Shown piece after piece: positions 1 to 64,000 of a stretch of DNA of 64,000 bases. The DNA comes from Ezakiella coagulans. GTDB lineage: Bacteria > Bacillota > Clostridia > Tissierellales > Peptoniphilaceae. Each line of letters opens with the position of its first letter. Position 1 is the stretch's first letter. The position numbers and the translations under genes are program-made. Under the pieces are notes generated by a model. It was not told where the DNA came from. It saw only the letters and a program-made list of their open reading frames with translations, and did not search any database. The stretch is taken from contig NZ_QEKV01000001.1 of assembly GCF_003096635.1 (NCBI RefSeq), positions 195,534-259,533 of the forward strand, read 5' to 3'.

Positions 1-2019
1 AAAGTTGATTCAACAACTAATAAAGCCAAATTCTCAGGTCTTGACAAGTATACAAAAGACGGAGACGAAATTGTATATACTGTTAAAGAACAAGGCGAAG
101 ATAAGGGAGCTATTAAGCTAAATAACCAAGATTATACGGTAGAATATAGCGAAGAAGATAAAACAGTAACAAATACTCTTCAAAAAGAACTTAAAGAAGT
201 AAAAGCTACTAAGACTTGGACAGTTGCAAACGGCGTTACAGCTTTAACAAAAAATCCTGCAGTAAAATTACAATTAATTGCTGACGGAGCAGATGTTGCT
301 GGTAAAGAAGTAGCAGTAGATGCTAATGGCGAAGCAAACTTTGGTAAGCTTGCTAAGTACCAAGCAAACGGAACTACAGAAATTAAATATACTGTAAAAG
401 AAGTTGGAGAAGCTGAAGGTAAAATTAAGCTTGACGGAAGAGACTATAAGGTAACTTATGATGGTCTAAAAGTAACAAACGAACTTCAAGCTAAAGAAGT
501 AAAAGTTTCTTACGAATTTGTTACTGATAAGGGCGCAAAGATTACTGAAGAAAAAGTCAACCACTATCTAAATCCGGATGGTAATTGGAAATCAACAGCT
601 AAAGAAGGAGAAAATGTTGTGGCTCCTACAACTCCGGCTAAAGATACAAAGGTTGAAATTAAAAAAGGTACTCCGGAAAAACTTATAGGAACATACACAT
701 TTAAAGAATGGAAACCTGTTAATGTTAAAGCAGGCACAGAAGACATTAAATTTATCGGTGTATGGGAATATGTTGGAGAATTCTATCCAATAGGTAAAGA
801 TATCACGGTACAAGTCGGTGAAACACCTGATCCAAAAGACGGAATTGAAAATCATAAGGATGCACCGAAAGATACGGACTATAAGTTCAAAGAACCTATC
901 GATACAAAAACTCCAGGAGATAAGAAAGCAACAATTGTTGTTACAATTCCAAATCCGGAAGAACCTACTAAACCGAGAATTGAAGAAGTAGAAATTACTG
1001 TTCACGTAACAGATTTAAGATGTATGACTCCGGCACCTGAAATGAATCCTGTTTATGATTCAGATGAATACATCACAGGACATGGAATTCCGGGAGCTGT
1101 TATCGAAGTAAGATACAGAGATTATCCTATTTTAAGAACAAAAGTTGATACTTTCGGTGAATGGGAAGTTTACACACCATATCCACTCGAAGATGAACAA
1201 TTTGTTTATGCAAGACAAATTAAAGAACCTTGCGATCCATCAGTTTGGGTATCTGAAGAAATAAGATATGACTATGAATATTGGAGAAAAGACGACAAGA
1301 AGGAAGAACCAAAGAAACCTGTAGAAATCAAAAAGGTTTGGACTCCTGCAGAACTCAACGCTCGCGATCACTTCTCATATATCAAAGGATACGGCGACAA
1401 TACTTTCGGACCGAACAGAACAATTACAAGAGCTGAAGTTGCAATGATTTTCGCAAGACTTTCAATCAATCAATCAGTATCAGGTGCTCCACAATTTAAG
1501 GACGTTAAGGCTGGAGATTGGTACAAGACGGCAGTTGATATCGTTGCAAGACAAGGCGTTGTTAAAGGTTACGAAGATGGAACATTTAGACCAAATCAAC
1601 CGATAACAAGACGTGAATTTGCAGCAATTGCAGCAAGATATGCAGGAAATATCGACACATGGAGAACATTCAGAGATGTTCCATCAACAGACTGGGCATA
1701 CACTCTAATCAACAGAGTTGGTGGTGCAGGATGGATCACAGGATACGAAGACAACACATTCAGACCTAACAACAACATCACAAGAGCAGAAGTTGTTGCA
1801 ATCGTAAACAGAATGCTCAACAGAAAAGCTGACAAGGCTTATGTTGATAACAACTTAATGAAATCTAAACATTCATTCATTGACAATCTAAGAAGTGCAT
1901 GGTACTTCTATGACATTCATGAAGCAGCAGTTGGCCACTCATTTGAAAGACAACCGAATGGTGTTGATGAAAAATGGAATAGAGTTAACGGACAAGCTTT
2001 TGAAATAAGAGAAAGATAA
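1..2019 (+). CDS. SLH-anchored surface protein (3' part of gene)
   Basis: The frame is open from the first base, so only the C-terminal 672 residues are visible and the start lies upstream. Visible residues 1 to about 165 look like CnaB-type beta-sandwich repeats (recurring YTVKE, DYKVTY and VTNEL motifs). About 166-260 resembles a SHIRT/MucBP-like stalk domain, 261-337 a Rib-like domain (DITVQVGETPDPKDG), and 338-425 an Ig-like domain (GHGIPGAVIEV) with two cysteines that could pair. Residues 447-610 are three SLH modules, each with the G-Y-x-D-x-T-F-x-P-N and ITRAE/ITRRE signatures. SLH modules bind pyruvylated secondary cell-wall polymer in known families, so this is probably a cell-wall-anchored adhesin or stalk protein. 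The domain names other than SLH are by eye; the ligand is unknown. Confidence 0.9.
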   Translation, partial: KVDSTTNKAKFSGLDKYTKDGDEIVYTVKEQGEDKGAIKLNNQDYTVEYSEEDKTVTNTLQKELKEVKATKTWTVANGVTALTKNPAVKLQLIADGADVAGKEVAVDANGEANFGKLAKYQANGTTEIKYTVKEVGEAEGKIKLDGRDYKVTYDGLKVTNELQAKEVKVSYEFVTDKGAKITEEKVNHYLNPDGNWKSTAKEGENVVAPTTPAKDTKVEIKKGTPEKLIGTYTFKEWKPVNVKAGTEDIKFIGVWEYVGEFYPIGKDITVQVGETPDPKDGIENHKDAPKDTDYKFKEPIDTKTPGDKKATIVVTIPNPEEPTKPRIEEVEITVHVTDLRCMTPAPEMNPVYDSDEYITGHGIPGAVIEVRYRDYPILRTKVDTFGEWEVYTPYPLEDEQFVYARQIKEPCDPSVWVSEEIRYDYEYWRKDDKKEEPKKPVEIKKVWTPAELNARDHFSYIKGYGDNTFGPNRTITRAEVAMIFARLSINQSVSGAPQFKDVKAGDWYKTAVDIVARQGVVKGYEDGTFRPNQPITRREFAAIAARYAGNIDTWRTFRDVPSTDWAYTLINRVGGAGWITGYEDNTFRPNNNITRAEVVAIVNRMLNRKADKAYVDNNLMKSKHSFIDNLRSAWYFYDIHEAAVGHSFERQPNGVDEKWNRVNGQAFEIRER

Positions 2020-2045
2020 TTGTTTGGAACTAGATTTTAATATAC

Positions 2046-2071
2046 AAGGCGTGTGGCAATCCACACGCTTT
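2046..2071 (+). terminator. hairpin terminator after the surface protein
   Basis: An 11-bp stem (one G-T pair) around a CAAT loop begins 26 bases after the stop codon. The trailing T run is short, so termination may be partial. Confidence 0.6.
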
Positions 2072-2103
2072 GTTAGTACATATTGAAAATGGGGGTATGT
2101 AAG

Positions 2104-3714
2104 ATGGTAGATCTTGTTTTAGAAAAAATTATAGATAGCATAAATGAGTTGGGATTTGCAAAATGGATAGTACTTATTGTTATGGCTTTAACACCCGTTA
2201 TAATTGATATATATTACAAATCAGTAAATTCGAAATATTATAATGTAGTTGGAAAATATTTTAATTTTTCATCTTTAAAAAAGTTAATTGCCTATACCTG
2301 TCTATTTATATTTGTAATACTGAATTTTACATTTTTGTTTTATGATCTTATAATTCATTTTTCCTTGGAAGGAGCTATTATTTATCTAGTTCTTTTATCT
2401 ATATTATGCATAGGCATTGTAATTTATATATTTAATTATATGGTTCGAATAGACGTCAGCATAAAATGCTTAATACCTATATTAATAATAGGTATATTAA
2501 TAATAAGTATATTAATGGTATTTTTGTTTCACAATTTTACATTTAAATGTGCTATTATATTAGTAATATGTATACTTGGTATCATAATTGCTGTGAACAA
2601 AATTCTCAAATGTAAAAATATCAAATGTAAAAATAAAAAGAATAGCATTTATATCTTTATAAATCCAATATTATTTTTTATTTTAAGTTTGCTTTCTATT
2701 TCATTAATATCTTGTTTAATTTTTGCTGATGAAATAAATGAAAATTTAAATAATAGAATTGCAAAACAATCAGAAACAAAGACAGAAATAAATACAAAAA
2801 CAAATACAGTAATAAATCAATATAAAGATCTAAGTGAAGGAAATAATCAAAATGACAATTCGACGAAAGAATATTTAAATTATGTACTAAAGAATAGTGG
2901 AGATTTAAAATTTAATGAATTTGTAACGCTTTTTAAGAATCCGAAAGATTTAATCAGATTAGATATAGATTATGAAAGTAGTGTTGAAAAAAGTCAATTG
3001 CAACAAAACCTAGATGAATTTTTTAGTAAAATTAAAGATGCACATATAGAGAAAGAACTTTATACATCTATGAGATTATTGATAATATTGAATCTATTAT
3101 TAGATCCTATTATATTTATTTTTGCAATGGCATCTATATTTATTTTAACAGCAGCGCTACTTTTATTATTAAGAAATAGATTTTTTAATCCAAAGAAAAT
3201 CAAAATATATGAATATATTGATAAGCCCGGATTAATGAAGGAAGTAGTTATTACTGAATATAAAGATAAATTATTAGTCATGGAGGGCTTGATATATCAA
3301 GAAAATTTATATTTAATGCGTTCAAATTATAGAATTATAGATATTTTAGATACAGAGATATTTGCACAAAAAACTTTTAAATCAGTTGTTGTCGATATGT
3401 TAGATTTTGTTATTCCTGCAAGTATCATAGATTGTAATAGCGAAGAAATTAAATGTAGTTTTGATATTTCGCTCAATTTAGAGAAAGAGGCAATTAATAT
3501 AAAAAACTTAGAATATGATACAAGAGGAATTGATATTATTTGTGATGTGATTTTTAAAAACGGCAGGATGATTATAAAGTCAGAAATAAAACATATTTTA
3601 GAAACTATTTACGGTATAAATAATTTCAAATTTAAATTGGATGAAAGCGTTAAAAAGAATTTTAGTATTGATGAATATACAGGAGAAATTATAATTAATT
3701 TAGATTTGGAATAG
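2104..3714 (+). CDS. multi-pass membrane protein, unknown function
   Basis: I do not recognise the family. The protein is about 536 residues from the ATG at 2104, which has GGGGG eight bases upstream; an in-frame TTG at 2083 is less likely. Six hydrophobic helices lie in the first 230 residues. A polar, lysine- and asparagine-rich stretch of about 110 residues with NTKTNT-like runs follows, then one more strong helix (near LLIILNLLLDPIIFIFAMA). A soluble C-terminal domain of about 170 residues with alternating beta-like patches ends the protein. It stands alone between the surface protein and a repeat region. Codon use is very AT-rich even for this window, which may mean transfer. Confidence 0.7.
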   Translation: MVDLVLEKIIDSINELGFAKWIVLIVMALTPVIIDIYYKSVNSKYYNVVGKYFNFSSLKKLIAYTCLFIFVILNFTFLFYDLIIHFSLEGAIIYLVLLSILCIGIVIYIFNYMVRIDVSIKCLIPILIIGILIISILMVFLFHNFTFKCAIILVICILGIIIAVNKILKCKNIKCKNKKNSIYIFINPILFFILSLLSISLISCLIFADEINENLNNRIAKQSETKTEINTKTNTVINQYKDLSEGNNQNDNSTKEYLNYVLKNSGDLKFNEFVTLFKNPKDLIRLDIDYESSVEKSQLQQNLDEFFSKIKDAHIEKELYTSMRLLIILNLLLDPIIFIFAMASIFILTAALLLLLRNRFFNPKKIKIYEYIDKPGLMKEVVITEYKDKLLVMEGLIYQENLYLMRSNYRIIDILDTEIFAQKTFKSVVVDMLDFVIPASIIDCNSEEIKCSFDISLNLEKEAINIKNLEYDTRGIDIICDVIFKNGRMIIKSEIKHILETIYGINNFKFKLDESVKKNFSIDEYTGEIIINLDLE

Positions 3715-3773
3715 GAATGTTACATTTGTCTATTTATAAACTAAAGTGGAAATATAAATATATCTATCTTGGC

Positions 3774-4020
3774 GGCTGTATGTTGTTATAACAACGAAAT
3801 CAAATATACGGCGTGGGTTAGGGTGATAATTGTTTTGACGTTTGGATTCTATATTGTATATACACACCGTTGTTGTTGAGGTTGTACAAAAAATAAACGA
3901 CATATATGGCGGCAGGACATCGTTGTGTCTATCGTCAAATCGTATGCCAGCCGCTACAAGCAGTGATTGCGAAATGATACAATTTTATGAATGTGAGCGA
4001 AACAATTTACGTATAAATCC
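3774..4020. repeat. palindrome-plus-hairpin repeat unit, copy 1
   Basis: The 3715-4207 gap holds no convincing gene. It starts with the palindrome GTTGTTATAACAAC (3782-3795). A stretch shared with the copies at 5549, 6133 and 8490 follows, then a long imperfect hairpin (3908-3955) whose arms begin GCGGCAGG and end CCAGCCGC. A 106-codon open frame across it (3842-4162) is repeat sequence, not a gene. Confidence 0.75.
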
Positions 4021-4207
4021 GTATACGCTGCACGTAGCGACGACCGGGTTTTTTACGGGCGAGTTAGAAATCTATGATTTCGTTTACGAACGCATAAAAA
4101 GGTGTATCGCCGCAATGATTTATGGAGAATTAATAGGTAAAATGTTTAGTAGAATAATGTAATGGGTAAATGTTGTATAGAGATTACAAGTAAACAGGAG
4201 GGATTTT

Positions 4208-5392
4208 ATGGAAAAAAATGATAATAAGTCACCATTGAATGAGTTAAAACATTCGCCACTTTTTGCAATATCGCTTGCATCAAAGGAGTTGGCACACTCA
4301 AATTTTTGGAAATGGCTCCTTGATATAAAAGATTCAGAGGGAAGACACCCATTTATAAAAGTTTTTAAACCGGATTTTTATGAACGTGGCAAGGAGTGTT
4401 ATTTTCTTGATGTGAAAAGGGAGTTGTTTAATTTTGATTTGTATATAACTTATACAGATGAAAAAGACAGATTCCGTTCTTTAGTTATTGAGAATAAGAT
4501 TAAGGCTATAGCTGATAAAAGTCAACTAATCAGATATCAAAACAAGACAACTCTTGGATTTGAATTCAATGAGGGGATTTTGACCGGCTTGATAGAGAAT
4601 AAAAGCATAGGTATCGGGACGGGCAATTTAGCCCGATGGACATTTTTATCATATGCTGATATTGCTGAAAATATAAAAAATATTTTAGAAGAGAATGCGG
4701 ATTTAGATTATGGTATTTTCATTTCTCAATATGTCAAGGATTTAAATAATATTCAACTTTTGATTGATGAAGCATTTGAACTTGATGAAAATAAAGACAA
4801 GTATGTTTATTTAGACGATTATTTATCAGAGATTAGCTTTTCGGATGTGTTTTTAAAGTTAAAGGCAACTGAGCTTGCTAACAGGATAAAGGCTGAGGTT
4901 GAGAATAATGCAAGCGATTTGAATTTAGATATGAATGGTTGGAGTGGACCATATGGAGATGTAAGTTTTAGCAATGGAACTCCAATTATTACATTCATTT
5001 ATAGAGAGATGAAGCCTGATATCAAAGAATCAGAAAAATATAATTTAAATGTAGAGAGTGAATATGGAAGGATTGGAGTACAAATTCAAAGAGATCAATT
5101 TAGGATTTATGGTGGTTCATCTTCACCGGGAAGGAAGAACTCGAATAAAACATTTGATAAGTTGGTGGAGATTGGCTATTTGTGCCCTACAATATCAGAA
5201 TTTAAAGGAAATTTAAAGAAGGAAGGTAAGAAAAGCAGAATTAAAGTTGAAAAATACTGTAGTTACGGAAATCATCTTTACCAATATTGGAATATTTCAG
5301 ATAGATTATATGATTATTTGGTAGATGAAACGATTAAGCAATTAAAAATTGCGAAGGAATGTGTTGAAAAGGGTCTCTCATTTAAAGAGTAA
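4208..5392 (+). CDS. PD-(D/E)XK nuclease family protein
   Basis: A 394-residue soluble protein behind a clear AGGAGG site (4197-4202). Residues 70-110 fit a PD-(D/E)XK nuclease core: D77 in FDLYITY, the E95-N96-K97 triad in LVIENK, then Q106 in SQLIRYQ on the following helix. The N-terminal HSNFWKWLL segment and overall length resemble the PDDEXK_4 group of uncharacterised predicted nucleases. No methyltransferase or other restriction partner is next to it. It lies between repeat blocks next to the XRE/ImmA/PIN cassette, so a defence or genome-maintenance role is possible but unproven. Family fairly sure, function unknown. Confidence 0.7.
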   Translation: MEKNDNKSPLNELKHSPLFAISLASKELAHSNFWKWLLDIKDSEGRHPFIKVFKPDFYERGKECYFLDVKRELFNFDLYITYTDEKDRFRSLVIENKIKAIADKSQLIRYQNKTTLGFEFNEGILTGLIENKSIGIGTGNLARWTFLSYADIAENIKNILEENADLDYGIFISQYVKDLNNIQLLIDEAFELDENKDKYVYLDDYLSEISFSDVFLKLKATELANRIKAEVENNASDLNLDMNGWSGPYGDVSFSNGTPIITFIYREMKPDIKESEKYNLNVESEYGRIGVQIQRDQFRIYGGSSSPGRKNSNKTFDKLVEIGYLCPTISEFKGNLKKEGKKSRIKVEKYCSYGNHLYQYWNISDRLYDYLVDETIKQLKIAKECVEKGLSFKE

Positions 5393-5486
5393 AAGTTGAT
5401 AGATTACGAAATTATAACGGCATGGTTTGTATGTCGTTATTTTTGTTTAGTGTGAGATCGATATTTTATAAATATATCGGCCGATG

Positions 5487-5906
5487 ATTGTATGTTGTTA
5501 TAACAACGAAATTTATATATTCTATTTTTTTATATATTCATCGATGGCTGTATGTTGTTATAACAACGAAATCAAATATGCGGCGGGGGTTGTGTGATAA
5601 TTGTTTTGACGCTTGGGTTTTATATTGTATATACACACTGTTGTTGGTGGGGTTGTAAATTGTTTGAACTTGATATATGGCGTGAGGACATCGTTACTCC
5701 TTTCGTCGTAACGTATGCCGTCACGCTACAACGCGTACATATACGTATATAATTGAAAAATTTATCGGCGTGGGTAATGTTTACTCGTAGCATGTTTCGG
5801 TTTTATATTTTTGGATTTATTGTTAGCTGTATGTTGTTATAACAACGAAATTTATATATTCTATTTTTTTATATATTCATCTTTGACTGTATGTTGTTAT
5901 AACAAC
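5487..5906. repeat. cluster of GTTGTTATAACAAC palindromes and hairpin, with left direct repeat
   Basis: The palindrome GTTGTTATAACAAC occurs at 5494, 5554, 5833 and 5893, usually followed by GAAA. Within the cluster, 5594-5846 is nearly identical to 8538-8790 (see the right copy). An internal hairpin at 5679-5727 has arms GCGTGAGG / CCGTCACGC; other copies have GCGGCAGG / CCAGCCGC at the same place, so the stem changes in a compensatory way. No gene is seen in 5393-6638. Confidence 0.8.
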
Positions 5907-6010
5907 GAAAGTGAGGGTTGGGGGTGAGATGTATAATTGTGGTTTGGGTTTTATATTTTATTGGCACAGCATTGTTGGTAATAACAAATATTGCACAAAC
6001 ACAAAAATGG

Positions 6011-6033
6011 GCGTCGGGATAGTAACCCGACGC
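6011..6033. repeat. 8-bp-stem hairpin, GCGTCGGG type
   Basis: Perfect stem GCGTCGGG / CCCGACGC around a 7-base loop, preceded by the ACAAAAATGG flank seen at other copies (25550, 30888). Confidence 0.75.
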
Positions 6034-6132
6034 TACAAGCGGCGATTGCGAAATGATAAAATTGTATGAATATATCATCGTGGATAAAATGGCGTGTGCT
6101 ATTTTTGATTATATATTTTATATACACATCGT

Positions 6133-6345
6133 TAGCTGTATGTTGTTATAACAACGAAAGTAAATATGCGGCGGGGGTTGTGTGATAATTGTTTTGACGC
6201 TTGGGTTTTATATTGTATATACAGAACGTTGTTGGTGGGGTTGTAAATTGTTTTAACTTGATATATGGCGGCAGGACATCGTTGTTCCTATCGTCACAAC
6301 GTATGCCAGCCGCTACAAGCAGCGATTGCGAAATGATACAATTGT
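6133..6345. repeat. palindrome-plus-hairpin repeat unit, copy 3
   Basis: Palindrome GTTGTTATAACAAC at 6142-6155, the shared spacer, then the hairpin at 6267-6314 with GCGGCAGG / CCAGCCGC arms. Same order as at 3774 and 8490. Confidence 0.75.
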
Positions 6346-6563
6346 ATGAATAAAACAATTTTATGAATGTGAGCAAAACAATTTATGTATAAATTCGTAT
6401 ACGCTGCACGTAACGGCGACCAGTTTTTTTGCGGGTGAGGTAGAAATCTTCGATTTCGTGATGGAGTGCGGAGAAAAGCGTATCGCCGCCAAGCATTGGA
6501 ATGTTTGGATAAATTATGAAATTACACAAAACGAATAATAGTATAATTGTGAATAGTACATAT

Positions 6564-6619
6564 TTGTCATATAATATATATAAAAATGTATTTACAATAT
6601 GACAAGTGTGTGATATAAT
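6564..6619 (+). promoter_or_regulatory. promoter and likely operator of the XRE-ImmA-PIN cassette
   Basis: TTTACA (6591-6596) and TATAAT (6614-6619) are separated by exactly 17 bases. A 9-bp inverted repeat, TTGTCATAT (6564-6572) and ATATGACAA (6597-6605), places one arm in the promoter spacer. That layout suits autorepression by the XRE protein encoded just downstream; the binding itself is inferred. Confidence 0.65.
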
Positions 6620-6638
6620 ATATATGGAGGTAGATGAT

Positions 6639-6986
6639 ATGTTAAACAGAAAGGATATTGGAATTCGGATTAGGGCTCTTAGAGAGGCTTCAAATCTGAC
6701 TCAATCAAATTTGAGTGAATTTTTAGATATGGATCAAAGCAATTTGTCCAAGATTGAAAAGGGAGAAAGGCCGATTAATTCGTATGACATTGAACGTTTG
6801 TCAAGGTTGTTTTGTTGTGCCTCTGATTATATTTTGTATGGTGCTCAGTCAAACGTAAGGGGTTCAATTGCATTCAGAGCCGGCGATTTAGGTAATGAAG
6901 ATTTAGAGGCATTGTCTGTTGTAAATGCTATAGCTTTGAATCAATTTGAGATGGATGATATTTTAGGAGAGCTAGATGATGAATAA
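6639..6986 (+). CDS. XRE-family HTH regulator
   Basis: A 115-residue protein from the ATG at 6639, chosen because GGAGG sits eight bases upstream. The N-terminal 65 residues form a classic XRE helix-turn-helix (GIRIRALREASNLTQSNLSEFLDMDQSNLSKIE, read in parts). A short acidic tail (ELDDE) probably carries dimer or partner contacts. The gene overlaps the ImmA/IrrE gene by 11 bases, implying translational coupling. In known ImmA/ImmR-type pairs the peptidase inactivates its XRE partner; here the pair is followed by a PIN gene. Likely role: repressor or antitoxin of the three-gene cassette, acting at the inverted repeat upstream. Confidence 0.85.
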   Translation: MLNRKDIGIRIRALREASNLTQSNLSEFLDMDQSNLSKIEKGERPINSYDIERLSRLFCCASDYILYGAQSNVRGSIAFRAGDLGNEDLEALSVVNAIALNQFEMDDILGELDDE

Positions 6987-7719
6987 AGTTGAGTTGATGA
7001 ATAAAGCGATTTTTATTCGAAAGAGATTAGGGGAAGATGAATCTTCGCCAATTGATATTTTTAAGGTGGTTCAATCAATAGAAAATTTATCTATAATTTT
7101 TTATCCTTTAAATAAAAATATAAGTGGAGTGTGTTATAAGGGGGAGAAATCTTCTGTTATTGCCATTAATTCAGATATGTCAATAGGCAGACAGAGATTT
7201 TCCTTAGCCCATGAATTATATCATTTATATTATGATGAGAGTGCAAGTAGTTCGGTCAGTTTATTGAATATTGGAGAAGGGGATGAGACTGAGCGAAATG
7301 CAGATCAGTTCGCATCATATTTTTTGGTTCCAGGTCCAACTTTATATGAGAAGGTTGACAAGATCGGAAGAGATAATTTGGATATAGAGAATATAATAAA
7401 GCTTGAGCAATATTTTGGCGTGAGCCACAAAGCTATGTTGTACAGACTTGTGGATGAAGGGTTTATAGATTTTCAAACTGCTAAGTATATGGAATATGGA
7501 GTTGTTAGTATTGCAGCAAGGCTGGGATATGATACAAGTATTTATTATCCTTCATCACCGGACAAGAAGATGGGAGTTTTAGGATATTATATTTCGAGCG
7601 CAGATAAGCTTTTGGATAGCGGTCTTATATCTAGAGGCAAGTATGAGGAACTTTTGTTAGATGCGTTCCGAGATGATATTGTTTATGGTATGAATGAAGG
7701 TGAGGCAAGGCTTGACTGA
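6976..7719 (+). CDS. ImmA/IrrE-family metallopeptidase
   Basis: A 247-residue protein with the zinc-peptidase motif HELYH (H79, E80, H83) and a downstream ERNADQFA segment that supplies the third ligand in this family. Two adjacent ATGs (6976, 6979) follow AGGAGA; either could start. The C-terminal 90 residues are less conserved and may be the partner-sensing part. In studied members (ImmA of ICEBs1, IrrE/PprI of Deinococcus) the peptidase cleaves an XRE repressor. By analogy the substrate here would be the XRE protein encoded immediately upstream, releasing transcription of the operon including the PIN gene; this is inference. Confidence 0.85.
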   Translation: MMNKVELMNKAIFIRKRLGEDESSPIDIFKVVQSIENLSIIFYPLNKNISGVCYKGEKSSVIAINSDMSIGRQRFSLAHELYHLYYDESASSSVSLLNIGEGDETERNADQFASYFLVPGPTLYEKVDKIGRDNLDIENIIKLEQYFGVSHKAMLYRLVDEGFIDFQTAKYMEYGVVSIAARLGYDTSIYYPSSPDKKMGVLGYYISSADKLLDSGLISRGKYEELLLDAFRDDIVYGMNEGEARLD

Positions 7720-8251
7720 TACTATTTTTTTTGATACGGACTGTATAAGTGCTTTTTTGTGGGTGAATAATCAGAGTATTGTCGAACAGCTTTATGGAGG
7801 AAGAATTGTTTTTCCGAGAGAGGTATATGAGGAATTAAATAATCCACGCATTTCTCATTTAAAAAGACGAATGGATGATATGATTTCAAGAGACGTTGCT
7901 CGTATAGTGGATATGGAGATAGGGTCTGAAGAGTATGATTTATTTAGAGAGCTGACGCATCCGAGCACGGAAGGTCAAAAGTGGATAGGGAAAGGTGAGG
8001 CGTCCGCAATTTCGCTTGCAAAAGTATATGGAGGCATAGTTGCAAGCAACAATTTAAGAGATGTTTTAGATTATATTAAGGAATTCCATTTGGAACATAT
8101 AACGACAGGGGATATACTTTTTGATGCATACAATAGCGGAATTATAAGTGAGGAAGATGGAAATGATATATGGCAGAGGATGCTTGATAAAAGAAGAATG
8201 TTAGGATATGGTTCATTTTCAGAGTTTTTAGAGAAAAAAGGTTATAAGTGA
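7712..8251 (+). CDS. PIN-domain-like RNase, probable toxin of the cassette
   Basis: 179 residues from the TTG at 7712, chosen because AAGGTGAGG lies six bases before it; an in-frame ATG at 7694 lacks a ribosome site. PIN-like acidic residues appear in order: D8 in TIFFDTD, E40/E41 in REVYEEL, E96 in the GEASAISLA helix, and D117 in ASNNLRD where VapC proteins have a TDD-like motif. The start overlaps the ImmA/IrrE gene, so all three genes look co-translated. PIN enzymes are metal-dependent RNases, and many are toxins. The family call rests on motif order only; the protein is longer than a typical VapC (about 130 residues). Confidence 0.7.
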   Translation: MTDTIFFDTDCISAFLWVNNQSIVEQLYGGRIVFPREVYEELNNPRISHLKRRMDDMISRDVARIVDMEIGSEEYDLFRELTHPSTEGQKWIGKGEASAISLAKVYGGIVASNNLRDVLDYIKEFHLEHITTGDILFDAYNSGIISEEDGNDIWQRMLDKRRMLGYGSFSEFLEKKGYK

Positions 8252-8489
8252 GATTTGAAAAACGTGTGTGCAGAGATGCATGCGTTTTTTTGGTTTAGGG
8301 TGTTTTATTACGATATTGGGTTCGATATTGTATTGACACACCGTTGTTGGTGGAAATACATATTTTACGTGCACAAAAATGGGCGGCGGGACACAGTGCG
8401 CCGTAACGTTCTGGGGGACGTGCAGAGCGAAGATATGTTTATAAACGGTATGGGGTTTTGGGCTTAATATTTCATAAATACACCGATGG

Positions 8490-8799
8490 TGGTATGTTGT
8501 AATAACAACGAAAGTTGGATATGCGGCGTGGGTTGGGGTGATAATTATTTTGACGTTTGGTTTTTATATTGTATATACACACCGTTGTTGGTGGGGTTGT
8601 AAATTGTTTTAACTTGATATATGGCGTGAGGACATCGTTACTCCTTTCGTCGTAACGTATGCCGTCACGCTACAACGCGTACATATAAGTATATAATTGA
8701 AAAATTTATCGGCGTGGGTAATGTTTGCTCGTAGCATGTTTCGGTTTTATATTTTTGAATTTATTGTTAGCTGTATGTTGTTATAACAACATACAGCTA
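8490..8799. repeat. repeat unit copy 4 with right direct repeat and 32-bp palindrome
   Basis: 8538-8790 repeats 5594-5846 in the same orientation with few differences, so the XRE-ImmA-PIN cassette lies between two direct repeats of about 253 bp. The unit opens with a variant palindrome (GTTGTAATAACAAC at 8496-8509). It ends at 8768-8799 in a perfect 32-bp palindrome built by doubling the CTGTATGTTGTTATA arm. The hairpin at 8623-8671 has GCGTGAGG / CCGTCACGC arms. No gene is seen in 8252-9744. Confidence 0.8.
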
Positions 8800-8802
8800 T
8801 GC

Positions 8803-8820
8803 GGCGGGATATAACCCGCC
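8803..8820. repeat. hairpin, GGCGGG type
   Basis: Stem GGCGGG / CCCGCC around ATATAA, followed by the same GTTACA flank that follows other hairpins of this group. Confidence 0.6.
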
Positions 8821-8959
8821 GTTACAGATGCGATTGCGTAGGCATACAATTGTATGAATATATCATCGTGGATAAAATGGCGTGTGATATTTTTCGGTTT
8901 TATATTTTATTTACACAGCGTTGTTGGTGAGGTTGTACAAAAATAAACGTCATATATGG

Positions 8960-9100
8960 CGGCGCAACATTATAGCCCTAACCCGTGCTTTTTGATTTGA
9001 AAAATCAAAAACACGATGGTAGGACTTATACAAAGACGTCCGACGACATTTCGACGAACAGGAGAAATGAGTCGTTGACGTCGATTGTGCATGCGCCGTT
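8960..9100 (+). repeat. inserted cassette E, copy 1
   Basis: About 130 bases sit inside a GGCGGC-type hairpin. They contain TTTTTGATTTGAAAAATCAAAAA-like self-complementary sequence near 8990-9012 and GACGTCCGACGACATTTCGA-like sequence after it. The same segment occurs inverted at about 25789-25925 and 43206-43345. Confidence 0.65.
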
Positions 9101-9219
9101 ACGTTCTGGGAGACGGACAGAGCGAAGGTATGTTTATAAATTGGTAAGGGTTTATGTTTTATATATTTTACATACGCAACGTTGTTGCTGGAGTTGTAAA
9201 TTGTAAATCATTGATATAT

Positions 9220-9300
9220 GGCGGCAGGACATCGTTGTTCCTATCGTCACAACGTATGCCAGCCGTTACAAGCGGCGATTGCGAAATGATACAATTGTAT
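9220..9300. repeat. GCGGCAGG hairpin repeat
   Basis: Hairpin 9220-9267 with GCGGCAGG / CCAGCCG arms and the conserved GCGATTGCGAAATGATACAA tail seen after other copies (near 3965, 6320). Confidence 0.7.
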
Positions 9301-9411
9301 GAATATATCATCGTCTATATATTTTTAAGTTGTATTTTTTGTTTCAATGTATTCTTTCTCCCAAGAATTTTTTCCTTTATTAAAAGTGTAATTTTTTATT
9401 CATTATTTCCC

Positions 9412-9540
9412 TTGACACGCAGTTGTTTTTTATGTTATTATATTTAGGTTGACACTAAGGTTTCGATTTTACAGGTTTTTAAAAATTTTTTCAATTTTTT
9501 TAAGTTTTTGCTTGTAATTCGGTTTTCTTTGTGTTATAAT
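9412..9540 (+). promoter_or_regulatory. two tandem promoters for the ribosomal operon
   Basis: P1: TTGACA (9412-9417), 18-base gap, TATTAT (9436-9441). P2: TTGTAA (9512-9517), 17-base gap, TATAAT (9535-9540). Both precede rpsJ, leaving untranslated leaders of about 300 and 200 bases. Nothing else in the supercluster has promoters this clear. Confidence 0.7.
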
Positions 9541-9629
9541 ATATAGGTGCCCGAAGTCGATGGCGTTGAAGGGAAAGGTGGCCAATCGTTTGAATTGGGA
9601 GATTTTCCCGGAGTATGCGAAGCCGGCGA

Positions 9630-9643
9630 GCTTTCGCGAAAGC
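9630..9643 (+). promoter_or_regulatory. leader palindrome upstream of rpsJ
   Basis: Perfect 14-base palindrome GCTTTCGCGAAAGC in the rpsJ leader. A T-rich stretch follows within 20 bases. It may be part of a ribosomal-protein or attenuation leader, but I cannot match it to a known leader class. Confidence 0.35.
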
Positions 9644-9744
9644 AATGACTTTTGTGGTTTTTCTTTTTAAGCGGAAGAGGAAACACCCGGATGAGTTGTT
9701 GTATTGACGTCGTATGTAAGGGCTATCATACGAAGGAGGGTAAT

Positions 9745-10056
9745 ATGAGCACAAAAAATAAAATCAGAATCCGTCTTAAGGCTTATGATCATGAGTTATT
9801 AGACAACTCTGCAAAGAGAATTGTGGAAGCTGCAAAGAGAACAGGCGTTGAGGTTTCAGGACCTATTCCTCTTCCAACAGAAAAGGAAATTATTACAATT
9901 TTGAGATCTGTTCACGTTAATAAGGATTCCAGAGAGCAATTTGAGCAAAGGACTCACAAGAGATTAATCGATATTTTGAATCCTAATCAAAAGACTGTAG
10001 ATGCTTTGATGAAGTTGAATTTAGCTACAGGTGTAGATATCGAGATTAAGTTATAG
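9745..10056 (+). CDS. rpsJ: 30S ribosomal protein S10
   Basis: 103 residues, first gene of the S10-spc-alpha supercluster. The start at 9745 ([20 protein letters not shown]) follows AAGGAGGG; the open frame extends upstream to 9652 but without family similarity. S10 sits in the 30S head and also acts as the antitermination factor NusE. The str operon (rpsL, rpsG, fusA, tuf) that precedes rpsJ in many Firmicutes is not upstream here. Confidence 0.97.
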
Positions 10057-10114
10057 GCTGTTAAGATTTATATGATTGAAGATCAATCCGCTATAAAATA
10101 TGGAGGTGCTTTAG

Positions 10115-10741
10115 ATGAAAGGCATAATGGGTAAAAAACTCGGCATGACACAAATTTTCGGTGAAACCGGAGAGTTGGTTGCCGTAACCGTTATTGAAGC
10201 AACACCGAATGTTGTTGTTCAAAAGAAGACGGTAGATAAGGAAGGTTATGACGCAGTTCAACTGGGTTTCGAACCTATCCGCGAGAAGCTTGCTAACAAG
10301 CCGAAGAAGGGACATTTCGAAAAGGCCGGTGCTAAGCCGATGCGTTTTTTGAGAGAGTTTAAAGATGATTCTTTCCAAGCTTTAGATCTTGGAAGTGAAG
10401 TGAAGGTAGATATTTTCGAAGAAGGTAGTTTCGTAGATATCACAGGTATTTCAAAGGGTAAGGGAACACAAGGTGTTATTAAACGTCACGGTTTCCAAAG
10501 GGGTCGTGAGTCACACGGTTCTAAGTTCCACAGAATGCCGGGTGGTTTGTCTGCAGGAACTTATCCAGGAAGAGTTTTTAAGGGCAAAAGAATGGAAGGT
10601 AGAATGGGTAATGAGAAGGTTACTGTTCAAAACCTTGAGATTGTTCGCGTAGACGCAGACAAGAATCTTTTGCTTGTAAAGGGTGCGGTTCCGGGAGCAA
10701 GAAACGGTATGGTTCTTGTTAAGGCTGCGCTTAAGAAGTAA
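10115..10741 (+). CDS. rplC: 50S ribosomal protein L3
   Basis: 208 residues with the L3 start ([13 protein letters not shown]) and the conserved [15 protein letters not shown] / SHGSKFHR loop that reaches toward the peptidyl-transferase centre. The ATG follows GGAGGTGC. It lies 58 bases after rpsJ, the widest gap in the first half of the operon, with no hairpin seen. Confidence 0.97.
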
Positions 10742-10752
10742 AGGAGGACGAA

Positions 10753-11373
10753 ATGCCTAAGATAAAAGTTGTAGATATGTCAGGCAAGGAACTAAGAGAA
10801 ATTGAAATTTCTGAAGTTTTGTTTGCATCAGACATCAATGAAACAGCTGTTCACCAAGCTGTGGTAAATCACTTGGCAAATAGACGTCAAGGAACTCAAT
10901 CTACCAAGACAAGAAGTGAAGTAAGAGGCGGTGGCAGAAAGCCATGGAGACAAAAGGGAACCGGTTCTGCAAGACAAGGTTCAACTCGTTCACCACAATG
11001 GAAGGGTGGCGGAGTTGTTTTTGCTCCGAAGCCAAGAGATTATTCATATAAGTTACCGAAGAGTTTGAAGAAGGTTGCTTTGTATTCAGCTTTGACAAGC
11101 AAGTTCAATGACGGTAAGATGATTGTTGTTGATAATATTAGTTTTGACGCACCGAAGACTTCAAAGATGATTGAGTTTTTCGATAAGTTGGGTGCAAGAA
11201 AGCCGCTTGTTGTTACTGAATCAGTTGACAAGAATGTTTATTTATCAGCAAGAAATATAGAGAAAGCTGCGGTAACATATGCAGATTTAATCAATGTTTA
11301 TGAGCTTTTAAAGCACGATAATTTGGTTATCAGTGAATCCGCACTCAAAAGAGTTGAGGAGGTTTTTAACTAA
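10753..11373 (+). CDS. rplD: 50S ribosomal protein L4
   Basis: 206 residues. The exit-tunnel loop is recognisable (RGGGRKPWRQKGTGSARQG). In E. coli L4 also represses its own operon; no equivalent leader can be shown here. The stop codon shares one base with the rplW start (11373), so the two are translationally coupled. Confidence 0.97.
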   Translation: MPKIKVVDMSGKELREIEISEVLFASDINETAVHQAVVNHLANRRQGTQSTKTRSEVRGGGRKPWRQKGTGSARQGSTRSPQWKGGGVVFAPKPRDYSYKLPKSLKKVALYSALTSKFNDGKMIVVDNISFDAPKTSKMIEFFDKLGARKPLVVTESVDKNVYLSARNIEKAAVTYADLINVYELLKHDNLVISESALKRVEEVFN

Positions 11374-11663
11374 TGAACGCATATGATATTATTTTACGTC
11401 CTGTTGTTACAGAAAGGGCGATGGATGATTTGGCCGAAAGAAAGTATACTTTTAAGGTTTTAAAGACAGCTAATAAGACTGAGGTCAAGAAGGCTATTGA
11501 AACTATTTTCGGTGTAGATGTAGAGAAGGTTACTATTATGAATGTAACCGGTAAGAAGAAACGTCAAGGTATGACAGAGGGAAGAACTTCAGATTGGAAG
11601 AAGGCTATTATAAAGCTTACTCCGGAATCAAAGGGTATTGAGTTCTTCGAAAGCCTTGAGTAG
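11373..11663 (+). CDS. rplW: 50S ribosomal protein L23
   Basis: 96 residues, normal length. It opens DIILRPVVTERAM and has the tunnel-exit loop KKKRQGMTEGRTSDWKKA. L23 lies at the exit port and docks signal recognition particle and trigger factor. It overlaps rplD by one base. Confidence 0.97.
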   Translation: MNAYDIILRPVVTERAMDDLAERKYTFKVLKTANKTEVKKAIETIFGVDVEKVTIMNVTGKKKRQGMTEGRTSDWKKAIIKLTPESKGIEFFESLE

Positions 11664-11677
11664 TAGGAGGTTAGATT

Positions 11678-12508
11678 ATGGGAATTAAAAGTTTTAAACC
11701 GACCTCACCTAGCCGTCGTCATATGACGGTTTCTACTTTCGAAGAAATCACAAAGAAGTATCCTGAAAAGAGTTTGGTGGTTTCTTTAGCAAAGAATGCA
11801 GGTAGAAATTCCAAGGGTAGAATTACAATGCGTCACAGAGGTGGCGGTGCTAAGAAGAAGTATAGAATTATCGATTTCAAGAGAGATAAAGATGGTATTC
11901 CAGGTATTGTAAATGCTATTGAGTACGATCCAAATAGAAGTGCAAATATTGCTCTTATTTTCTATAAGGACGGGGAAAAGAGATATATTCTTCACCCACA
12001 AGGACTCAAGGTAGGCGATACTGTTTTATCAGGTGAAAACGCTGATATTAAGGTAGGAAATGCTTTGAAGTTAAAGGATATTCCTGTCGGTACTTTCCTT
12101 CACAATATTGAGTTAAAACCTGGCAAAGGCGGACAATTAGCTCGTTCAGCAGGTAATGAAGCTCAACTTATGGGTAGAGAAGGTAAGTATGCTCAATTGA
12201 GACTTCCTTCAGGCGAAATGAGAATGGTTCTTGCAGAATGCCGTGCAACTATCGGTTCTGTTGGAAATCAAGAACACGAGCTTATTACTATCGGTAAGGC
12301 AGGAAGAAGCCGCAAGATGGGTAGACGCCCACATGTTAGAGGTTCAGCTATGAACCCGGTAGATCACCCGCATGGTGGTGGTGAAGGTAGAGCTCCTGTA
12401 GGACGTCCTGCACCTATGACACCTTGGGGCAAGAAGAGCCACGGTGTAAAGACACGTAAGAAGGGCAAAAAGTCTGATGCAATGATTATCAGAAGAAGAA
12501 CCAAGTAG
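11678..12508 (+). CDS. rplB: 50S ribosomal protein L2
   Basis: 276 residues, full length. Hallmarks are [17 protein letters not shown] near the N-terminus and the C-terminal [20 protein letters not shown] loop with the histidine needed for peptidyl transfer. It is preceded by AGGAGG and lies 14 bases after rplW. Confidence 0.97.
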
Positions 12509-12517
12509 GGAGGAAAA

Positions 12518-12799
12518 ATGGCTAGATCGATTAAAAAAGGACCTTTCGTTGATGAACATCTTATGAAGAAGGTTGAAGCATTAAACGAGAAGAATGATAA
12601 AAAAGTTATTAAGACATGGTCTAGAAGATCAACAATATTTCCGGAATTTGTAGGTCACACGATTGCTGTACATGACGGAAGAAAGCATGTGCCTGTATAT
12701 ATTACAGAAGATATGGTTGGCCACAAACTTGGAGAGTTCGTTCTTACTAGAACATTTAAAGGACATGCCGGCAAAGATGCTAAGACGGCAGGTATGTAG
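12518..12799 (+). CDS. rpsS: 30S ribosomal protein S19
   Basis: 93 residues. It begins [14 protein letters not shown] and carries the [20 protein letters not shown] core that contacts S13 and tRNA in the 30S head. Ribosome site GGGAGG. Confidence 0.97.
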
Positions 12800-12811
12800 G
12801 GAGGAGTTCAT

Positions 12812-13144
12812 ATGAAGACAAGTGCAATTGCTAAATATGTAAGAATCAGTCCTAGAAAAGTACACTTTATCTGTCAAGAGATTCGTGGAAAGCAAGTGGA
12901 CGAAGCTTTAGCTTTCTTGATGTTTACTCCTAAGAAGGGTGCACGCATTCTTTCTGATGTTTTAAAGAGTGCTGTTGCTAATGCTGAACATAATTTTGAA
13001 GCAGATAGAGAAAAGTTGATTGTTAAGGAAGCTTTCGCAAATGAAGGCCCAAGGATGAAGAGATATCGTCCGAAGGCTAAGGGTAAGGCTTATCCTATTA
13101 TAAAACGTACCAGTCACATTGGCGTTGTAGTCGCAGATGAGTAA
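12812..13144 (+). CDS. rplV: 50S ribosomal protein L22
   Basis: 110 residues. ISPRKV near the start and the long tunnel hairpin ending in [15 protein letters not shown] are conserved. This loop lines the exit tunnel and is where macrolide-resistance changes occur in other bacteria. Confidence 0.97.
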
Positions 13145-13159
13145 AGGAGAGTTTGAATT

Positions 13160-13870
13160 ATGGGTCAAAAAGTTAATCCACATGGACTAAGAGTTGGAGT
13201 TATCAAGGATTGGAATTCCAGATGGTTTGCAAGTAAGAAAGACTTCTCCGACAATCTTATTGAAGATTACAAGATTAGAGAGTTTTTAAAGAAGGAATTA
13301 TACCAAGCGGGAATTTCCAAGATTGATATTGAACGCGCTGTAAACAAGGTTAAGGTTTCTATTTTCACTCAAAAGCCGGGCGTAGTTATCGGACGTGGCG
13401 GTGAAGGTGTTGAAACTTTGAGATTGAAGTTAAACAAGCTCACAGGTAAAGATGTTGTTGTAAGCGTTGAAGAAGTAAAGAATCCTGATGTTGATGCTCA
13501 ATTGGTTGCAGAAAATATTGCAGCTGCTTTGGAAAGACGTATTGCATTTAGACGTGCTATGAAGTCTGCTATCCAAAGAACTATGAGAGCTGGAGCAAAG
13601 GGTATTAAGACACAAGTTTCCGGTCGTTTAGGCGGAGCTGATATTGCAAGAGCTGAAAGATACAGTGAAGGTACAATTCCTCTTCAAACTATCAGAGCAG
13701 ATATCGATTACGGTTTTGCAGAAGCTAATACTACTTATGGTAAGATTGGCTGCAAGGTCTGGATTTACAAGGGCGAAGTTTTAAATGGTAAGCTTCCTGA
13801 AGTAAAGCCTGCTGACGACGGAAAGAAGAGAAGAAGAAAGAGATTTGTCAAGGGACAATCTAATAAGTAG
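13160..13870 (+). CDS. rpsC: 30S ribosomal protein S3
   Basis: 236 residues, opening [24 protein letters not shown]-type RNA-binding domain contains [11 protein letters not shown], and the C-terminal domain has [14 protein letters not shown]3 lines the mRNA entry channel. The lysine/arginine-rich tail is typical of low-GC Gram-positives. Confidence 0.97.
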
Positions 13871-13884
13871 GAGGATATGTAGTT

Positions 13885-14328
13885 ATGTTGATGCCTAAAA
13901 GAGTCAAAAGAAGAAGAGTCCACAGGGGCAGAATGAAGGGCTTCGCAAACAAGGGTAATACTATTACTTACGGCGAATATGCTATTCAAGCTCTCGAACC
14001 TGCATGGATTACCTCCAACCAAATAGAAGCTGCACGTCGTGCTATGACAAGATATATTAAGCGTGGCGGTAGTATTTGGATTAAGATTTTCCCGGATAAG
14101 CCGGTTTCAAAGAAGCCTGCTGAAACACGTATGGGTTCCGGTAAAGGAGCTCCGGAATATTGGGTAGCTGTTGTTAAACCGGGAAGAGTTATGTTTGAAA
14201 TGGGCGGCGTTCCTCTTGAAGACGCTAGAGAAGCTATGAGACTTGCCCAACACAAGTTACCAATTAAGACTAAGTTCATCACTCGTGATGATGTAGAAGC
14301 TAAAGGCGGTGAAGCTGATGAAGATTAA
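13885..14328 (+). CDS. rplP: 50S ribosomal protein L16
   Basis: 147 residues. The first ATG (13885) is preferred over the one at 13891 because its distance from GGAGG is better and [10 protein letters not shown] is the common family start. The [18 protein letters not shown] segment is diagnostic. The 3' end overlaps the rpmC start by 11 bases. Confidence 0.97.
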
Positions 14329-14524
14329 TGAAATTCGACAATTATCGGATCAAGAATTACAAGCTAAACTTCAAGAATTGAAAGCAGAGCTCTTCAATCT
14401 TCGTTTTCAAGCTGTAACCGGTGGTCTTGAAAATCCGATGAGGATTCGTATTGTTAGAAAAGAAATAGCAAAGATTAAGACTATTGAGAGCGAAAGAGCT
14501 CTTGGAATAAGGAAGGAGGCTTAA
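14318..14524 (+). CDS. rpmC: 50S ribosomal protein L29
   Basis: 68 residues from the ATG at 14318 ([18 protein letters not shown]). A GTG nine bases earlier in frame is less likely. Two-helix protein at the exit tunnel. The FNLRFQ and [10 protein letters not shown] motifs are typical. Confidence 0.95.
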
Positions 14525-14528
14525 GGTT

Positions 14529-14783
14529 ATGGAAAGAAGTTTAAGAAAGACTAAGATCGGTATCGTTACAAGCGATAAGATGGACAAGACGATCACAGTT
14601 AAAGTTGAAACCAAAGTCGCTCACCCTGTTTATAAGAAGAGAATTAATCGTACAACAGTTTTTAAAGCTCATGATGAACAAAACCAAGCTAAGATCGGTG
14701 ACAAGGTTCAAATTATGGAAACCAGACCTTTGTCAAAAACTAAGAGATGGCGCCTCGTTCAAATCATTGAGGAAGCACGTTAA
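14529..14783 (+). CDS. rpsQ: 30S ribosomal protein S17
   Basis: 84 residues of OB-fold type, with [14 protein letters not shown] near the start and [12 protein letters not shown] at the end. Its ribosome site (GGAGG) lies inside the end of rpmC. Confidence 0.97.
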
Positions 14784-14796
14784 TTAAGGAGGAATT

Positions 14797-15165
14797 ATGA
14801 TACAACAAGAAAGTCGCATGAGAGTTGCTGATAACTCAGGTGCTAAAGAAGTCCTCGTTATTAAGGTTCTCGGAGGAACAAGAAGAAAGATCGCATCTGT
14901 TGGGGACATTGTAGTTGTTGCTGTCAAAAGTGCAACACCCGGCGGAGTTGTAAAAAAAGGTGATGTTCAAAAGGCTGTTATTGTAAGAACAGTTCGTCCT
15001 GTAAGACGTGCTGACGGCAGTTACATTTCTTTCGATGACAACGCATGCGTTATTATAAAAGATGACAAGAACCCGGTTGGCACCCGTATTTTCGGGCCTG
15101 TCACAAGAGAGCTAAGAAAAAATGATTTCATGAAGATCGTTTCACTTGCTCCGGAAGTACTATAA
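14797..15165 (+). CDS. rplN: 50S ribosomal protein L14
   Basis: 122 residues, exactly the usual length. It opens [19 protein letters not shown], with [13 protein letters not shown] toward the end. L14 sits at the subunit interface. It is the first gene of the spc section, but no promoter or terminator marks that boundary here. Confidence 0.97.
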
Positions 15166-15175
15166 GGAGTTTCAT

Positions 15176-15487
15176 ATGAAGATTAGAAAAGATGATACAG
15201 TAATAGTAATTGCCGGTAAAGATAAAGGAAAAACCGGAAAGGTTTTGCGTTCTTTCCCACAAGAAAAGAAGGTTATTGTTGAAGGTGTTAATATTCAAGT
15301 TAAGCACCAAAAACCTATGGGACCACAAAAACCGGGCGGACTTGTTAAGAGAGAAGGCAAGATTGATGTTTCAAATGTTATGTATTACGATACATCAGCA
15401 AAGAAGCGTTCAAGAATCGGCTATAAGTTCCTTGAAGATGGCACTAAAGTAAGATTTAGAAAATCTGATGGCGAAGTTATAGACTAG
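15176..15487 (+). CDS. rplX: 50S ribosomal protein L24
   Basis: 103 residues from the ATG at 15176 with AAGGAG upstream. The open frame reaches back into rplN, but [19 protein letters not shown] is the family start and contains the KOW motif. [19 protein letters not shown] segment follows. L24 is an assembly initiator of 50S. Confidence 0.97.
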
Positions 15488-15500
15488 GAGGATGATATAG

Positions 15501-16043
15501 ATGGCTCCAAGATTATTAGAAAAATATAAGAATGAAGTAGTTTCTCAATTGGTTGAGAAATTTGGATATAAGAATATAAACGAAGTTCCAAAGCTTGAAA
15601 AGATTACTTTAAACGTTGGTTTGGGTAAGGCAAAGGACAATCCGAAGATGTTGGATGCAATTGTTAAGGAATTGGCCCTTATTTCAGGTCAAGCTCCTGT
15701 TGTAACCCACGCAAGAAAGTCTATTGCTAATTTTAAACTTCGTGAAGGTATGAAGATAGGTGCAAAGGTTACTCTAAGAGGTGACAAGATGTATTACTTC
15801 TTGGACAAGTTTGTAAATATCTCTTTGCCACGTGTTAGAGACTTCAGAGGGGTTAGCGACAGAAGTTTTGACGGTCGTGGAAATTATGCTACGGGTGTCA
15901 GAGAACAATTGATTTTCCCTGAAATCATTTATGACGAAGTTGAAGAGATACACGGTATGGACATCGTTATTGTTACAACGGCTAAGACAGACGAGGAAGC
16001 AAAAGAATTATTGGGTCTTCTCGGTATGCCGTTCAGAAAATAA
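15501..16043 (+). CDS. rplE: 50S ribosomal protein L5
   Basis: 180 residues, standard length. It contains the 5S rRNA and P-site contacts ([15 protein letters not shown], then [16 protein letters not shown]). AGGAGG precedes the ATG. Confidence 0.97.
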
Positions 16044-16054
16044 GGAGGATTTTA

Positions 16055-16240
16055 ATGGCAAAGAAATCAAAGATAGCAAGTCAAAAGAGAACTCCTAAAT
16101 TCTCTTCAAGACAATACAATCGTTGCAAGATTTGTGGAAGACCACACGCCTATCTCAGAAAATATGGTATTTGCCGTATTTGTTTTAGAGAACTCGCTTA
16201 CAAGGGTGAAATTCCTGGAGTAAGAAAGGCAAGCTGGTAA
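16055..16240 (+). CDS. rpsN: 30S ribosomal protein S14, zinc (type Z)
   Basis: 61 residues with two CxxC pairs (CKIC and CRIC), the zinc-binding short form. Many Firmicutes also have a longer zinc-free S14 elsewhere for zinc starvation; none is visible in this window. Confidence 0.97.
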
Positions 16241-16259
16241 GCTTTGAAGGAGGTAAATT

Positions 16260-16655
16260 ATGTTAACTGATCCTATTGCAGATATGCTTACGAGAATTAG
16301 AAATGCAAATAGTCAAAGGCACGAATTCGTAGACATTCCGGCTAGTAAAATTAAAGTTTCGATTGCTGAAATTCTAAAAGATGAAGGATACATCAAGGAT
16401 TTTGAGGTTCTTGAAGACGGAGTTTCTAAGACAATTCGTATTGCGTTGAAATATATTAATAGTAAAGAAAGAGTTATTTCAGGTATCAGAAGAATTTCTA
16501 AACCTGGTTTAAGAATTTATGTAAATACAAATGAACTGCCAAGAGTTTTAGGCGGTCTTGGTATTGCCATTATTTCCACTTCTAAGGGAATTATGACAGA
16601 CAAGAATGCTCGTGCTCAAAAGGTTGGCGGCGAAGTTATTTGCTACGTATGGTAA
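16260..16655 (+). CDS. rpsH: 30S ribosomal protein S8
   Basis: 131 residues. The start [16 protein letters not shown] and the C-terminal [14 protein letters not shown] loop are diagnostic. S8 binds central-domain 16S rRNA and represses the spc operon in E. coli; whether it does so here cannot be seen. Confidence 0.97.
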
Positions 16656-16665
16656 GGAGGAGATT

Positions 16666-17202
16666 ATGAGTAGAATCGGATTGAAACCAATTGCAATTCC
16701 TTCAGGCTGTACTGTAGATATTAAGGACCAAACAGTTAAGGTTAAGGGACCTAAGGGTGAACTTTCTTTTACGGCTGTTAAGGAAATGACTTTTGAAGTA
16801 AAGGATAATGAAATCCATGTAATTAGAGCTGACGAAACAAAGAGAGTCAGAAGTCTTCACGGTTTGACAAGAAGTCTTGTTGCAAATATGGTTGAAGGTG
16901 TTACAGAAGGATTTAAGAAGGAATTAAAGATTATCGGAACCGGTTACAGAGCAAGTATGAACGGTAAAAAATTGGGTCTTACCCTTGGTTTTTCACATCC
17001 ACTCGATGTTGAAGTTCCAGCAGGTTTGACAGTTGAAACACCGGACAACTTAACTATTGTAATTTCAGGTGCTGATAAACAACAAGTCGGACAATTTGCG
17101 GCTCTCGTCAGAGGTTACAGACCACCTGAACCATATCTAGGAAAAGGTGTTCGTTACGTTGATGAACATGTACGTCGTAAAGTCGGTAAGACTGGTAAGT
17201 AG
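16666..17202 (+). CDS. rplF: 50S ribosomal protein L6
   Basis: 178 residues from the ATG at 16666 behind AAGGAGGAG; the longer open frame back to 16606 overlaps rpsH and is discarded. It opens SRIGLKPIAIP, with RPPEPYLGKGVRY near the C-terminus. L6 lies near the sarcin-ricin loop. Confidence 0.97.
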   Translation: MSRIGLKPIAIPSGCTVDIKDQTVKVKGPKGELSFTAVKEMTFEVKDNEIHVIRADETKRVRSLHGLTRSLVANMVEGVTEGFKKELKIIGTGYRASMNGKKLGLTLGFSHPLDVEVPAGLTVETPDNLTIVISGADKQQVGQFAALVRGYRPPEPYLGKGVRYVDEHVRRKVGKTGK

Positions 17203-17214
17203 GAGGTCTTTTAA

Positions 17215-17577
17215 ATGATAAAAAAAGTTGATAAGAATCAAACTCGTATAAAAAGACATCTTCGCGTAAGAAACAAGGTAAACGGTACTGCTGAAAGACC
17301 AAGACTTTGTGTTAGAAGAAGTTCTAAGCATATTTATGCTCAAATCATTGATGATGTTGAAATGAGGACGCTCGCTGCTGCTTCATCCCTAGACAAGGAA
17401 TTAGGTCTTGAACACACATCAAACAAGGAAGCTGCTAAGAAGGTTGGCGAACTTGTTGCAAAGCGTGCTATTAAAAATGGCATCAAGGAAGTAGTATTCG
17501 ACAGAGGCGGATATGTTTACCACGGTCGCATTAAAGAATTGGCTGAAGGCGCTAGAGAAGCCGGACTCGACTTCTAG
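17215..17577 (+). CDS. rplR: 50S ribosomal protein L18
   Basis: 120 residues. A basic N-terminus precedes [19 protein letters not shown], and the protein ends [20 protein letters not shown]. It binds 5S rRNA with L5. Ribosome site AGGAGG. Confidence 0.97.
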
Positions 17578-17591
17578 AAGGAGGTATTACT

Positions 17592-18095
17592 TTGACTGAG
17601 AGAATTAATCACGAAGAACTCGATTTACAAGAAAGAGTTGTTGCAATCAACAGAGTTTCTAAGACTGTTAAAGGTGGTAAGAACTTCAGATTTGCCGCAC
17701 TCGTTGTTGTCGGAGATCAAAAGTCTCACGTCGGCATCGGAATGGGCAAGGCTCTTGAAGTTCCGGAAGCTATTAGAAAAGCTGTTGCTGATGCAAAGAA
17801 GAATATGATCGAGGTTGTTATTCAAGATACAACAATTCCACACGAAATCATTGGTAGATACGGTGCAGGCAGTGTACTTCTAAAGCCTTCAAAAGAAGGT
17901 ACCGGAGTTATTGCAGGAGCAGCTGTTCGTGCAGTTTGCGAACTTGCAGGTATCAAAGATATTCGTACAAAGTGTCTTGGCAGTAATAACCCAAGAAATG
18001 TTGTTAACGCAACAATGGCAGGTCTATCAAGTTTGAAACGTCCGGAAGACGTTGCAAAGATGAGAGGCAAGTCAGTGGATGAAATATTAGGTTAG
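17592..18095 (+). CDS. rpsE: 30S ribosomal protein S5
   Basis: 167 residues. The start is TTG at 17592, fixed by AAGGAGG upstream and the [16 protein letters not shown] opening. The [16 protein letters not shown] and [13 protein letters not shown] motifs are present. S5 contacts the decoding site and the mRNA entry channel. Confidence 0.96.
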
Positions 18096-18105
18096 GAGGC
18101 GTCTT

Positions 18106-18282
18106 ATGGCTACAATAAAATTTAGACAAAAGAGAAGTCTCATCGGTAAACCCGAAAGTCACAGAAGGATTGTTAAAGCTTTAGGTCTTCACAGAATTGG
18201 CCACGTAGTTGAAACAACCGATACTCCACAAATTAGAGGAATGATCAACAAGGTTAAACACATTGTTGAGGTTATTGACTAG
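18106..18282 (+). CDS. rpmD: 50S ribosomal protein L30
   Basis: 58 codons between rpsE and rplO, ATG at 18106 behind GGAGG, TAG at 18280-18282. It translates to a typical L30 with QKRSLIGKPESHRRI and ALGLHRIGH near the start, and it fills the expected position. Confidence 0.95.
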   Translation: MATIKFRQKRSLIGKPESHRRIVKALGLHRIGHVVETTDTPQIRGMINKVKHIVEVID

Positions 18283-18291
18283 GAGGGAATT

Positions 18292-18726
18292 ATGGATCTA
18301 AGTAATTTAAAAGGACTTAAGAGAACTTCCAAGAAAAGAGTTGGAAGAGGAATCGGTTCCGGAATGGGTAAAACTTCTACTCGCGGTATGAAGGGACAAA
18401 ATTCCAGAAGCGGTGGCGGTACACGTCCTGGATTTGAAGGGGGCCAAATGCCACTTTTCAGACGTATGCCGAAAAGAGGATTTACAAACATATGGAGAAC
18501 GGATTATTCAATCGTTAATGTTTCAGAACTTGAAGCATTTGACAACGGTCAAACAGTTGACAAGGCTGCAATGATCGAAAAAGGACTTGTACACAGAAGT
18601 GTTGGTGCTATTAAAATTTTAGGCGAAGGAGATTTATCCAAGAAGCTTACTGTTAAAGCACAAAAGTTCAGCAAGTCTGCACAAGAAAAGATTGAAAAAG
18701 CTGGTGGAACAGCTGAGGTGAACTAA
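18292..18726 (+). CDS. rplO: 50S ribosomal protein L15
   Basis: 144 residues. The glycine/arginine-rich N-terminal arm ([19 protein letters not shown]) threads into 23S rRNA in the family. The stop codon overlaps the secY start by one base at 18726. Confidence 0.97.
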
Positions 18727-20000
18727 TGTTTAAAACATTAAGAGACGCATGGAAAGTTAAGGAAATAAGAAACAAGATTCTTTTCACATTATTTTGTCTC
18801 TTTATTTTCCGCTTAGGAAGTCATATACCGGCACCATTTATTGATAAGTCACAAATCGCAAAGATTTTTGAAAGTGCAGGACAAAGTGTTCTCGGATTTT
18901 TGGACTTGATGGCCGGTGGTTCGCTCTCCAATATGAGTATATTTGCCATGAATATTTATCCATATATCACGGCGTCAATTATTATCCAACTTCTTACAGT
19001 TGCAATTCCTAAACTTGAAGAACTTGCAAAAGAAGGAGAAGAAGGAAGAAGAAAACTCAATAATATTACAAGAGTTACAGGTGTTGTTTTGGCACTCATT
19101 CAATCTATGGGTACAGTTTTCGGACTATACAGCAAGGCTGTTACAGCAACCGGATTCATTCAAAACTCACTCATTATTATAACATTAGTAGCCGGTACAA
19201 GTTTCCTTGTATGGCTCGGAGACAGAATTACAGAAAACGGAGTTGGAAACGGTATTTCACTTATTATCTTCGTTGGTATCGTTGCAAGATTACCTGAAAC
19301 TTTGATGAAGAATTTCAGACTTGCACAAGCAGGTGTAACATCATGGATTGCTGTTATCATTTATCTTTTGATTATGGTTGCAATTGTTGCATTTGTTGTT
19401 ATTATCCAAGAAGGTGAAAGAAGGGTTCCGGTCCAATATGCAAAGCGTGTTGTTGGAAGAAGAGTTTATGGCGGACAAGCTACACATATTCCAATTAAGG
19501 TTAATATGGCTTCAGTTATGCCTGTTATCTTCGCATCGACATTTATGCAAATTCCTGCAACAATTGCTCTTTTCTCAAAGGGTGGTTTTGCAAATTTCCT
19601 ACACAATTGGTTAACACAAGACGGTAAATTCGGTTTTTGGATTTATCTTATCATAAATTTTGTGCTTATTGTATTCTTTACGTATTTCTACAATGCAATT
19701 CAATTTAACACAGTTGAATATGCAAAGAATATTCAATCACAAGGCGGTTTCATTCCGGGAATCAGACCTGGAAAGCCAACAAGTCAATTCCTTTCAAGAA
19801 CTGTTAACAGAATAACGTTCATCGGTGGTCTTGCACTTGCTATTTTATCAAGCTTACCGCTATTACTATCACACTTTTCAAACCTTGACGTTGCTTTCCA
19901 AGGAACAGGGATGATCATCGTGGTAGGTGTTGCACTCGAAACTGTACAACAAATTGAAGCACAAATGACCATGCGTCACTATAAAGGATTTTTAGGCTAA
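18726..20000 (+). CDS. secY: preprotein translocase subunit SecY
   Basis: 424 residues, normal length, with ten predicted membrane helices. It forms the protein-conducting channel of the Sec translocon. Recognisable parts are [13 protein letters not shown] at the lumenal end of helix 1, [13 protein letters not shown] in a cytoplasmic loop and PGIRPGKPT in the C-terminal half. It is coupled by one-base overlaps to rplO and to adk (20000). Confidence 0.97.
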
Positions 20001-20641
20001 TGAGACTAATATTATTAGGTGCACCGGGTGCCGGAAAAGGCACTCAAGCTATAGAAATTAAAGAAGAATTTAGTATTCCACATATTTCAACAGGTGACAT
20101 TTTTAGAGCAAATATTAAAGATGGAACAGAGCTTGGAAAAAAAGCAAAGGGATATATGGATGAAGGTAAACTTGTTCCTGACGAGCTGACAATTGAACTT
20201 GTGAAAGACAGACTAAGAAAAGACGATGCAAATAAGGGCTTTTTGTTGGATGGCTTTCCAAGAACAATTCCTCAAGCTGAAGCGCTTGACGGATTTTTGA
20301 AAGAAGAAGGAATCAAGCTTGACAGAGTTGTTAATATAGATGTAGACAAGAGTGTTCTACTTGACAGGATCACGGGTCGCCGTGTATGCAAAGATTGCAA
20401 GGCAAGCTTCCACATTGCCTTTAATCCTCCAAAGAAGGAAAACGTTTGTGACCACTGCGGAGGCGAGCTCATTCAAAGGGCTGATGATAATGAAGAAACG
20501 GTTAAGAATCGTATAGGTGTGTACGAAAGAGAAACCAGTCCATTAATCGACTATTACAACAAACAAGGACTTGTCCTTAACATTGATGGTAACAAGAGTC
20601 CAAAAGAAGTTACAAAAGAAATCTTCGAGGGTCTTAAGTAA
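20000..20641 (+). CDS. adk: adenylate kinase, zinc-LID type
   Basis: 213 residues. P-loop GAPGAGKGT spans residues 7-15, with GFPRT at 85-89. The LID domain carries four cysteines (C130, C133, C150, C153) for a structural zinc, as in many Gram-positive enzymes. It converts ATP and AMP to two ADP. The methionine aminopeptidase gene (map) that usually follows adk in this cluster is absent. Confidence 0.97.
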
Positions 20642-20644
20642 TCA

Positions 20645-20911
20645 ATGATAGAGAAGATAGTACCCGGACAAATTGTTAGAAGCAAGGCAGGTCACGATAT
20701 GTTTAAACATTTTGTGATTGTAGAAGTGGTTGATAATGATTTTGTTTTAATTTCAGATGGAAAAACCAGAAAGCTGGAAACGCCGAAGAAAAAGAAAATA
20801 AAACATTTGGCTATTTTAAATGACAATGCTTTTAAAGACGAATCATTTTCGTTAACAAACAAAAATTTAAAGAAACTAATGCAAAGGTACAACGAGGGGG
20901 ACAAGTATTAA
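20645..20911 (+). CDS. KOW-domain RNA-binding protein (L14e-like)
   Basis: 88 residues. The opening [19 protein letters not shown] is a KOW-type strand-loop, and a lysine-rich segment (PKKKKIKHL) follows. Small proteins of this type lie between adk/map and infA in many Clostridia and related lineages. The exact ribosomal or RNA role is not established. It starts three bases after adk and overlaps infA by one base. Confidence 0.8.
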
Positions 20912-21129
20912 TGTCAAAAAAGAATACTATTGAGGTTGAGGGCGTTGTTGTAGATGCTCTCCCTAATGCTATTTTTAAAGTAAAACTTGATAATGGTTAT
21001 GAAATTATCGCGCATATTTCCGGTAAATTAAGAATGCACAATATTCGAGTTTTGCCGGGAGATAGAGTAAACTTGGAACTATCTCCATACGATCTTACCA
21101 AGGGCAGGATCACATGGAGAAACAAATAA
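20911..21129 (+). CDS. infA: translation initiation factor IF-1
   Basis: 72 residues, exact family length. OB-fold with [22 protein letters not shown] and the closing [16 protein letters not shown]. It binds the 30S A site during initiation. Confidence 0.97.
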
Positions 21130-21148
21130 TTAAGGGGATGAAATAAAG

Positions 21149-21262
21149 ATGAAAGTAAGACCATCCGTAAAGAAAATTTGCGACAAATGCAAAATTATTA
21201 AAAGAGGCGGAAAAGTAATGGTAATCTGTGAAAACCCTAAACATAAACAAGTACAGGGTTAA
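21149..21262 (+). CDS. rpmJ: 50S ribosomal protein L36
   Basis: 37 codons plus stop. It reads [17 protein letters not shown]... with CxxC, then C27 and H32, the zinc-binding (C+) form. It lies between infA and rpsM as usual, with GGGG upstream. Confidence 0.95.
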
Positions 21263-21276
21263 GGAGGCTAATTAAT

Positions 21277-21633
21277 ATGGCAAGAATTGCAGGTATCGAC
21301 CTTCCTAGAGATAAAAGAATCGAAATCGGTTTAACATACATCTTCGGAATTGGTAGAGTTACTTCAAAGAAAATTTTGACAGATGCCGGAGTTGATCCGG
21401 ATATTCGTGTACGTGATTTGACCGAAGCAGATGCTGCTAAAATCAGAGCTGCTATGGAACATATTAAGGTTGAAGGAGATCTTCGCCGTGATGTTGCTCT
21501 TAATATTAAGAGACTTCGCGAAATCGGTTCATACAGAGGTCAACGTCATAAGAGAAGTCTTCCGGTAAGAGGACAAAGAACAAAGACGAACGCTAGGACA
21601 AGAAAAGGTCCGGGACAAGCCGGTAAAAAATAA
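21277..21633 (+). CDS. rpsM: 30S ribosomal protein S13
   Basis: 118 residues. It opens [20 protein letters not shown], and the [20 protein letters not shown] tail contacts P-site tRNA. First ribosomal protein gene of the alpha section. Confidence 0.97.
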
Positions 21634-21646
21634 GGAGGGATAAATC

Positions 21647-22045
21647 TTGGCAAGTAATAAAGGAAAGGCTACTAGAGTTAAAAGAAGAGCCAGAAAAAAT
21701 ATAGAAAAAGGTCAAGCCCATATCTCTTCATCATTTAACAATACAATGGTGTCTTTGACAGATATGCAAGGCAATCTGATTTCATGGGCAAGTGCCGGAG
21801 GACTCGGATTTAGAGGCTCAAGAAAAAGTACTCCATTTGCTGCACAAGAAGCTGCTGAAACTGCTTCAAAGAAAGCAATGGAACATGGTTTAAAGACGGT
21901 GGAAGTTTATGTTAAAGGACCTGGTTCAGGAAGAGAAGCTGCTATCAGAGCTCTTCAAGCATCAGGACTTGAAGTTACATCTATCAAAGACGTAACACCT
22001 ATTCCACATAACGGATGCAGACCTCCTAAACGCAGAAGAGTTTAG
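21647..22045 (+). CDS. rpsK: 30S ribosomal protein S11
   Basis: 132 residues with a TTG start at 21647 (AAGGAGGG upstream). It has [14 protein letters not shown] in the middle and the [15 protein letters not shown] terminus, with an NG site that is isomerised to isoaspartate in other bacteria. rpsD, which follows rpsK in many Clostridia, is absent here. Confidence 0.96.
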
Positions 22046-22072
22046 GGATTAATCTTGCAAGGAGGGAACCTT

Positions 22073-23026
22073 ATGGAAATTGAAAAGCCTATTATCGAAA
22101 TTTTAGATATGAGCGAGGACAAGAGCTACGCTAAAATCTCTATCGAGCCGCTTGAAAGAGGATATGGAACTACTTTAGGAAACTCAATGAGAAGGGTACT
22201 TCTATCAAGTCTTCCGGGAAGCAGCATTTCTAATATTCGAATTCAAGGAGTTCTTCATGAATTTTCAACTATTGAAGGTGTTTATGAAGATGTTCCGGAA
22301 ATTATTCTAAATATAAAGAACTTGGCTATAAAAAGCTATACAAAAGAACCACAAAAACTTCTTATCGATGTAAAGGGCCCGAAGGAAGTTACAGGGGCGG
22401 ACATTATTACAGGAACGGACTGTGATATTATTAATAAAGATTTAAAAATCGCAACCGTAAATAAAAATGGACACCTAGTCATTGAAATGGACCTTACACA
22501 CGGCAGAGGTTATGTGCTCCAAGAAAAGAATAAAGAAGCTTTAAAAGAATCCACATCCATAGGGGATATTCCAATCGACTCAGAATTTACACCTGTAAAG
22601 AAAGTGAATTTCAAAATTGAAAACACTAGAGTCGGACAAATTACAGACTATGACAGATTGGTTTTGGAAATTTGGACGAATGGAACCATAAACGCGGATG
22701 AAGCGGCCTCCTTGGGCGCAAGAATTTTAATCGAACATTTAAGTCTCATAAGCGGTCTATGCGAAAATATGGACCAAGGTGGGATATTAAAATTAAGAGA
22801 TGATCGTGCAAAGCAAAGATATTTGAAGATGTCAATTGAAGAACTTGATTTGAGCGTTCGTTCATTCAACAGTTTGAAGAGAGCAAACATCAACACAGTT
22901 GCTGAACTTACAGAAAAGTCGGAAGACGATATGTTAAAAGTCAGAAACCTTGGAAGAAAAAGTTTGGAAGAAGTCATCAACAAATTGGCTGAATACGGTC
23001 TTAGTTTAAAAGAAACTGAAAGTTAA
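22073..23026 (+). CDS. rpoA: RNA polymerase alpha subunit
   Basis: 317 residues from the ATG at 22073, with GGAGGG eight bases upstream; the TTG at 22055 would put the ribosome site inside the gene. The N-terminal dimerisation domain includes LERGYGTTLGNSMRRVLL. The C-terminal domain (SIEELDLSVRSFNSLKRA onward) binds UP elements and activators. Confidence 0.97.
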   Translation: MEIEKPIIEILDMSEDKSYAKISIEPLERGYGTTLGNSMRRVLLSSLPGSSISNIRIQGVLHEFSTIEGVYEDVPEIILNIKNLAIKSYTKEPQKLLIDVKGPKEVTGADIITGTDCDIINKDLKIATVNKNGHLVIEMDLTHGRGYVLQEKNKEALKESTSIGDIPIDSEFTPVKKVNFKIENTRVGQITDYDRLVLEIWTNGTINADEAASLGARILIEHLSLISGLCENMDQGGILKLRDDRAKQRYLKMSIEELDLSVRSFNSLKRANINTVAELTEKSEDDMLKVRNLGRKSLEEVINKLAEYGLSLKETES

Positions 23027-23038
23027 GGAGGGTTATTA

Positions 23039-23377
23039 ATGGCACAAAGAAAGCTTGGCAGAAGATCTGACCACAGAATGGCAATGCTTAGAAACCTTAC
23101 AACCTCTCTCTTATTAAATGGACGTGTTGTTACAACAGTCACAAGAGCAAAAGAATTGAGAAAACTTGCAGATAATATGATCACTCTTGGTAAAAGAGGC
23201 GATCTTCACGCAATAAGACAAGTCAATTCTTTCCTATTTAATAATGAAGCGGCAAAGAAGGTTTTCACTGAATACAATACTAAATATGCCGATAGAAAAG
23301 GTGGATACACAAGAATCATTAAAACAGGTGTTCGTCGTGGCGATGCATCGGAAATGTGTATTATTGAATTGGTATAA
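23039..23377 (+). CDS. rplQ: 50S ribosomal protein L17
   Basis: 112 residues, last gene of the supercluster. The [20 protein letters not shown] opening and the R-x-GYTRIIK segment are typical. A terminator follows 12 bases after the stop. Confidence 0.97.
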
Positions 23378-23389
23378 GATGGAAATGAT

Positions 23390-23415
23390 AAAAGGGGCAT
23401 TATGCTCCTTTTTTT
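23390..23415 (+). terminator. terminator of the ribosomal supercluster
   Basis: Stem AAAAGGGGCA / TGCTCCTTTT (one G-T pair), TTA loop, then a run of T. The T run is also the left end of repeat element D. Confidence 0.85.
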
Positions 23416-23554
23416 ATTTGCGGCTATTTGCGGTCTATTTTGCGACCTGCTTGCAAACTTCAATTATTTGATTGCTCGGAGTGCAATTGAGCACACCTGC
23501 GCAATCAAAAATTAAGTTTGCGGCGCATCTCATCAAAATATCATCGCAAATAAA
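23413..23554. repeat. inverted-repeat element D, long form
   Basis: Ends TTTATTTGCG and CGCAAATAAA are perfect inverted repeats. The 142-bp body contains TTGCGGTCTATTTTGCGAC, also present in the 63-bp form at 25148-25210. The element sits directly on the rplQ terminator. The rest of 23555-24134 has no gene. Confidence 0.65.
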
Positions 23555-23611
23555 AGTGTGTATTAATTGTATAAATATTTAGACGCAACTCAACAATTTT
23601 TGTATGGAGAA

Positions 23612-23665
23612 CGTAACGGCTGGCATACGTTGTGTCGTAAGACACAACGATGTCCTGCCGCCATG
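23612..23665. repeat. GGCTGGCAT hairpin, inverted orientation
   Basis: Reverse-oriented copy of the hairpin family seen at 3908, 6267 and 9220. Its tip is a perfect CGTTGTGTC GTAA GACACAACG stem-loop. Confidence 0.75.
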
Positions 23666-24134
23666 AGGGAGAATAATTGGGATAATTTTTAAAAACAAAT
23701 AATGATGGGTGAATTTATATATTGTAAGAGTTTTTGAGATAGATAATTTATAAACCCCGTTGTTGGTGATAATACATATTCAATATACACAAAAATGGTC
23801 GTCGGGATGTAACCCGTCGAATAAGTAATGATAAGATTATTAAATAATAGTATGTCTATAAATAAATCAAATACTATGACTTGATTTTTTTTTAAAAAGA
23901 TTTATAATAAATATGGATTAATATTATTCTAATATTAAAATTGATTGTTAATAAAATTAATTTTTTGGAATTAGCTTTATAAGTTTAAAGATAGGGAAGA
24001 TATTTTTTCAAGAAGAATACAAGGCTGACACAAAGTTTATAAGTATGGATTATCTAAATCATTGGTATAGTTTTGTCAGTAAAATTTGAAAAAGATTTAG
24101 AATAAATTTTAGGATTTTAAGGAGGAGAAAGATT

Positions 24135-24536
24135 ATGGAAGAATATAAACCGGAAGTAAAATTGATTAAGTGGCAGACAATAATAACATTAATATTCGCG
24201 GTTGTTTTAGTATTATTTGCGGTTTCTCTTTACAAGGATATTGCTATAAGAAAGCCGGTAAATAAACTCGGGAATACTTTGTTTCATGCGGAGTATGCCG
24301 AGCGTGTCGATGATGAAAGCAAAAAATACGCTTTCGAAAATGAAGACCGCAGATTATTTATATCTCATAAGGACATTGAGCTTTATGATTTGGAAGGCGA
24401 GTATAATTTCTATGATGAAAATGGAAAGCTTTTGGATAAATTCGAAATCTACAATTCCTCCGAAGGGCTTGTAATAAAAAAAGATAGATTTATGCACAAA
24501 AGTTTATTTGCAAAGATTGAGTTTAAAGAAATGTAG
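24135..24536 (+). CDS. single-pass membrane protein, unknown
   Basis: 133 residues, not recognised. One membrane helix (about 13-33), a short basic cytosolic start, then an external domain of about 95 residues rich in acidic and aromatic residues. AAGGAGGAG precedes the ATG. It is followed 24 bases later by a lipoprotein gene in the same direction; the two probably share a transcript and could act together at the cell surface. Confidence 0.7.
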   Translation: MEEYKPEVKLIKWQTIITLIFAVVLVLFAVSLYKDIAIRKPVNKLGNTLFHAEYAERVDDESKKYAFENEDRRLFISHKDIELYDLEGEYNFYDENGKLLDKFEIYNSSEGLVIKKDRFMHKSLFAKIEFKEM

Positions 24537-24560
24537 GATTATAGTAAAAAGGAGATTAAC

Positions 24561-25142
24561 ATGCAAAGAAAATTTAGAGAAAGAGTATTAATATTTTTAT
24601 CGATATCCATGGCTTCAATGCTATTTGGATGCGGTTCAAATAACGGAGCGAAAGACAATTCAAAGAGTGATGAGTTTAAAACATTTGAGGTCAGTTTTTA
24701 CAAAGAACAGCTTGCGGATGATTTTTACAATAACGGAGATTGGTTTTTTGTAAATGATGAAGTTTTTAAGGAGAATTTTTTCGAACTACAAAAGGATGAA
24801 AAGCCGAAATTGAGCGAAAATCTCTCGAGTAAAGTGGAATGTAAAATAAAAAAAGCGGACAGCTATAAAATCGTATTTCCGGAAAATGAATTGATTGGAC
24901 AGTGGGCGATTGATGACGGTGTGGAAGTGACGGAAATGGTTTATTATATTCCGGGAGACGTAAGAGATGAGTTTAAAACCGGACCGACAGGCAAATCGAC
25001 TGTAAACCATCAATTCTATATTGAGAACGCCAAGGATATCAAGACTATAAGATTTAAGCTTTTGGATAGAAAAGATGTGGATACAGACGTTTCGTTTGAA
25101 GAAGCGGAAGGGAAGATAGAAGTTGTTTTTGAAGTAGAATAG
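24561..25142 (+). CDS. lipoprotein, unknown function
   Basis: 193 residues. A basic start and hydrophobic stretch end in the lipobox LFGC, so the mature protein is lipid-anchored at the cysteine after about 23 residues. The remainder is charged, with no domain I recognise. AAGGAG precedes the ATG. The stop codon is followed within six bases by repeat element D (short form). Confidence 0.75.
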   Translation: MQRKFRERVLIFLSISMASMLFGCGSNNGAKDNSKSDEFKTFEVSFYKEQLADDFYNNGDWFFVNDEVFKENFFELQKDEKPKLSENLSSKVECKIKKADSYKIVFPENELIGQWAIDDGVEVTEMVYYIPGDVRDEFKTGPTGKSTVNHQFYIENAKDIKTIRFKLLDRKDVDTDVSFEEAEGKIEVVFEVE

Positions 25143-25147
25143 GGGGA

Positions 25148-25210
25148 TTATTTGCGGATCTTTTGCGGTCTATTTTGCGACGCATATAATCAAAATCTCT
25201 CGCAAATAAA
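25148..25210. repeat. inverted-repeat element D, short form
   Basis: Ends TTATTTGCG / CGCAAATAA. It shares the inner TTTTGCGGTCTATTTTGCGA with the long form at 23413 but lacks about 80 bp of its centre. Confidence 0.65.
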
Positions 25211-25250
25211 ATTGAATGTTGATTGTAGAAACTGGTAAACGTTGTTTGTA

Positions 25251-25272
25251 GCGTCGGGTTACATCCCGACGC
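25251..25272. repeat. GCGTCGGG hairpin
   Basis: Perfect 8-bp stem GCGTCGGG / CCCGACGC with TTACAT loop, in inverted orientation relative to 25550. Confidence 0.75.
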
Positions 25273-25549
25273 ATGGGATATGAGTTAATATACGATTGCG
25301 ATTGATGCCATTTAAAAATAAATAAATGTTGTATTACCGACCAGTTTTTTTATCCATCGAACAGAAATCTTTGATTTCGTCGTGAGATGAGATAAAAAGG
25401 TGTATCGCCGCCAAGATGGAGAATGGGTGGAAAAATTTTTAAAAACACACAATGATGGGTGAATTTATAAATTGAATTAATTGTTGGGTTTACATTATAT
25501 ATACACACCGTTGTTGGTAATAATACATATTCAATATACACAAAAATGG

Positions 25550-25571
25550 GCGTCGGGATGTAACCCGACGC
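25550..25571. repeat. GCGTCGGG hairpin
   Basis: Perfect 8-bp stem with ATGTAA loop, preceded by ACACAAAAATGG. The surrounding 25320-25560 block matches the flank near 23750-23815. Confidence 0.75.
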
Positions 25572-25696
25572 TACTTTTTTGGAAACGTAAGACGATAGAT
25601 TTATGAATTATAAATATTATAAACGGCGTAAATAGAAAAATGTGAAAATAAATGTATGGATGTGTTTTATTTATGTATAAGATGACAGAATTTGTA

Positions 25697-25718
25697 GCGT
25701 CGCATTACATTGCGACGC
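25697..25718. repeat. GCGTCGCA hairpin (compensated variant)
   Basis: Stem GCGTCGCA / TGCGACGC: the two bases nearest the loop differ from the GCGTCGGG copies, and the opposite arm changes to match. Same TTACAT loop and flanks. Confidence 0.7.
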
Positions 25719-25788
25719 ATGAGATATAGATAAACACACGGCGTCTGAACGATTAAAATAACAAGTGAATAAACGCCACAGGTAGTAA

Positions 25789-25925
25789 CCGTCGCTCAGT
25801 CGACGTCTACGGCTCATTTCTACTATTCGTCGAAATGTATCCGGACGTCTATGCGGAAGACCTACCATCGTGTTTTTGATTTTTCAAATCAAAAAGCACG
25901 GGTTAGGGCTATCATATTGCGACGC
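25789..25925 (-). repeat. inserted cassette E, copy 2
   Basis: Inverted copy of 8960-9100, with the AAATCAAAAA-type palindrome near 25878-25900, lying between hairpin arms. No gene is supported in 25143-26142. Confidence 0.65.
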
Positions 25926-26056
25926 ATGAGATATAGACAAACATACGCGTATAAGCGATTTAAAAATATAAAACAATTAACACCTCACAAAACAATCTCG
26001 CAACTCTCCCACACCTCAATATCAATTTATTAATTATTTTGATGTAAGTTTTATGC

Positions 26057-26085
26057 TTGTAATCACATTTTAAAAGTGTTAGAAT
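26057..26085 (+). promoter_or_regulatory. promoter of the PepC-like pair
   Basis: TTGTAA (26057-26062), 17 bases, TAGAAT (26080-26085), 58 bases before the first start codon. Confidence 0.6.
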
Positions 26086-26142
26086 AAAAGTTATAGAAGA
26101 AATTTGAAAGGTGAGCTTTCAAAATGATATAAGGAGGATTTT

Positions 26143-27462
26143 ATGGATAGAGAAATTACGAAAGACATGCTCAAAGAGTTCAAAGAAAATTATGATAAGA
26201 ACTTCAGCAGGATGTCTCAAAATGCGGTTGCATCGGTTGGTATTATGGATGCGTCCATAAATTATGAATTGGTAAATAAAAATCCGAATGTTTTTTCAAA
26301 GGAATTGAAAATCGGAAAGATTACAAATCAAAAGCAATCGGGCAGATGTTGGATGTTTGCCGGTTTAAATACTTTAAAGGTGAGCGTTTTGAAGAATTTC
26401 AATCTTCAAGATATTAAATTTTCACACAATTATCTTTATTTCTTCGACAAGCTCGAACGTGCAAACCAATATTTGGACGATGTTATTGAGTTGAAAGATA
26501 AAGATTTGGATGACAGATTAAATAGAAATGTTGTTTTTTATGCTGCAGATGACGGTGCTTGGTGGACAACTTTCCAACGTCTTGTCTCAAAATACGGAAT
26601 TGTTCCTGAGTATGCATATCCGGATTCAAAGAATGTAAGTCGCACAAATGATTTGATTGACAATCTCGACAAGAGATTAAAGATTGCGGCAAAGGCAATA
26701 AGAGATGCTTTTAAAGAAGGCAGAGAATCCGAAATCGAATGCATCAAGGAAAAGGCAATGAAGGATGTGTATAGAATTACCGCGATTTCATTGGGCGTTC
26801 CACCAAAGAGATTTGATCTTTGCGTAAAAGACAAGGACAATAAATTGATTGAAAGAAGAAATATTTCTCCGATTGAATTCTACAATGAATTTTTCAAGGA
26901 AGATGTTTCGGAATATGTTGAACTTGGAAATTATCCGGGCAAAAACAAAGAAGAAAATGTTCTTTATGAAAGAGTTTTCATTCAACAAAGAATCGGTGGC
27001 AGCTTGAGATATGTAAATGTTTCGATTGCAAGAATGAAGGAAATTGTTATGTCGATGATCGACGCCGGCGAACCGGTTTGGTTTGCGTGTGACGTGGGCA
27101 AGGATTCTTTGATTTCAAGAGACGGTCTTGACACGGGATTTATGCTCTACAATATTCTCGACAGGGATTCACTTTTTGGAGTTGACACAAAGACGAACAA
27201 GGTCCAAAGAATGGAAACTCGCGAATCCGAAGCTACACACGCTATGGTTATTGTGGGATATGATAATTCTTCAAAGGGACTCAGATTTAAGGTTCAAAAT
27301 TCATGGGGCGAAAAGGCAGGACTTGCAGGCTATCTTGTTATGGATGAAGCATGGTTTGACAACTATGCTTATGAAATCATTCCTAAAAAATCTTTCCTTA
27401 ACAAGGAAGAACTTGCTGCATTTAACAAAGAACCTGTAAAACTACTACCTTGGGAACTCTAG
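26143..27462 (+). CDS. pepC: aminopeptidase C / bleomycin hydrolase (C1B peptidase)
   Basis: 439 residues, usual family length. Papain-type catalytic residues are present: C69 in NQKQSGRCWMF, H366 in ATHAMVIVG and N386 in QNSWG. Known members are hexameric cytosolic aminopeptidases whose C-terminus regulates trimming; this C-terminus ends PWEL. It probably finishes breakdown of imported peptides. AAGGAGG precedes the ATG. A paralog follows nine bases later. Confidence 0.93.
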   Translation: MDREITKDMLKEFKENYDKNFSRMSQNAVASVGIMDASINYELVNKNPNVFSKELKIGKITNQKQSGRCWMFAGLNTLKVSVLKNFNLQDIKFSHNYLYFFDKLERANQYLDDVIELKDKDLDDRLNRNVVFYAADDGAWWTTFQRLVSKYGIVPEYAYPDSKNVSRTNDLIDNLDKRLKIAAKAIRDAFKEGRESEIECIKEKAMKDVYRITAISLGVPPKRFDLCVKDKDNKLIERRNISPIEFYNEFFKEDVSEYVELGNYPGKNKEENVLYERVFIQQRIGGSLRYVNVSIARMKEIVMSMIDAGEPVWFACDVGKDSLISRDGLDTGFMLYNILDRDSLFGVDTKTNKVQRMETRESEATHAMVIVGYDNSSKGLRFKVQNSWGEKAGLAGYLVMDEAWFDNYAYEIIPKKSFLNKEELAAFNKEPVKLLPWEL

Positions 27463-27471
27463 GAGGAAATT

Positions 27472-28803
27472 ATGACGAGATTAAGTATTGATAAAATAAA
27501 TGAATATGAAAAAGAATTTTTAGAAGACAAGAGAAATATCGTAGCAATGAACGCCGCAACATATAACGGAGTTCAAAAGGTTGCAAGAGATGTGAATGCG
27601 CTGAAAAATGAACCGTTCGCTTTTAATGTGGATATTAAAAACGGCGAAGTTACAAACCAAAAGCAATCAGGCAGATGCTGGATGTTTGCTTCGATGAATG
27701 TTTTGAGAAATATCGTGATTAAAAAGTTCAATCTTGAAAACTTTGAACTTTCACAAAGCTACACATTGTTTTGGGACAAACTCGAAAGATGCAATTACTA
27801 TATGGAAGCGGTAATCGAAAAGGCAAATGAACCACTTGAAGACAGAGTTATGGACTATCTTATGTCGGACTTGTTGTCGGACGGCGGACAATGGGATATG
27901 TTTGTGAATATCGTAAAAAAATACGGACTTGTTCCAAAATATGCATATCCTGAATCCCAAACTTCATCTGCAACTGTTCAACTGAACAAATATCTCTGTA
28001 AAATTTTGAGAAAATATACAACTGAACTTAGAGACGCAGTGCAAAATGAAGGCGTGAAAAAGGCAAGAGAGTTAAAAGAAGAAGTTTTGAAAGACGTCTA
28101 CAATGTTTTGACTTCAACACTTGGACAAATGCCGGAAAAATTTGACGTGGTTCTTCACGACAAAGACGGAAAACTTATTGAAGACAAGGGCATGGACGCA
28201 CACAGCTTCTTTGACAAATATATCGGCGTAGAAATTGATCAATATATTTCATTAATCAACTCACCGACAGAAGATAAACCTTTCAACCAAACATATACCA
28301 TAAAATATCTTGGAAACATTATTGAAGGTAAAATTGTAAAGCACTTGAATCTTCCTATCGAAGAACTTAAAAAAGCTGCCGTAAAACAATTAAAAGACGG
28401 ATATCCTGTTTGGTTCGGTTGCGACGTAGGACGCTCATCTGTAGTGGAAGATGAAAGAGCAATGCTCGACACAAAAGCTGTCGACTACGAATCCCTCTTC
28501 AACGTCGACTTGAAACTTTCAAAAGAAGACGCCCTTGACTACGGCTACTCGATGATGACACACGCAATGACCTTCACCGGAGTTCAAATGAATGGCAATG
28601 AAGCTCTAAGATTCAAAGTTGAAAACTCATGGGGAGAAAAATTCGGCTACAAAGGTCACTTTGTCATGACTTCAGACTGGTTCGACCAATACGTCTACCA
28701 AGTCGTCGTCAACAAAAAATACTTGCCGGAAAAACTCAGAAAAGCTTATGAGAAAAAAGCAATAGAGTTAAGCCCATGGGACCCAATGGGCTCCCTAGCA
28801 TAA
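27472..28803 (+). CDS. second aminopeptidase C / bleomycin hydrolase paralog
   Basis: 443 residues. C69, H364 (MTHAMTFTG) and N385 (ENSWGEK) form an intact catalytic set. The N-terminal 60 residues and the central region differ clearly from its neighbour, so this is an old duplication, not a recent one. Its C-terminus is longer (PWDPMGSLA), and tail length governs exo- versus endo-cutting in this family. Same operon and ribosome site type (AGGAGG). Confidence 0.92.
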   Translation: MTRLSIDKINEYEKEFLEDKRNIVAMNAATYNGVQKVARDVNALKNEPFAFNVDIKNGEVTNQKQSGRCWMFASMNVLRNIVIKKFNLENFELSQSYTLFWDKLERCNYYMEAVIEKANEPLEDRVMDYLMSDLLSDGGQWDMFVNIVKKYGLVPKYAYPESQTSSATVQLNKYLCKILRKYTTELRDAVQNEGVKKARELKEEVLKDVYNVLTSTLGQMPEKFDVVLHDKDGKLIEDKGMDAHSFFDKYIGVEIDQYISLINSPTEDKPFNQTYTIKYLGNIIEGKIVKHLNLPIEELKKAAVKQLKDGYPVWFGCDVGRSSVVEDERAMLDTKAVDYESLFNVDLKLSKEDALDYGYSMMTHAMTFTGVQMNGNEALRFKVENSWGEKFGYKGHFVMTSDWFDQYVYQVVVNKKYLPEKLRKAYEKKAIELSPWDPMGSLA

Positions 28804-28840
28804 ATTGCAACTAAATTTGCGACCTTGCGGTCTGAAATTC

Positions 28841-28890
28841 AAAAAATACCTCTCGACGTACATTTTAAGTACGACTCGAGGTATTTTTTT
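28841..28890 (+). terminator. terminator of the PepC-like pair
   Basis: AAAAAATACCTC pairs with GAGGTATTTTTT, with further pairing toward a 7-base loop, then T residues. Confidence 0.8.
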
Positions 28891-28939
28891 CTTTCATCCC
28901 ACAATCTCATCAAATTTAGAGTGCAATTTGGTGAGATAT

Positions 28940-28977
28940 AATACCTTGGGAACAATGTGTTTCCAAGGTATTTTTTG
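28940..28977. terminator. ATACCTTGGGAA-type terminator module
   Basis: ATACCTTGGGAA / TTCCAAGGTAT hairpin plus T run. The same module recurs at 30816, 35271, 40899, 42997 and 56489. Here it follows a terminator, so it may serve no gene. Confidence 0.6.
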
Positions 28978-28989
28978 TGGGAGCTTTTG

Positions 28990-29055
28990 TACGCGACGTA
29001 GCGGCTGGCATACGTTACGACGTAAGGAGTAACGATGTCCTGACGCCATATATGA
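28990..29055. repeat. GCGGCTGGCAT hairpin, inverted orientation
   Basis: Reverse copy of the hairpin family, ending in GCCATATATGACG. The adjoining sequence to about 29200 matches flanks of other copies. No gene is seen in 28804-29353. Confidence 0.7.
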
Positions 29056-29353
29056 CGTTTGTGTTTTGAAGAACATTACCAACAACGCTGTGTTGCAAAA
29101 TATATAAACATACCTAATCATATAATACATAAACCTTTATTCGCTCTGTACGCTTCCCAACGCCCATTTTTGTGTGTTTAGAATATGTAGACAAACTAAC
29201 CAATTTGATTATAACGAAGATCGAAAATTTATAATTATAACATCAATTAGGAGCAAACTAATATTTATGTTATAATACTATTAAAAGCTATAAATTTTGA
29301 TGTACTTCAATTAAAATGACATACATAAATTCAATTAAAACGGGAGACAATAT

Positions 29354-30586
29354 ATGTATAACAAACAGACAAAATACTTACTTGGAGGGAGAATTGCCAC
29401 AAATATAGCGGACTCACTTCAATATATGATGATTCTTTGGTTTTTCAACGAGACATTTAAGTCACCTTTTTTGTTGGGTGTAATATTTGCGATTGAATCC
29501 GGGGCAGATGTAATCAGTTTTTTATTTGGACCGCTGATTGATAATTCGAACAGCAAAAAATTGTTGATTAAATGTTCTGCAGTACAAATAATAAATGTTC
29601 TGATTTTGTGTGTGATAAATATTACTTTTGGAATCAAAAGTAATGTGATATATTCGATTATAATGGTTCTTTCTTTAACTATAACCACTCTCGCAAGCAC
29701 AATAATTTATCCATTACAGACAAAAATGATACCGATGGTAGCAGGTGAGACACCTTTGGTTAAAGTAAACGGAATATTTAATCTCTCTGAAAAAATATTT
29801 GATGTGCTTTTTAATGCCGGAGCAACACTCTTAATTTCATCTTTTAACGTAAGCTTCAATCTGATCATTTCGTTGGTAGTTTTTTTAATTGGGATAAAGC
29901 TATATTCGCTGTTAAATTATGATGAAAATTTTGACTTTTCAGAGATTGAAGACTATGAAGAAGAGGGAACGGTAGGAGAATATATAGCGGATTTAAAAGA
30001 GGGATTTGTGGAACTTCGAAAACAAAATGAACTTCTAAAACTCATAATACCTCTTATGGTAATAAACTTCTTTTTTGCAATTGCGGATATAGGGCTACCG
30101 AGGCTTGCAAGCGAATATATTTCAGATGAAGCCACAGGCTATGGGCTTATACTATCAATCAGTGCAATTGGGTCAATTGTGGGTGGCGCATTTACACAAT
30201 TTAAAAATATTGAAAAAGCGAATCTTAGAAAAACGGTCGCAATGTGCTTGATATCATCCGGGATATTTAAACTAATAACTGCGATAACAATAAATAGAAT
30301 TTTTGTTTTGTGTTGCATCTCAATATTTTTTTGCAGTGCTTTTATAAGCTTTATGAATATTTTATTTATATCGCTTGTCCAATCAACTGTTCCGGTGAAT
30401 ATATTGGGGAGAGTTGAGACAATAAATGAAAGCATTATCTCGGCAATAATTCCTTTAGGAACTTTTGCAGGAGCATTTGTAATAAAAGAATATGGAAGCA
30501 TAATGACACAATATATATACGCGGTGGCTCTGGTTGTATTTGGGGTGTATTATGCGTTGTTAAAGGTGGAGAAATATTCTTGCTAA
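29354..30586 (+). CDS. MFS transporter
   Basis: 410 residues with about twelve hydrophobic helices and a charged mid-loop (SEIEDYEEEGTVGEY), a layout typical of the major facilitator superfamily. The early GPLIDNSNSKKLL loop matches the cytoplasmic loop-2/3 signature position. Similar short MFS proteins are annotated as drug efflux (MFS_3/enterobactin exporter-like), but the substrate cannot be read. TATAAT at 29271 and GGGAG before the ATG support expression. The last codons (TAT-TCT-TGC) and the stop TAA are the first bases of repeat element C, so the true C-terminus was replaced or extended by the repeat. Confidence 0.85.
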   Translation: MYNKQTKYLLGGRIATNIADSLQYMMILWFFNETFKSPFLLGVIFAIESGADVISFLFGPLIDNSNSKKLLIKCSAVQIINVLILCVINITFGIKSNVIYSIIMVLSLTITTLASTIIYPLQTKMIPMVAGETPLVKVNGIFNLSEKIFDVLFNAGATLLISSFNVSFNLIISLVVFLIGIKLYSLLNYDENFDFSEIEDYEEEGTVGEYIADLKEGFVELRKQNELLKLIIPLMVINFFFAIADIGLPRLASEYISDEATGYGLILSISAIGSIVGGAFTQFKNIEKANLRKTVAMCLISSGIFKLITAITINRIFVLCCISIFFCSAFISFMNILFISLVQSTVPVNILGRVETINESIISAIIPLGTFAGAFVIKEYGSIMTQYIYAVALVVFGVYYALLKVEKYSC

Positions 30587-30666
30587 AATTGCGAAAAACG
30601 GTTGTTCGACTTTTTAGTCGCTGCGACATACTTGCCAGTATGCCTCGCTCCAAAAAAATCTCGCAC
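30577..30666 (+). repeat. inverted-repeat element C (after the MFS gene)
   Basis: Starts TTCTTGCTAAAATTGCG inside the end of the MFS gene and has an internal CATACT TGCC AGTATG hairpin. The right terminal repeat is missing here; the full form is at 34631-34751. Confidence 0.75.
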
Positions 30667-30672
30667 GGAAAT

Positions 30673-30795
30673 ATTCTTGCTAAAATGGCGACTAACTTGC
30701 TTTTCAGAATCTCACAACCTGCGACGTATTTACCAATACGCCTCGGTTGGTCGTTTATTGCAAAGCGGCGTTATTCATCCATTTTAGCGAAGAAT
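30673..30795 (+). repeat. inverted-repeat element B, 123 bp
   Basis: Ends ATTCTTGCTAAAATGG and CCATTTTAGCGAAGAAT pair with one bulge. The internal stem CAACC...GGTTG encloses the CGTATT TACC AATACG hairpin. Other full copies at 34897, 40759 and 42856 have exactly the same length. Confidence 0.85.
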
Positions 30796-30815
30796 GTAGT
30801 GTGAACTATATAATA

Positions 30816-30860
30816 AAAATACCTTGAGATTGATTAAAAATCATCTTGAGGTATTTTTTT
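30816..30860 (+). terminator. ATACCTTGAG terminator module
   Basis: Hairpin AATACCTTGAGA...TCTTGAGGTATT with T run, in fixed position about 20 bases after element B (also at 42997 and 56489). It probably ends the MFS transcript. Confidence 0.75.
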
Positions 30861-30887
30861 GTAGAGGTGTGTGTACGCCGCTGTAAC

Positions 30888-30905
30888 GGCGGATTACATT
30901 CCGCC
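30888..30905. repeat. GGCGGA hairpin (compensated variant)
   Basis: GGCGGA TTACAT TCCGCC, followed by the GCCCATTTTTGTGT flank. The innermost pair is A-T where other copies have G-C. Confidence 0.65.
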
Positions 30906-31017
30906 GCCCATTTTTGTGTGTTTGGAATATGAAGACAAACCAACAACTTTGTGCTTATATAATATCGAATAAGAACCTCATCTATTTCGTCCTACACCTT
31001 CACATTCCTTTTATGAT

Positions 31018-31046
31018 TTGACACCATCAACAAGCATTGATATACT
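31018..31046 (+). promoter_or_regulatory. promoter of the ABC exporter pair
   Basis: TTGACA (31018-31023), 17 bases, TATACT (31041-31046); near-consensus. Confidence 0.75.
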
Positions 31047-31082
31047 ATAAATATACATATTATTTTCACAAGGGAGTACATT

Positions 31083-32867
31083 ATGAAAGACAAGTACAGT
31101 TTTTTCAGCAATTTATTTTTTCTAATAAAAAATTGGTTCAAAAAGGACACGTTCGGGGCGATTGTCGTTTTTGTTTCGGCTATTATTTCCGTTATAATTC
31201 CGATGGTTGATGCATTTATTACGAGAACTGTTGCAAATTCGATAATTGAAAGTGCGGAGATTAGTTTTTTCATAAGAGAGCTTGCGGTTCTTTTTTGCGT
31301 TTATATAGTTTTGAAGTTTATAAATGTGTGGGCGGAGGAACGGACGTGGTTTTTTCAAAACAAGGTCAGCATGCTCTATGGAGTCGATTTGATGGATGCG
31401 GTCATGGACAAGGAGCTTGCGGATTTTGAAAGCACGAAGGGCCGCTCGCTTTTTGAGCGTGCAAAGAGTTTTGCATTTGACGGAGACCAAGCGGACGGTG
31501 CGTGGTCAGCGATAAGATTTTCAAAGCTTTTGACATCGTTTGTCGGTTTTCTTACTTACACGATCATTTTCAGCAAGGTCAGTTTTGTGTTGATTGCGAT
31601 TGTTATTTTGACTTCGTTTATTGCATATTTTCTCCAACACAAGTTGACGGAATTCGGAAATGTGACGGCGGACGAGATGTCGCTCGAGGAGATGCGCCTA
31701 TATTATTTATATAGGATAGCCGGCGAGTCGCGTGCACAACGAGAGGTGCGGATTTTGAATGCTTTCGGCATGGTCTATTCGTATCTTGCAAAGTTTTCAA
31801 ACGCATATTATTCAATTTTAAGAAAATATACAAAAAAGGCGAACACATCCACAGAACTCCAAGCGGTGCTTGGTTTTGTGAGAGATTTTTTCACATATTA
31901 TATTTTGGCGAAAAATGCGGCACTTGGAAAAATTTCGACCGGTGACTTTATTTTTTATCTCACTCTTGTTGTCGGTTTTTCGGAATGGCTGAACAATTTC
32001 ACGGGTCATATTATGAGTCTTAAAAGAATTTCAATCGGCTGCGGCAAGTATCGCGAGTTTGTCGATGAGAAGAAAGACGAGGATAAGAAGCCGGACATTG
32101 ACGTCATAAATGATATCGAACTAAAAAATCTTTCATTTCAATATGACGAGGATTCGAAGATTTTAAAGGATATAAATTTATCGATGAAAAGGGGCGACTC
32201 GGTTGCAATTGTCGGTGAAAACGGAGCCGGAAAAACCACGCTTATAAAAGTGCTTGCCGGTTTATACAAGCCGACGGCGGGCGAGATTTATGTAAATGGT
32301 AAAGATTTTAACAATTTTTCGAGCGAGTCTATTTATAAAAGGACGAGCATTCTTTTTCAGGATTATTTCATGCTTCCGGGGACGCTTCTTGAAAATATGG
32401 ACAACAAAGGTCTTGACGAAAAAAGGGCGACGGAGTTTGTGGAAAAGCTTGGACTTAAAGATAGAATAGACGGCTTGACAGATGGGCTTCAAAGCGAAGT
32501 GATCGATGTGGAAAACAATAAAATTGAAGGTTTTTCGGGAGGGGAACTTCAAAGAATTCTCCTTATAAAATCGCTTATGAAAGAGAGCGACATATTGATT
32601 CTTGACGAGCCGACGGCTGCACTTGACCCGATAAGCGAAGAAAAGCTCTACAATGAGTACAAGGATTTCAGCAGGGACAAGATTTCCATTTTTATTTCGC
32701 ACAGAATCACCTCGACGAGATTTTGCGACAAAATAATTTATTTGGAAAACGGCGAAATTGCGGAATACGGAACATACGAGGAGCTGATGAAGCTGAACGG
32801 AAAATACAAAAAGATGTTCGATTTGCAAGCGAAGTATTATAAGGAGGACGAAAATGAAGATGATTGA
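31083..32867 (+). CDS. ABC transporter, fused permease/ATPase, subunit 1
   Basis: 594 residues. About six membrane helices lie in residues 20-310, then an ATPase domain with Walker A GENGAGKTT (about 380), signature FSGGELQR (about 484) and Walker B ILILDEPTAALDP (about 505). It overlaps the next gene by 14 bases, so a heterodimeric exporter is likely. Exporters of this build move peptides, lipids or drugs; no precursor peptide or modification enzyme is nearby to choose among them. GC content looks higher than in the flanking intergenic DNA and matches the core genome. Confidence 0.9.
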   Translation: MKDKYSFFSNLFFLIKNWFKKDTFGAIVVFVSAIISVIIPMVDAFITRTVANSIIESAEISFFIRELAVLFCVYIVLKFINVWAEERTWFFQNKVSMLYGVDLMDAVMDKELADFESTKGRSLFERAKSFAFDGDQADGAWSAIRFSKLLTSFVGFLTYTIIFSKVSFVLIAIVILTSFIAYFLQHKLTEFGNVTADEMSLEEMRLYYLYRIAGESRAQREVRILNAFGMVYSYLAKFSNAYYSILRKYTKKANTSTELQAVLGFVRDFFTYYILAKNAALGKISTGDFIFYLTLVVGFSEWLNNFTGHIMSLKRISIGCGKYREFVDEKKDEDKKPDIDVINDIELKNLSFQYDEDSKILKDINLSMKRGDSVAIVGENGAGKTTLIKVLAGLYKPTAGEIYVNGKDFNNFSSESIYKRTSILFQDYFMLPGTLLENMDNKGLDEKRATEFVEKLGLKDRIDGLTDGLQSEVIDVENNKIEGFSGGELQRILLIKSLMKESDILILDEPTAALDPISEEKLYNEYKDFSRDKISIFISHRITSTRFCDKIIYLENGEIAEYGTYEELMKLNGKYKKMFDLQAKYYKEDENEDD

Positions 32868-34641
32868 TGTTTATCGCGACATAAACAAAATTAATAAAAA
32901 CATTCTTCCGGTTATACTTTTAAACTGTCTATTCAGTGCGATTGAGCCTTTTGTGTTTATTTTTGTGTCGGGGAAATTGGTGAAATATTTGATTGAGGGA
33001 AGGGCGTTTAAAGAAATAGTTACGCTTTCTCTTGTCGGGGCGGCGATTTCTCTTGCGGTTTATGTTATAAAAAACATAACGGAAAATTACAAAATGGAAT
33101 TTATGGACTATTTGAATTGCAAAGAGAAAAATCTTTTGATTAAGGGAATGTTTAATCTCGACTTCAAGGATTTCGAATCCAAGGAATACAAGGATAAGAT
33201 TTCGAGACACAGACAGGAGACCGACGGAATCGGCGGAGTTTATTATGAAACGCTTTATCTTTTGAGCGATTTTGTGAGCGGAGTTTTGACGATTATTATT
33301 GCGGCAATTTCTCTCGGTGGATTTTATAAAACTTTGAATCAGTCGGTGGATATAAAAATTCTCGGGGAAAGATATTTTCCGCTTATTTTACTTGCGGCGC
33401 TTATTATACTTTCGGTGCTTTTAGCAATCTTTAGAAAAAAAGTTGAGGAGAAAAATGAGGATGACCGCGAAGAATATTCGGTAAAATATAAAATCTACGA
33501 TTTTTATATGCGCCTTTTGTCCGACTACGAGTCGCTCAAACAAATAAAAATATTTGATGAAAAGCCGTTCATCAAAAGAGAATTGAACGACAAATTTGTG
33601 AAAGACGGACTGTCACTGGACAGAAGAGTGAGTGTAAGAACCGCTTTTTCGCAAGCCATGAACGAATTTTTGATGACGGGAATCAATGTGTTATTTTTGC
33701 TCGTGCTTGCGGTAAAGGCAATCGGCGGACTCTTTGGGGCGGATGCGCTTATAATCTACTACGGTGCATTCAAAGAAATTGTCGATGGAATAAAACTTTT
33801 GATTGAATCGGTCGGCTATAAAAAATCCATCGAGCCGAAAATAGAAATTTTATATGACGTAATCGCTCTTAAATCGGAGAGCGACGAAGGAAAATATATT
33901 GAAGAAAGCACGGAAAATGCAATTGTTGCAAAAAATATTTGCTTTGCTTATCCGGGAAGCGACAAAAACACACTCGAAGAAATTGATGTCACAATAAAAA
34001 ACGGCGAGAAAATTGCAATCGTGGGCGAGAACGGCTCGGGAAAAACAACATTTATAAATCTCTTGACCGGACTTTATAGACCGACATCGGGAGAAATATT
34101 TGTGAACGGAAAAACTCCGACACTTGAAAATACTTCGAAAGAAGCGGGAGTTGTGAGCCAGGACTTCTTCTTGTTCTCATTTATGCTCGGAGAAAATGTT
34201 ACATCGTCAAGGGATGTTGATGTGAAAAATGCAAAACTCGCACTCGAAACCTCCGGCTTCGGCGACAAATATCCGCTTGAAACATATCTCTACAAAGACA
34301 TTGACGAAGACGGTGTCGACGTTTCGGGCGGAGAAGCTCAAAAAATTGCACTCGCAAGGGCAATATATGGAAACAAAAAAATCTTGCTCTTTGACGAACC
34401 TACATCAAAACTCGACCCGAAATCGGAAATGAAAGTTTTTGAAAGCTTCAACGAAGTCTCGAAAGGAAAAACCTCAATCTTCGTCTCTCATAGAATGAGT
34501 GCCTGCAAATTTGCCGACAGAATCATACTCTTTGAAAAAGGTAAAATCTCAGCAATCGGAACGCATGAGGAAATGATTAGAGGGAGTGAGAGGTATCGAG
34601 AAATGTGGGAGGCCCAAGCTAAGTATTTTTATTCTTGCTAA
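32854..34641 (+). CDS. ABC transporter, fused permease/ATPase, subunit 2
   Basis: 595 residues. A six-helix membrane domain is followed by Walker A GENGSGKTT (about 390), signature VSGGEAQK (about 490) and Walker B ILLFDEPTSKLDP (about 511). In this subunit the residue after Walker B aspartate is glutamate, so its site looks active. It pairs with the upstream gene. As in the MFS gene, the C-terminal Tyr-Ser-Cys and stop come from repeat element C that begins at 34631. Confidence 0.9.
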   Translation: MKMIDVYRDINKINKNILPVILLNCLFSAIEPFVFIFVSGKLVKYLIEGRAFKEIVTLSLVGAAISLAVYVIKNITENYKMEFMDYLNCKEKNLLIKGMFNLDFKDFESKEYKDKISRHRQETDGIGGVYYETLYLLSDFVSGVLTIIIAAISLGGFYKTLNQSVDIKILGERYFPLILLAALIILSVLLAIFRKKVEEKNEDDREEYSVKYKIYDFYMRLLSDYESLKQIKIFDEKPFIKRELNDKFVKDGLSLDRRVSVRTAFSQAMNEFLMTGINVLFLLVLAVKAIGGLFGADALIIYYGAFKEIVDGIKLLIESVGYKKSIEPKIEILYDVIALKSESDEGKYIEESTENAIVAKNICFAYPGSDKNTLEEIDVTIKNGEKIAIVGENGSGKTTFINLLTGLYRPTSGEIFVNGKTPTLENTSKEAGVVSQDFFLFSFMLGENVTSSRDVDVKNAKLALETSGFGDKYPLETYLYKDIDEDGVDVSGGEAQKIALARAIYGNKKILLFDEPTSKLDPKSEMKVFESFNEVSKGKTSIFVSHRMSACKFADRIILFEKGKISAIGTHEEMIRGSERYREMWEAQAKYFYSC

Positions 34642-34751
34642 AATTGCGAAAAACGGTTGTTCGACTTTTTAGTCGCTGCGACATACTTGCCAGTATGCCT
34701 CGCTCCAAAAAAGTCTCGCACTAACCGTTTTTCATCAATTTTATCTGCGAA
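34631..34751 (+). repeat. inverted-repeat element C, complete
   Basis: Left arm ATTCTTGCTAAAATTGCG...AAACGGTT pairs with AACCGTTTTTCATCAATTT and TCTGCGAAT on the right. Inner CATACT TGCC AGTATG hairpin. It supplies the stop codon of the ABC gene. Confidence 0.8.
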
Positions 34752-34787
34752 TGTGAGGACAAAAATACAATTGTTATAATCATGATA

Positions 34788-35262
34788 GGTGCTTGTTTCA
34801 CCTCCGCTCTCATTGCAACGTGCGTTTAAGCACGTCTCACTCGAGTGGTGTCTGTACTACGCCTTTTTCATCAATTTTATCTGCGAATGTGTAATTATTC
34901 TTGCTAAAATGGCGACTAACTTGCTTTTCAGAAGTTCCCAACCTGCAGCGTATTTACCAATACGCTTCGGTTGGTCGCTTCTTCCAAAGCTGCGTTATTC
35001 ATCCATTTTAGCGAAGAATTTAGGGTAAAAATAACAATTATGCTATTAAGGAGAAAGGCTTGTTTCGACTACACACAAGTGTTGTTTGTACTACCCCTTT
35101 TTCATCAATTTTATCTGCGAATGATGTTGAGATATAATAGGTCGGTTTTTGCAAAGCGGCATTATTCATCCATTTTAGCGAAGAATTAGGGTGAACAATT
35201 GATTGGTCGCTTCTTGCAAAGCTGCGTTATTCATCCATTTTAGCGAGGAATTTTGGTGATAT
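34788..35262 (+). repeat. cluster of elements A (partial), B and B fragments
   Basis: Partial element A (34788-34886), full 123-bp element B (34897-35019), then degraded A (about 35050-35121) and two B right ends (near 35140-35187 and 35201-35250). The series of right ends looks like repeated insertion and loss at one site. No gene is seen in 34642-35641. Confidence 0.75.
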
Positions 35263-35270
35263 TTGAAATG

Positions 35271-35309
35271 AAAACACCTTGGGAAGATACATTTCCAAGG
35301 TGTTTTTTT
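35271..35309. terminator. ACACCTTGGGAA terminator module
   Basis: AAAACACCTTGG...CCAAGGTGTTTT with T run. Relative to the 28940 copy the T-A pair is replaced by C-G, a compensated change. Confidence 0.65.
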
Positions 35310-35324
35310 GTATAAGCTTTTGTA

Positions 35325-35510
35325 CGCGTTGTAGCGGCTGGCATACGTTACGACGAAAGGAGTAACGATAGAACTGCCTGTGCCCAACCGCGTGAAATAC
35401 CCTCTCAGTGCTCAAATACGAAATCACAGATTTCTTTTTCGCACTGCCGGGCACAGGCATACATCTTTGATTTCGTATTTGAACGCGGGAAGGGTACCGC
35501 CATATATGAC
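35325..35510. repeat. hairpin repeat with a nested cassette
   Basis: The GCGGCTGGCAT hairpin is opened at its tip after GAGTAACGATA by a foreign stem-loop: GCCTGTGCCC (35376-35385) pairs with GGGCACAGGC (35449-35458), and TCAAATACGAAAT / ATTTCGTATTTGA form a further pair. The hairpin then closes with CCGCCATATATGACG. Confidence 0.65.
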
Positions 35511-35641
35511 GTCTATTAAATTTGGAACATTACCAACGACGTTGTGTTTTTAAAATATATATACCATTCCTATTCTATAATTTTCAGTTTGTGTCAATAT
35601 GTAAATAAAAACCGAAAGCATTTTTGCCGCCGGTTCCTGTT

Positions 35642-36331
35642 TTATTTAAATCGTGATTTCTTTTGTTTATGCATGATGTCTTTGATGTTGACCACTCTGT
35701 CGCAAGCATAGTAAAGAAGCTGAACGTCGTGGCTTACAAGAATTATACTCATGCCGTGTTTTTTTCTATATGAATCCAAAAGCTCCGTTGTTTTTAATTT
35801 CAAATTCACGTCAAGCGGGGAAGTGATTTCATCGGCAAGCAAAACTTTCGGCTCAGTTAGAAGTGCCCTGATGATTTGTGCACGACTTATCATTCCGCCT
35901 GACAATTCGTAAGGACGCTTTTTGAGGCATTCTTTATCCAGTTCAAAATCTTCAATAAGTGTTTCAAGTTCCGCTTCATTAAATTCTTTTTTGGAGAAGT
36001 GAAGTGCTTCTTTGAAACTTTGAAGGATAGTTTTTTTCGAGTCAAACGATGAAACTGCGTTTTGGAAAATAAGCTGAACCGGAAAATCTTCAAGATTTCT
36101 CCGTTTGTCACCGACAATCGGAAGATCCCTTCCTTTGTATAGGATTTCACCGCTGTCCAAAACAATGAGGCCTGCAATAAGTCTCAATAGTGTGGTTTTG
36201 CCGCTGCCCGACGGACCTATTATTCCCAAAAATTCATTTTCATATAAATCCAGGTTAAGGTCCATAATGGTTGGAGCGTCTTCCATCTTAAAACTCTTTT
36301 TTAAATTTTTAATCTCTAGAATTTTGTCCAT
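35642..36331 (-). CDS. ABC transporter ATPase, peptide/nickel type (second ATPase)
   Basis: 229 residues from the ATG at 36331, which has AAGGA upstream; the open frame continues further back but into the previous gene. Walker A GPSGSGKT (39-46), LSGGMISRAQI signature and LLADEITSPLD. It is shorter than OppF (about 310) and lacks its C-terminal extension, resembling NikE/CntF-size ATPases. Last gene of the minus-strand importer operon; its start overlaps the upstream ATPase gene by 23 bases. Confidence 0.88.
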   Translation of the reverse strand: MDKILEIKNLKKSFKMEDAPTIMDLNLDLYENEFLGIIGPSGSGKTTLLRLIAGLIVLDSGEILYKGRDLPIVGDKRRNLEDFPVQLIFQNAVSSFDSKKTILQSFKEALHFSKKEFNEAELETLIEDFELDKECLKKRPYELSGGMISRAQIIRALLTEPKVLLADEITSPLDVNLKLKTTELLDSYRKKHGMSIILVSHDVQLLYYACDRVVNIKDIMHKQKKSRFK

Positions 36332-37067
36332 AAATAATCCTTGCTGATTGTAAAAGAGATTGTGTGTTTTCATCTTTGCTGTCAAAAATCTCTTTGGAGT
36401 TTTTGTCTTCGGTAATTTTTCCATCCTTAAACACGCAGATTCTGTCTGTGAGCTGAATTGCATCAAATGGGTTATGCGTGATGTATATAAGGCTCATATT
36501 TGTTTTTTCAATATGAGATTTTATAATGCTTATTGCCATGTCGGTGGAGTCTCTGTCGAGAGCACTGGAAATTTCGTCAGCTATCAAAAGCTCCGGCTCA
36601 CGATTTAATATCATCGCTATTACGACACGTTGTTGCATTCCGCCCGAAAATTCTTCAGGAAATTTTTTGGCGTTTTCTTTATTGATGCCGATGTTTTCTA
36701 ATGAATCGAGGGCAATTTCCGTTGCGGCTTTTTTTGAAATGCCTTTTACAAAAATCAAGTCGCTGACCATTTGATCGATGATTTTTATATACGGATTTAA
36801 TGAGTTTTGAACATCTTGCGTGATATAGCCGATGGATTTTTTTAATTTATCTTTTAAATTCGTCTGAACTTTTTCGTGATTATAAAAAATTTCGCCGTCA
36901 ATTTTTGCATTGTTTATAAGACCGAGTGCAGAGCGGAAGGTAAAACTCTTTCCGGCACCGGAAGCACCGATGATTCCAAGTGAAGAGCCAGGTTCAAGAT
37001 TCAAGTTGATATCTTTTATAATAGTATTGTCGGATAGACTTACTGAATAATTTTTTAACTCAATCAT
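36309..37067 (-). CDS. ABC transporter ATPase, peptide/nickel type (first ATPase)
   Basis: 252 residues. Walker A GASGAGKS (34-41), signature FSGGMQQRV and Walker B LLIADEISSALD. Length matches NikD-type rather than OppD-type (about 330) ATPases, which supports a small-ligand or metal-complex importer. It overlaps the permease gene by four bases. Confidence 0.88.
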   Translation of the reverse strand: MIELKNYSVSLSDNTIIKDINLNLEPGSSLGIIGASGAGKSFTFRSALGLINNAKIDGEIFYNHEKVQTNLKDKLKKSIGYITQDVQNSLNPYIKIIDQMVSDLIFVKGISKKAATEIALDSLENIGINKENAKKFPEEFSGGMQQRVVIAMILNREPELLIADEISSALDRDSTDMAISIIKSHIEKTNMSLIYITHNPFDAIQLTDRICVFKDGKITEDKNSKEIFDSKDENTQSLLQSARIIYGQNSRD

Positions 37068-37831
37068 ATATGAACCTCGTCAAATGTGTAGTGGAATATC
37101 AAGCTCAGGAAAAATATTCCGAGTGCAGGCCAAAGCACGACCAGCGGCTTTTCAATAATGAATCCTCTATATTGATATAGCATAGTTCCAAAATCAGGAG
37201 AGGTGATGTCAGCACCCAAACCGATGAATGTTAGCGATGCGTATGCCAAAATATGATTTGATGCTTTGTTGCCCATAAGATTTAATGTTGACGGAAGAAG
37301 TTCCGGGAACAAAAACTTCCTCATGATGTATGAATTTGGAGCCTGAAGCATCCTTAGCGTGTCCACATACGGGTCTCTTAAAATTATATCGCACAGTTTG
37401 TAGCTTTGGTTTGCGAAAAAGCCGATATTTGAAAATCCGAGGGCAAGTCCGACCGCAAAGACGGAGTCGCTGAACATGATGGATGAAATAAGTGCCACAA
37501 TAAATGTAGGAATTATAAGTGTAAGGTCAGTTAAAAATCTTATGACAACAAGGGGGAATCCTCCGTAGAATCCCGCAATAATTCCAAGAAAGACCCCGAA
37601 AATGTAGGACACAGTACTTGCAACAACAACTACATAAAGCGTTCTTAAAAAACCTTGTGCCATGAGAGAAAATATGTCTCTCCCCAAATGGTCGGTTCCC
37701 ATTAAATGTTCCGACGATGGAGGCAAAAATTTATTAGCTATGTTTACGAATTTCGGATTTTGTGTGGGAATTATAGAAAAAATAATTGCCAACAAAACGA
37801 TGACAGCAATTGCTATTAAAGCTCTTTTCAT
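37064..37831 (-). CDS. ABC transporter permease, OppC/NikC type
   Basis: 255 residues with about five or six helices. The GTDHLGRDIF motif near residue 45 is characteristic of OppC/DppC/NikC permeases, and an EAA-like loop lies in the second half (ELLPSTLNLMGNKASNHIL). The gene overlaps its upstream partner by one base. Confidence 0.88.
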   Translation of the reverse strand: MKRALIAIAVIVLLAIIFSIIPTQNPKFVNIANKFLPPSSEHLMGTDHLGRDIFSLMAQGFLRTLYVVVVASTVSYIFGVFLGIIAGFYGGFPLVVIRFLTDLTLIIPTFIVALISSIMFSDSVFAVGLALGFSNIGFFANQSYKLCDIILRDPYVDTLRMLQAPNSYIMRKFLFPELLPSTLNLMGNKASNHILAYASLTFIGLGADITSPDFGTMLYQYRGFIIEKPLVVLWPALGIFFLSLIFHYTFDEVHI

Positions 37832-38748
37832 TAATCATTCCCCCTTTTTATAAAATGGCTCGAAAAGATGTTAAATATTAGATGTACAAAAAACATCCAT
37901 ATTATAATCATCATTATATATGTCTGAATTATCAGATAGTCCCTGTGTGCTATCGACTCGATTAAAAATGCTGAAAGCCCTTGAATCGAGAGTGCGAATT
38001 CAACAACTGAACTTGCCCCGATGACATAGGCACTTTGGCTTATCAAAAGCCCGAACAGCCCTTGAAGCGGTTCGTGGTAGCAATACTTTAGGAGAGCTTT
38101 CTGTTTGCTGTAACCTCTTTCGATATAAAATCTGAAAAAAGGTTTTTTAATAACGTCTAAAAAGTAGATTCTAACCGTTCGCGACATCGGCCCGATAAGC
38201 GGGAGTCCAACAAAAAAAACGCCGACAGCAAGACTTGCAACTGATCCGGATCTGAAAAACCTGATAAATTTATACTTTACCCCGAAAAAGTATACGAATA
38301 AAATTATAAGGATAAAGACAGGAACAGTTTGGGTAAAAAGCGCGAGTGCTCTTGTTAAACGGTCAAAAAAACCGTCTTTCAAACTGGACAGATAGCCAAG
38401 ACAAAAGGCTAATATACTTGCGTATAATAGCCCTAAAAAGCCTAGCAAAAGAGACGTTGGAGCACGCCTTATGATCTCAGGTTTTAAATTTACACCGGTC
38501 ATAAAGCTCTTGCCCCAATCTCCTTTAATAAAATCTGAAATCCAGTCGAAATACTGTGTGATAAGGGGTTTATCAAGACCGAATTCTTTTTTCAAATAGT
38601 TAATGTTTTCTTCGGTGGCGGGCAGATTTTTCTCACTGAGGACCATCATAACCGGGTCACCGCTCATAAGCCTTACAACGCCAAATGCGATGATAGAGCC
38701 TATGAAGAAAATTAGAAACCATTTACAGAAAAAATTTACAAATTTCAT
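37831..38748 (-). CDS. ABC transporter permease, OppB/NikB type
   Basis: 305 residues. The early GDPVMMVLSEKNLPATEENI segment and six helices identify OppB/NikB-type permeases. It begins one base after the binding-protein gene stop, so the two are tightly coupled. Confidence 0.88.
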   Translation of the reverse strand: MKFVNFFCKWFLIFFIGSIIAFGVVRLMSGDPVMMVLSEKNLPATEENINYLKKEFGLDKPLITQYFDWISDFIKGDWGKSFMTGVNLKPEIIRRAPTSLLLGFLGLLYASILAFCLGYLSSLKDGFFDRLTRALALFTQTVPVFILIILFVYFFGVKYKFIRFFRSGSVASLAVGVFFVGLPLIGPMSRTVRIYFLDVIKKPFFRFYIERGYSKQKALLKYCYHEPLQGLFGLLISQSAYVIGASSVVEFALSIQGLSAFLIESIAHRDYLIIQTYIMMIIIWMFFVHLIFNIFSSHFIKRGND

Positions 38749-38749
38749 C

Positions 38750-40240
38750 TTATCTAACTTTTAAAGTCGGATTTGTAACAAAAAAGTCTCCGTTCCAAAT
38801 TTCGTAACCTTTAACCTTGTCTGAAAGCATTACGAACCAGTGCGGGTCGACTGTGTATAAAATTGGAAGATCTTCATAGATCTTTGCTTGAATTTCTTTT
38901 GAAAGTTCATCTCTCTTAGCGATATCAGCTGTAACTCCGAGTTCATCAATCAACTTGTCAACTTCTTCATTTCCATAGTAGCTGTGATTTTTTACAGAAC
39001 CTGTCTTGAAGTGTTGTGCAAAGAAATAGTGCGGATTGCCGCTTGCTGTAGGATTTTGTGCATAAAGAAGAATATCGTGGTCTCCCTTTTCAGCTTCTTC
39101 ATCGATACTGTCTGCAAGTCTTACAGTAGCTTCAATACCGACTTGTTCCAAATCTGAAACGAGAACTTGACCGATAATCGGAAGATCTGGTTTTGCAGAA
39201 TATGTTAAAATTGAAAGCTTAACATTGTTGCCGTCTTTGTCAACCAACTTGCCGCCGTTATATGAATAGCCTGCTTGTTTAAATTCTTCTTTAGCCTTAT
39301 CAACATCGTAAACAATTTTTTGATCGCCGTTGAAGCTGAAATTCTTTGCAAATAATCCTGTAGGAATGTCTCCGCCGCCGAGAGCATCAATTATTTCTTG
39401 TCTATTTACCAATAAATCAAGGGCCTTTCTGAAATGAATATCCTTGATATGGTCTCTGTTCAAATTCAAGAAACAATAATATTGATAACCTGCACTATAA
39501 TCTACAGCATTAAATCCTTTTTTCTTCAAACTTGTTGCAACATCATTTGTTAAACCGAAAGCAACGTCAACTTCACCGCTTTCATAAGCAAGTCTAAGTG
39601 CATTTGCATCTTGGAATGCCTTAATAAGAACTGTTTCAGGTCTGTCTTCAAAACCGTCGTAGAACTCATTTCTTTCCAAAACAACTTCGGCACCCGGTTT
39701 TAAATCCTTAATCTTGTAAGCTCCTGTGAAAATAAACTTGTCGCCGTCTTTCTTAAACATAACATTTGTCCATTCTGCAAAAATTGATTCAAGGCTAACT
39801 GTCGGCAATTCTGTAACAATTTGAACCTTGTATTCATCGATTGGAGTGAAAACAATCTTGCCGGCAGATGCACGTGCAAATTCGTTTTTGTCCATAATCA
39901 TATTCATTGCATCACAGAAAGCTTGAGCGTCAACTTTGTCTCCGTTTGAGAAACAGACGCCTTCGTTTAGCTCTGCAACAAAATTGTTGTTGTCCTTAGC
40001 CTCGATTGATTTAACAAATCTTGACTTAAGTGTTCCGTCAGGTTGAAGAGTATAAACATATTCACTGATACCATGGTTTGTTAAACTCCAACCGTTTGCA
40101 CCGTCAAGCGGATCATCGCTTGCGATAACCCATGTTTGACCGACAACAATTTCTTTAACATCTGCTTGTGTGTCGTCTTTTTTGCAGCCGAATGTAAATA
40201 ACATAGCAATTAAAACTGCAATTAAAATTAGTTTTTTCAT
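38750..40240 (-). CDS. substrate-binding lipoprotein, SBP family 5
   Basis: 496 residues. Signal peptide with lipobox FTFGC (C19), then a periplasmic-binding-protein fold of the oligopeptide/nickel family (EGVCFSNGDKVDAQAF, LNLNRDHIKDIHFRKAL and the C-terminal DLPILYTVDPHWFV). First gene of the operon. The upstream cobalamin-type riboswitch suggests a ligand tied to B12 metabolism, such as cobalt or a corrinoid, rather than general peptides. That is inference; sequence alone does not give the ligand. Confidence 0.88.
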   Translation of the reverse strand: MKKLILIAVLIAMLFTFGCKKDDTQADVKEIVVGQTWVIASDDPLDGANGWSLTNHGISEYVYTLQPDGTLKSRFVKSIEAKDNNNFVAELNEGVCFSNGDKVDAQAFCDAMNMIMDKNEFARASAGKIVFTPIDEYKVQIVTELPTVSLESIFAEWTNVMFKKDGDKFIFTGAYKIKDLKPGAEVVLERNEFYDGFEDRPETVLIKAFQDANALRLAYESGEVDVAFGLTNDVATSLKKKGFNAVDYSAGYQYYCFLNLNRDHIKDIHFRKALDLLVNRQEIIDALGGGDIPTGLFAKNFSFNGDQKIVYDVDKAKEEFKQAGYSYNGGKLVDKDGNNVKLSILTYSAKPDLPIIGQVLVSDLEQVGIEATVRLADSIDEEAEKGDHDILLYAQNPTASGNPHYFFAQHFKTGSVKNHSYYGNEEVDKLIDELGVTADIAKRDELSKEIQAKIYEDLPILYTVDPHWFVMLSDKVKGYEIWNGDFFVTNPTLKVR

Positions 40241-40283
40241 AAAAATTCTCCTTTAACTAATTATAGTATAGAAATAAACAGGT

Positions 40284-40320
40284 AAAAAAACTAGCATTGC
40301 TCTGAACCGGAGCAAAACTA
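40284..40320 (-). terminator. riboswitch expression-platform terminator
   Basis: On the minus strand TAGTTTTGCTC pairs with GAGCAATGCTA around CGGTTCA, followed by seven T. It lies between the aptamer and the binding-protein gene, so it can switch transcription off. Confidence 0.75.
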
Positions 40321-40324
40321 AGGT

Positions 40325-40405
40325 ACAAGTATCGGACTTATGCATAAATGCAAATACCGTAGCGGCACTGTGTGGGATTCTAACCCACTTCCTTGTTATA
40401 TTCTA
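40325..40405 (-). ncRNA. cobalamin-riboswitch-like aptamer, shortened
   Basis: Read on the minus strand, AAGGAAGTGGG-TTAGAAT-CCCACACAG, then GTGCCGCTACGGTA, a short TTTGCATTTATGCATAAG arm and AGTCCGATAC match in order the conserved 3' core of cobalamin riboswitches (GGAA, AATCC, CCGCCACTGT, AGCC-GA-AC). Outer stem ACAAG (40392-40396) / CTTGT (40325-40329). The usual 5' half with the GGTGC element is not present between promoter and core, so this is a minimal or degenerate form. Confidence 0.7.
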
Positions 40406-40414
40406 TCTATTCCC

Positions 40415-40443
40415 ATTATACTGCAAAGTGAGTTAGATAACAA
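40415..40443 (-). promoter_or_regulatory. promoter of the riboswitch-ABC operon
   Basis: Minus strand TTGTTA (40443-40438), 17 bases, TATAAT (40420-40415). It places the transcript start only about 10-20 bases before the riboswitch core. Confidence 0.75.
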
Positions 40444-40445
40444 CT

Positions 40446-40567
40446 ATTCTTGCTAAAATGGCGAAAAAGGCTTGTTTCGCCACCACTCTCATTGCGACGT
40501 GCGTTTAAGCACGTCTCACTCGAGTGTTGTCTGGACTACGCCTTTTTCATCCATTTTATCTGCGAAT
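40446..40567 (+). repeat. inverted-repeat element A, 122 bp
   Basis: Ends ATTCTTGCTAAAATGGCG / CCATTTTATCTGCGAAT, then AAAAAGGC / GCCTTTTT inside, and a central ACGTGC GTTTAA GCACGT hairpin. Identical length at 42624 and 44186. It abuts the -35 box of the minus-strand importer. Confidence 0.85.
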
Positions 40568-40575
40568 GTGTAATT

Positions 40576-40881
40576 ATTCTTGCTAAAATGGCGACTAACT
40601 TGCTTTTCAGAACCTCCCAACCTGCAGTGTATTTACCAATACGCCTCGGTTGCTCGGTTCTATTCTTGTTAAAATTGCGAAAAACGGTTGTTCGACTTTT
40701 TAGTCGCTGCGACATACTTGCCAATATGCCTCGCTCCAAAAAAGTCTCGCACGTAACTATTCTTGCTAAAATGGCGACTAACTTGCTTTTCAGAATCTCA
40801 CAACCTGCGACGTATTTACCAATACGCCTCGGTTATTCGATTCTTCCAAAGCGGCGTTATTCAACCATTTTAGCGAAGAAT
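40576..40881 (+). repeat. element B left part, element C, and full element B
   Basis: B left part (40576 to about 40662), C (40672-40752) and a complete 123-bp B (40759-40881). No gene is supported in 40241-41443. Confidence 0.8.
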
Positions 40882-40898
40882 TTTAGTTAGGAGACGTT

Positions 40899-40945
40899 AA
40901 ATACCTTGATATTGATTTTGTTAAATAATTTTAAGGTATTTTTTT
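40899..40945. terminator. ATACCTTGA terminator module
   Basis: AAATACCTTGA... TTAAGGTATTTTTTT hairpin 18 bases after element B, as at the other sites. Confidence 0.65.
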
Positions 40946-40965
40946 GTATAAGCATGTATACGCGT

Positions 40966-41025
40966 TGTAGCGGCTGGCATACGTTACGACGTAAGGAGTA
41001 ACGATGTCCTGCCGCCATATATGAC
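40966..41025. repeat. GCGGCTGGCAT hairpin, inverted orientation
   Basis: Nearly the same sequence as at 28990, ending CCGCCATATATGACG. It follows the terminator module, as at 28940 and 35271. Confidence 0.7.
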
Positions 41026-41387
41026 GTGTATTAAATTTAGAACATTACCAACAACGTTGTGTAAATAAAAAATATAAACCACCTTAATTATATAATTTAC
41101 AACCACATCAACAATGCTATATATAAAATATCGCTCCCACAACGATTAAGACAATTGATATTTTAATAATTTTCATAACATATTTAAAAAAATAAAAAAC
41201 ATACTATTCACAAACATTATGATTTCTTAACAATAAACATTGAAACGTGTAATAGTTGGACAAAAAATCATTATATATCTCTATATATGATTTAATTTGC
41301 ACACAAAACGGAATAAGAAGTTATTATATAGGCGATTATCGTTAAAAATATATTAATATACAATAAAAACATGCTCATATTGTAAAT

Positions 41388-41416
41388 TTGAAATCAACAA
41401 TTCTGTCTGTTAGAAT
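41388..41416 (+). promoter_or_regulatory. promoter of the alcohol dehydrogenase
   Basis: TTGAAA (41388-41393), 17 bases, TAGAAT (41411-41416), 28 bases before the start codon. Confidence 0.65.
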
Positions 41417-41443
41417 GTAATTATAGAAAGAGAGGAATTTATT

Positions 41444-42622
41444 ATGATGAGATTTACTTTACCAAGAGATATGTATTATGGCGATCACGCTCTAGACATT
41501 TTGAAGGAACTTGAAGGAAAGAAAGCGATTGTTGTTGTCGGAGGAGGTTCGATGAAAAGAGCCGGTTTCCTCGACGAAACTGTAAACAATTTAAAAGAAG
41601 CCGGAATGGAAGTCGAACTTTTTGAAAATGTTGAATCCGACCCGTCAGTTGAAACTGTTATGAAGGGCGCAAAGGCAATGCAAGACTTCGGACCGGACTG
41701 GATTGTTGCAATCGGCGGAGGTTCTCCGATTGACGCTGCAAAAGCAATGTGGGCTTTCTATGAACATCCGGAAGTGACATTTGAAGATTTGATCATACCT
41801 TTCAATTTTCCGAAACTAAGAAAGAAAGCTAAATTTGTTGCGATTTCTTCAACTTCAGGAACAGCAACGGAAGTTACCGCTTTCTCTGTTATTACGGACT
41901 ACGAAAAAGGAATAAAATATCCACTTGCAGACTTTGAAATAACACCTGATATTGCAATCCTTGACCCAAGAATTGTTGAATCTATGCCGCAAAGACTTAC
42001 AGCCGACACAGGTATGGACGCTCTTACACACGCAACTGAAGCTTATGTATCAACAGTTGCATCACCTTTTACCGATCCACTCGCTCTAAAAGCAATTGCA
42101 ATGATTGATAAATATCTAAAAAAATCATACCACGGCGACAAAGATGCACGTGAACAAATGCACTATGCACAATGCATGGCAGGACAAGCTTTCTCGAACG
42201 CACTTCTTGGAATTGTCCACTCACTTGCTCACAAAACAGGCGCAGCATTTAGTTGCGGACACGTTGTTCACGGCTACGCAAACGCAATGTATCTTCCATA
42301 TGTAATTCAGTACAACAGAAAAGACGAAAGAGCTTTGAAGAGATATGGTGACATCGGAAGAATGCTCGGTTTTGAAGGAACAGATCTAGAAATCAGCGAC
42401 AAATATATTGCAATGATTAGAGATTTCAACAAAGAATTCGAAATCGTAAATTCCTTGAAAGAATTCGGAGTCGATGAAAAGGAATTCCTCGAAAAACTCC
42501 CTACAATTGCAAAGAATGCAGTCCTCGACGCATGCACAGGCTCAAACCCAAGAAAAATTGACGATGCGACGATGGAAAAACTGTTAAAATGCATTTATTA
42601 CGGAGAAGAAGTTACCTTCTAA
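41444..42622 (+). CDS. iron-containing alcohol dehydrogenase
   Basis: 392 residues. NAD(P) site GGGSPID (91-97) and the metal ligands of the FucO/butanol-dehydrogenase family are intact: D192, H196, H259 and H273 (spacing identical to FucO). It reduces aldehydes to alcohols, probably for fermentation redox balance; the aldehyde is not known. It is a single-gene unit with its own promoter and a GAGAGG ribosome site. The stop codon is followed one base later by repeat element A. Confidence 0.93.
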   Translation: MMRFTLPRDMYYGDHALDILKELEGKKAIVVVGGGSMKRAGFLDETVNNLKEAGMEVELFENVESDPSVETVMKGAKAMQDFGPDWIVAIGGGSPIDAAKAMWAFYEHPEVTFEDLIIPFNFPKLRKKAKFVAISSTSGTATEVTAFSVITDYEKGIKYPLADFEITPDIAILDPRIVESMPQRLTADTGMDALTHATEAYVSTVASPFTDPLALKAIAMIDKYLKKSYHGDKDAREQMHYAQCMAGQAFSNALLGIVHSLAHKTGAAFSCGHVVHGYANAMYLPYVIQYNRKDERALKRYGDIGRMLGFEGTDLEISDKYIAMIRDFNKEFEIVNSLKEFGVDEKEFLEKLPTIAKNAVLDACTGSNPRKIDDATMEKLLKCIYYGEEVTF

Positions 42623-42623
42623 A

Positions 42624-42745
42624 ATTCTTGCTAAAATGGCGAAAAAGCCTTGTTTCGCCACCACTCTCATTGCGACGTGCGTTTAAGCACGTCTCACTCG
42701 AGTGTTGTCTGTACTACGCCTTTTTCATCCATTTTATCTAAGAAT
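42624..42745 (+). repeat. inverted-repeat element A, 122 bp
   Basis: Starts one base after the alcohol dehydrogenase stop. It has the same ends and central ACGTGC/GCACGT hairpin as 40446-40567; its right end reads AAGAAT. Confidence 0.85.
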
Positions 42746-42759
42746 TTACAGTATAACTG

Positions 42760-42978
42760 TTCTTGCTAAAATTGCGAAAAACGGTTGTTCGACTTTTTAG
42801 TCGCTGCGACATACTTAGCAGTATGCCTCGCTCCAAAAAAGTCTCGCACGGAATCATTCTTGCTAAAATGGCGACTAACTTGCTTTTCAGAAGCTCCCAA
42901 CCTGCGACGTATTTACCAATACGCCTCGGTTGGTCGCTTCTTCCAAAGCGGCGTTATTCATCCATTTTAGCGAAGAAT
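42760..42978 (+). repeat. element C (left part) and element B (123 bp)
   Basis: C at 42760-42849, B at 42856-42978. Same C-then-B order as 30577-30795. Confidence 0.8.
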
Positions 42979-42996
42979 TTGGGTGAAATATATAAT

Positions 42997-43042
42997 AAAA
43001 ATACCTTGAGATTGATTAAAAATCATTTCAAGGTATTTTTTT
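42997..43042 (+). terminator. ATACCTTGAG terminator module
   Basis: AATACCTTGAG...TTCAAGGTATT hairpin with T run, 18 bases after element B; the likely terminator of the alcohol dehydrogenase. Confidence 0.7.
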
Positions 43043-43069
43043 GTAGAGGTGTGTGTACGCTGCTGTAAC

Positions 43070-43091
43070 GGCGGGTTCCGGGAATCCCGCC
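43070..43091. repeat. GGCGGG hairpin
   Basis: GGCGGG / CCCGCC around TTCCGGGAAT. Nearly the same as the copy at 56557. Confidence 0.65.
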
Positions 43092-43205
43092 GCCATATAT
43101 GACGTGTATTAAATTTGGAACATTACCAACAACGTTGTGCATATAAAATATATAAACTATTCTATTTTATAATTTATAAACGTATTTTCGATCTGTACGT
43201 ATCCC

Positions 43206-43345
43206 AAAAAGTAGCGTCGGGTGCACAATCGACGTCATAGACTCATTTCTCCTGTTCGTCGAAATATCGTCGGACGTCTTTGTATAAGACCTACCATCGT
43301 ATTTTTGATTTTTCAAATCAAAAATTACGGGTTAGGTCTTTAACA
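43206..43345 (-). repeat. inserted cassette E, copy 3
   Basis: Inverted copy of 8960-9100 lying inside a GCGTCG... / ...GCGACGC stem. No gene is seen in 42623-43520. Confidence 0.65.
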
Positions 43346-43467
43346 TTGCGACGCCCATTTTTGTGTATGGGAAATATTTGTTATTACGAACAACGCTGTG
43401 TATATAGAATATCTCCCTATAATAATTATCCAATAATATCATCTTTTCATTAGCAAAAAATACATCT

Positions 43468-43495
43468 TTGACATTTTTTTCTATTGTGATAAAAT
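43468..43495 (+). promoter_or_regulatory. promoter of membrane gene pair 1
   Basis: TTGACA (43468-43473), 16 bases, TAAAAT (43490-43495). Confidence 0.6.
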
Positions 43496-43520
43496 ATAAG
43501 TGTTAGGAGTGGATGAAAAA

Positions 43521-43694
43521 ATGAAGGAAAAATTTAAAAAATTCAGCATAAAACACTGGTGGATATATTCCGTTTTAATTGGAATTTTGGTTGCCGTGTT
43601 TTTCTATTCAACGAGACAAGAAAATCTGAGATTTGTTTTTGATGAAGTGTATGAATATATGAAAATAGTTGTGGAAACTTCTCCGGGGTATTAA
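43521..43694 (+). CDS. small single-helix membrane protein, pair 1 first gene
   Basis: 57 residues from the ATG at 43521 (AGGAG upstream); a GTG at 43500 is possible. Basic start, one helix (WWIYSVLIGILVAVFFY), then a short external tail. It is followed one base later by a larger membrane protein, the same order as two other pairs at 62002 and 62737. Function unknown. Confidence 0.7.
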   Translation: MKEKFKKFSIKHWWIYSVLIGILVAVFFYSTRQENLRFVFDEVYEYMKIVVETSPGY

Positions 43695-43695
43695 T

Positions 43696-44181
43696 ATGAA
43701 AAATGAAATGAATTTAGAAAAAATTCCATATGTAAAAATAATTCTTTTCGCCGTCTTATTTTCATTTATATTTACTGAGCTATTTGTCTTAATCGGAAAA
43801 GAGAAAGTCATAGATGCAAAAATAACACACGTCGACATTGAAAATGAAGATTCAGATGAAATCTATGATAAAATCTGGAAAATGTGGGATTTTTTTGGAA
43901 GTGCATCAATGCATAGGTCCGAAGTATTGGAAGAAGAAAAGAAGAATTACGAATTTTACGCTCCAACGGATGAAAGGCTCTTTAGCGAAGTGTTTATGGA
44001 TCCCGAGAAATTTTATGAAAATCGCAAGAACGGTACCTTAAACAACAAGATCTTATTTGAAATAAGTATGCTTATGGAAAAGTGTACAAGATTGAGAGAT
44101 GAAAAGAAGATTAATGTGCTCAGTTTTGAGTACAAGGGGGAGGAGATTAGGTTTCCCATAGGATTAGGAATCACCAGATAA
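43696..44181 (+). CDS. membrane-anchored protein, pair 1 second gene
   Basis: 161 residues from the ATG at 43696. One helix (about 14-32), then an external domain that shares motifs with the proteins at 62201 and 62955: an aromatic-x-x-P segment (YAPTDERLFSEVF), a LRKK/NRKN-x-x-LN turn and a closing SFEYKGEEIRFPI. No known family recognised. Element A starts five bases after the stop. Confidence 0.75.
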   Translation: MKNEMNLEKIPYVKIILFAVLFSFIFTELFVLIGKEKVIDAKITHVDIENEDSDEIYDKIWKMWDFFGSASMHRSEVLEEEKKNYEFYAPTDERLFSEVFMDPEKFYENRKNGTLNNKILFEISMLMEKCTRLRDEKKINVLSFEYKGEEIRFPIGLGITR

Positions 44182-44185
44182 AAAA

Positions 44186-44307
44186 ATTCTTGCTAAAATG
44201 GCGAAAAAGGCTTGTTTCGTCACCACTCTCATTGCGACGTGCGTTTAAGCACGTCTCACTCGAGTGTTGTCTGTACTACGCCTTTTTCATCCATTTTATC
44301 TGCGAAT
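44186..44307 (+). repeat. inverted-repeat element A, 122 bp
   Basis: Full element A immediately after the second gene of pair 1, followed by the left 72 bases of element B. Confidence 0.85.
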
Positions 44308-44315
44308 GTGTAATT

Positions 44316-44387
44316 ATTCTTGCTAAAATGGCGACTAACTTGCTTTTCAGAAGTTCCCAACCTACAGCGTATTTACCAATACGCCTC
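44316..44387 (+). repeat. element B, left 72 bp (island junction)
   Basis: Matches bases 1-72 of the 123-bp element B, ending ACGCCTC. The missing 51 bases (GGTTGG onward) are at 56420-56470. Together they make exactly 123 bp. Confidence 0.9.
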
Positions 44388-44517
44388 ATGTGGAAGCAAT
44401 AGCGTTGATACAAAAGATGTAAATTTAGAAATCCTGCATTTCAAGCAGTTTTATAATCATTTTGTTTTTGATAAAGATGAAGAAGGATATGTCAAAAAGA
44501 CTCAAAAAACTACATGA
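44388..44517 (+). pseudogene. possible 3' fragment of a gene at the island's left end
   Basis: An open frame crosses the junction from element B and continues about 42 codons (LEILHFKQFYNHFVFDKDEE in part) to a stop at 44517. The island part could be the tail of a gene cut off when the island formed. No family recognised. Confidence 0.35.
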
Positions 44518-44589
44518 ACGTAAGAGTAGTTTTGAGACTAGTATGAGGAAACACAAAAAATATAATTAACTCATTTTGTACTTTCTACA

Positions 44590-44618
44590 AGAGTAGCTGA
44601 AAAGGCTGCTCTTTTTTT
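44590..44618 (+). terminator. terminator near the island's left end
   Basis: AGAGTAGC / GCTGCTCT hairpin with a 7-base loop and T run. Confidence 0.7.
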
Positions 44619-44734
44619 ATTAAAGGGAGTAAGGATTCGTTACATCCTTTTTCAAAAAATGGAAAACTCATAAGCAACTTTACATATTCGCTTTTACAAC
44701 ATATAATAAAAGCGTAAACGAGAGGAGGCGGACT

Positions 44735-45322
44735 ATGAATACACTTAAAGAATATATCCAAGAAAATTTAGTGATAACCAACAAAGAAGCAGAAGAACTT
44801 GGATATACCAGGCATAATTTATCTGAATTAACAGAAAGCGGACAATTAGAAAGATTAAGACCGGGACTATATCAATTAAAAGGAAAAGTAATAGACGATT
44901 TTGTTTTAATATCATCAAATAGCAATCGAATTATATTTTCCCATCAAACAGCCCTATACCTCCACGACCTATACGATAGGACCCCAAATGTATTTCATAT
45001 ATCTGTACCCCAAGGCTACAATGCCAGTCATATAAAAAAGAGATATGAAGATTTACAAGTTCACTATGTAAAAAAAGATTTATACGAACTAGGAAAGGCA
45101 GAAATAAAATCGCCACAAGGCAATCTCATACCAGATTACGATATCGAAAGAACAATTTGCGATATCATAATAGACAGAGAAAAAATAGATAAGCAAATTT
45201 TTACAGAAGCCATAAAAAGATACTTTAAATCACCAAATAAAAATCTAAGACGACTAATAAAGTACAGTAGACTATTTAACATAGAAGATGAAATTAGAAA
45301 ATATATGGAGGTATTATTGTGA
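44735..45322 (+). CDS. AbiEi-family antitoxin
   Basis: 195 residues. An N-terminal winged-helix segment (NKEAEELGYTRHNLSELTESG) and RLRPGLYQL strand are followed by the AbiEi core (SHQTALYLHDLYDRTPNVFHI). In AbiE type IV systems this protein represses the operon and counteracts the nucleotidyltransferase toxin AbiEii. AGAGGAGG precedes the ATG. It overlaps the toxin start by four bases (GTGA), the usual coupling, but the toxin gene is broken, so the antitoxin is probably a survivor. Confidence 0.85.
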   Translation: MNTLKEYIQENLVITNKEAEELGYTRHNLSELTESGQLERLRPGLYQLKGKVIDDFVLISSNSNRIIFSHQTALYLHDLYDRTPNVFHISVPQGYNASHIKKRYEDLQVHYVKKDLYELGKAEIKSPQGNLIPDYDIERTICDIIIDREKIDKQIFTEAIKRYFKSPNKNLRRLIKYSRLFNIEDEIRKYMEVLL

Positions 45323-45390
45323 TTAATATCGAGAGTATAAAGGGAAAGATAAGAAGTCTGGCAGAGAAGAAAAATAGTATAAACATGTGA
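45319..45390 (+). pseudogene. abiEii toxin gene, 5' fragment
   Basis: GTG start at 45319, 23 codons (IESIKGKIRSLAEKKNS) and then a stop. The reading matches the N-terminus of AbiEii-type nucleotidyltransferases that follow abiEi. The remainder is displaced to 46402 by an inserted regulator gene. Confidence 0.65.
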
Positions 45391-45468
45391 TGCTATAATA
45401 TTTGTATTAGCATTATCGGGTATAATTTAATAAATCCTTGTACAATTTAAATGAAAGGTGGTGGAAAG

Positions 45469-46317
45469 ATGGATATAATGAAATCATTTAACTTAGCAAT
45501 TGACTATATTGAAGATAACTTAACTGATGAACTTGATGAAAAAGAAATAACACGGATAACAGGATATTCATTTCCAATGTTTTCAAGAATATTTTCAATC
45601 GTATCAGGATATTCATTATCTGAATATATAAGATTAAGAAAGATGACAAATGCTGCAATTGATTTAAAAAATTCAGATAAAAGAATTATAGACATCGCAA
45701 TAAAATATGGTTATAATTCTCAGGATTCTTTTGCCTTAGCTTTTAAAAGTTTTCATAAGCTAACTCCAGGTCAAGTAAAAAAAGGAGAAAAGTATCAATA
45801 TTTCCCAAGAATCTACTTTTCAATTTCAGTTCAAGGAGGAAATCAAATGGATATTAAGATTGAGAAAAAGAAAGCGTTTAAAGTAGCTGGTATTAAATCA
45901 GATGTAACTAAAAGTTCAAATTTCCCAAAAGTTTGGGATAGACTGGTTGAAAAAGTACCAAGAGAAAAATTTGAAGAGTTTGGTAATGGTCAAATCTTTG
46001 GCGTAGGATATGACTATGTAATGGATGAAGAAGATTCATTTATATACTTAGCTGGTTTTGATTTAACGGATGAGGTAAAAGCTGAGGAGTTAGGTTTAGA
46101 TATACTCAGCATTCCTGAAAAAGAGTATGCTATTGTAAGCTTAGAAGGTCCTATACCAAAGTGCATTCACGAAGGATGGAAGTATATTATTTCATATTTC
46201 TTCCCAAAAGAGGGATATAGACATGATGAAAGTCCCGATTTTGAAGTATATGGAGATGGAGACCCTAATTCAGAAGATTATAAAATGGAATTATGGGTTC
46301 CTATAGTAAAAGAATAA
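45469..46317 (+). CDS. AraC-family regulator with GyrI-like domain
   Basis: 282 residues from the ATG at 45469 (AAGGTGGTGG upstream). Residues 1-105 are a double helix-turn-helix (YIEDNLTDELDEKEITRITG; IIDIAIKYGYNSQDSFALAF; TPGQVKKG). From about 130 a GyrI-like effector-binding domain follows (KVAGIKSDV... EKEYAIVSLEGPIP... MELWVPIV). Such proteins sense small hydrophobic or cationic compounds. Its terminator follows. It lies inside the abiEii gene, so this regulator gene arrived later than abiE. Confidence 0.85.
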   Translation: MDIMKSFNLAIDYIEDNLTDELDEKEITRITGYSFPMFSRIFSIVSGYSLSEYIRLRKMTNAAIDLKNSDKRIIDIAIKYGYNSQDSFALAFKSFHKLTPGQVKKGEKYQYFPRIYFSISVQGGNQMDIKIEKKKAFKVAGIKSDVTKSSNFPKVWDRLVEKVPREKFEEFGNGQIFGVGYDYVMDEEDSFIYLAGFDLTDEVKAEELGLDILSIPEKEYAIVSLEGPIPKCIHEGWKYIISYFFPKEGYRHDESPDFEVYGDGDPNSEDYKMELWVPIVKE

Positions 46318-46334
46318 TTTAAATTTGTTTAACG

Positions 46335-46362
46335 GCATCTATCAAATGGTAGGTGCTTTTTT
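46335..46362 (+). terminator. terminator of the inserted regulator
   Basis: GCATCTATC / GGTAGGTGC stem (two G-T pairs), AAAT loop, six T. Confidence 0.7.
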
Positions 46363-46401
46363 GATTGATATTAGTAAAAATAGGAATGAGTAAAAAGTCC
46401 T

Positions 46402-46749
46402 ATGAAACTTGACCTAACAACAGGTGATGCAATGACACCAAGGGAAATAGAATACACCTATCCATGTATCTTTAGCAAAGAAAATATAAAAATAATGGTA
46501 TGTCCATTAGAAACAATTTTAGCAGAAAAATACGAAACAATATTCAGAAGAAATATAGCAACAACAAGAATGATAGACTTTTACGACCTATACACCCTCT
46601 ACAAATTAAAAAAATGAGATAGATTATAAAATATTAAAAGAAGCAATAGAAAGAACCTCAAATAAAAGAGGAAGTCAGGAGATAATGAAAGACTATGAGT
46701 AAATAATCGAGGACATAAAAGAAGATTCATATCTAAGATCCTTGTGGTA
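46402..46749 (+). pseudogene. abiEii toxin gene, 3' fragments
   Basis: 46402-46617 reads KLDLTTGDAMTPREIEYTY and then LETILAEKYETIFRR and TRMIDFYDLYTLY, the central and late motifs of AbiEii nucleotidyltransferases. A stop at 46617 is followed by further toxin-like codons (about 46620-46749) interrupted by another stop. Internal stops and loss of the catalytic N-terminal half mean no active toxin. Confidence 0.75.
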
Positions 46750-46757
46750 AGTATATC

Positions 46758-47129
46758 TCAGTGAAAATAAGTATATTGGTGATTTGACCTTTGATAAGGT
46801 TGTTGGAGTAGGGAATGGATCTGCCATATTTCTTTTGATAATTTTTCTATCTGATTATTCATAGATTCAATTTCATTTTTGTAAATAACACCAGTTGTAT
46901 TTGTAGCTTTTGCAATCTGGTTTATATTATTTGTTGCATTTGAAAGTAGCCATTGTAGGTTTCTAAATGGTTCTAAATCTACTATATAAATTTCTTTTTC
47001 TAATACACACTTTCTAAGAAAGTGAGACATAGTTTTGCAATTAGCAAGTTTCATTTTCTTTTCAAAAACTTCCTTTTCTTCCTTAGTTAATTTTATTTCT
47101 ATTCTTTCATTTCTAAATCTATTTGCCAT
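46758..47129 (-). CDS. mobC: MobC-like relaxosome protein
   Basis: 123 residues. The ribbon-helix-helix-like start (RNERIEIKLTKEEKEVFEKKM) and the central NLQWLLSNATNNINQIAKATN motif are typical of MobC accessory proteins that help a relaxase at oriT. The relaxase gene, normally just downstream, is missing; the sequence runs straight into abiE remnants. The last 20 residues look atypical, so the 3' end may be truncated. A leftover of a mobilisable element. Confidence 0.8.
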   Translation of the reverse strand: MANRFRNERIEIKLTKEEKEVFEKKMKLANCKTMSHFLRKCVLEKEIYIVDLEPFRNLQWLLSNATNNINQIAKATNTTGVIYKNEIESMNNQIEKLSKEIWQIHSLLQQPYQRSNHQYTYFH

Positions 47130-47198
47130 TTTATTCTCCTTTATAAAATATATTTCGGGGTCTTAGGGTTCTCCCTAACAAGGTAAAAATTAAAAAAA

Positions 47199-47225
47199 TG
47201 GAGCATTCCGTAAAGGGCTGCTCCA
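47199..47225. terminator. terminator-like hairpin upstream of mobC
   Basis: TGGAGCA / TGCTCCA stem with a 13-base loop and T-rich tail on the plus strand. Confidence 0.55.
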
Positions 47226-47236
47226 TTAATTTTTTC

Positions 47237-47256
47237 GTAAGTGTCCGTACACTTAC
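47237..47256. other. inverted repeat, candidate oriT hairpin
   Basis: GTAAGTG TCCGTA CACTTAC, about 110 bases before the mobC start and directly before the tandem repeats. Position and form suit an origin of transfer; no nic site can be proven. Confidence 0.4.
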
Positions 47257-47260
47257 TGTG

Positions 47261-47341
47261 CTTGCTATTAAAGTTATAAGCGTTAAGCTTGCTATTAAAG
47301 TTATAAGCGTTAAGCTTGCTATTAAAGTTATAAGCGTTAAG
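47261..47341. repeat. three tandem 27-bp iteron-like repeats
   Basis: CTTGCTATTAAAGTTATAAGCGTTAAG repeated three times exactly as 27-bp units at 47261, 47288 and 47315, with a partial fourth (CTTGTTATTTAA). There are no spacers, so it is not CRISPR. It resembles plasmid iterons or oriT-side binding repeats. The rest of 47130-47509 has no gene. Confidence 0.85.
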
Positions 47342-47509
47342 CTTGTTATTTAATTACTACCATTATACCATAAAATTGAAATGTTTGTATCTAATAGAAA
47401 AGCTTAAAATATAGATGTACGATTAATATGCTATAGTGTATTTTTAGTATAAAAACTAATTTTTGGGTATAATTTAATTGATTATTATGATGCATTAGGA
47501 GGTAGAGTT

Positions 47510-48481
47510 TTGGAATTAAATCATGAAGATATTATAGAAGATGTCCTTGAAGGATATGTTTTTTCTGAAAAAAAGGTTACTGATGAATGTAAAATTTATA
47601 CAATTGAAAATTCTACTGGCTGTGGCGAAATGCGTTGCTACAATTTATTTGAAGGCGTTCAGTTATCTTATAATAACCTTAATATGGAGACGGCATATCA
47701 AAAAATAAATCCTAAAAGCGGGGTTTTAGAAATAGATCATTGCTTAGAGGGATGTTATGAGTTTAAACTTGAAAATAATGAACGTGCTTTGATAGGTAAA
47801 GGTGATCTAAGTGTAATCGAAATAGGTAAAGTTCCTTTTGAAGATTCATGCATACCAACAAAAAAATATGTGGGACTTTCAATATTTATTGATATTGAAA
47901 AGGCACAAAAATCTATCGATAAATACTTTCCATATGCAAAAATTGATTTGTTAGAAATAAAAGATCGTTTATGTAAAAATGGTGCAGCTTTAATTATTCA
48001 TTCACGTCATGAGATAGACCATGTTATTAGTGAACTTTATAGAGTAGATTCTAGAATAAGACTTTCTTATTCAATTATAAAGACAATAGAGTTGTTATTA
48101 TTTTTAAATTTAGTTGAAAGTTCAGATACATTTAAGTTAACGTCTTTTTCAGAACCAGTATATAAAGCAACTGTAGAATCATATAAGACGATTTTAAATA
48201 ATCCTTTTGAAAGATATTCTATTTCTGATTTATCAAAAAAATATGCTATTTCAGAATCCAGTTTGAAGAGATGTTTTATATACATAACTGGAAGCTCAAT
48301 AGGTAATTTTATTAGGGAAAATTGTTTAGAAGCCGCTGCTAAATTATTAATTCATAAACCCTTAATGTCAATAGGAGAGATTTCTGATTTGTCAGGATAT
48401 TTGAATCCTAGTAAATTTTCTGAGTCATTCAAAAAACATTTTGGGCAAACTCCTCAAGAATATAGAAAAAAATCCATCTGA
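47510..48481 (+). CDS. AraC-family regulator
   Basis: 323 residues, TTG start with AGGAGGT six bases upstream. The N-terminal 220 residues are a sensing domain without known motif. The C-terminal AraC double helix-turn-helix includes YSISDLSKKYAISESSLKRCF and GEISDLSGYLNPSKFSESFKKHFGQTPQEYR. The build resembles PchR/YbtA-type activators that sense metallophores and switch on nearby transport genes. It precedes the ECF/ABC/MATE genes in the same direction and is the likely controller of that operon. Confidence 0.85.
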   Translation: MELNHEDIIEDVLEGYVFSEKKVTDECKIYTIENSTGCGEMRCYNLFEGVQLSYNNLNMETAYQKINPKSGVLEIDHCLEGCYEFKLENNERALIGKGDLSVIEIGKVPFEDSCIPTKKYVGLSIFIDIEKAQKSIDKYFPYAKIDLLEIKDRLCKNGAALIIHSRHEIDHVISELYRVDSRIRLSYSIIKTIELLLFLNLVESSDTFKLTSFSEPVYKATVESYKTILNNPFERYSISDLSKKYAISESSLKRCFIYITGSSIGNFIRENCLEAAAKLLIHKPLMSIGEISDLSGYLNPSKFSESFKKHFGQTPQEYRKKSI

Positions 48482-48519
48482 CCTTTTTAGAGCAAATAAA
48501 GAGCTGTCAGGTTATAAAG

Positions 48520-48566
48520 AAAATATCCATCTTACTTTATAATAAAGTTGAGATGGATATTTTTTT
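48520..48566 (+). terminator. terminator between the AraC gene and the ECF operon
   Basis: Perfect 13-bp stem AAAATATCCATCT / AGATGGATATTTT, 18-base loop, T run. Confidence 0.8.
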
Positions 48567-48622
48567 GTAAATATTCTCTATACACATTCTATGTACATTT
48601 TATTAATTAACGGAGGTGTTTT

Positions 48623-49225
48623 ATGAACAATAAAAAAATGACTACAAAAGATGTAGTAACAGTAGCTATTATGATTGCTTTATTTTATGCAATTTCTATT
48701 GTTATTGGAATGAGTATGGTTGCTGTTCCAGTTGTATATATTTATGGTACTGCTGGAATTGAAATGTTTATAGGAGCTATTTTCTACTTAGTAGCAGCTA
48801 ACAGACTTAATAAACACGGGCTATTATTTATATGGATATTAATTTATGGTCTTATCACAGCAGCTATGGGTTATGTGTTTATGCTTCCATATTTTATTGG
48901 ACTTGCTATTTTGTGTGAAATAGTAATGATAGGCAAAGATACTTATATAAATCCAATAAGAAATATGATTGGCTGGAGTGTTTATGGTGCTGGTATGTTC
49001 ATGGGAATAGGAGTCCCATGTTGGATAGCTTGGGAATCTTATCAAAAGCAAGCTTTAGAGAGTGGGTTTGCAGATAAGACATTAACATTGCAATATAATT
49101 TGGTATCTTCACCAAAACTACTATTATTAGGTGTAACAATAACCGTTATATTATCTGCTTTAGGTGTTTTGTTTGCACAAAAAATTCTTAAAAAGCACTT
49201 TAAAAAGGCGGGTATTTTAGAGTAA
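48623..49225 (+). CDS. ECF transporter S component, MptD/Trep_Strep family
   Basis: 200 residues, five or six helices. The N-terminal TTKDVVTVAIMIALFYAIS and the following small-residue membrane segments match the Trep_Strep substrate-binding membrane family. It would capture the ligand and dock with the EcfT/EcfA module encoded next. GGAGGTG upstream. The ligand is not known; context suggests a metal complex. Confidence 0.8.
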   Translation: MNNKKMTTKDVVTVAIMIALFYAISIVIGMSMVAVPVVYIYGTAGIEMFIGAIFYLVAANRLNKHGLLFIWILIYGLITAAMGYVFMLPYFIGLAILCEIVMIGKDTYINPIRNMIGWSVYGAGMFMGIGVPCWIAWESYQKQALESGFADKTLTLQYNLVSSPKLLLLGVTITVILSALGVLFAQKILKKHFKKAGILE

Positions 49226-49242
49226 ATGGAGATATATGGGAA

Positions 49243-49917
49243 ATGAAAATAGAAAAAATAAGTGGAATAACTTGTCTTTTTTTAACTATTATTTCCTGTA
49301 TGGTGTCAATATTTACAAAAAGTTACTATATGCATGCTCTGTTTGTAGGATGGCTTTGTATGCTTTTAGCATATTTTGGTTTTATCAAACAGAGCATAAT
49401 TTATTTTATGATATATAGTTTTACTACATTTTGGTTATTAAAAATGATACCTAGTGGTGTAGTTATAATTTCACCAATGCTTTTGGGAATGTTGTATAAA
49501 TTCATAGTTCCAATCATGGCAGGATTTTTAACTTTTAAGATACCATCAGGAAAATTAATTTCAATATTTCACAAATTAATGTTGCCACGAAATTTTGTAC
49601 TTATATTAACGGTAATTATTCGATTTGTACCAACAATTGCTGGGGAATTTAGAACAATAAAAGAAGCTATGAAAGTAAGGGGATTTACAGGTAACTTTTT
49701 TCATATTTTATCAAATCCTTTGAGGACTCTTGAATATGCTATAGTTCCTTTAATTTTTCGTTCTATAAAAGTAGGAGATGAATTATCAGCAGCAGCGATT
49801 GTTAGAGGAATTGAAAACCCAATAAAAAGGGATTCATATTATAGTAACAAGTTGTGTAAATTAGACATAATTATAATAACTGCAAGCTTTGTTTTATTTA
49901 TATTATGTCTTATATGA
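49243..49917 (+). CDS. ecfT: ECF transporter transmembrane subunit EcfT
   Basis: 224 residues, four or five helices. The two coupling motifs that contact the ATPases are visible: MKVRGF and AAIVRGIE (family xRG pattern). It overlaps or abuts the ATPase gene. Confidence 0.85.
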   Translation: MKIEKISGITCLFLTIISCMVSIFTKSYYMHALFVGWLCMLLAYFGFIKQSIIYFMIYSFTTFWLLKMIPSGVVIISPMLLGMLYKFIVPIMAGFLTFKIPSGKLISIFHKLMLPRNFVLILTVIIRFVPTIAGEFRTIKEAMKVRGFTGNFFHILSNPLRTLEYAIVPLIFRSIKVGDELSAAAIVRGIENPIKRDSYYSNKLCKLDIIIITASFVLFILCLI

Positions 49918-49928
49918 GAGGTGCATCA

Positions 49929-51413
49929 TTGAATAATAAACTGGAAATTAGGAAATTATCTTTTTCATATAATAGCAATAAAGATGAACAGTTGAAAGAT
50001 ATAAATTTAGACATTAAAGATGGTGAATGTTGTGTAATTATAGGTGAGTCTGGATGTGGAAAGTCTACTTTAACAAGGGCTATAAATGGATTAATTCCAA
50101 ATTTTTACGAAGGAAATTTAGATGGAGAAGTATTTATTGATGGTAAATCTATCAGAAATTTAAAATCCTGGGAAATAGCAAAGTTAGTTGGTAATGTATT
50201 TCAAGATCCTAGAAGCCAATTTTTTGCCAATGAAGTTAATGGAGAAATTGCATTTGGACCGGAAAATTTGGGATATAAGCGTGATGAAATAATAAGAAGA
50301 GTAAATGAATCAACTGAGAAAATGAATATTGATAAATTGCTAAATAATAGGATATACAATTTATCCTATGGAATTAGGCAAAAAGTAGCAATTTGTTCAG
50401 CAAGAGCCATTGAACCATCTATTTATGTATTTGATGAACCATCTGCAAATCTTGATTTACAATCAATATATAAATTTTCAAAACTTGTAATGGACTTAAA
50501 AAAAGAAGGAAAAACTATAGTAATTGTTGAGCATAGGTTATTTTATTTAAAAGGAATAGCTGATAGGTATTTATTGATACAAAATGGATCTTTAATAAAT
50601 AGTTATAAAGCAGAAGAATTTGAAAAAATCAGTTCAAAAGACTTAAATGCATTGGGCTTACGCTCAATAAATCTTAATGATATTGTTGTAGATGACCACA
50701 AAGTTAAAGAAAAAGAAATTAGTAGTGACAATTCTTTTGATTTTGAGGTGAAAAATATTAGTAAAAAATATAAAAATAATTTCGTACTAAAAGATGTGTC
50801 ACTTAAATTTGATAGCAATGAGACTATTTCTTTAGTAGGAATAAATGGCACAGGTAAAAGTACGCTCGGTAAAATTTATTCTGGGATTCAAAATCAGACT
50901 GATGGGGAAATAAAGATAAATGGACACAAAGCTAATAAAAAGATGAGGTTAAGCAAAGTGTGGTATATTCCTCAAGATTTAGACTCTCAATTATTTGGGG
51001 AAGATTTGATGGATGAATTATTAACTGGGTTAAAAAATAGAGAAGATTATATCACGAAAGCAGAGGAACTTTTAAAAAAAGTTGGATTATTTGATATAAG
51101 AGATAAGCATCCAGCAACTTTATCAGGTGGTCAAAAACAGAGATTGGTTCTATGCGTAGCTATGTTGAGAGAAACACCTTTTATTATATTGGATGAGCCG
51201 ACATCAGGGCTTGATTTCAGGAGTATGGATAAGGTGGGGAGATTAATCAAAGAGGAACAAAAAAAAGGAACAAAATTTTTGATAATTTCTCATGATATTG
51301 AATTTATAGCAAAGACGTGTGATAGACTTGTAAAACTAGAGAATGGGATAATAACAGAAGATTTTTATATTGATAATATAGGACAGCTGTTAAGAGCTAT
51401 GGAGGCTAAATAA
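49929..51413 (+). CDS. ECF transporter ATPase, two fused ABC domains
   Basis: About 494 residues from the TTG at 49929 (GAGAGGTG upstream); an ATG at 49905 overlapping ecfT is the alternative. First ATPase: Walker A GESGCGKST, Walker B YVFDEPSANLD, but a degenerate signature LSYGIRQK. Second ATPase: GINGTGKST, LSGGQKQRL and IILDEPTSGLD, fully canonical. The fusion replaces separate EcfA and EcfA' subunits. The asymmetry implies one composite ATP site is weakened. Confidence 0.88.
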   Translation: MNNKLEIRKLSFSYNSNKDEQLKDINLDIKDGECCVIIGESGCGKSTLTRAINGLIPNFYEGNLDGEVFIDGKSIRNLKSWEIAKLVGNVFQDPRSQFFANEVNGEIAFGPENLGYKRDEIIRRVNESTEKMNIDKLLNNRIYNLSYGIRQKVAICSARAIEPSIYVFDEPSANLDLQSIYKFSKLVMDLKKEGKTIVIVEHRLFYLKGIADRYLLIQNGSLINSYKAEEFEKISSKDLNALGLRSINLNDIVVDDHKVKEKEISSDNSFDFEVKNISKKYKNNFVLKDVSLKFDSNETISLVGINGTGKSTLGKIYSGIQNQTDGEIKINGHKANKKMRLSKVWYIPQDLDSQLFGEDLMDELLTGLKNREDYITKAEELLKKVGLFDIRDKHPATLSGGQKQRLVLCVAMLRETPFIILDEPTSGLDFRSMDKVGRLIKEEQKKGTKFLIISHDIEFIAKTCDRLVKLENGIITEDFYIDNIGQLLRAMEAK

Positions 51414-51428
51414 TTTAGGAGGTGCGTA

Positions 51429-53141
51429 ATGGAAGTTTTAAAAAAGCATATAGGACAAATTTTATCATCAGTTATTATTGCAGTAATTGGTGTTTTTTGT
51501 AGTGTTGTACCATATTTTGCTTTAGCTAAGATTACTCAAAATATAGCAATTAGTAATACAGATTTAGAATTCTATATAAGACCAATTTTGCTTATTTTAG
51601 GTGGGTTAATAGGAAGTGTTATTTTTCATGAGATTTCAACTTTAATTTCTCACAATTTAGCATTTCGCATAATAGAGGATGAGAGGAAGAAACTTGTAAG
51701 AAAAATTAATAGATTATCAATGGGAGAGATTGAAAAACGATCTAGTGGAGAATGGACTCAGTTTATGGTAGAAACTTTGAATAAAATTGAGCAACCGATA
51801 GCTCATGTTATTCCTGAAGTAATAGCTAATCTTATCATTCCAATCGCTTTAGTAGTTATTATTTTTATAATGGATTGGAGGATTGGAATTGCAAATCTTA
51901 TTACATTACCACTAGGGGTGTTATTTTCAATTCTAATGATGGGTGGATATGAAGAAAAATCACGAAATTATCAAGAAGCTGCAAAAAACATGAATACAAC
52001 AGCTGTTGAATATATTAGAGGTATTCAAGTTATAAAGGCATTCAATAAATCTGCATCATCATATGGAAAATTTGTAGATGCTGTAAATAGTAATAGAGAC
52101 AGTATGCTAAATTGGTATTTAAGTGTTTGTTTCTATATGACAGCAGCAATGGAAGTTTTACCATCAACTTTATTATTTGTTTTACCAACTTCTTTATACT
52201 TGTATATGAATGGAAGTATTGAAGTAGGCAATCTAATAATGTGTGTTTTATTATCTTATGCCTGCTACAAACCTTTGATTAAAGCTATGAGTCATATGGA
52301 TACTATGGCGAATGTAAGAGTTGTAATAGATGAAATAAAAAATGTTATGGAGTTACCAGAGTTAGAACGAGGTAATGGAGAGGAAAAAATAAGATCATAC
52401 GATATTAATTTTGAAAATGTATGTTTTGCCTATAATGATAAGAAAAAAGTTTTTGATAACTTATCCTTTAGTGCAAAAGAAAATAAACTTACAGCTATTG
52501 TTGGTTATTCTGGCGGTGGAAAATCCACTATTGCTAAGCTAATTGCGGGATATTGGAACATTAATAAAGGGAAAATATCCGTAGGAAATGTAAATCTTAA
52601 AGATGTTTCTCTTGAAAAGAACATGGAACTTGTAACCTATGTATCACAAGAAAATTATCTATTTAGAAAAAGTATTATAGATAATATGAGAATGGCAAAT
52701 CAAAATGCTAGTATTGAAGAGATAAAAGACGCTTGTAAAAAAGCTTCTTGTCATGACTTTATTATGAGTCTTCCTAATGGATATGAAACCATAATTGGAG
52801 AATCTGGGAGCAACTTGTCTGGAGGAGAGAGACAAAGACTTACAATAGCAAGAGCTTTGCTTAAAGATAGCCCAATAGTTTTATTAGACGAAGCTACAGC
52901 ATATTCTGATCCAGATAATGAAGCTGAAATTCAAAAATCTATAGATGCATTAGTTGAAAATAAAACGGTTATTATGATTGCTCATAGGCTTTCTACAATA
53001 ATAGGAGCCGATAAGATCATAGTATTAAACAATGGGGAAATTGAAGCAGAAGGAACTCATAAAGAACTTCTTGGAAAAAGTGAAACATATGCAAAAATGT
53101 GGAAATCACACATAAGTTTATCAAACGATAGGGGTGAGTAA
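51429..53141 (+). CDS. ABC transporter, fused permease/ATPase (YbtP/IrtA-like)
   Basis: 570 residues. Six-helix domain, then Walker A GYSGGGKST, signature LSGGERQR and Walker B IVLLDEATAYSDP. AGGAGGTG upstream. The partner gene starts directly after its stop. Exporter-fold pairs next to an ECF system and an AraC regulator occur in metallophore uptake loci (YbtPQ, IrtAB act as importers), which is the favoured but unproven role. Confidence 0.88.
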   Translation: MEVLKKHIGQILSSVIIAVIGVFCSVVPYFALAKITQNIAISNTDLEFYIRPILLILGGLIGSVIFHEISTLISHNLAFRIIEDERKKLVRKINRLSMGEIEKRSSGEWTQFMVETLNKIEQPIAHVIPEVIANLIIPIALVVIIFIMDWRIGIANLITLPLGVLFSILMMGGYEEKSRNYQEAAKNMNTTAVEYIRGIQVIKAFNKSASSYGKFVDAVNSNRDSMLNWYLSVCFYMTAAMEVLPSTLLFVLPTSLYLYMNGSIEVGNLIMCVLLSYACYKPLIKAMSHMDTMANVRVVIDEIKNVMELPELERGNGEEKIRSYDINFENVCFAYNDKKKVFDNLSFSAKENKLTAIVGYSGGGKSTIAKLIAGYWNINKGKISVGNVNLKDVSLEKNMELVTYVSQENYLFRKSIIDNMRMANQNASIEEIKDACKKASCHDFIMSLPNGYETIIGESGSNLSGGERQRLTIARALLKDSPIVLLDEATAYSDPDNEAEIQKSIDALVENKTVIMIAHRLSTIIGADKIIVLNNGEIEAEGTHKELLGKSETYAKMWKSHISLSNDRGE

Positions 53142-54887
53142 ATGAAAGAATTAATTCACAAGTTATATTGGGTCGCTGGAAAAGAATCTTCCAAAATTAG
53201 CAAGATGTTTTTCTTTGAAGTATTAAAAAGTATATTTGAAGGAATATCCCTTGGAGCTACAATGTTGCTTTTACTTAAAATATTTCAAAATATATTTGAA
53301 GGAAGAAATATTACACAAGAAGACATCTATGTCGTATTTGCAATAGCTCTACTAAGTGTAGTAGGGAAAATATTATCTAGTTATATGGCTGATAGAAATA
53401 AATACATCGCAACTTACAATATGGGAGCAGAAAATAGGCTATATATAGGTGATCAGCTAAAAAAAGTGAATATGGGATATTTTAGCAGTAATCGCCTTGG
53501 AAACATTTCAGGCGGATTAACCACAGTTATAGGTGAACTTGAAACCGTAGGAGTTAATATAATAGAAACTTTATTTGTGGGAGTAATTCAAACTATAATA
53601 ATGGCGATATTTATGATTCCGTTTGATATAGTTACAGGTTCTATAATTTTAGGAACTTTATTCTTAGGAATGTTATGCAATGTTATCTTTCAAAAGAAAT
53701 CAGATGAGTTGACTAAAAAATTACAAGCGTTGAAAATAAATCTAAACGCATCTACTTTAGAGTATGTTAAAGGTATTAGCGTCATTAAGTCGTTTGGAAA
53801 AAGTGGTGAAATGACTAAAGAATTGGACAGAGAGATTTATAAAAATAGAAGAGGCTTTATAAATGTTGAAAAAACTGTAGCACCTGCTGCTTTGATATTT
53901 CTAATTATATTTAAATTAGGGATTTGTCTTATTATATTTTCAGCTATTTATAGATTTTGTATAGGAGAAATTGATCACTATAAAGCTGTAATGCTTGTAG
54001 TATCTAGTTTTATTGTTTTTTCTGGTTTTGAAATGGCTGGAAGTATGCAAAACGTTAGGGGAATAGCTATACAAAACTTGGATTCAATTGCTAAACTTAG
54101 GAATTTACCAACAATTTCAGAAGGCACAAGAACAAGCTTTGAAAAAGGAGATATAAATCTAAAGGACGTTGACTTCTCATATGACGAACAGAATTTATTT
54201 AACCGTTTAAATTTAGATATTCCAAAAGGTAAGACTACAGCAATTGTAGGTGGTTCTGGAAGTGGAAAAACAACACTTTGTAATTTGATAGCTAGATTTT
54301 GGGATGTAGATTCTGGAGAAATATTGATTGATGATAATAACATAAAAGATTTTAGGTATGACAATCTGTTATCTAATTTCACTTTTGTTTTTCAAGATGT
54401 ATATTTGTTTGATGACACTATAAAAAATAACATTAAGTTCGGAAATCCAGAAGCTAGTGATGAGGAAGTTATTAATGTTGCTAAGCAAGCACAGTGTCAT
54501 GAATTTATTATGAAGTTGTCAGATGGTTATGACACAGTTTTACAAGAGGGTGGTTCAAATTTATCTGGAGGAGAGCGTCAGAGAATATCTATAGCAAGAG
54601 CTATGCTAAAACCAAGCAGAATTGTTATTCTTGACGAAGCTACTTCAAGTGTAGATCCAGAAAATGAACAACAACTTATAACTGCTTTAAACAATTTGTT
54701 AAAAGATAAAACTGTAATTGTGATTGCACATAAACTTGAAACTATTAAAAATGCTGATCAAATTGTTGTTATGGATAAAGGAAATATTGAAAGTATTGGT
54801 AAACATAAAGAGCTTATGGAAAAATCACACATATACAAGAGTTTTATTGAGAAAAGAGAAAAAGCTACTGGTTGGAAAATTGAATAA
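53142..54887 (+). CDS. ABC transporter, fused permease/ATPase (YbtQ/IrtB-like)
   Basis: 581 residues. Six helices, Walker A GGSGSGKTT, signature LSGGERQR and Walker B IVILDEATSSVDP; both ATP motifs canonical. The start codon directly follows the preceding stop. It forms the likely heterodimer with the upstream gene. Confidence 0.88.
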   Translation: MKELIHKLYWVAGKESSKISKMFFFEVLKSIFEGISLGATMLLLLKIFQNIFEGRNITQEDIYVVFAIALLSVVGKILSSYMADRNKYIATYNMGAENRLYIGDQLKKVNMGYFSSNRLGNISGGLTTVIGELETVGVNIIETLFVGVIQTIIMAIFMIPFDIVTGSIILGTLFLGMLCNVIFQKKSDELTKKLQALKINLNASTLEYVKGISVIKSFGKSGEMTKELDREIYKNRRGFINVEKTVAPAALIFLIIFKLGICLIIFSAIYRFCIGEIDHYKAVMLVVSSFIVFSGFEMAGSMQNVRGIAIQNLDSIAKLRNLPTISEGTRTSFEKGDINLKDVDFSYDEQNLFNRLNLDIPKGKTTAIVGGSGSGKTTLCNLIARFWDVDSGEILIDDNNIKDFRYDNLLSNFTFVFQDVYLFDDTIKNNIKFGNPEASDEEVINVAKQAQCHEFIMKLSDGYDTVLQEGGSNLSGGERQRISIARAMLKPSRIVILDEATSSVDPENEQQLITALNNLLKDKTVIVIAHKLETIKNADQIVVMDKGNIESIGKHKELMEKSHIYKSFIEKREKATGWKIE

Positions 54888-54908
54888 AATTTAATAGAGG
54901 ATGATTTT

Positions 54909-56273
54909 ATGAAACAAGATATGAAAGAACAATTATTAACAAAAAGACCTATAGATTTACTTTTTCAATTATCTGTCCCTGCTGTAATAGGAATGATAGT
55001 AATAGGTCTTTATCCACTAATGGATGGAATTTTTGCAGGAAATATTATAGGACAAACTGCAATGACAGCTTGTGGTGTAGCTATGCCACTTACCTTTTTT
55101 AATAGTGGAGTATCTACACTCATAGGTGTAGGTTCAGCATCAGTTTTATCAAGAGCTATAGGAAAGGGTGACCAAAAAACAGTTGATAAAATTATGGGGA
55201 ATTTAATCTTTTGGGTTATTCTATTCTCATCAATTATTACAATAGGCGGAATTTTACTTGCACCACATTTTTTAGATATGGTTGGAGCAAGTGGAGAAAT
55301 TAAAGAATATGGTATCAGATATTTACGAGTAATTTTCATTGGTTCTTTATTTGTAAACTTTACTCAATCAGCAAACATGGTTATGCGTGGAGAAGGATTA
55401 ATGAAAAAAGCAATGCTCATTATGGGGATAGGGGCTTTTTTAAACATAATTCTTGATCCCATTCTAATGAAATTAATGGGAAAATACGCAATAGAAGGGG
55501 CTGCACTTGCAACTATTACAGCACAATTTGTTCAAGCAATAATAACACTCCATTACTTCAAATATAAAAGTAAAGCAGTAAAAATAAATAAAATCAAACC
55601 TGATCAGGAAATAAAAAAAGAAATGTTTGGCGTAGGGTCATCTGCTATGATGATGCAAATTTTATTTATGATTCAACAAACAATGCTATATAAAATGTCA
55701 TTTAAATATGGCGGAGATACAAATGCTATCTTGATGGCAGCAACACTTAGAATATATGCCTTTTCATTCATTCCACTTTGGGGAATGAGTCAAGGTTTAC
55801 AACCTGTAGTTGGTACAAATTTTGGAGCGAAAAAATACGACAGAGTAAAAGAAGCTATGAAAGTATTTTCTATCGGAGGATTAGTTCTTGCTTCAATATT
55901 TTGGATACCAGCATTAGCATTTTCAAAGAATATTCTTTCTTTATTTGGAGTAGAAGAAAGTATTATAACTCAGGGAATAGGGAACTTTAGACTATTTTAT
56001 TCTATCTTTATCCTATATGGAGTAATGGTAATGACTATAACATTCTTCCAATCAATAGGAAACGCTAAAAAAGCCGGCATAATAGTAATGCTAAGACAGT
56101 TATTTTTATTCGTACCTGCCATGATTATTTTACCAATGATATTTGGAGTTAAAGCAGTATGGTTTGCAGAACCCCTTGTAGATTTAATTATGATAATAGC
56201 TGGTGTAGTAATGATGTTTGGGGAATTAAATAGGATGGATAAAATTAGTTTGAAAAATTCAAGTAATGAATAA
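54909..56273 (+). CDS. MATE-family efflux transporter
   Basis: 454 residues with twelve helices in two halves. MATE features are the RPIDLLFQLSVPAVIGMI start, the MVMRGEGLMKKAM loop and the GMSQGLQPVVGTNFGAKKY loop opening the second half. It could export a metallophore or drugs, driven by Na+ or H+. Last full gene of the island operon. Confidence 0.88.
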   Translation: MKQDMKEQLLTKRPIDLLFQLSVPAVIGMIVIGLYPLMDGIFAGNIIGQTAMTACGVAMPLTFFNSGVSTLIGVGSASVLSRAIGKGDQKTVDKIMGNLIFWVILFSSIITIGGILLAPHFLDMVGASGEIKEYGIRYLRVIFIGSLFVNFTQSANMVMRGEGLMKKAMLIMGIGAFLNIILDPILMKLMGKYAIEGAALATITAQFVQAIITLHYFKYKSKAVKINKIKPDQEIKKEMFGVGSSAMMMQILFMIQQTMLYKMSFKYGGDTNAILMAATLRIYAFSFIPLWGMSQGLQPVVGTNFGAKKYDRVKEAMKVFSIGGLVLASIFWIPALAFSKNILSLFGVEESIITQGIGNFRLFYSIFILYGVMVMTITFFQSIGNAKKAGIIVMLRQLFLFVPAMIILPMIFGVKAVWFAEPLVDLIMIIAGVVMMFGELNRMDKISLKNSSNE

Positions 56274-56306
56274 TAAGCAGGTTTATTTAAAAGAATGGAG
56301 GGAAAT

Positions 56307-56375
56307 ATGCAAATAAATATAATTAAATTACATTTACCTTTTTTCTTTGGTTTACGCTGTTTACAAGTTAGATAA
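56307..56375 (+). pseudogene. short frame at the island's right end, possible truncated gene
   Basis: A 22-codon frame (MQINIIKLHLPFFFGLRC...) with a strong GGAGGG site 33 bases after the MATE gene. It looks like the start of a further operon gene cut off near the island end. 56274-56786 has no other gene. Confidence 0.35.
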
Positions 56376-56419
56376 CTCAGTTAAAAAATTAAATACAATT
56401 ACTATTAGAAAAAGAACAC

Positions 56420-56470
56420 GGTTGGTCGCTTCTTCCAAAGCGTCATTATTCATCCATTTTAGCGAAGAAT
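56420..56470 (+). repeat. element B, right 51 bp (island junction)
   Basis: GGTTGGTCGC... to CCATTTTAGCGAAGAAT, bases 73-123 of element B. It completes the half at 44316-44387. Confidence 0.9.
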
Positions 56471-56488
56471 TTGGGTGAAATATATAAT

Positions 56489-56529
56489 AAAAATACCTTG
56501 GGAACAATGCGTCTCCAAGGTATTTTTTT
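56489..56529. terminator. ATACCTTGGG terminator module
   Basis: AATACCTTGG...CCAAGGTATT hairpin and T run, 18 bases after element B. Its position shows it belonged to the pre-island arrangement. Confidence 0.65.
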
Positions 56530-56556
56530 GTATAGGAGTTTGTACGCTGCTGTAAC

Positions 56557-56578
56557 GGCGGGTTCTGCGAATCCCGCC
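56557..56578. repeat. GGCGGG hairpin
   Basis: GGCGGG / CCCGCC around TTCTGCGAAT, as at 43070. Confidence 0.65.
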
Positions 56579-56786
56579 GCCTATTTTTGTGTATTTGAAA
56601 TATGTATGCAAACTAACAATGTTGCTTAAATACAATATCGAAACAAAACCATAAAATCCCAACCAATTCCAAATCTAAGGGACAACATTCTCTCCATCAT
56701 TTTATTTCATTAAAGAAATTTTGTTTTTGGATAAACTCTTTAAAATTATCTTAATATATGTTAGAATATATTTCAGGAGGGTTTAT

Positions 56787-57986
56787 ATGATTAAAGTATA
56801 TTCAGAAATCGGACCACTTAAAAAGGTCATTTTAAAAAGACCGGGGAAGGAACTCCTTAATCTTGAACCGGATATGCTCGAAGAGCTTTTGTTTGATGAA
56901 ATTCCATATCTTGCACAAGCTCAAGAGGAACATGATGTTTTTGCACAAATTTTCAGAGACAACGGAACTGAAGTTTATTATCTCGAAGATTTAGCTGGTG
57001 AGGCAATAAAAGACGCTTCCGTCAAGGAAGAGTTTATAGATGAATTCATTAGAGAAGCTCATGTTGTCGATGAAAGAGAAATAAAGTTTTTAAAGGATTT
57101 ACTTGGTGAACTTGAAGGAAAAGAATTGATAGAGCGTACTATGTCCGGCATAAGAAGAGAAGAACTTCCGAAATATGAAGCTGTGACTCTCTATGATTTT
57201 CTCGCAAAGGATGATTTTTTCATCACAAAACCTATGCCGAATCTATATTTTACAAGAGACCCGTTCGCACTTATGGGATCAGGTGTTTCTTTAAATAAGA
57301 TGTGGAGCGACATAAGAAATAGAGAAACTATTTATGGTAAATATATTTTTAAATATAATAAAGCATTTAAAGATGTTCCGTTCTATTATGACAGGGAAGA
57401 AAAGTTTTCTATTGAAGGCGGCGACGAACTCGTGCTTTCAAAGGACTGTCTTGCTATCGGCATAAGCCAAAGAACTTCCGCAAAGGGACTCGAAACTTTT
57501 GCAAAGAGGGCACTTGAAATCGGTGAATTCAAAAAGGTTATGGCTTTTGTAATTCCGAAGAAGAGAGCTTTTATGCACCTCGACACTGTTTTCACAATGA
57601 TAGACAGAGATGTTTTCACAGTCCACCCTGGTATTGAAGGGCCGCTCGAAGTTTTCGAAATAACAAAGCCGGGCGAAGATTTGAAGGTAAAGAGAATTGA
57701 ACAAGATCTTAGAACGCTCCTTTCAAATGAACTTGGAACTGATGTAAAACTTATAAGATGTGCAGGGGGAAATCCTATAGATTCAAGACGTGAACAATGG
57801 TCTGACGGTTCGAACACTCTCGCAATAAAACCGGGAGAGGTTATCGTTTATGACAGAAATGATGTTACAAATGAAATATTGGACAAGGAAGGCGTCAAGC
57901 TTCATGTAATGAAATCCGGAGAACTCAGCCGTGGCCGTGGAGGCCCGAGATGCATGAGCATGCCGGTTGTAAGAGAAGATATATAG
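56787..57986 (+). CDS. arcA: arginine deiminase
   Basis: 399 residues from the ATG at 56787 behind AGGAGGG; the longer frame from 56721 would run through the -10 box TAGAAT (56762). Catalytic motifs are FTRDPFALMG, EGGDEL, HLDTVFTM and the nucleophile C389 in GGPRCMSMP. It hydrolyses arginine to citrulline and ammonia, the first step of the ATP-yielding arginine deiminase pathway. arcB, arcC and an arginine/ornithine antiporter are not adjacent, so the rest of the pathway must be elsewhere or absent. Confidence 0.95.
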   Translation: MIKVYSEIGPLKKVILKRPGKELLNLEPDMLEELLFDEIPYLAQAQEEHDVFAQIFRDNGTEVYYLEDLAGEAIKDASVKEEFIDEFIREAHVVDEREIKFLKDLLGELEGKELIERTMSGIRREELPKYEAVTLYDFLAKDDFFITKPMPNLYFTRDPFALMGSGVSLNKMWSDIRNRETIYGKYIFKYNKAFKDVPFYYDREEKFSIEGGDELVLSKDCLAIGISQRTSAKGLETFAKRALEIGEFKKVMAFVIPKKRAFMHLDTVFTMIDRDVFTVHPGIEGPLEVFEITKPGEDLKVKRIEQDLRTLLSNELGTDVKLIRCAGGNPIDSRREQWSDGSNTLAIKPGEVIVYDRNDVTNEILDKEGVKLHVMKSGELSRGRGGPRCMSMPVVREDI

Positions 57987-57994
57987 TGGATGTG

Positions 57995-58023
57995 AAGGGG
58001 ACCGGTGACACATCGGTCCCTTT
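57995..58023 (+). terminator. arcA terminator
   Basis: AAGGGGACCGGT / ATCGGTCCCTTT stem and short T-rich tail. Confidence 0.75.
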
Positions 58024-58040
58024 AATTTTAAGGAGAAAAT

Positions 58041-58490
58041 ATGGCAACAAGAAGAAATAGAGAAAAAACTTTGATGATACGTTTTTTTGTTTACATAGTA
58101 TTATTGTATTATTTGTATGTGCTTTTTAAGACATCAATATTCAATAGATTTTTTTCGAACAACCTCATGAGAGGTCTTGTTTATGTGCCTTTTTCATCGG
58201 GCATGTTCAGTTTGGAATCTATTTCCACTTCGGTCGGCATAAGAAAACTTTTGGGTCCCGTTTTGATTTTTCTTCCGATGGGATTAATTTTGCCTCTCGC
58301 ACACGACAAGACTAAAAAGTTTTGGGTCGTGCTATTAATTTCTGCTATTTTTAGTTTAGGAATTGAGATTTTGCAATATATTACAAAGACGGGTATAACG
58401 TCAATTGACGATTTTGTTTTAAACATTTTGGGGGCATCGCTCGGTTTTTTGGCATACCATTTGTTGAGGGAGGTTTTTATTTATGGTTAA
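58041..58490 (+). CDS. VanZ-like membrane protein
   Basis: 149 residues with four helices. The N-terminal TSIFNR region, the GPVLIFLPMGLILPL helix and the ITSIDDFVLNILGASLGF segment are hallmarks of the VanZ-like family. VanZ itself gives low teicoplanin resistance; relatives have unknown envelope roles. It overlaps the carboxypeptidase gene by eight bases, which supports a cell-wall function. Confidence 0.82.
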   Translation: MATRRNREKTLMIRFFVYIVLLYYLYVLFKTSIFNRFFSNNLMRGLVYVPFSSGMFSLESISTSVGIRKLLGPVLIFLPMGLILPLAHDKTKKFWVVLLISAIFSLGIEILQYITKTGITSIDDFVLNILGASLGFLAYHLLREVFIYG

Positions 58491-59679
58491 CATAAAAAAT
58501 ATAAAAAGAAATATATTAATTTATTTATTTGTATTTTTTTCGGTCGCAACTCCTTTTCAAATTGTATTAGCTGAAGGTGCAGACATTCCGGTTGTTGAGG
58601 GGCTCGAAATTCCTTACATGGTTTATGATAGAGCGGCGGGCGAGAGCATTGTAAAAAATATGGAAAATGAAAAAATTGCCATCGCATCAATCACAAAACT
58701 TATGACCGCATATTTGACATACGAGGCAATAAAAAACAATGAAATTGCAATGGACACAAAATACACATACACTCAGGAAGAACTCGATTTGTATCTTCGC
58801 GGTTCCGACGTGCCGATTGAAAGGGGAGCAACTCTCGATGTAAACGAGCTTCTACATCTTTTGCTTATTCGCTCGGCAAACAGCTCCGCACTCGCACTTT
58901 CCAAGGTGATTTCAGGAAGTGAGGCTGCATTTGTCGAAAAGATGAACCAAAAAGCTGCAGAACTCAAAATGAAAGACACGCATTTTATAAATTGCCACGG
59001 TCTTCCAATCATACAAACCGACGAGCAAAATATGTCGACGCTTGTTGATCTCAATATTCTCGTGAACAAACTTTTGGATGATTTTCCGGAAATTCTCGAG
59101 ATTACAAAATTAAAGGAATACGCAATCGAGCGATTAAATTTGAAAACAGTTTCAACAAATCCGCTTTTGGGAACGGGAAGTGTTGACGGACTTAAAACGG
59201 GAACGACGACAAAGGCGGGGAGATGCCTTATTGCAACGACAACAGAAGATATGAGCGGAATAGACGGAAAAAGACGCGTTATTTCCTATGTGTTCGGTGC
59301 GGCAAACGACAAAGAGAGGGGCATTGTGAGTCTCGGGCTTTTAAATTACGCACTTGACAACTATGTTTACAAGCGAGTTGTAACGGGAAAAGAAAGATAC
59401 AGTCTCGATCTTGACGGAATAAATTTTAAAAGTGATAAGATAGGACTTATGCCGAAAACGCAGTGTGATAAGCTTCTCAATGTGAACAGCACATACAAGC
59501 TCAGAATTGAGTATTTGGAGCCGGGAAAGGAAACAATTCCGGAGGGCGAGGTGCTCGGAAGCATAACACTCGTTGAAGATGGTAAGCCGATTGAAAAAAT
59601 AGATTTGGTTACGACCGAAGAAGTAAAGAGAAGCGGTTTCTTTAAAAGACTTTGGAAAAAAATAAAATCAAAATTTTAG
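58483..59679 (+). CDS. D-alanyl-D-alanine carboxypeptidase (peptidase S11)
   Basis: 398 residues. A signal peptide (cleavage near residue 30) precedes the penicillin-binding fold: S69-x-x-K72 (SITK), S131-A-N133 and K238-T-G240. A C-terminal beta-rich domain and a basic end (FKRLWKKIKSKF) may associate with the membrane, as in DacA/PBP5. It trims the terminal D-Ala of peptidoglycan stem peptides. GGGAGG upstream. Confidence 0.92.
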   Translation: MVNIKNIKRNILIYLFVFFSVATPFQIVLAEGADIPVVEGLEIPYMVYDRAAGESIVKNMENEKIAIASITKLMTAYLTYEAIKNNEIAMDTKYTYTQEELDLYLRGSDVPIERGATLDVNELLHLLLIRSANSSALALSKVISGSEAAFVEKMNQKAAELKMKDTHFINCHGLPIIQTDEQNMSTLVDLNILVNKLLDDFPEILEITKLKEYAIERLNLKTVSTNPLLGTGSVDGLKTGTTTKAGRCLIATTTEDMSGIDGKRRVISYVFGAANDKERGIVSLGLLNYALDNYVYKRVVTGKERYSLDLDGINFKSDKIGLMPKTQCDKLLNVNSTYKLRIEYLEPGKETIPEGEVLGSITLVEDGKPIEKIDLVTTEEVKRSGFFKRLWKKIKSKF

Positions 59680-59687
59680 AGGTGGAA

Positions 59688-60212
59688 ATGAAAGTTTTAG
59701 TTTTATATAATTCGGAAACGGGAAACACGAAAAAAGTCGCAGAGGCGATTTATGAAGAATTTAAAGGCGAAGCGAAGCTGATGGAGACGAAGTCGATAAA
59801 GGATATTTCCGAAATCGATGGATATGAATATATATTTATCGGATTTTTTGTGGACAAGGGCTATCCCGACGAACCGACAATGGAATTGTTGCCGAAATTG
59901 AAAGAGAAGAAGCTTGGACTCTTCTCGACACTCGGCGCATATCCTTATTCGATGCAGGCATTTCGAGTCTTTGCGAGAGCGGAAGAAGTGCTCGACAAGT
60001 CGAACAGAATTGAGGGCTGCTACATTTGTCAGGGGCGAGTGAGCGACGAAAGTTTAAAGAGAATTGCGGCACTTCCGCCGGACGATCCGAAGCGCTCGAA
60101 GAAGTCGACGCTTAGACGGGAAATAGGAATGAGTCATCCGGATTCGGAGGACCTTGAAAACGCGCGGAAGATTTTTAGAAATATTGTGGACAGAGATTTA
60201 AAAGGATTTTAA
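59688..60212 (+). CDS. flavodoxin-family protein
   Basis: 174 residues from the ATG at 59688 with GAGGTGG upstream. The FMN phosphate loop NSETGNT (8-14) is canonical. The later GLFSTLGAYPYS strand-loop contacts flavin in the family. A C-terminal extension (HPDSEDLENARKIFRNIVDRD) resembles stand-alone flavodoxins, including those annotated BilS; assignment to that subgroup is uncertain. It starts nine bases after the carboxypeptidase stop. Confidence 0.85.
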   Translation: MKVLVLYNSETGNTKKVAEAIYEEFKGEAKLMETKSIKDISEIDGYEYIFIGFFVDKGYPDEPTMELLPKLKEKKLGLFSTLGAYPYSMQAFRVFARAEEVLDKSNRIEGCYICQGRVSDESLKRIAALPPDDPKRSKKSTLRREIGMSHPDSEDLENARKIFRNIVDRDLKGF

Positions 60213-60238
60213 CTGCAACTTTGATTGCAGTTTTTTTT
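60211..60238 (+). terminator. terminator after the flavodoxin gene
   Basis: AACTGCAA CTTTGA TTGCAGTT followed by T; the stem begins within the stop codon. Confidence 0.88.
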
Positions 60239-60566
60239 ATTATGCAATTGATTTATCGGAGCATTTGAAATTGAAATAGTATAGTGATATAATAGAATTG
60301 ATAGGGAAATGTTATATTAGAAATACATAATTGCAAAATATTATGGAGTGGTTTTTATAAAAAAGGAGAAACAAATACCTAAATAGTTTTAGATGATTAA
60401 TAAAAGGTGTTTAAAATCTACAATGTACAGATAATCCCTACAAGGGGTTTTGAGAAATATGGCGTTAAAACGTCACAAATTGAAAAAGTATTGAATAATT
60501 AATTTATACATGTTAACATAAAATTAACGATAGTGTATTAAAATGATTACAAAATAGGAGTTATTT

Positions 60567-61154
60567 ATGAACGATAACTTAGATATTTATTATTTATCCG
60601 GATATGATATTTTAAAGAAAATGATAACAAATATGAAGTATGAAAAAAATATAAGGGTCAAAGATTTTAAATTTAAAGAATACGGAGAGGACTCTGTATT
60701 TTTAATTAATTCAGCATACATAGATTTTTTAAAAGAATTTATAAAAAGACATAATAAAAGAACGTATATATACAGCCACGGGTTTTCATATTATAGCTAT
60801 ATGAAGACAGAGACATTGGGAGCAAATTATTTTTATATAATAGATGATTATGAAGTTGTAAAAGAATTTTTAACTAAACTTGTCAAGTTAGAAGAAATAG
60901 ATATAAATAGAGATAAAAATTTTTTAAGTTTTGAAGATATGGAACTTATAAAATATTATACAATGAGCGACGGCTTTAGTGACGTTGCTGAAAAGTTTTT
61001 CTATAGTCAGAAAGGCCTTTCATCCAAGTTCTCGCGAATTTATAAAAAACTTGGAATAAGAGGATTTAATCAGTTGTATATGGCAAGTATTAAAAGAGGT
61101 TTATTTTCTAGAGATGATTTCTTGCAATATTTGTTTTATACAAGTATTTCTTAG
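60567..61154 (+). CDS. LuxR-type HTH regulator with degenerate receiver-like domain
   Basis: 195 residues. The C-terminal 65 residues align with LuxR/GerE helix-turn-helix domains: LSFEDMELIKYYTMSDGFSDVAEKF, then LSSKFSRIYKKLGIRGFNQ in the recognition-helix region. The N-terminal 125 residues have an alternating beta/alpha pattern ending in ANYFYIIDDYEVVKEFL like a receiver domain, but I see no clear phosphorylatable aspartate or sensor kinase nearby. A phosphorylation-independent regulator is likely. No gene is seen in the 60239-60566 gap. Confidence 0.65.
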   Translation: MNDNLDIYYLSGYDILKKMITNMKYEKNIRVKDFKFKEYGEDSVFLINSAYIDFLKEFIKRHNKRTYIYSHGFSYYSYMKTETLGANYFYIIDDYEVVKEFLTKLVKLEEIDINRDKNFLSFEDMELIKYYTMSDGFSDVAEKFFYSQKGLSSKFSRIYKKLGIRGFNQLYMASIKRGLFSRDDFLQYLFYTSIS

Positions 61155-61247
61155 TAGGAGGTTAATATGGTATTTATTTAATATTTGATAAGTAGGTAAA
61201 GAATGAAGAAAATAGGAAATGTAAATAAAAAATTTAAGGAGGATTAT

Positions 61248-61850
61248 ATGAAAAATAATTTAATGAAATTTGTAGCTATTGTCTTAGCTATAACTATGTG
61301 TTTGCCAATTAGCGCAAGTGCATTTGAAGAAAAGAAAGAAGACGAAGAAATGTTGATGAGAGATGAGTATATGAAATTATTTATACTCGATTTAGACGAG
61401 TTATATGAACTTCGTGATTTTACAAAAGACTACAAGAATTCATTAAGATTCGGAGATGTTGACAGCTTAGCTAAATACATTGGAAGGCGTGTGCTTGAGA
61501 AAGCAGTTAAAAGAGTTTTTGGAAAAGAGGTAGCAGCAATTATAGATGGACTTGAAGCATTGTTTGTAGTTGCCAGATTTGAAGAAATCAGTCTTTTAAG
61601 AAAGGCTACAGAATACGGGCTGGAAGCTATAGAAAGAGCGATTGATGGGTACAAAAGTACAGAAGAATGGTTAAGTAGAAGAGTTATAGAAGTTGAAGTC
61701 GAATTTAGTGTGTATACAAACTGGAATTATCGTGATGTAGAATTTATTCAAGGCGGAGGAAATATCAAAAGAGTTCATGTAAGCGGTGGTTGGATCTCAT
61801 CCGGAGCATTAAATGCACTAAAGGATAAGAAGAAGGTCAAGGATAGATAA
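61248..61850 (+). CDS. secreted protein, unknown function
   Basis: 200 residues from the ATG at 61248, chosen for AAGGAGG just upstream; the in-frame ATG at 61203 has no such site. Signal peptide with helix LMKFVAIVLAITMCLPI and cleavage near ASA. The mature part is mostly helical (residues about 60-150) with a beta-rich C-terminal 50 residues (VEVEFSVYTNWNYRDVEF). No family recognised. It follows the LuxR-like regulator and precedes two membrane pairs, but the terminator after it separates it from those. Confidence 0.7.
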   Translation: MKNNLMKFVAIVLAITMCLPISASAFEEKKEDEEMLMRDEYMKLFILDLDELYELRDFTKDYKNSLRFGDVDSLAKYIGRRVLEKAVKRVFGKEVAAIIDGLEALFVVARFEEISLLRKATEYGLEAIERAIDGYKSTEEWLSRRVIEVEVEFSVYTNWNYRDVEFIQGGGNIKRVHVSGGWISSGALNALKDKKKVKDR

Positions 61851-61863
61851 TTTAATTATATTT

Positions 61864-61909
61864 TTATTCTCTTATACACTAATTATATGTTTAGTGTATA
61901 AGAGAATAA
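61864..61909 (+). terminator. long perfect terminator hairpin
   Basis: 18-bp perfect stem (TTATTCTCTTATACACTA and its complement) around a 10-base loop, then ATTTTTAATTT. It may serve both strands. Confidence 0.8.
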
Positions 61910-62001
61910 ATTTTTAATTTAAAGTAACGCATTTTAACAATAGTAGAAATAACATATTAAAATTTATAAGATGTTATGGTATATAAAAAAGGAGAAAATG
62001 T

Positions 62002-62196
62002 ATGATATTAGTATTTGAAGACCCAGATACAATGAACAGAAGAGCATCTAGGTGGGAGATTATTATCGTTATATTTGTGTTGATTTATACCATCCATATG
62101 ATTCTTTGCCCGAAAGGGTTTGTTTTTACATATAATGAAGCAGACGGAATATATTATGTGGAAACGGAAAATTTGAGATTGGATGATAGGAGATAG
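62002..62196 (+). CDS. small single-helix membrane protein, pair 2 first gene
   Basis: 64 residues, AAGGAG upstream. One helix (IIIVIFVLIYTIHMIL) and a short acidic external tail. It stops four bases before the next start. Same size, position and topology as the first genes of the pairs at 43521 and 62737, though sequence similarity is weak. Confidence 0.65.
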   Translation: MILVFEDPDTMNRRASRWEIIIVIFVLIYTIHMILCPKGFVFTYNEADGIYYVETENLRLDDRR

Positions 62197-62200
62197 AGCT

Positions 62201-62674
62201 ATGAATAAAGATATAATAGCTGCCGATATTAGATTATTATGTATTGGTTTTCTATACGCTTTCATTTTGTTTTTAATAACAAATTTCCACACGACTTTCA
62301 GGTCGAGAGTTGCGATTGCGGATGTGGAAACGGAAACGATAGAACTTAGCGAAAAAGAAATTGCAGATTTAAAAACTTTGACATACTATTACGACGCGAC
62401 TTTGTCAAAGCCTACAAGCAAAGAGAGAGAAAAAAAGGATTGGATCGCTCCGGCAAACGATGCGCTTTTCAGCTCGGTTTTTACGGATATGGACACATTC
62501 TTTGAACTCAGAAAAAAATATATATTAAACAAGAAAAATCTTTCAAGGATAAATAATATAATAAAAAAAGCGATTGAAAACTACGATGGAAAGACTATGT
62601 CGACTATCAGTTTCGAATATAAGGGATACAAGTTTAAGTTTCCGATAAGTGTTGAGAGAAGTGTTTCAAGATAA
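62201..62674 (+). CDS. membrane-anchored protein, pair 2 second gene
   Basis: 157 residues from the ATG at 62201 (AGGAG inside the end of the previous gene). One helix (about 13-31), then an external domain with WIAPANDALFSSVF, LRKKYILNKKNL and ISFEYKGYKFKFPI, clearly paralogous to the proteins at 43696 and 62955. Unknown family. Confidence 0.75.
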   Translation: MNKDIIAADIRLLCIGFLYAFILFLITNFHTTFRSRVAIADVETETIELSEKEIADLKTLTYYYDATLSKPTSKEREKKDWIAPANDALFSSVFTDMDTFFELRKKYILNKKNLSRINNIIKKAIENYDGKTMSTISFEYKGYKFKFPISVERSVSR

Positions 62675-62736
62675 TGTGTAGTAAATTTAAGAAATCAATT
62701 GAATTCGTGATTGAAATTATTTTATGAGGAAGTTAA

Positions 62737-62955
62737 ATGGAGAGTAACAGTTTTGAAAAATTAAAAATGAGGAATGAATGGCTTTTTAGGGATGCGAAAA
62801 AAGGATTAAATATTATATATATTCTATTGTCGCTTTTTTATCTAGCAAAACTTGTTTATTTTCTTTGGCAGCCGCTAAGGTTCAGTTACAAAAGTTATTT
62901 GAACTACCCGTTCTATGAAGTTGAAGTTTATAGGGATCCAACGAGGCATTTTTAA
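62737..62955 (+). CDS. small single-helix membrane protein, pair 3 first gene
   Basis: 72 residues, GAGGA upstream. One helix (LNIIYILLSLFYLAKLVYFL), then a tyrosine-rich external tail. Its stop codon shares one base with the next start (TAATG). Confidence 0.68.
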   Translation: MESNSFEKLKMRNEWLFRDAKKGLNIIYILLSLFYLAKLVYFLWQPLRFSYKSYLNYPFYEVEVYRDPTRHF

Positions 62956-63422
62956 TGATAAGAAAATTTTTAAAAGATATTATACCGAAAAGTTTTTATG
63001 CTTATCTTTTGATACTCTTTTTCTTTCTTTATGTTACAAATGCACCGGAAACTTTAAACGCGAGCCTTTATTTTAGAGATGTGGAGATGACGGGCGATGA
63101 GTATCGCGATTTGCTTCATGTGATTCTTTACTACAAAGAGATTTGTAAAAATGAATTAAGTGAAGAAAATATTGAAAAAAAGTGGATTGGTCCTAAGAAC
63201 ACAGAGCTTTTCAGCAACGCATTCACGGACAAAGATGTATTTTTGGAACTTCGAAAGAAAAACATATTGAACCGAAAAAATCTACAAGAAATGACGGAAA
63301 TGATGGAAAAAGCGTGGTCACGTTATGACGGTGAAAAAATGTGTACAATAAGTTTTAATTACGATGGTTACGAGTTCAAGTTTCCATATTACCCTGATGA
63401 CAAAATTAGATATTTGAAATAA
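62955..63422 (+). CDS. membrane-anchored protein, pair 3 second gene
   Basis: 155 residues. One helix (about 14-30) and the shared external domain: WIGPKNTELFSNAF, LRKKNILNRKNLQ and ISFNYDGYEFKFPY. It is closest to the pair 2 protein, so pairs 2 and 3 look like a local duplication and pair 1 (43696) a distant copy. Confidence 0.75.
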   Translation: MIRKFLKDIIPKSFYAYLLILFFFLYVTNAPETLNASLYFRDVEMTGDEYRDLLHVILYYKEICKNELSEENIEKKWIGPKNTELFSNAFTDKDVFLELRKKNILNRKNLQEMTEMMEKAWSRYDGEKMCTISFNYDGYEFKFPYYPDDKIRYLK

Positions 63423-63453
63423 ATCTGTTGGAAAATCTCCGACAGATTTTTTG
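63421..63453 (+). terminator. terminator after pair 3
   Basis: AAATCTGTTGG / CCGACAGATTT stem (one G-T pair), AAAATCT loop, T run. Confidence 0.85.
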
Positions 63454-63627
63454 TTGTAAACATTTACAGCTTTAGTCATAACAAAACTATACATTATCGG
63501 GTATATTTAGTATATAAAGAGAATGTTTTTATTAAATTGGGTTTTATTTGTATAAATTTTACATAGTTTTAATATTTGAAGTTTATAATTTTATTGGATA
63601 TAAAATGTAATTTATATGAGGTGGAAT

Positions 63628-64000
63628 ATGAGAAAAATCGCAATCATAGATATCGGTTCAAACACAATAAGGATGTCGCTTTTCAATGTGGAGGGCGAAG
63701 AATTTTACGAGCTTTTAAACAAAAAGACCACGGCAGGGCTTGCAAGTTATGTCAAAAAGGGTTTTCTTTCGAGAGACGGGATTGAAAAGCTTCTTAGAAT
63801 TTTAAACGGTTTAATAAAGACGGCAAAGGTTTTGGGTTTTGAAGAGATAAAAATCTTTGCAACCGCATCTCTTAGAAATATTTTAAATATTGAAGAAGTG
63901 AAGGAAATTTTAAAGAGAGAGATTGACGAGCCGGTTGAGATTGTTTCGGGAGTTGACGAAGCCTATTTCGGTTATTTGGGAGTCAAGGAAAAGTACGATG
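63628..64000 (+). CDS. Ppx/GppA exopolyphosphatase family protein (5' part)
   Basis: 124 codons are visible and the frame runs off the window. ATG at 63628 with GAGGTGG upstream. The first phosphate-binding loop IDIGSNTIRMS of the actin-like (ASKHA) fold is at residues 7-17, and FATASLRN and EIVSGVDEAYFGYLGV are typical family motifs. Members split polyphosphate or pppGpp; which one applies here cannot be told from this part. Confidence 0.88.
   Translation, partial: MRKIAIIDIGSNTIRMSLFNVEGEEFYELLNKKTTAGLASYVKKGFLSRDGIEKLLRILNGLIKTAKVLGFEEIKIFATASLRNILNIEEVKEILKREIDEPVEIVSGVDEAYFGYLGVKEKYD

Follow-up and report, generated by a model that had tools for sequence, protein, structure and literature searches.

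Hairpins of one structural superfamily were found genome-wide in Ezakiella coagulans (73 copies collected) and also in relatives, concentrated in sense orientation behind stop codons. With a probability of roughly 0.6, they are read as non-autonomous, structure-defined mobile hairpins that are specialised for gene 3' ends and transcribed as a 3'-UTR stem-loop. No earlier description of these elements was found in the titles and abstract openings of the literature searched, and the family points to a previously undescribed kind of mobile 3'-end element. The window is the whole stretch of E. coagulans DNA that was analysed (64 kb). By DNA similarity, the elements designated A, B and C proper were confined to this window and one site on contig C5. 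The repeats, with their common ends and central hairpin, were present where the original prediction had placed them (Table 1).

Table 1. Hairpin elements in the 64-kb window, in window positions.
Feature	Position	Strand	Remarks
Superfamily hairpin	23426..23551	+	covariance model match; sense, 48 nt past gene end, terminator-like T run between
Superfamily hairpin, ends AATTGCA.../...TGCAATT	28803..28928	+	covariance model match; first base completes stop codon of ORF 27472-28803
Element A without 3' part	30576..30666	+	gives Ser-Cys-stop to MFS gene 29354-30586
Element B, full length	30673..30795	+	
Element A, full length	34631..34752	+	gives Ser-Cys-stop to exporter gene 32854-34641
Element C, 5' end altered	34769..34888	+	
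Element B, full length	34897..35019	+	
Element C fragment	35036..35122	+	
Two B 3'-end fragments	about 35138-35187, about 35203-35252		after C fragment 35036..35122
Element C	40446..40567	+	heads array C - B (5' part) - A - B, in a 5'-5' region with no + strand gene ahead
B 5' part	about 40576-40651		in array of C 40446
A	about 40662-40752		in array of C 40446
Element B, full length	40759..40881	+	last of array headed by C 40446
Element C	42624..42745	+	1 nt past stop of iron alcohol dehydrogenase gene 41444-42622
Element A without 3' part	42759..42849	+	
Element B, full length	42856..42978	+	
Element C	44186..44307	+	4 nt past stop of ORF 43696-44181
B 5' part	about 44316-44388		after C 44186..44307
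Element B 3'-end fragment	56419..56470	+	C1:251952-252003

Each of elements A, B and C forms an imperfect hairpin of ~122 bases (superfamily range about 120-126 nt). One copy of each was folded as a single strand and compared with shuffled sequences, yielding z-scores of -5.0 (A), -7.2 (B) and -5.8 (C), with 0 of 200 shuffles as stable in each case. The architecture consists of concentric stems split by conserved internal loops (GCGA/TCATC and TGCG/CTC), and 126 of 141 copies carried both GCGN and CATC-like loop motifs. Across 60 chosen copies, pairing was 95.3% (shuffled, 73.0%), 330 cells were doubly changed (shuffled, 95) and compensatory changes were found at 26 of 28 pairs, outermost stem included. 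Terminal 7-nt ends paired better with their own partner than with the ends of other copies (in the congener G001, 6.90 against 5.44 shuffled; maximum among 300 shuffles, 5.81). From the 149 copies, 8 were removed by length before the terminal-end pairing test and 13 more before the shell-linkage test described below. The fold is conserved rather than the sequence, and the elements are defined by structure, not by terminal sequence. An Rfam search of positions 28000-46000 matched no element; the sole match up to E 1 was a riboswitch at 40287-40407 (-), away from the elements, and a known Rfam family was rejected on this basis. The exact core pattern was found in 0 stretches of a collection of genome contigs from which the own or very near genomes may be left out, and positions 34600-35300 gave no match in phage and plasmid collections.

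Gene calls for the placement analysis were made with our own codon-usage script. Copy density is biased because stretches outside the window in E. coagulans were selected for holding elements and those of the congeners G005 and G001 came from element-bearing regions, and the test is conditional on elements. Against a random placement model without selection against insertion elsewhere, 23 of 45 array-leading copies in E. coagulans started ≤15 nt from a stop codon in sense (expectation 4.7%, p = 4e-19), as did 15 of 20 in G005 (null 5.0%, p = 4e-16) and 14 of 18 in G001 (null 5.4%, p = 5e-15). Chance placement was rejected; the proposed enrichment near stops received strong support in all three genomes, and random spread was refuted. 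Copies typically lie at -1 to +14 nt relative to the stop codon, or just past a terminator or a tRNA 3' end (tRNA gaps of 0, 6, 7 and 45 nt). An upstream gene was called for 142 of the 149 copies and none for the other 7; of those 142, 131 were in sense orientation and 11 antisense. Nine of the 45 array leaders in E. coagulans lay outside -15..75 nt in sense, and only 33 of 75 stop-proximal copies had a terminator-like hairpin ≤150 nt downstream.

Individual junctions in the window agreed with the original prediction. C begins at 42624 behind the alcohol dehydrogenase stop (42620-42622) and at 44186 behind the stop of the membrane-pair gene (44179-44181). Two genes obtain their stop from an element: the MFS gene, whose TAA at 30584-30586 lies inside one (protein end ...KVEKYSC*), and the second exporter gene, whose TAA at 34639-34641 does likewise (...AKYFYSC*). 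In Ezakiella peruensis the orthologous exporter (59% identity over the best segment) has the protein end ...AKYYN*, and no element was found in the 6.2 kb of its locus that were searched; the Tyr-Ser-Cys of the E. coagulans exporter therefore comes from the element. Homologues with Tyr-Ser-Cys and without the repeat, which would have spoken against the prediction, did not appear in this comparison, which covered one orthologue, that of the exporter.

Outer and inner stem modules are swapped between copies. Of the 77 G001/G005 pairs whose inner identity was ≥95%, 23 had an outer identity of ≤75%, and of the 97 E. coagulans pairs whose outer identity was ≥97%, 31 had an inner identity of ≤70%. 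In 66 copies from G001 and G005, 5'-3' partners were correlated in shells 1-3 (r = 0.64, 0.83 and 0.88), and shells 1 and 2 of the same arm gave r = 0.02. Some shells do depend on each other: shell 3 was linked to shell 4 (r = 0.71 in G001 and G005, 0.78 in E. coagulans), and in E. coagulans shell 1 was linked to shell 2 (r = 0.45, p = 0.001). Judged by pairwise identity, the content of 17 slots shared by G001 and G005 was replaced in 10, partly replaced in 3 and the same in 4. Modules are exchanged between copies, so the slot stays and its content changes.

Presence of the elements is lineage-specific. Sites filled in E. coagulans were empty in G004, where no element was found directly 3' of tuf or at three further sites (four compared). 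This sustains the mobility part of the predicted REP/MITE-like behaviour; the associated RAYT/TnpA link was not supported, the Y1_Tnp profile (PF01797) giving 0 matches in E. coagulans. The same profile gave 0 matches in G002, G003 and G004, and found a single weak match in G001 (24.7 bits) and another in G005 (26.4 bits), with the cut-off set at 23; as a control, it matched in 5 of 14 known genomes. Mobilisation by RAYT/Y1 was rejected on these profile searches. A crude recombinase motif scan of 431 kb of this genome yielded no credible recombinase, and one serine-recombinase-like pattern was judged spurious.

For mobile 3'-end hairpins, we suggest that a structure-reading enzyme supplied in trans would insert single strands in folded form, either ssDNA or RNA, at the 3' ends of transcripts, and that the survivors would be only those copies leaving stop and gene intact. 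After insertion, the element would form a stem-loop in the transcript, lying between stop codon and terminator. There it should influence how ribosomes are released and how 3' exonucleases gain access, in the way reported for REPs ≤15 nt from a stop in E. coli. Module exchange would be simplest if an extruded hairpin broke and the gap was repaired from a second copy. Points against this reading are the antisense or gene-distant copies, the presence of a terminator-like hairpin downstream of only 33 of 75 stop-proximal copies, the linkage between some shells, flanks in which no target-site duplication was visible by eye and, as weak evidence, the motif scan that gave no credible recombinase; slots at tuf and similar housekeeping genes that species have in common also fit a function. 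More speculatively, the whole may be a combinatorial system in which interchangeable concentric stems are reshuffled and moved by a shape-reading enzyme, the hairpins doubling as attC-like cargo docking sites behind stops (defence genes at guaA included), with exchange within the bacterial family. If the mobile-hairpin reading is true, such elements would locate gene 3' ends and swap nested stems like a kit, and would offer a lead to an enzyme recognising hairpins by shape. Natural 3'-UTR insertions in matched relatives would then allow the effect of stop-adjacent structure on termination and mRNA decay to be tested, and dispersed repeats would be linked to cargo islands at guaA.

It is rather unlikely that the hairpins serve a dispersed cassette system as recombination sites akin to integron attC. 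A recombinase would then read the strand in its folded form, and cargo made up of a gene and its hairpin would enter or leave behind an existing stop. The sense position right after stops, a structure conserved independently of sequence and the conservation of unpaired bases agree with how attC sites behave, and the module exchange looks like recombination between stems. A VanY-like gene (just below the Pfam cut-off) is flanked by hairpins in E. coagulans and lies between two genes that are adjacent in G004. Cargo near guaA also favours such a system. Other genera gave at least 16 matches in 11 genomes, copy numbers being lower bounds (≤27 candidates scored per genome, stricter filters). Fifteen were read for context, leaving out the second match in G104: 5 were directly 3' of confirmed guaA, 8 after a guaA-like end and 2 in one array after such an end. 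In G139, G085 and E. coagulans, cargo lies between the guaA hairpin and a second hairpin (P-type ATPase with a Penicillinase_R-type regulator, GmrSD, AIPR), and the guaA hairpin of G045 has a dcm-type methylase and Vsr as neighbours. However, an attC-type core (GTTRRRY / RYYYAAC) was present at either end in 0 of 141 copies (end 22 nt plus 10 nt flank), and canonical attC was rejected. No cassette is visible at most copies, which lie behind ordinary genes, and neither tuf nor tRNA genes are cassettes. Reading the island ORFs by eye brought no integrase to notice, and the link to guaA may reflect hitch-hiking with an integrase specific for that gene.

It is improbable that the hairpins act in cis as functional RNA elements of the 3'-UTR (sites for RNA-binding proteins or RNase III) that selection maintains and that spread only by gene conversion. 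The strong compensatory change and the sense orientation behind genes would suit such elements, as would the slots kept between G001 and G005 and the copies behind tuf in E. coagulans, G001, G005 and, by a weak model match, G002. Against selected RNA elements stand their absence at the compared sites of G004, which has a 97% identical EF-Tu (181 aa compared), the occurrence of tandem arrays and of truncated copies, and the finding that, of 40 upstream genes tested in E. coagulans, only 4 had a homologue with an element in the G001 or G005 set. It is very improbable that these are conventional MITEs whose terminal inverted repeats are moved by a DDE transposase, or REPs that depend on a RAYT/Y1 transposase: the short dispersed palindromes, inverted ends and many similar E. 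coagulans copies would agree with it, but the ends vary between copies yet stay complementary, unlike a fixed transposase site (a fixed-TIR MITE was rejected on this ground), Y1_Tnp was absent or weak as given above, inspection of the flanks by eye showed no obvious target-site duplication, no transposase gene bordered by such ends was noticed in passing, and the orientation bias is strong.

Among known systems, the Bacillus cereus group has bcr1 repeats, which are intergenic, structured, probably mobile and limited to one bacterial group. The present elements resemble them in these respects; bcr1 is not known to show stop-codon anchoring or nested-stem exchange. Genomic islands are known to integrate at the guaA 3' end with cargo genes. 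Location at guaA and cargo are shared with them; solitary hairpins occur here at guaA or guaA-like ends, and a hairpin 3' of guaA with genome-wide spread in two genera was absent from the parts of the island literature searched. Integron attC sites have the core sites GTTRRRY / RYYYAAC and are located directly behind the stop of their cassette gene. They form imperfect hairpins with conserved unpaired positions, variable sequence and a GTT/AAC R-box consensus (PMC2727003). The conserved hairpin with unpaired loop motifs is alike, with a putative correspondence of spacer and extra-helical positions, whereas the present elements are without the attC-type core and are dispersed behind housekeeping genes. 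In E. coli, 446 of 4,072 REPs lie ≤15 nt from a stop and are reported to lower translation, and an earlier study counted 260 of 496 (both from the RepRanger paper, PMC12306157). The 73 E. coagulans copies are likewise many dispersed extragenic palindromes, in 3' regions and with some ≤15 nt from a stop; in contrast to E. coli REPs, they have no Y1 transposase in their genome and are ~120 nt long, mostly sense, concentrated at stops and built of exchangeable modules.

The repeats A, B and C noted in the window by the original prediction were confirmed in the sequence. A central hairpin is common to all three, as is the type of their ends (ATTCTTGCTAAAAT.../...ATTTTA-C-GAAT), and a single long imperfect hairpin was predicted for each (z -5.0 to -7.2, one copy of each folded). 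Searches by DNA similarity placed them in the window and at a single further site, on contig C5. They belong to a wider family, whose commonest form in this genome (G000) ends ATTTGCGG.../...CCTCGCAAAT. With a covariance model (R1) built from 25 copies, G000 yielded 118 matches at an E-value cut-off of 10 and 78 at one of 0.01, both palindrome strands being counted; 73 copies were left after removal of duplicates. The central palindrome of one copy (L022 520-643, contig C5) is perfect, as if one arm had served as template for the other; hairpin extrusion in DNA may have left this trace. Two more repeat families are situated close to the hairpins and their terminators in the window, and its intergenic regions are therefore repeat mosaics. 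An AdoCbl riboswitch lies upstream of a minus-strand gene block (35642-40240), and the AbiEi-type gene is followed on the same strand by an ORF (45451-46317), with which it possibly forms an AbiE toxin-antitoxin pair.

Features accompanying the hairpins, in window coordinates unless a locus (L) is named
Feature	Position	Strand	Remark
AdoCbl (cobalamin) riboswitch	40287-40407	-	score above Rfam gathering score
AbiEi-type antitoxin gene	44735-45322		PF13338
Further window repeats, group one	35497-35586, 41012-41101, 43090-43179
Further window repeats, group two	29161-29225, 30905-30969, 43352-43416
tuf-end duplication	L024 (G000 C11)	-
tuf-end duplication	L131 (G005 C1 about 1199945-1200190)

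Placement was tested by running a codon-usage gene caller on element-bearing stretches of G000 and of its congeners G005 and G001, with non-coding positions on both strands as the random model. The predicted 3'-end placement was upheld, the first copies of arrays lying <=15 nt from a stop, in sense, in 23/45 cases in G000 (null 4.7%, p 4e-19), 15/20 in G005 (null 5.0%, p 4e-16) and 14/18 in G001 (null 5.4%, p 5e-15); a smaller G000 set gave 14/25. Relative to the upstream gene, 131 of all 149 copies were sense and 11 antisense, and 7 had no called gene. A terminator-typical T run precedes 13 of the 17 copies located 16-75 nt behind a stop, and tRNA genes are followed by copies at gaps of 0, 6, 7 and 45 nt. 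Nine of the 45 G000 leaders were exceptions, not within -15 to +75 nt in sense; one is the window copy at 40446, in a 5'-5' region. Stubs of 11-13 nt from the element 5' end often stand ahead of a complete element (L045, L102, L106, L126, L178 12262-12273), as if incoming elements inserted, or took the place of older ones, at that point.

The last codons and stop of the MFS and exporter genes do come from the element, as proposed; the one orthologue compared for a Tyr-Ser-Cys end lacking the repeat, the Ezakiella peruensis exporter (59% identity), ends AKYYN*. Neither R1 nor a second model (R2, built from 60 copies) detected an element in that 6.2-kb locus. At the end of the locus stands a 209-nt repeat that resembles an IS by eye; G001 has copies with 99% identity to it.

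Conservation of the fold was assessed with a 28-pair structure in 60 copies chosen from five genomes. Paired cells amounted to 95.3% (73.0% shuffled), pairing dropped to <=53% when the structure was slid one column, and both-sided changes were found in 26/28 pairs. Terminal sequences differ yet remain complementary (ATTTGCGG/TCGCAAAT, ATTTGTGG/TCACAAAT, ATTTAGGG/TCCTAAAT, ATTTCGTG/TACGAAAT, ATTTACAG/TTGTAAAT). The data fit selection on the fold of RNA or single-stranded DNA, not on a fixed protein-binding end.

R1 matched 5/41 genomes searched: four from a single genus (G000, G001, G002, G005) and G020 from a second genus, with zero matches in G003 and G004, which share the genus of G000. R2 matched 19/130 genomes of the family, copy numbers being lower bounds: >=5 copies were found in genera g1 and g16 only, and one or two in each of 11 genomes of other genera. 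G003 had none and G004 one weak match (E 2e-5). EF-Tu of G004 and G000 is 97% identical over the 181 aa compared; directly behind tuf there is a plain terminator in G004, an element in G000, G001 and G005, and a weak match (26.8 bits) in G002. In nine G004 loci examined, R1 had no match and R2 one weak match (33.6 bits), ~1 kb beyond tuf. At three further G000 element sites, the orthologous G004 gene has no element behind it, and between genes adjacent in G004, G000 carries an extra VanY-like gene (just below the Pfam cut-off) with hairpins on both sides. At two loci (table) intact tuf is followed by ~165 nt (terminator and a repeat ending CTAGGGCTTCGAA), the final ~80 nt of tuf once more, and a hairpin; this duplication, alike in two species, hints at an old insertion by which the tuf 3' end was renewed.

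Hairpins were divided into concentric shells in 66 G001+G005 and 57 G000 copies. In G001+G005, arms of the same shell were tightly linked (r 0.64, 0.83, 0.88, 0.76 for shells 1-4), whereas shells 1 and 2 of the same arm, two columns apart, were unlinked (r 0.02, Mantel p 0.34); shells 2 and 3 were weakly linked (r 0.33) and shells 3 and 4 linked (r 0.71). In G000, partner arms gave r 0.73-0.91 and shells 2 and 3 r 0.17, and, unlike in G001+G005, shells 1 and 2 were linked (r 0.45, p 0.001). The freely moving units are therefore roughly shell 1, shell 2 and the interior. The pattern is exchange, not saturation, since near-identical interiors occur within different outer stems (23/77 pairs G001/G005, 1/45 G000) and near-identical outer stems around different interiors (31/97 pairs G000, 5/75 G001/G005); apex-only exchange was rare (1/90 and 1/70 pairs in the two sets). 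At 17 gene ends with an element in both G001 and G005, 4 had the same element, 3 a partly different one and 10 another type; the replaced slots were comparable in middle identity to random copy pairs (mean 0.68). Ten G001/G005 sites compared side by side showed slots with altered content, short 5' stubs and 3' remnants, and at two the element was absent from one species in the stretch read.

In other genera, 15 hairpins were read out of 16 matches in 11 genomes. Five directly follow guaA itself, at -1 to +2 nt from its stop; eight follow a guaA-like end, GA(A/G)TGGGA(A/G)TA(A), as does an array made up of the other two. The identity of guaA was confirmed by NCBIfam for those five loci and for G000, which has both kinds (L084 1576 and 4784). 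Both hairpins of an island were read in G139, G085 and G000, where the genes between them include, respectively, a P-type ATPase with a Penicillinase_R-type regulator, GmrSD and AIPR. Where one end was read, nearby genes encode a dcm-type methylase with Vsr (G045), an OLD-like nuclease (G047), a P-type ATPase (G057) or GNAT proteins (G070); in G000, GNAT genes lie beyond the second hairpin. The GNAT genes of G000 (L084 5154-6194) and G070, of another genus (L257 6420-7460), are near-identical by eye, and the hairpins ahead of them have the same outer stem and an inner part that is shorter in G000. To judge from these sequences, hairpin and GNAT cargo may have been transferred recently between the two lineages. 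The simplest reading has islands at guaA carrying the hairpin from genus to genus, with its multiplication following in two genera. The main rival is that the hairpin serves as a recombination site at these islands; no integrase was seen by eye among the island genes read.

What has been shown of the hairpins is their placement and orientation, their fold, their presence in particular lineages and the exchange of their modules. The inferred part of the mechanism comprises a mobilising enzyme, folded ssDNA or RNA as its substrate, breakage of the hairpin and repair of the gap as the source of the module exchange, and an effect on mRNA. No prior description of the family was found in the literature searched by title and abstract opening. 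The suggested RAYT/TnpA link found no support, as a search of G000 gave no match to the Y1 transposase (PF01797), a defining feature of REP systems. The core that defines attC sites was likewise absent in 141 copies tested. The family resembles attC in architecture and REP in position; in E. coli, REPs <=15 nt from the stop reportedly reduce translation (PMC12306157), and a corresponding effect is thus predicted for the stop-proximal hairpins here.
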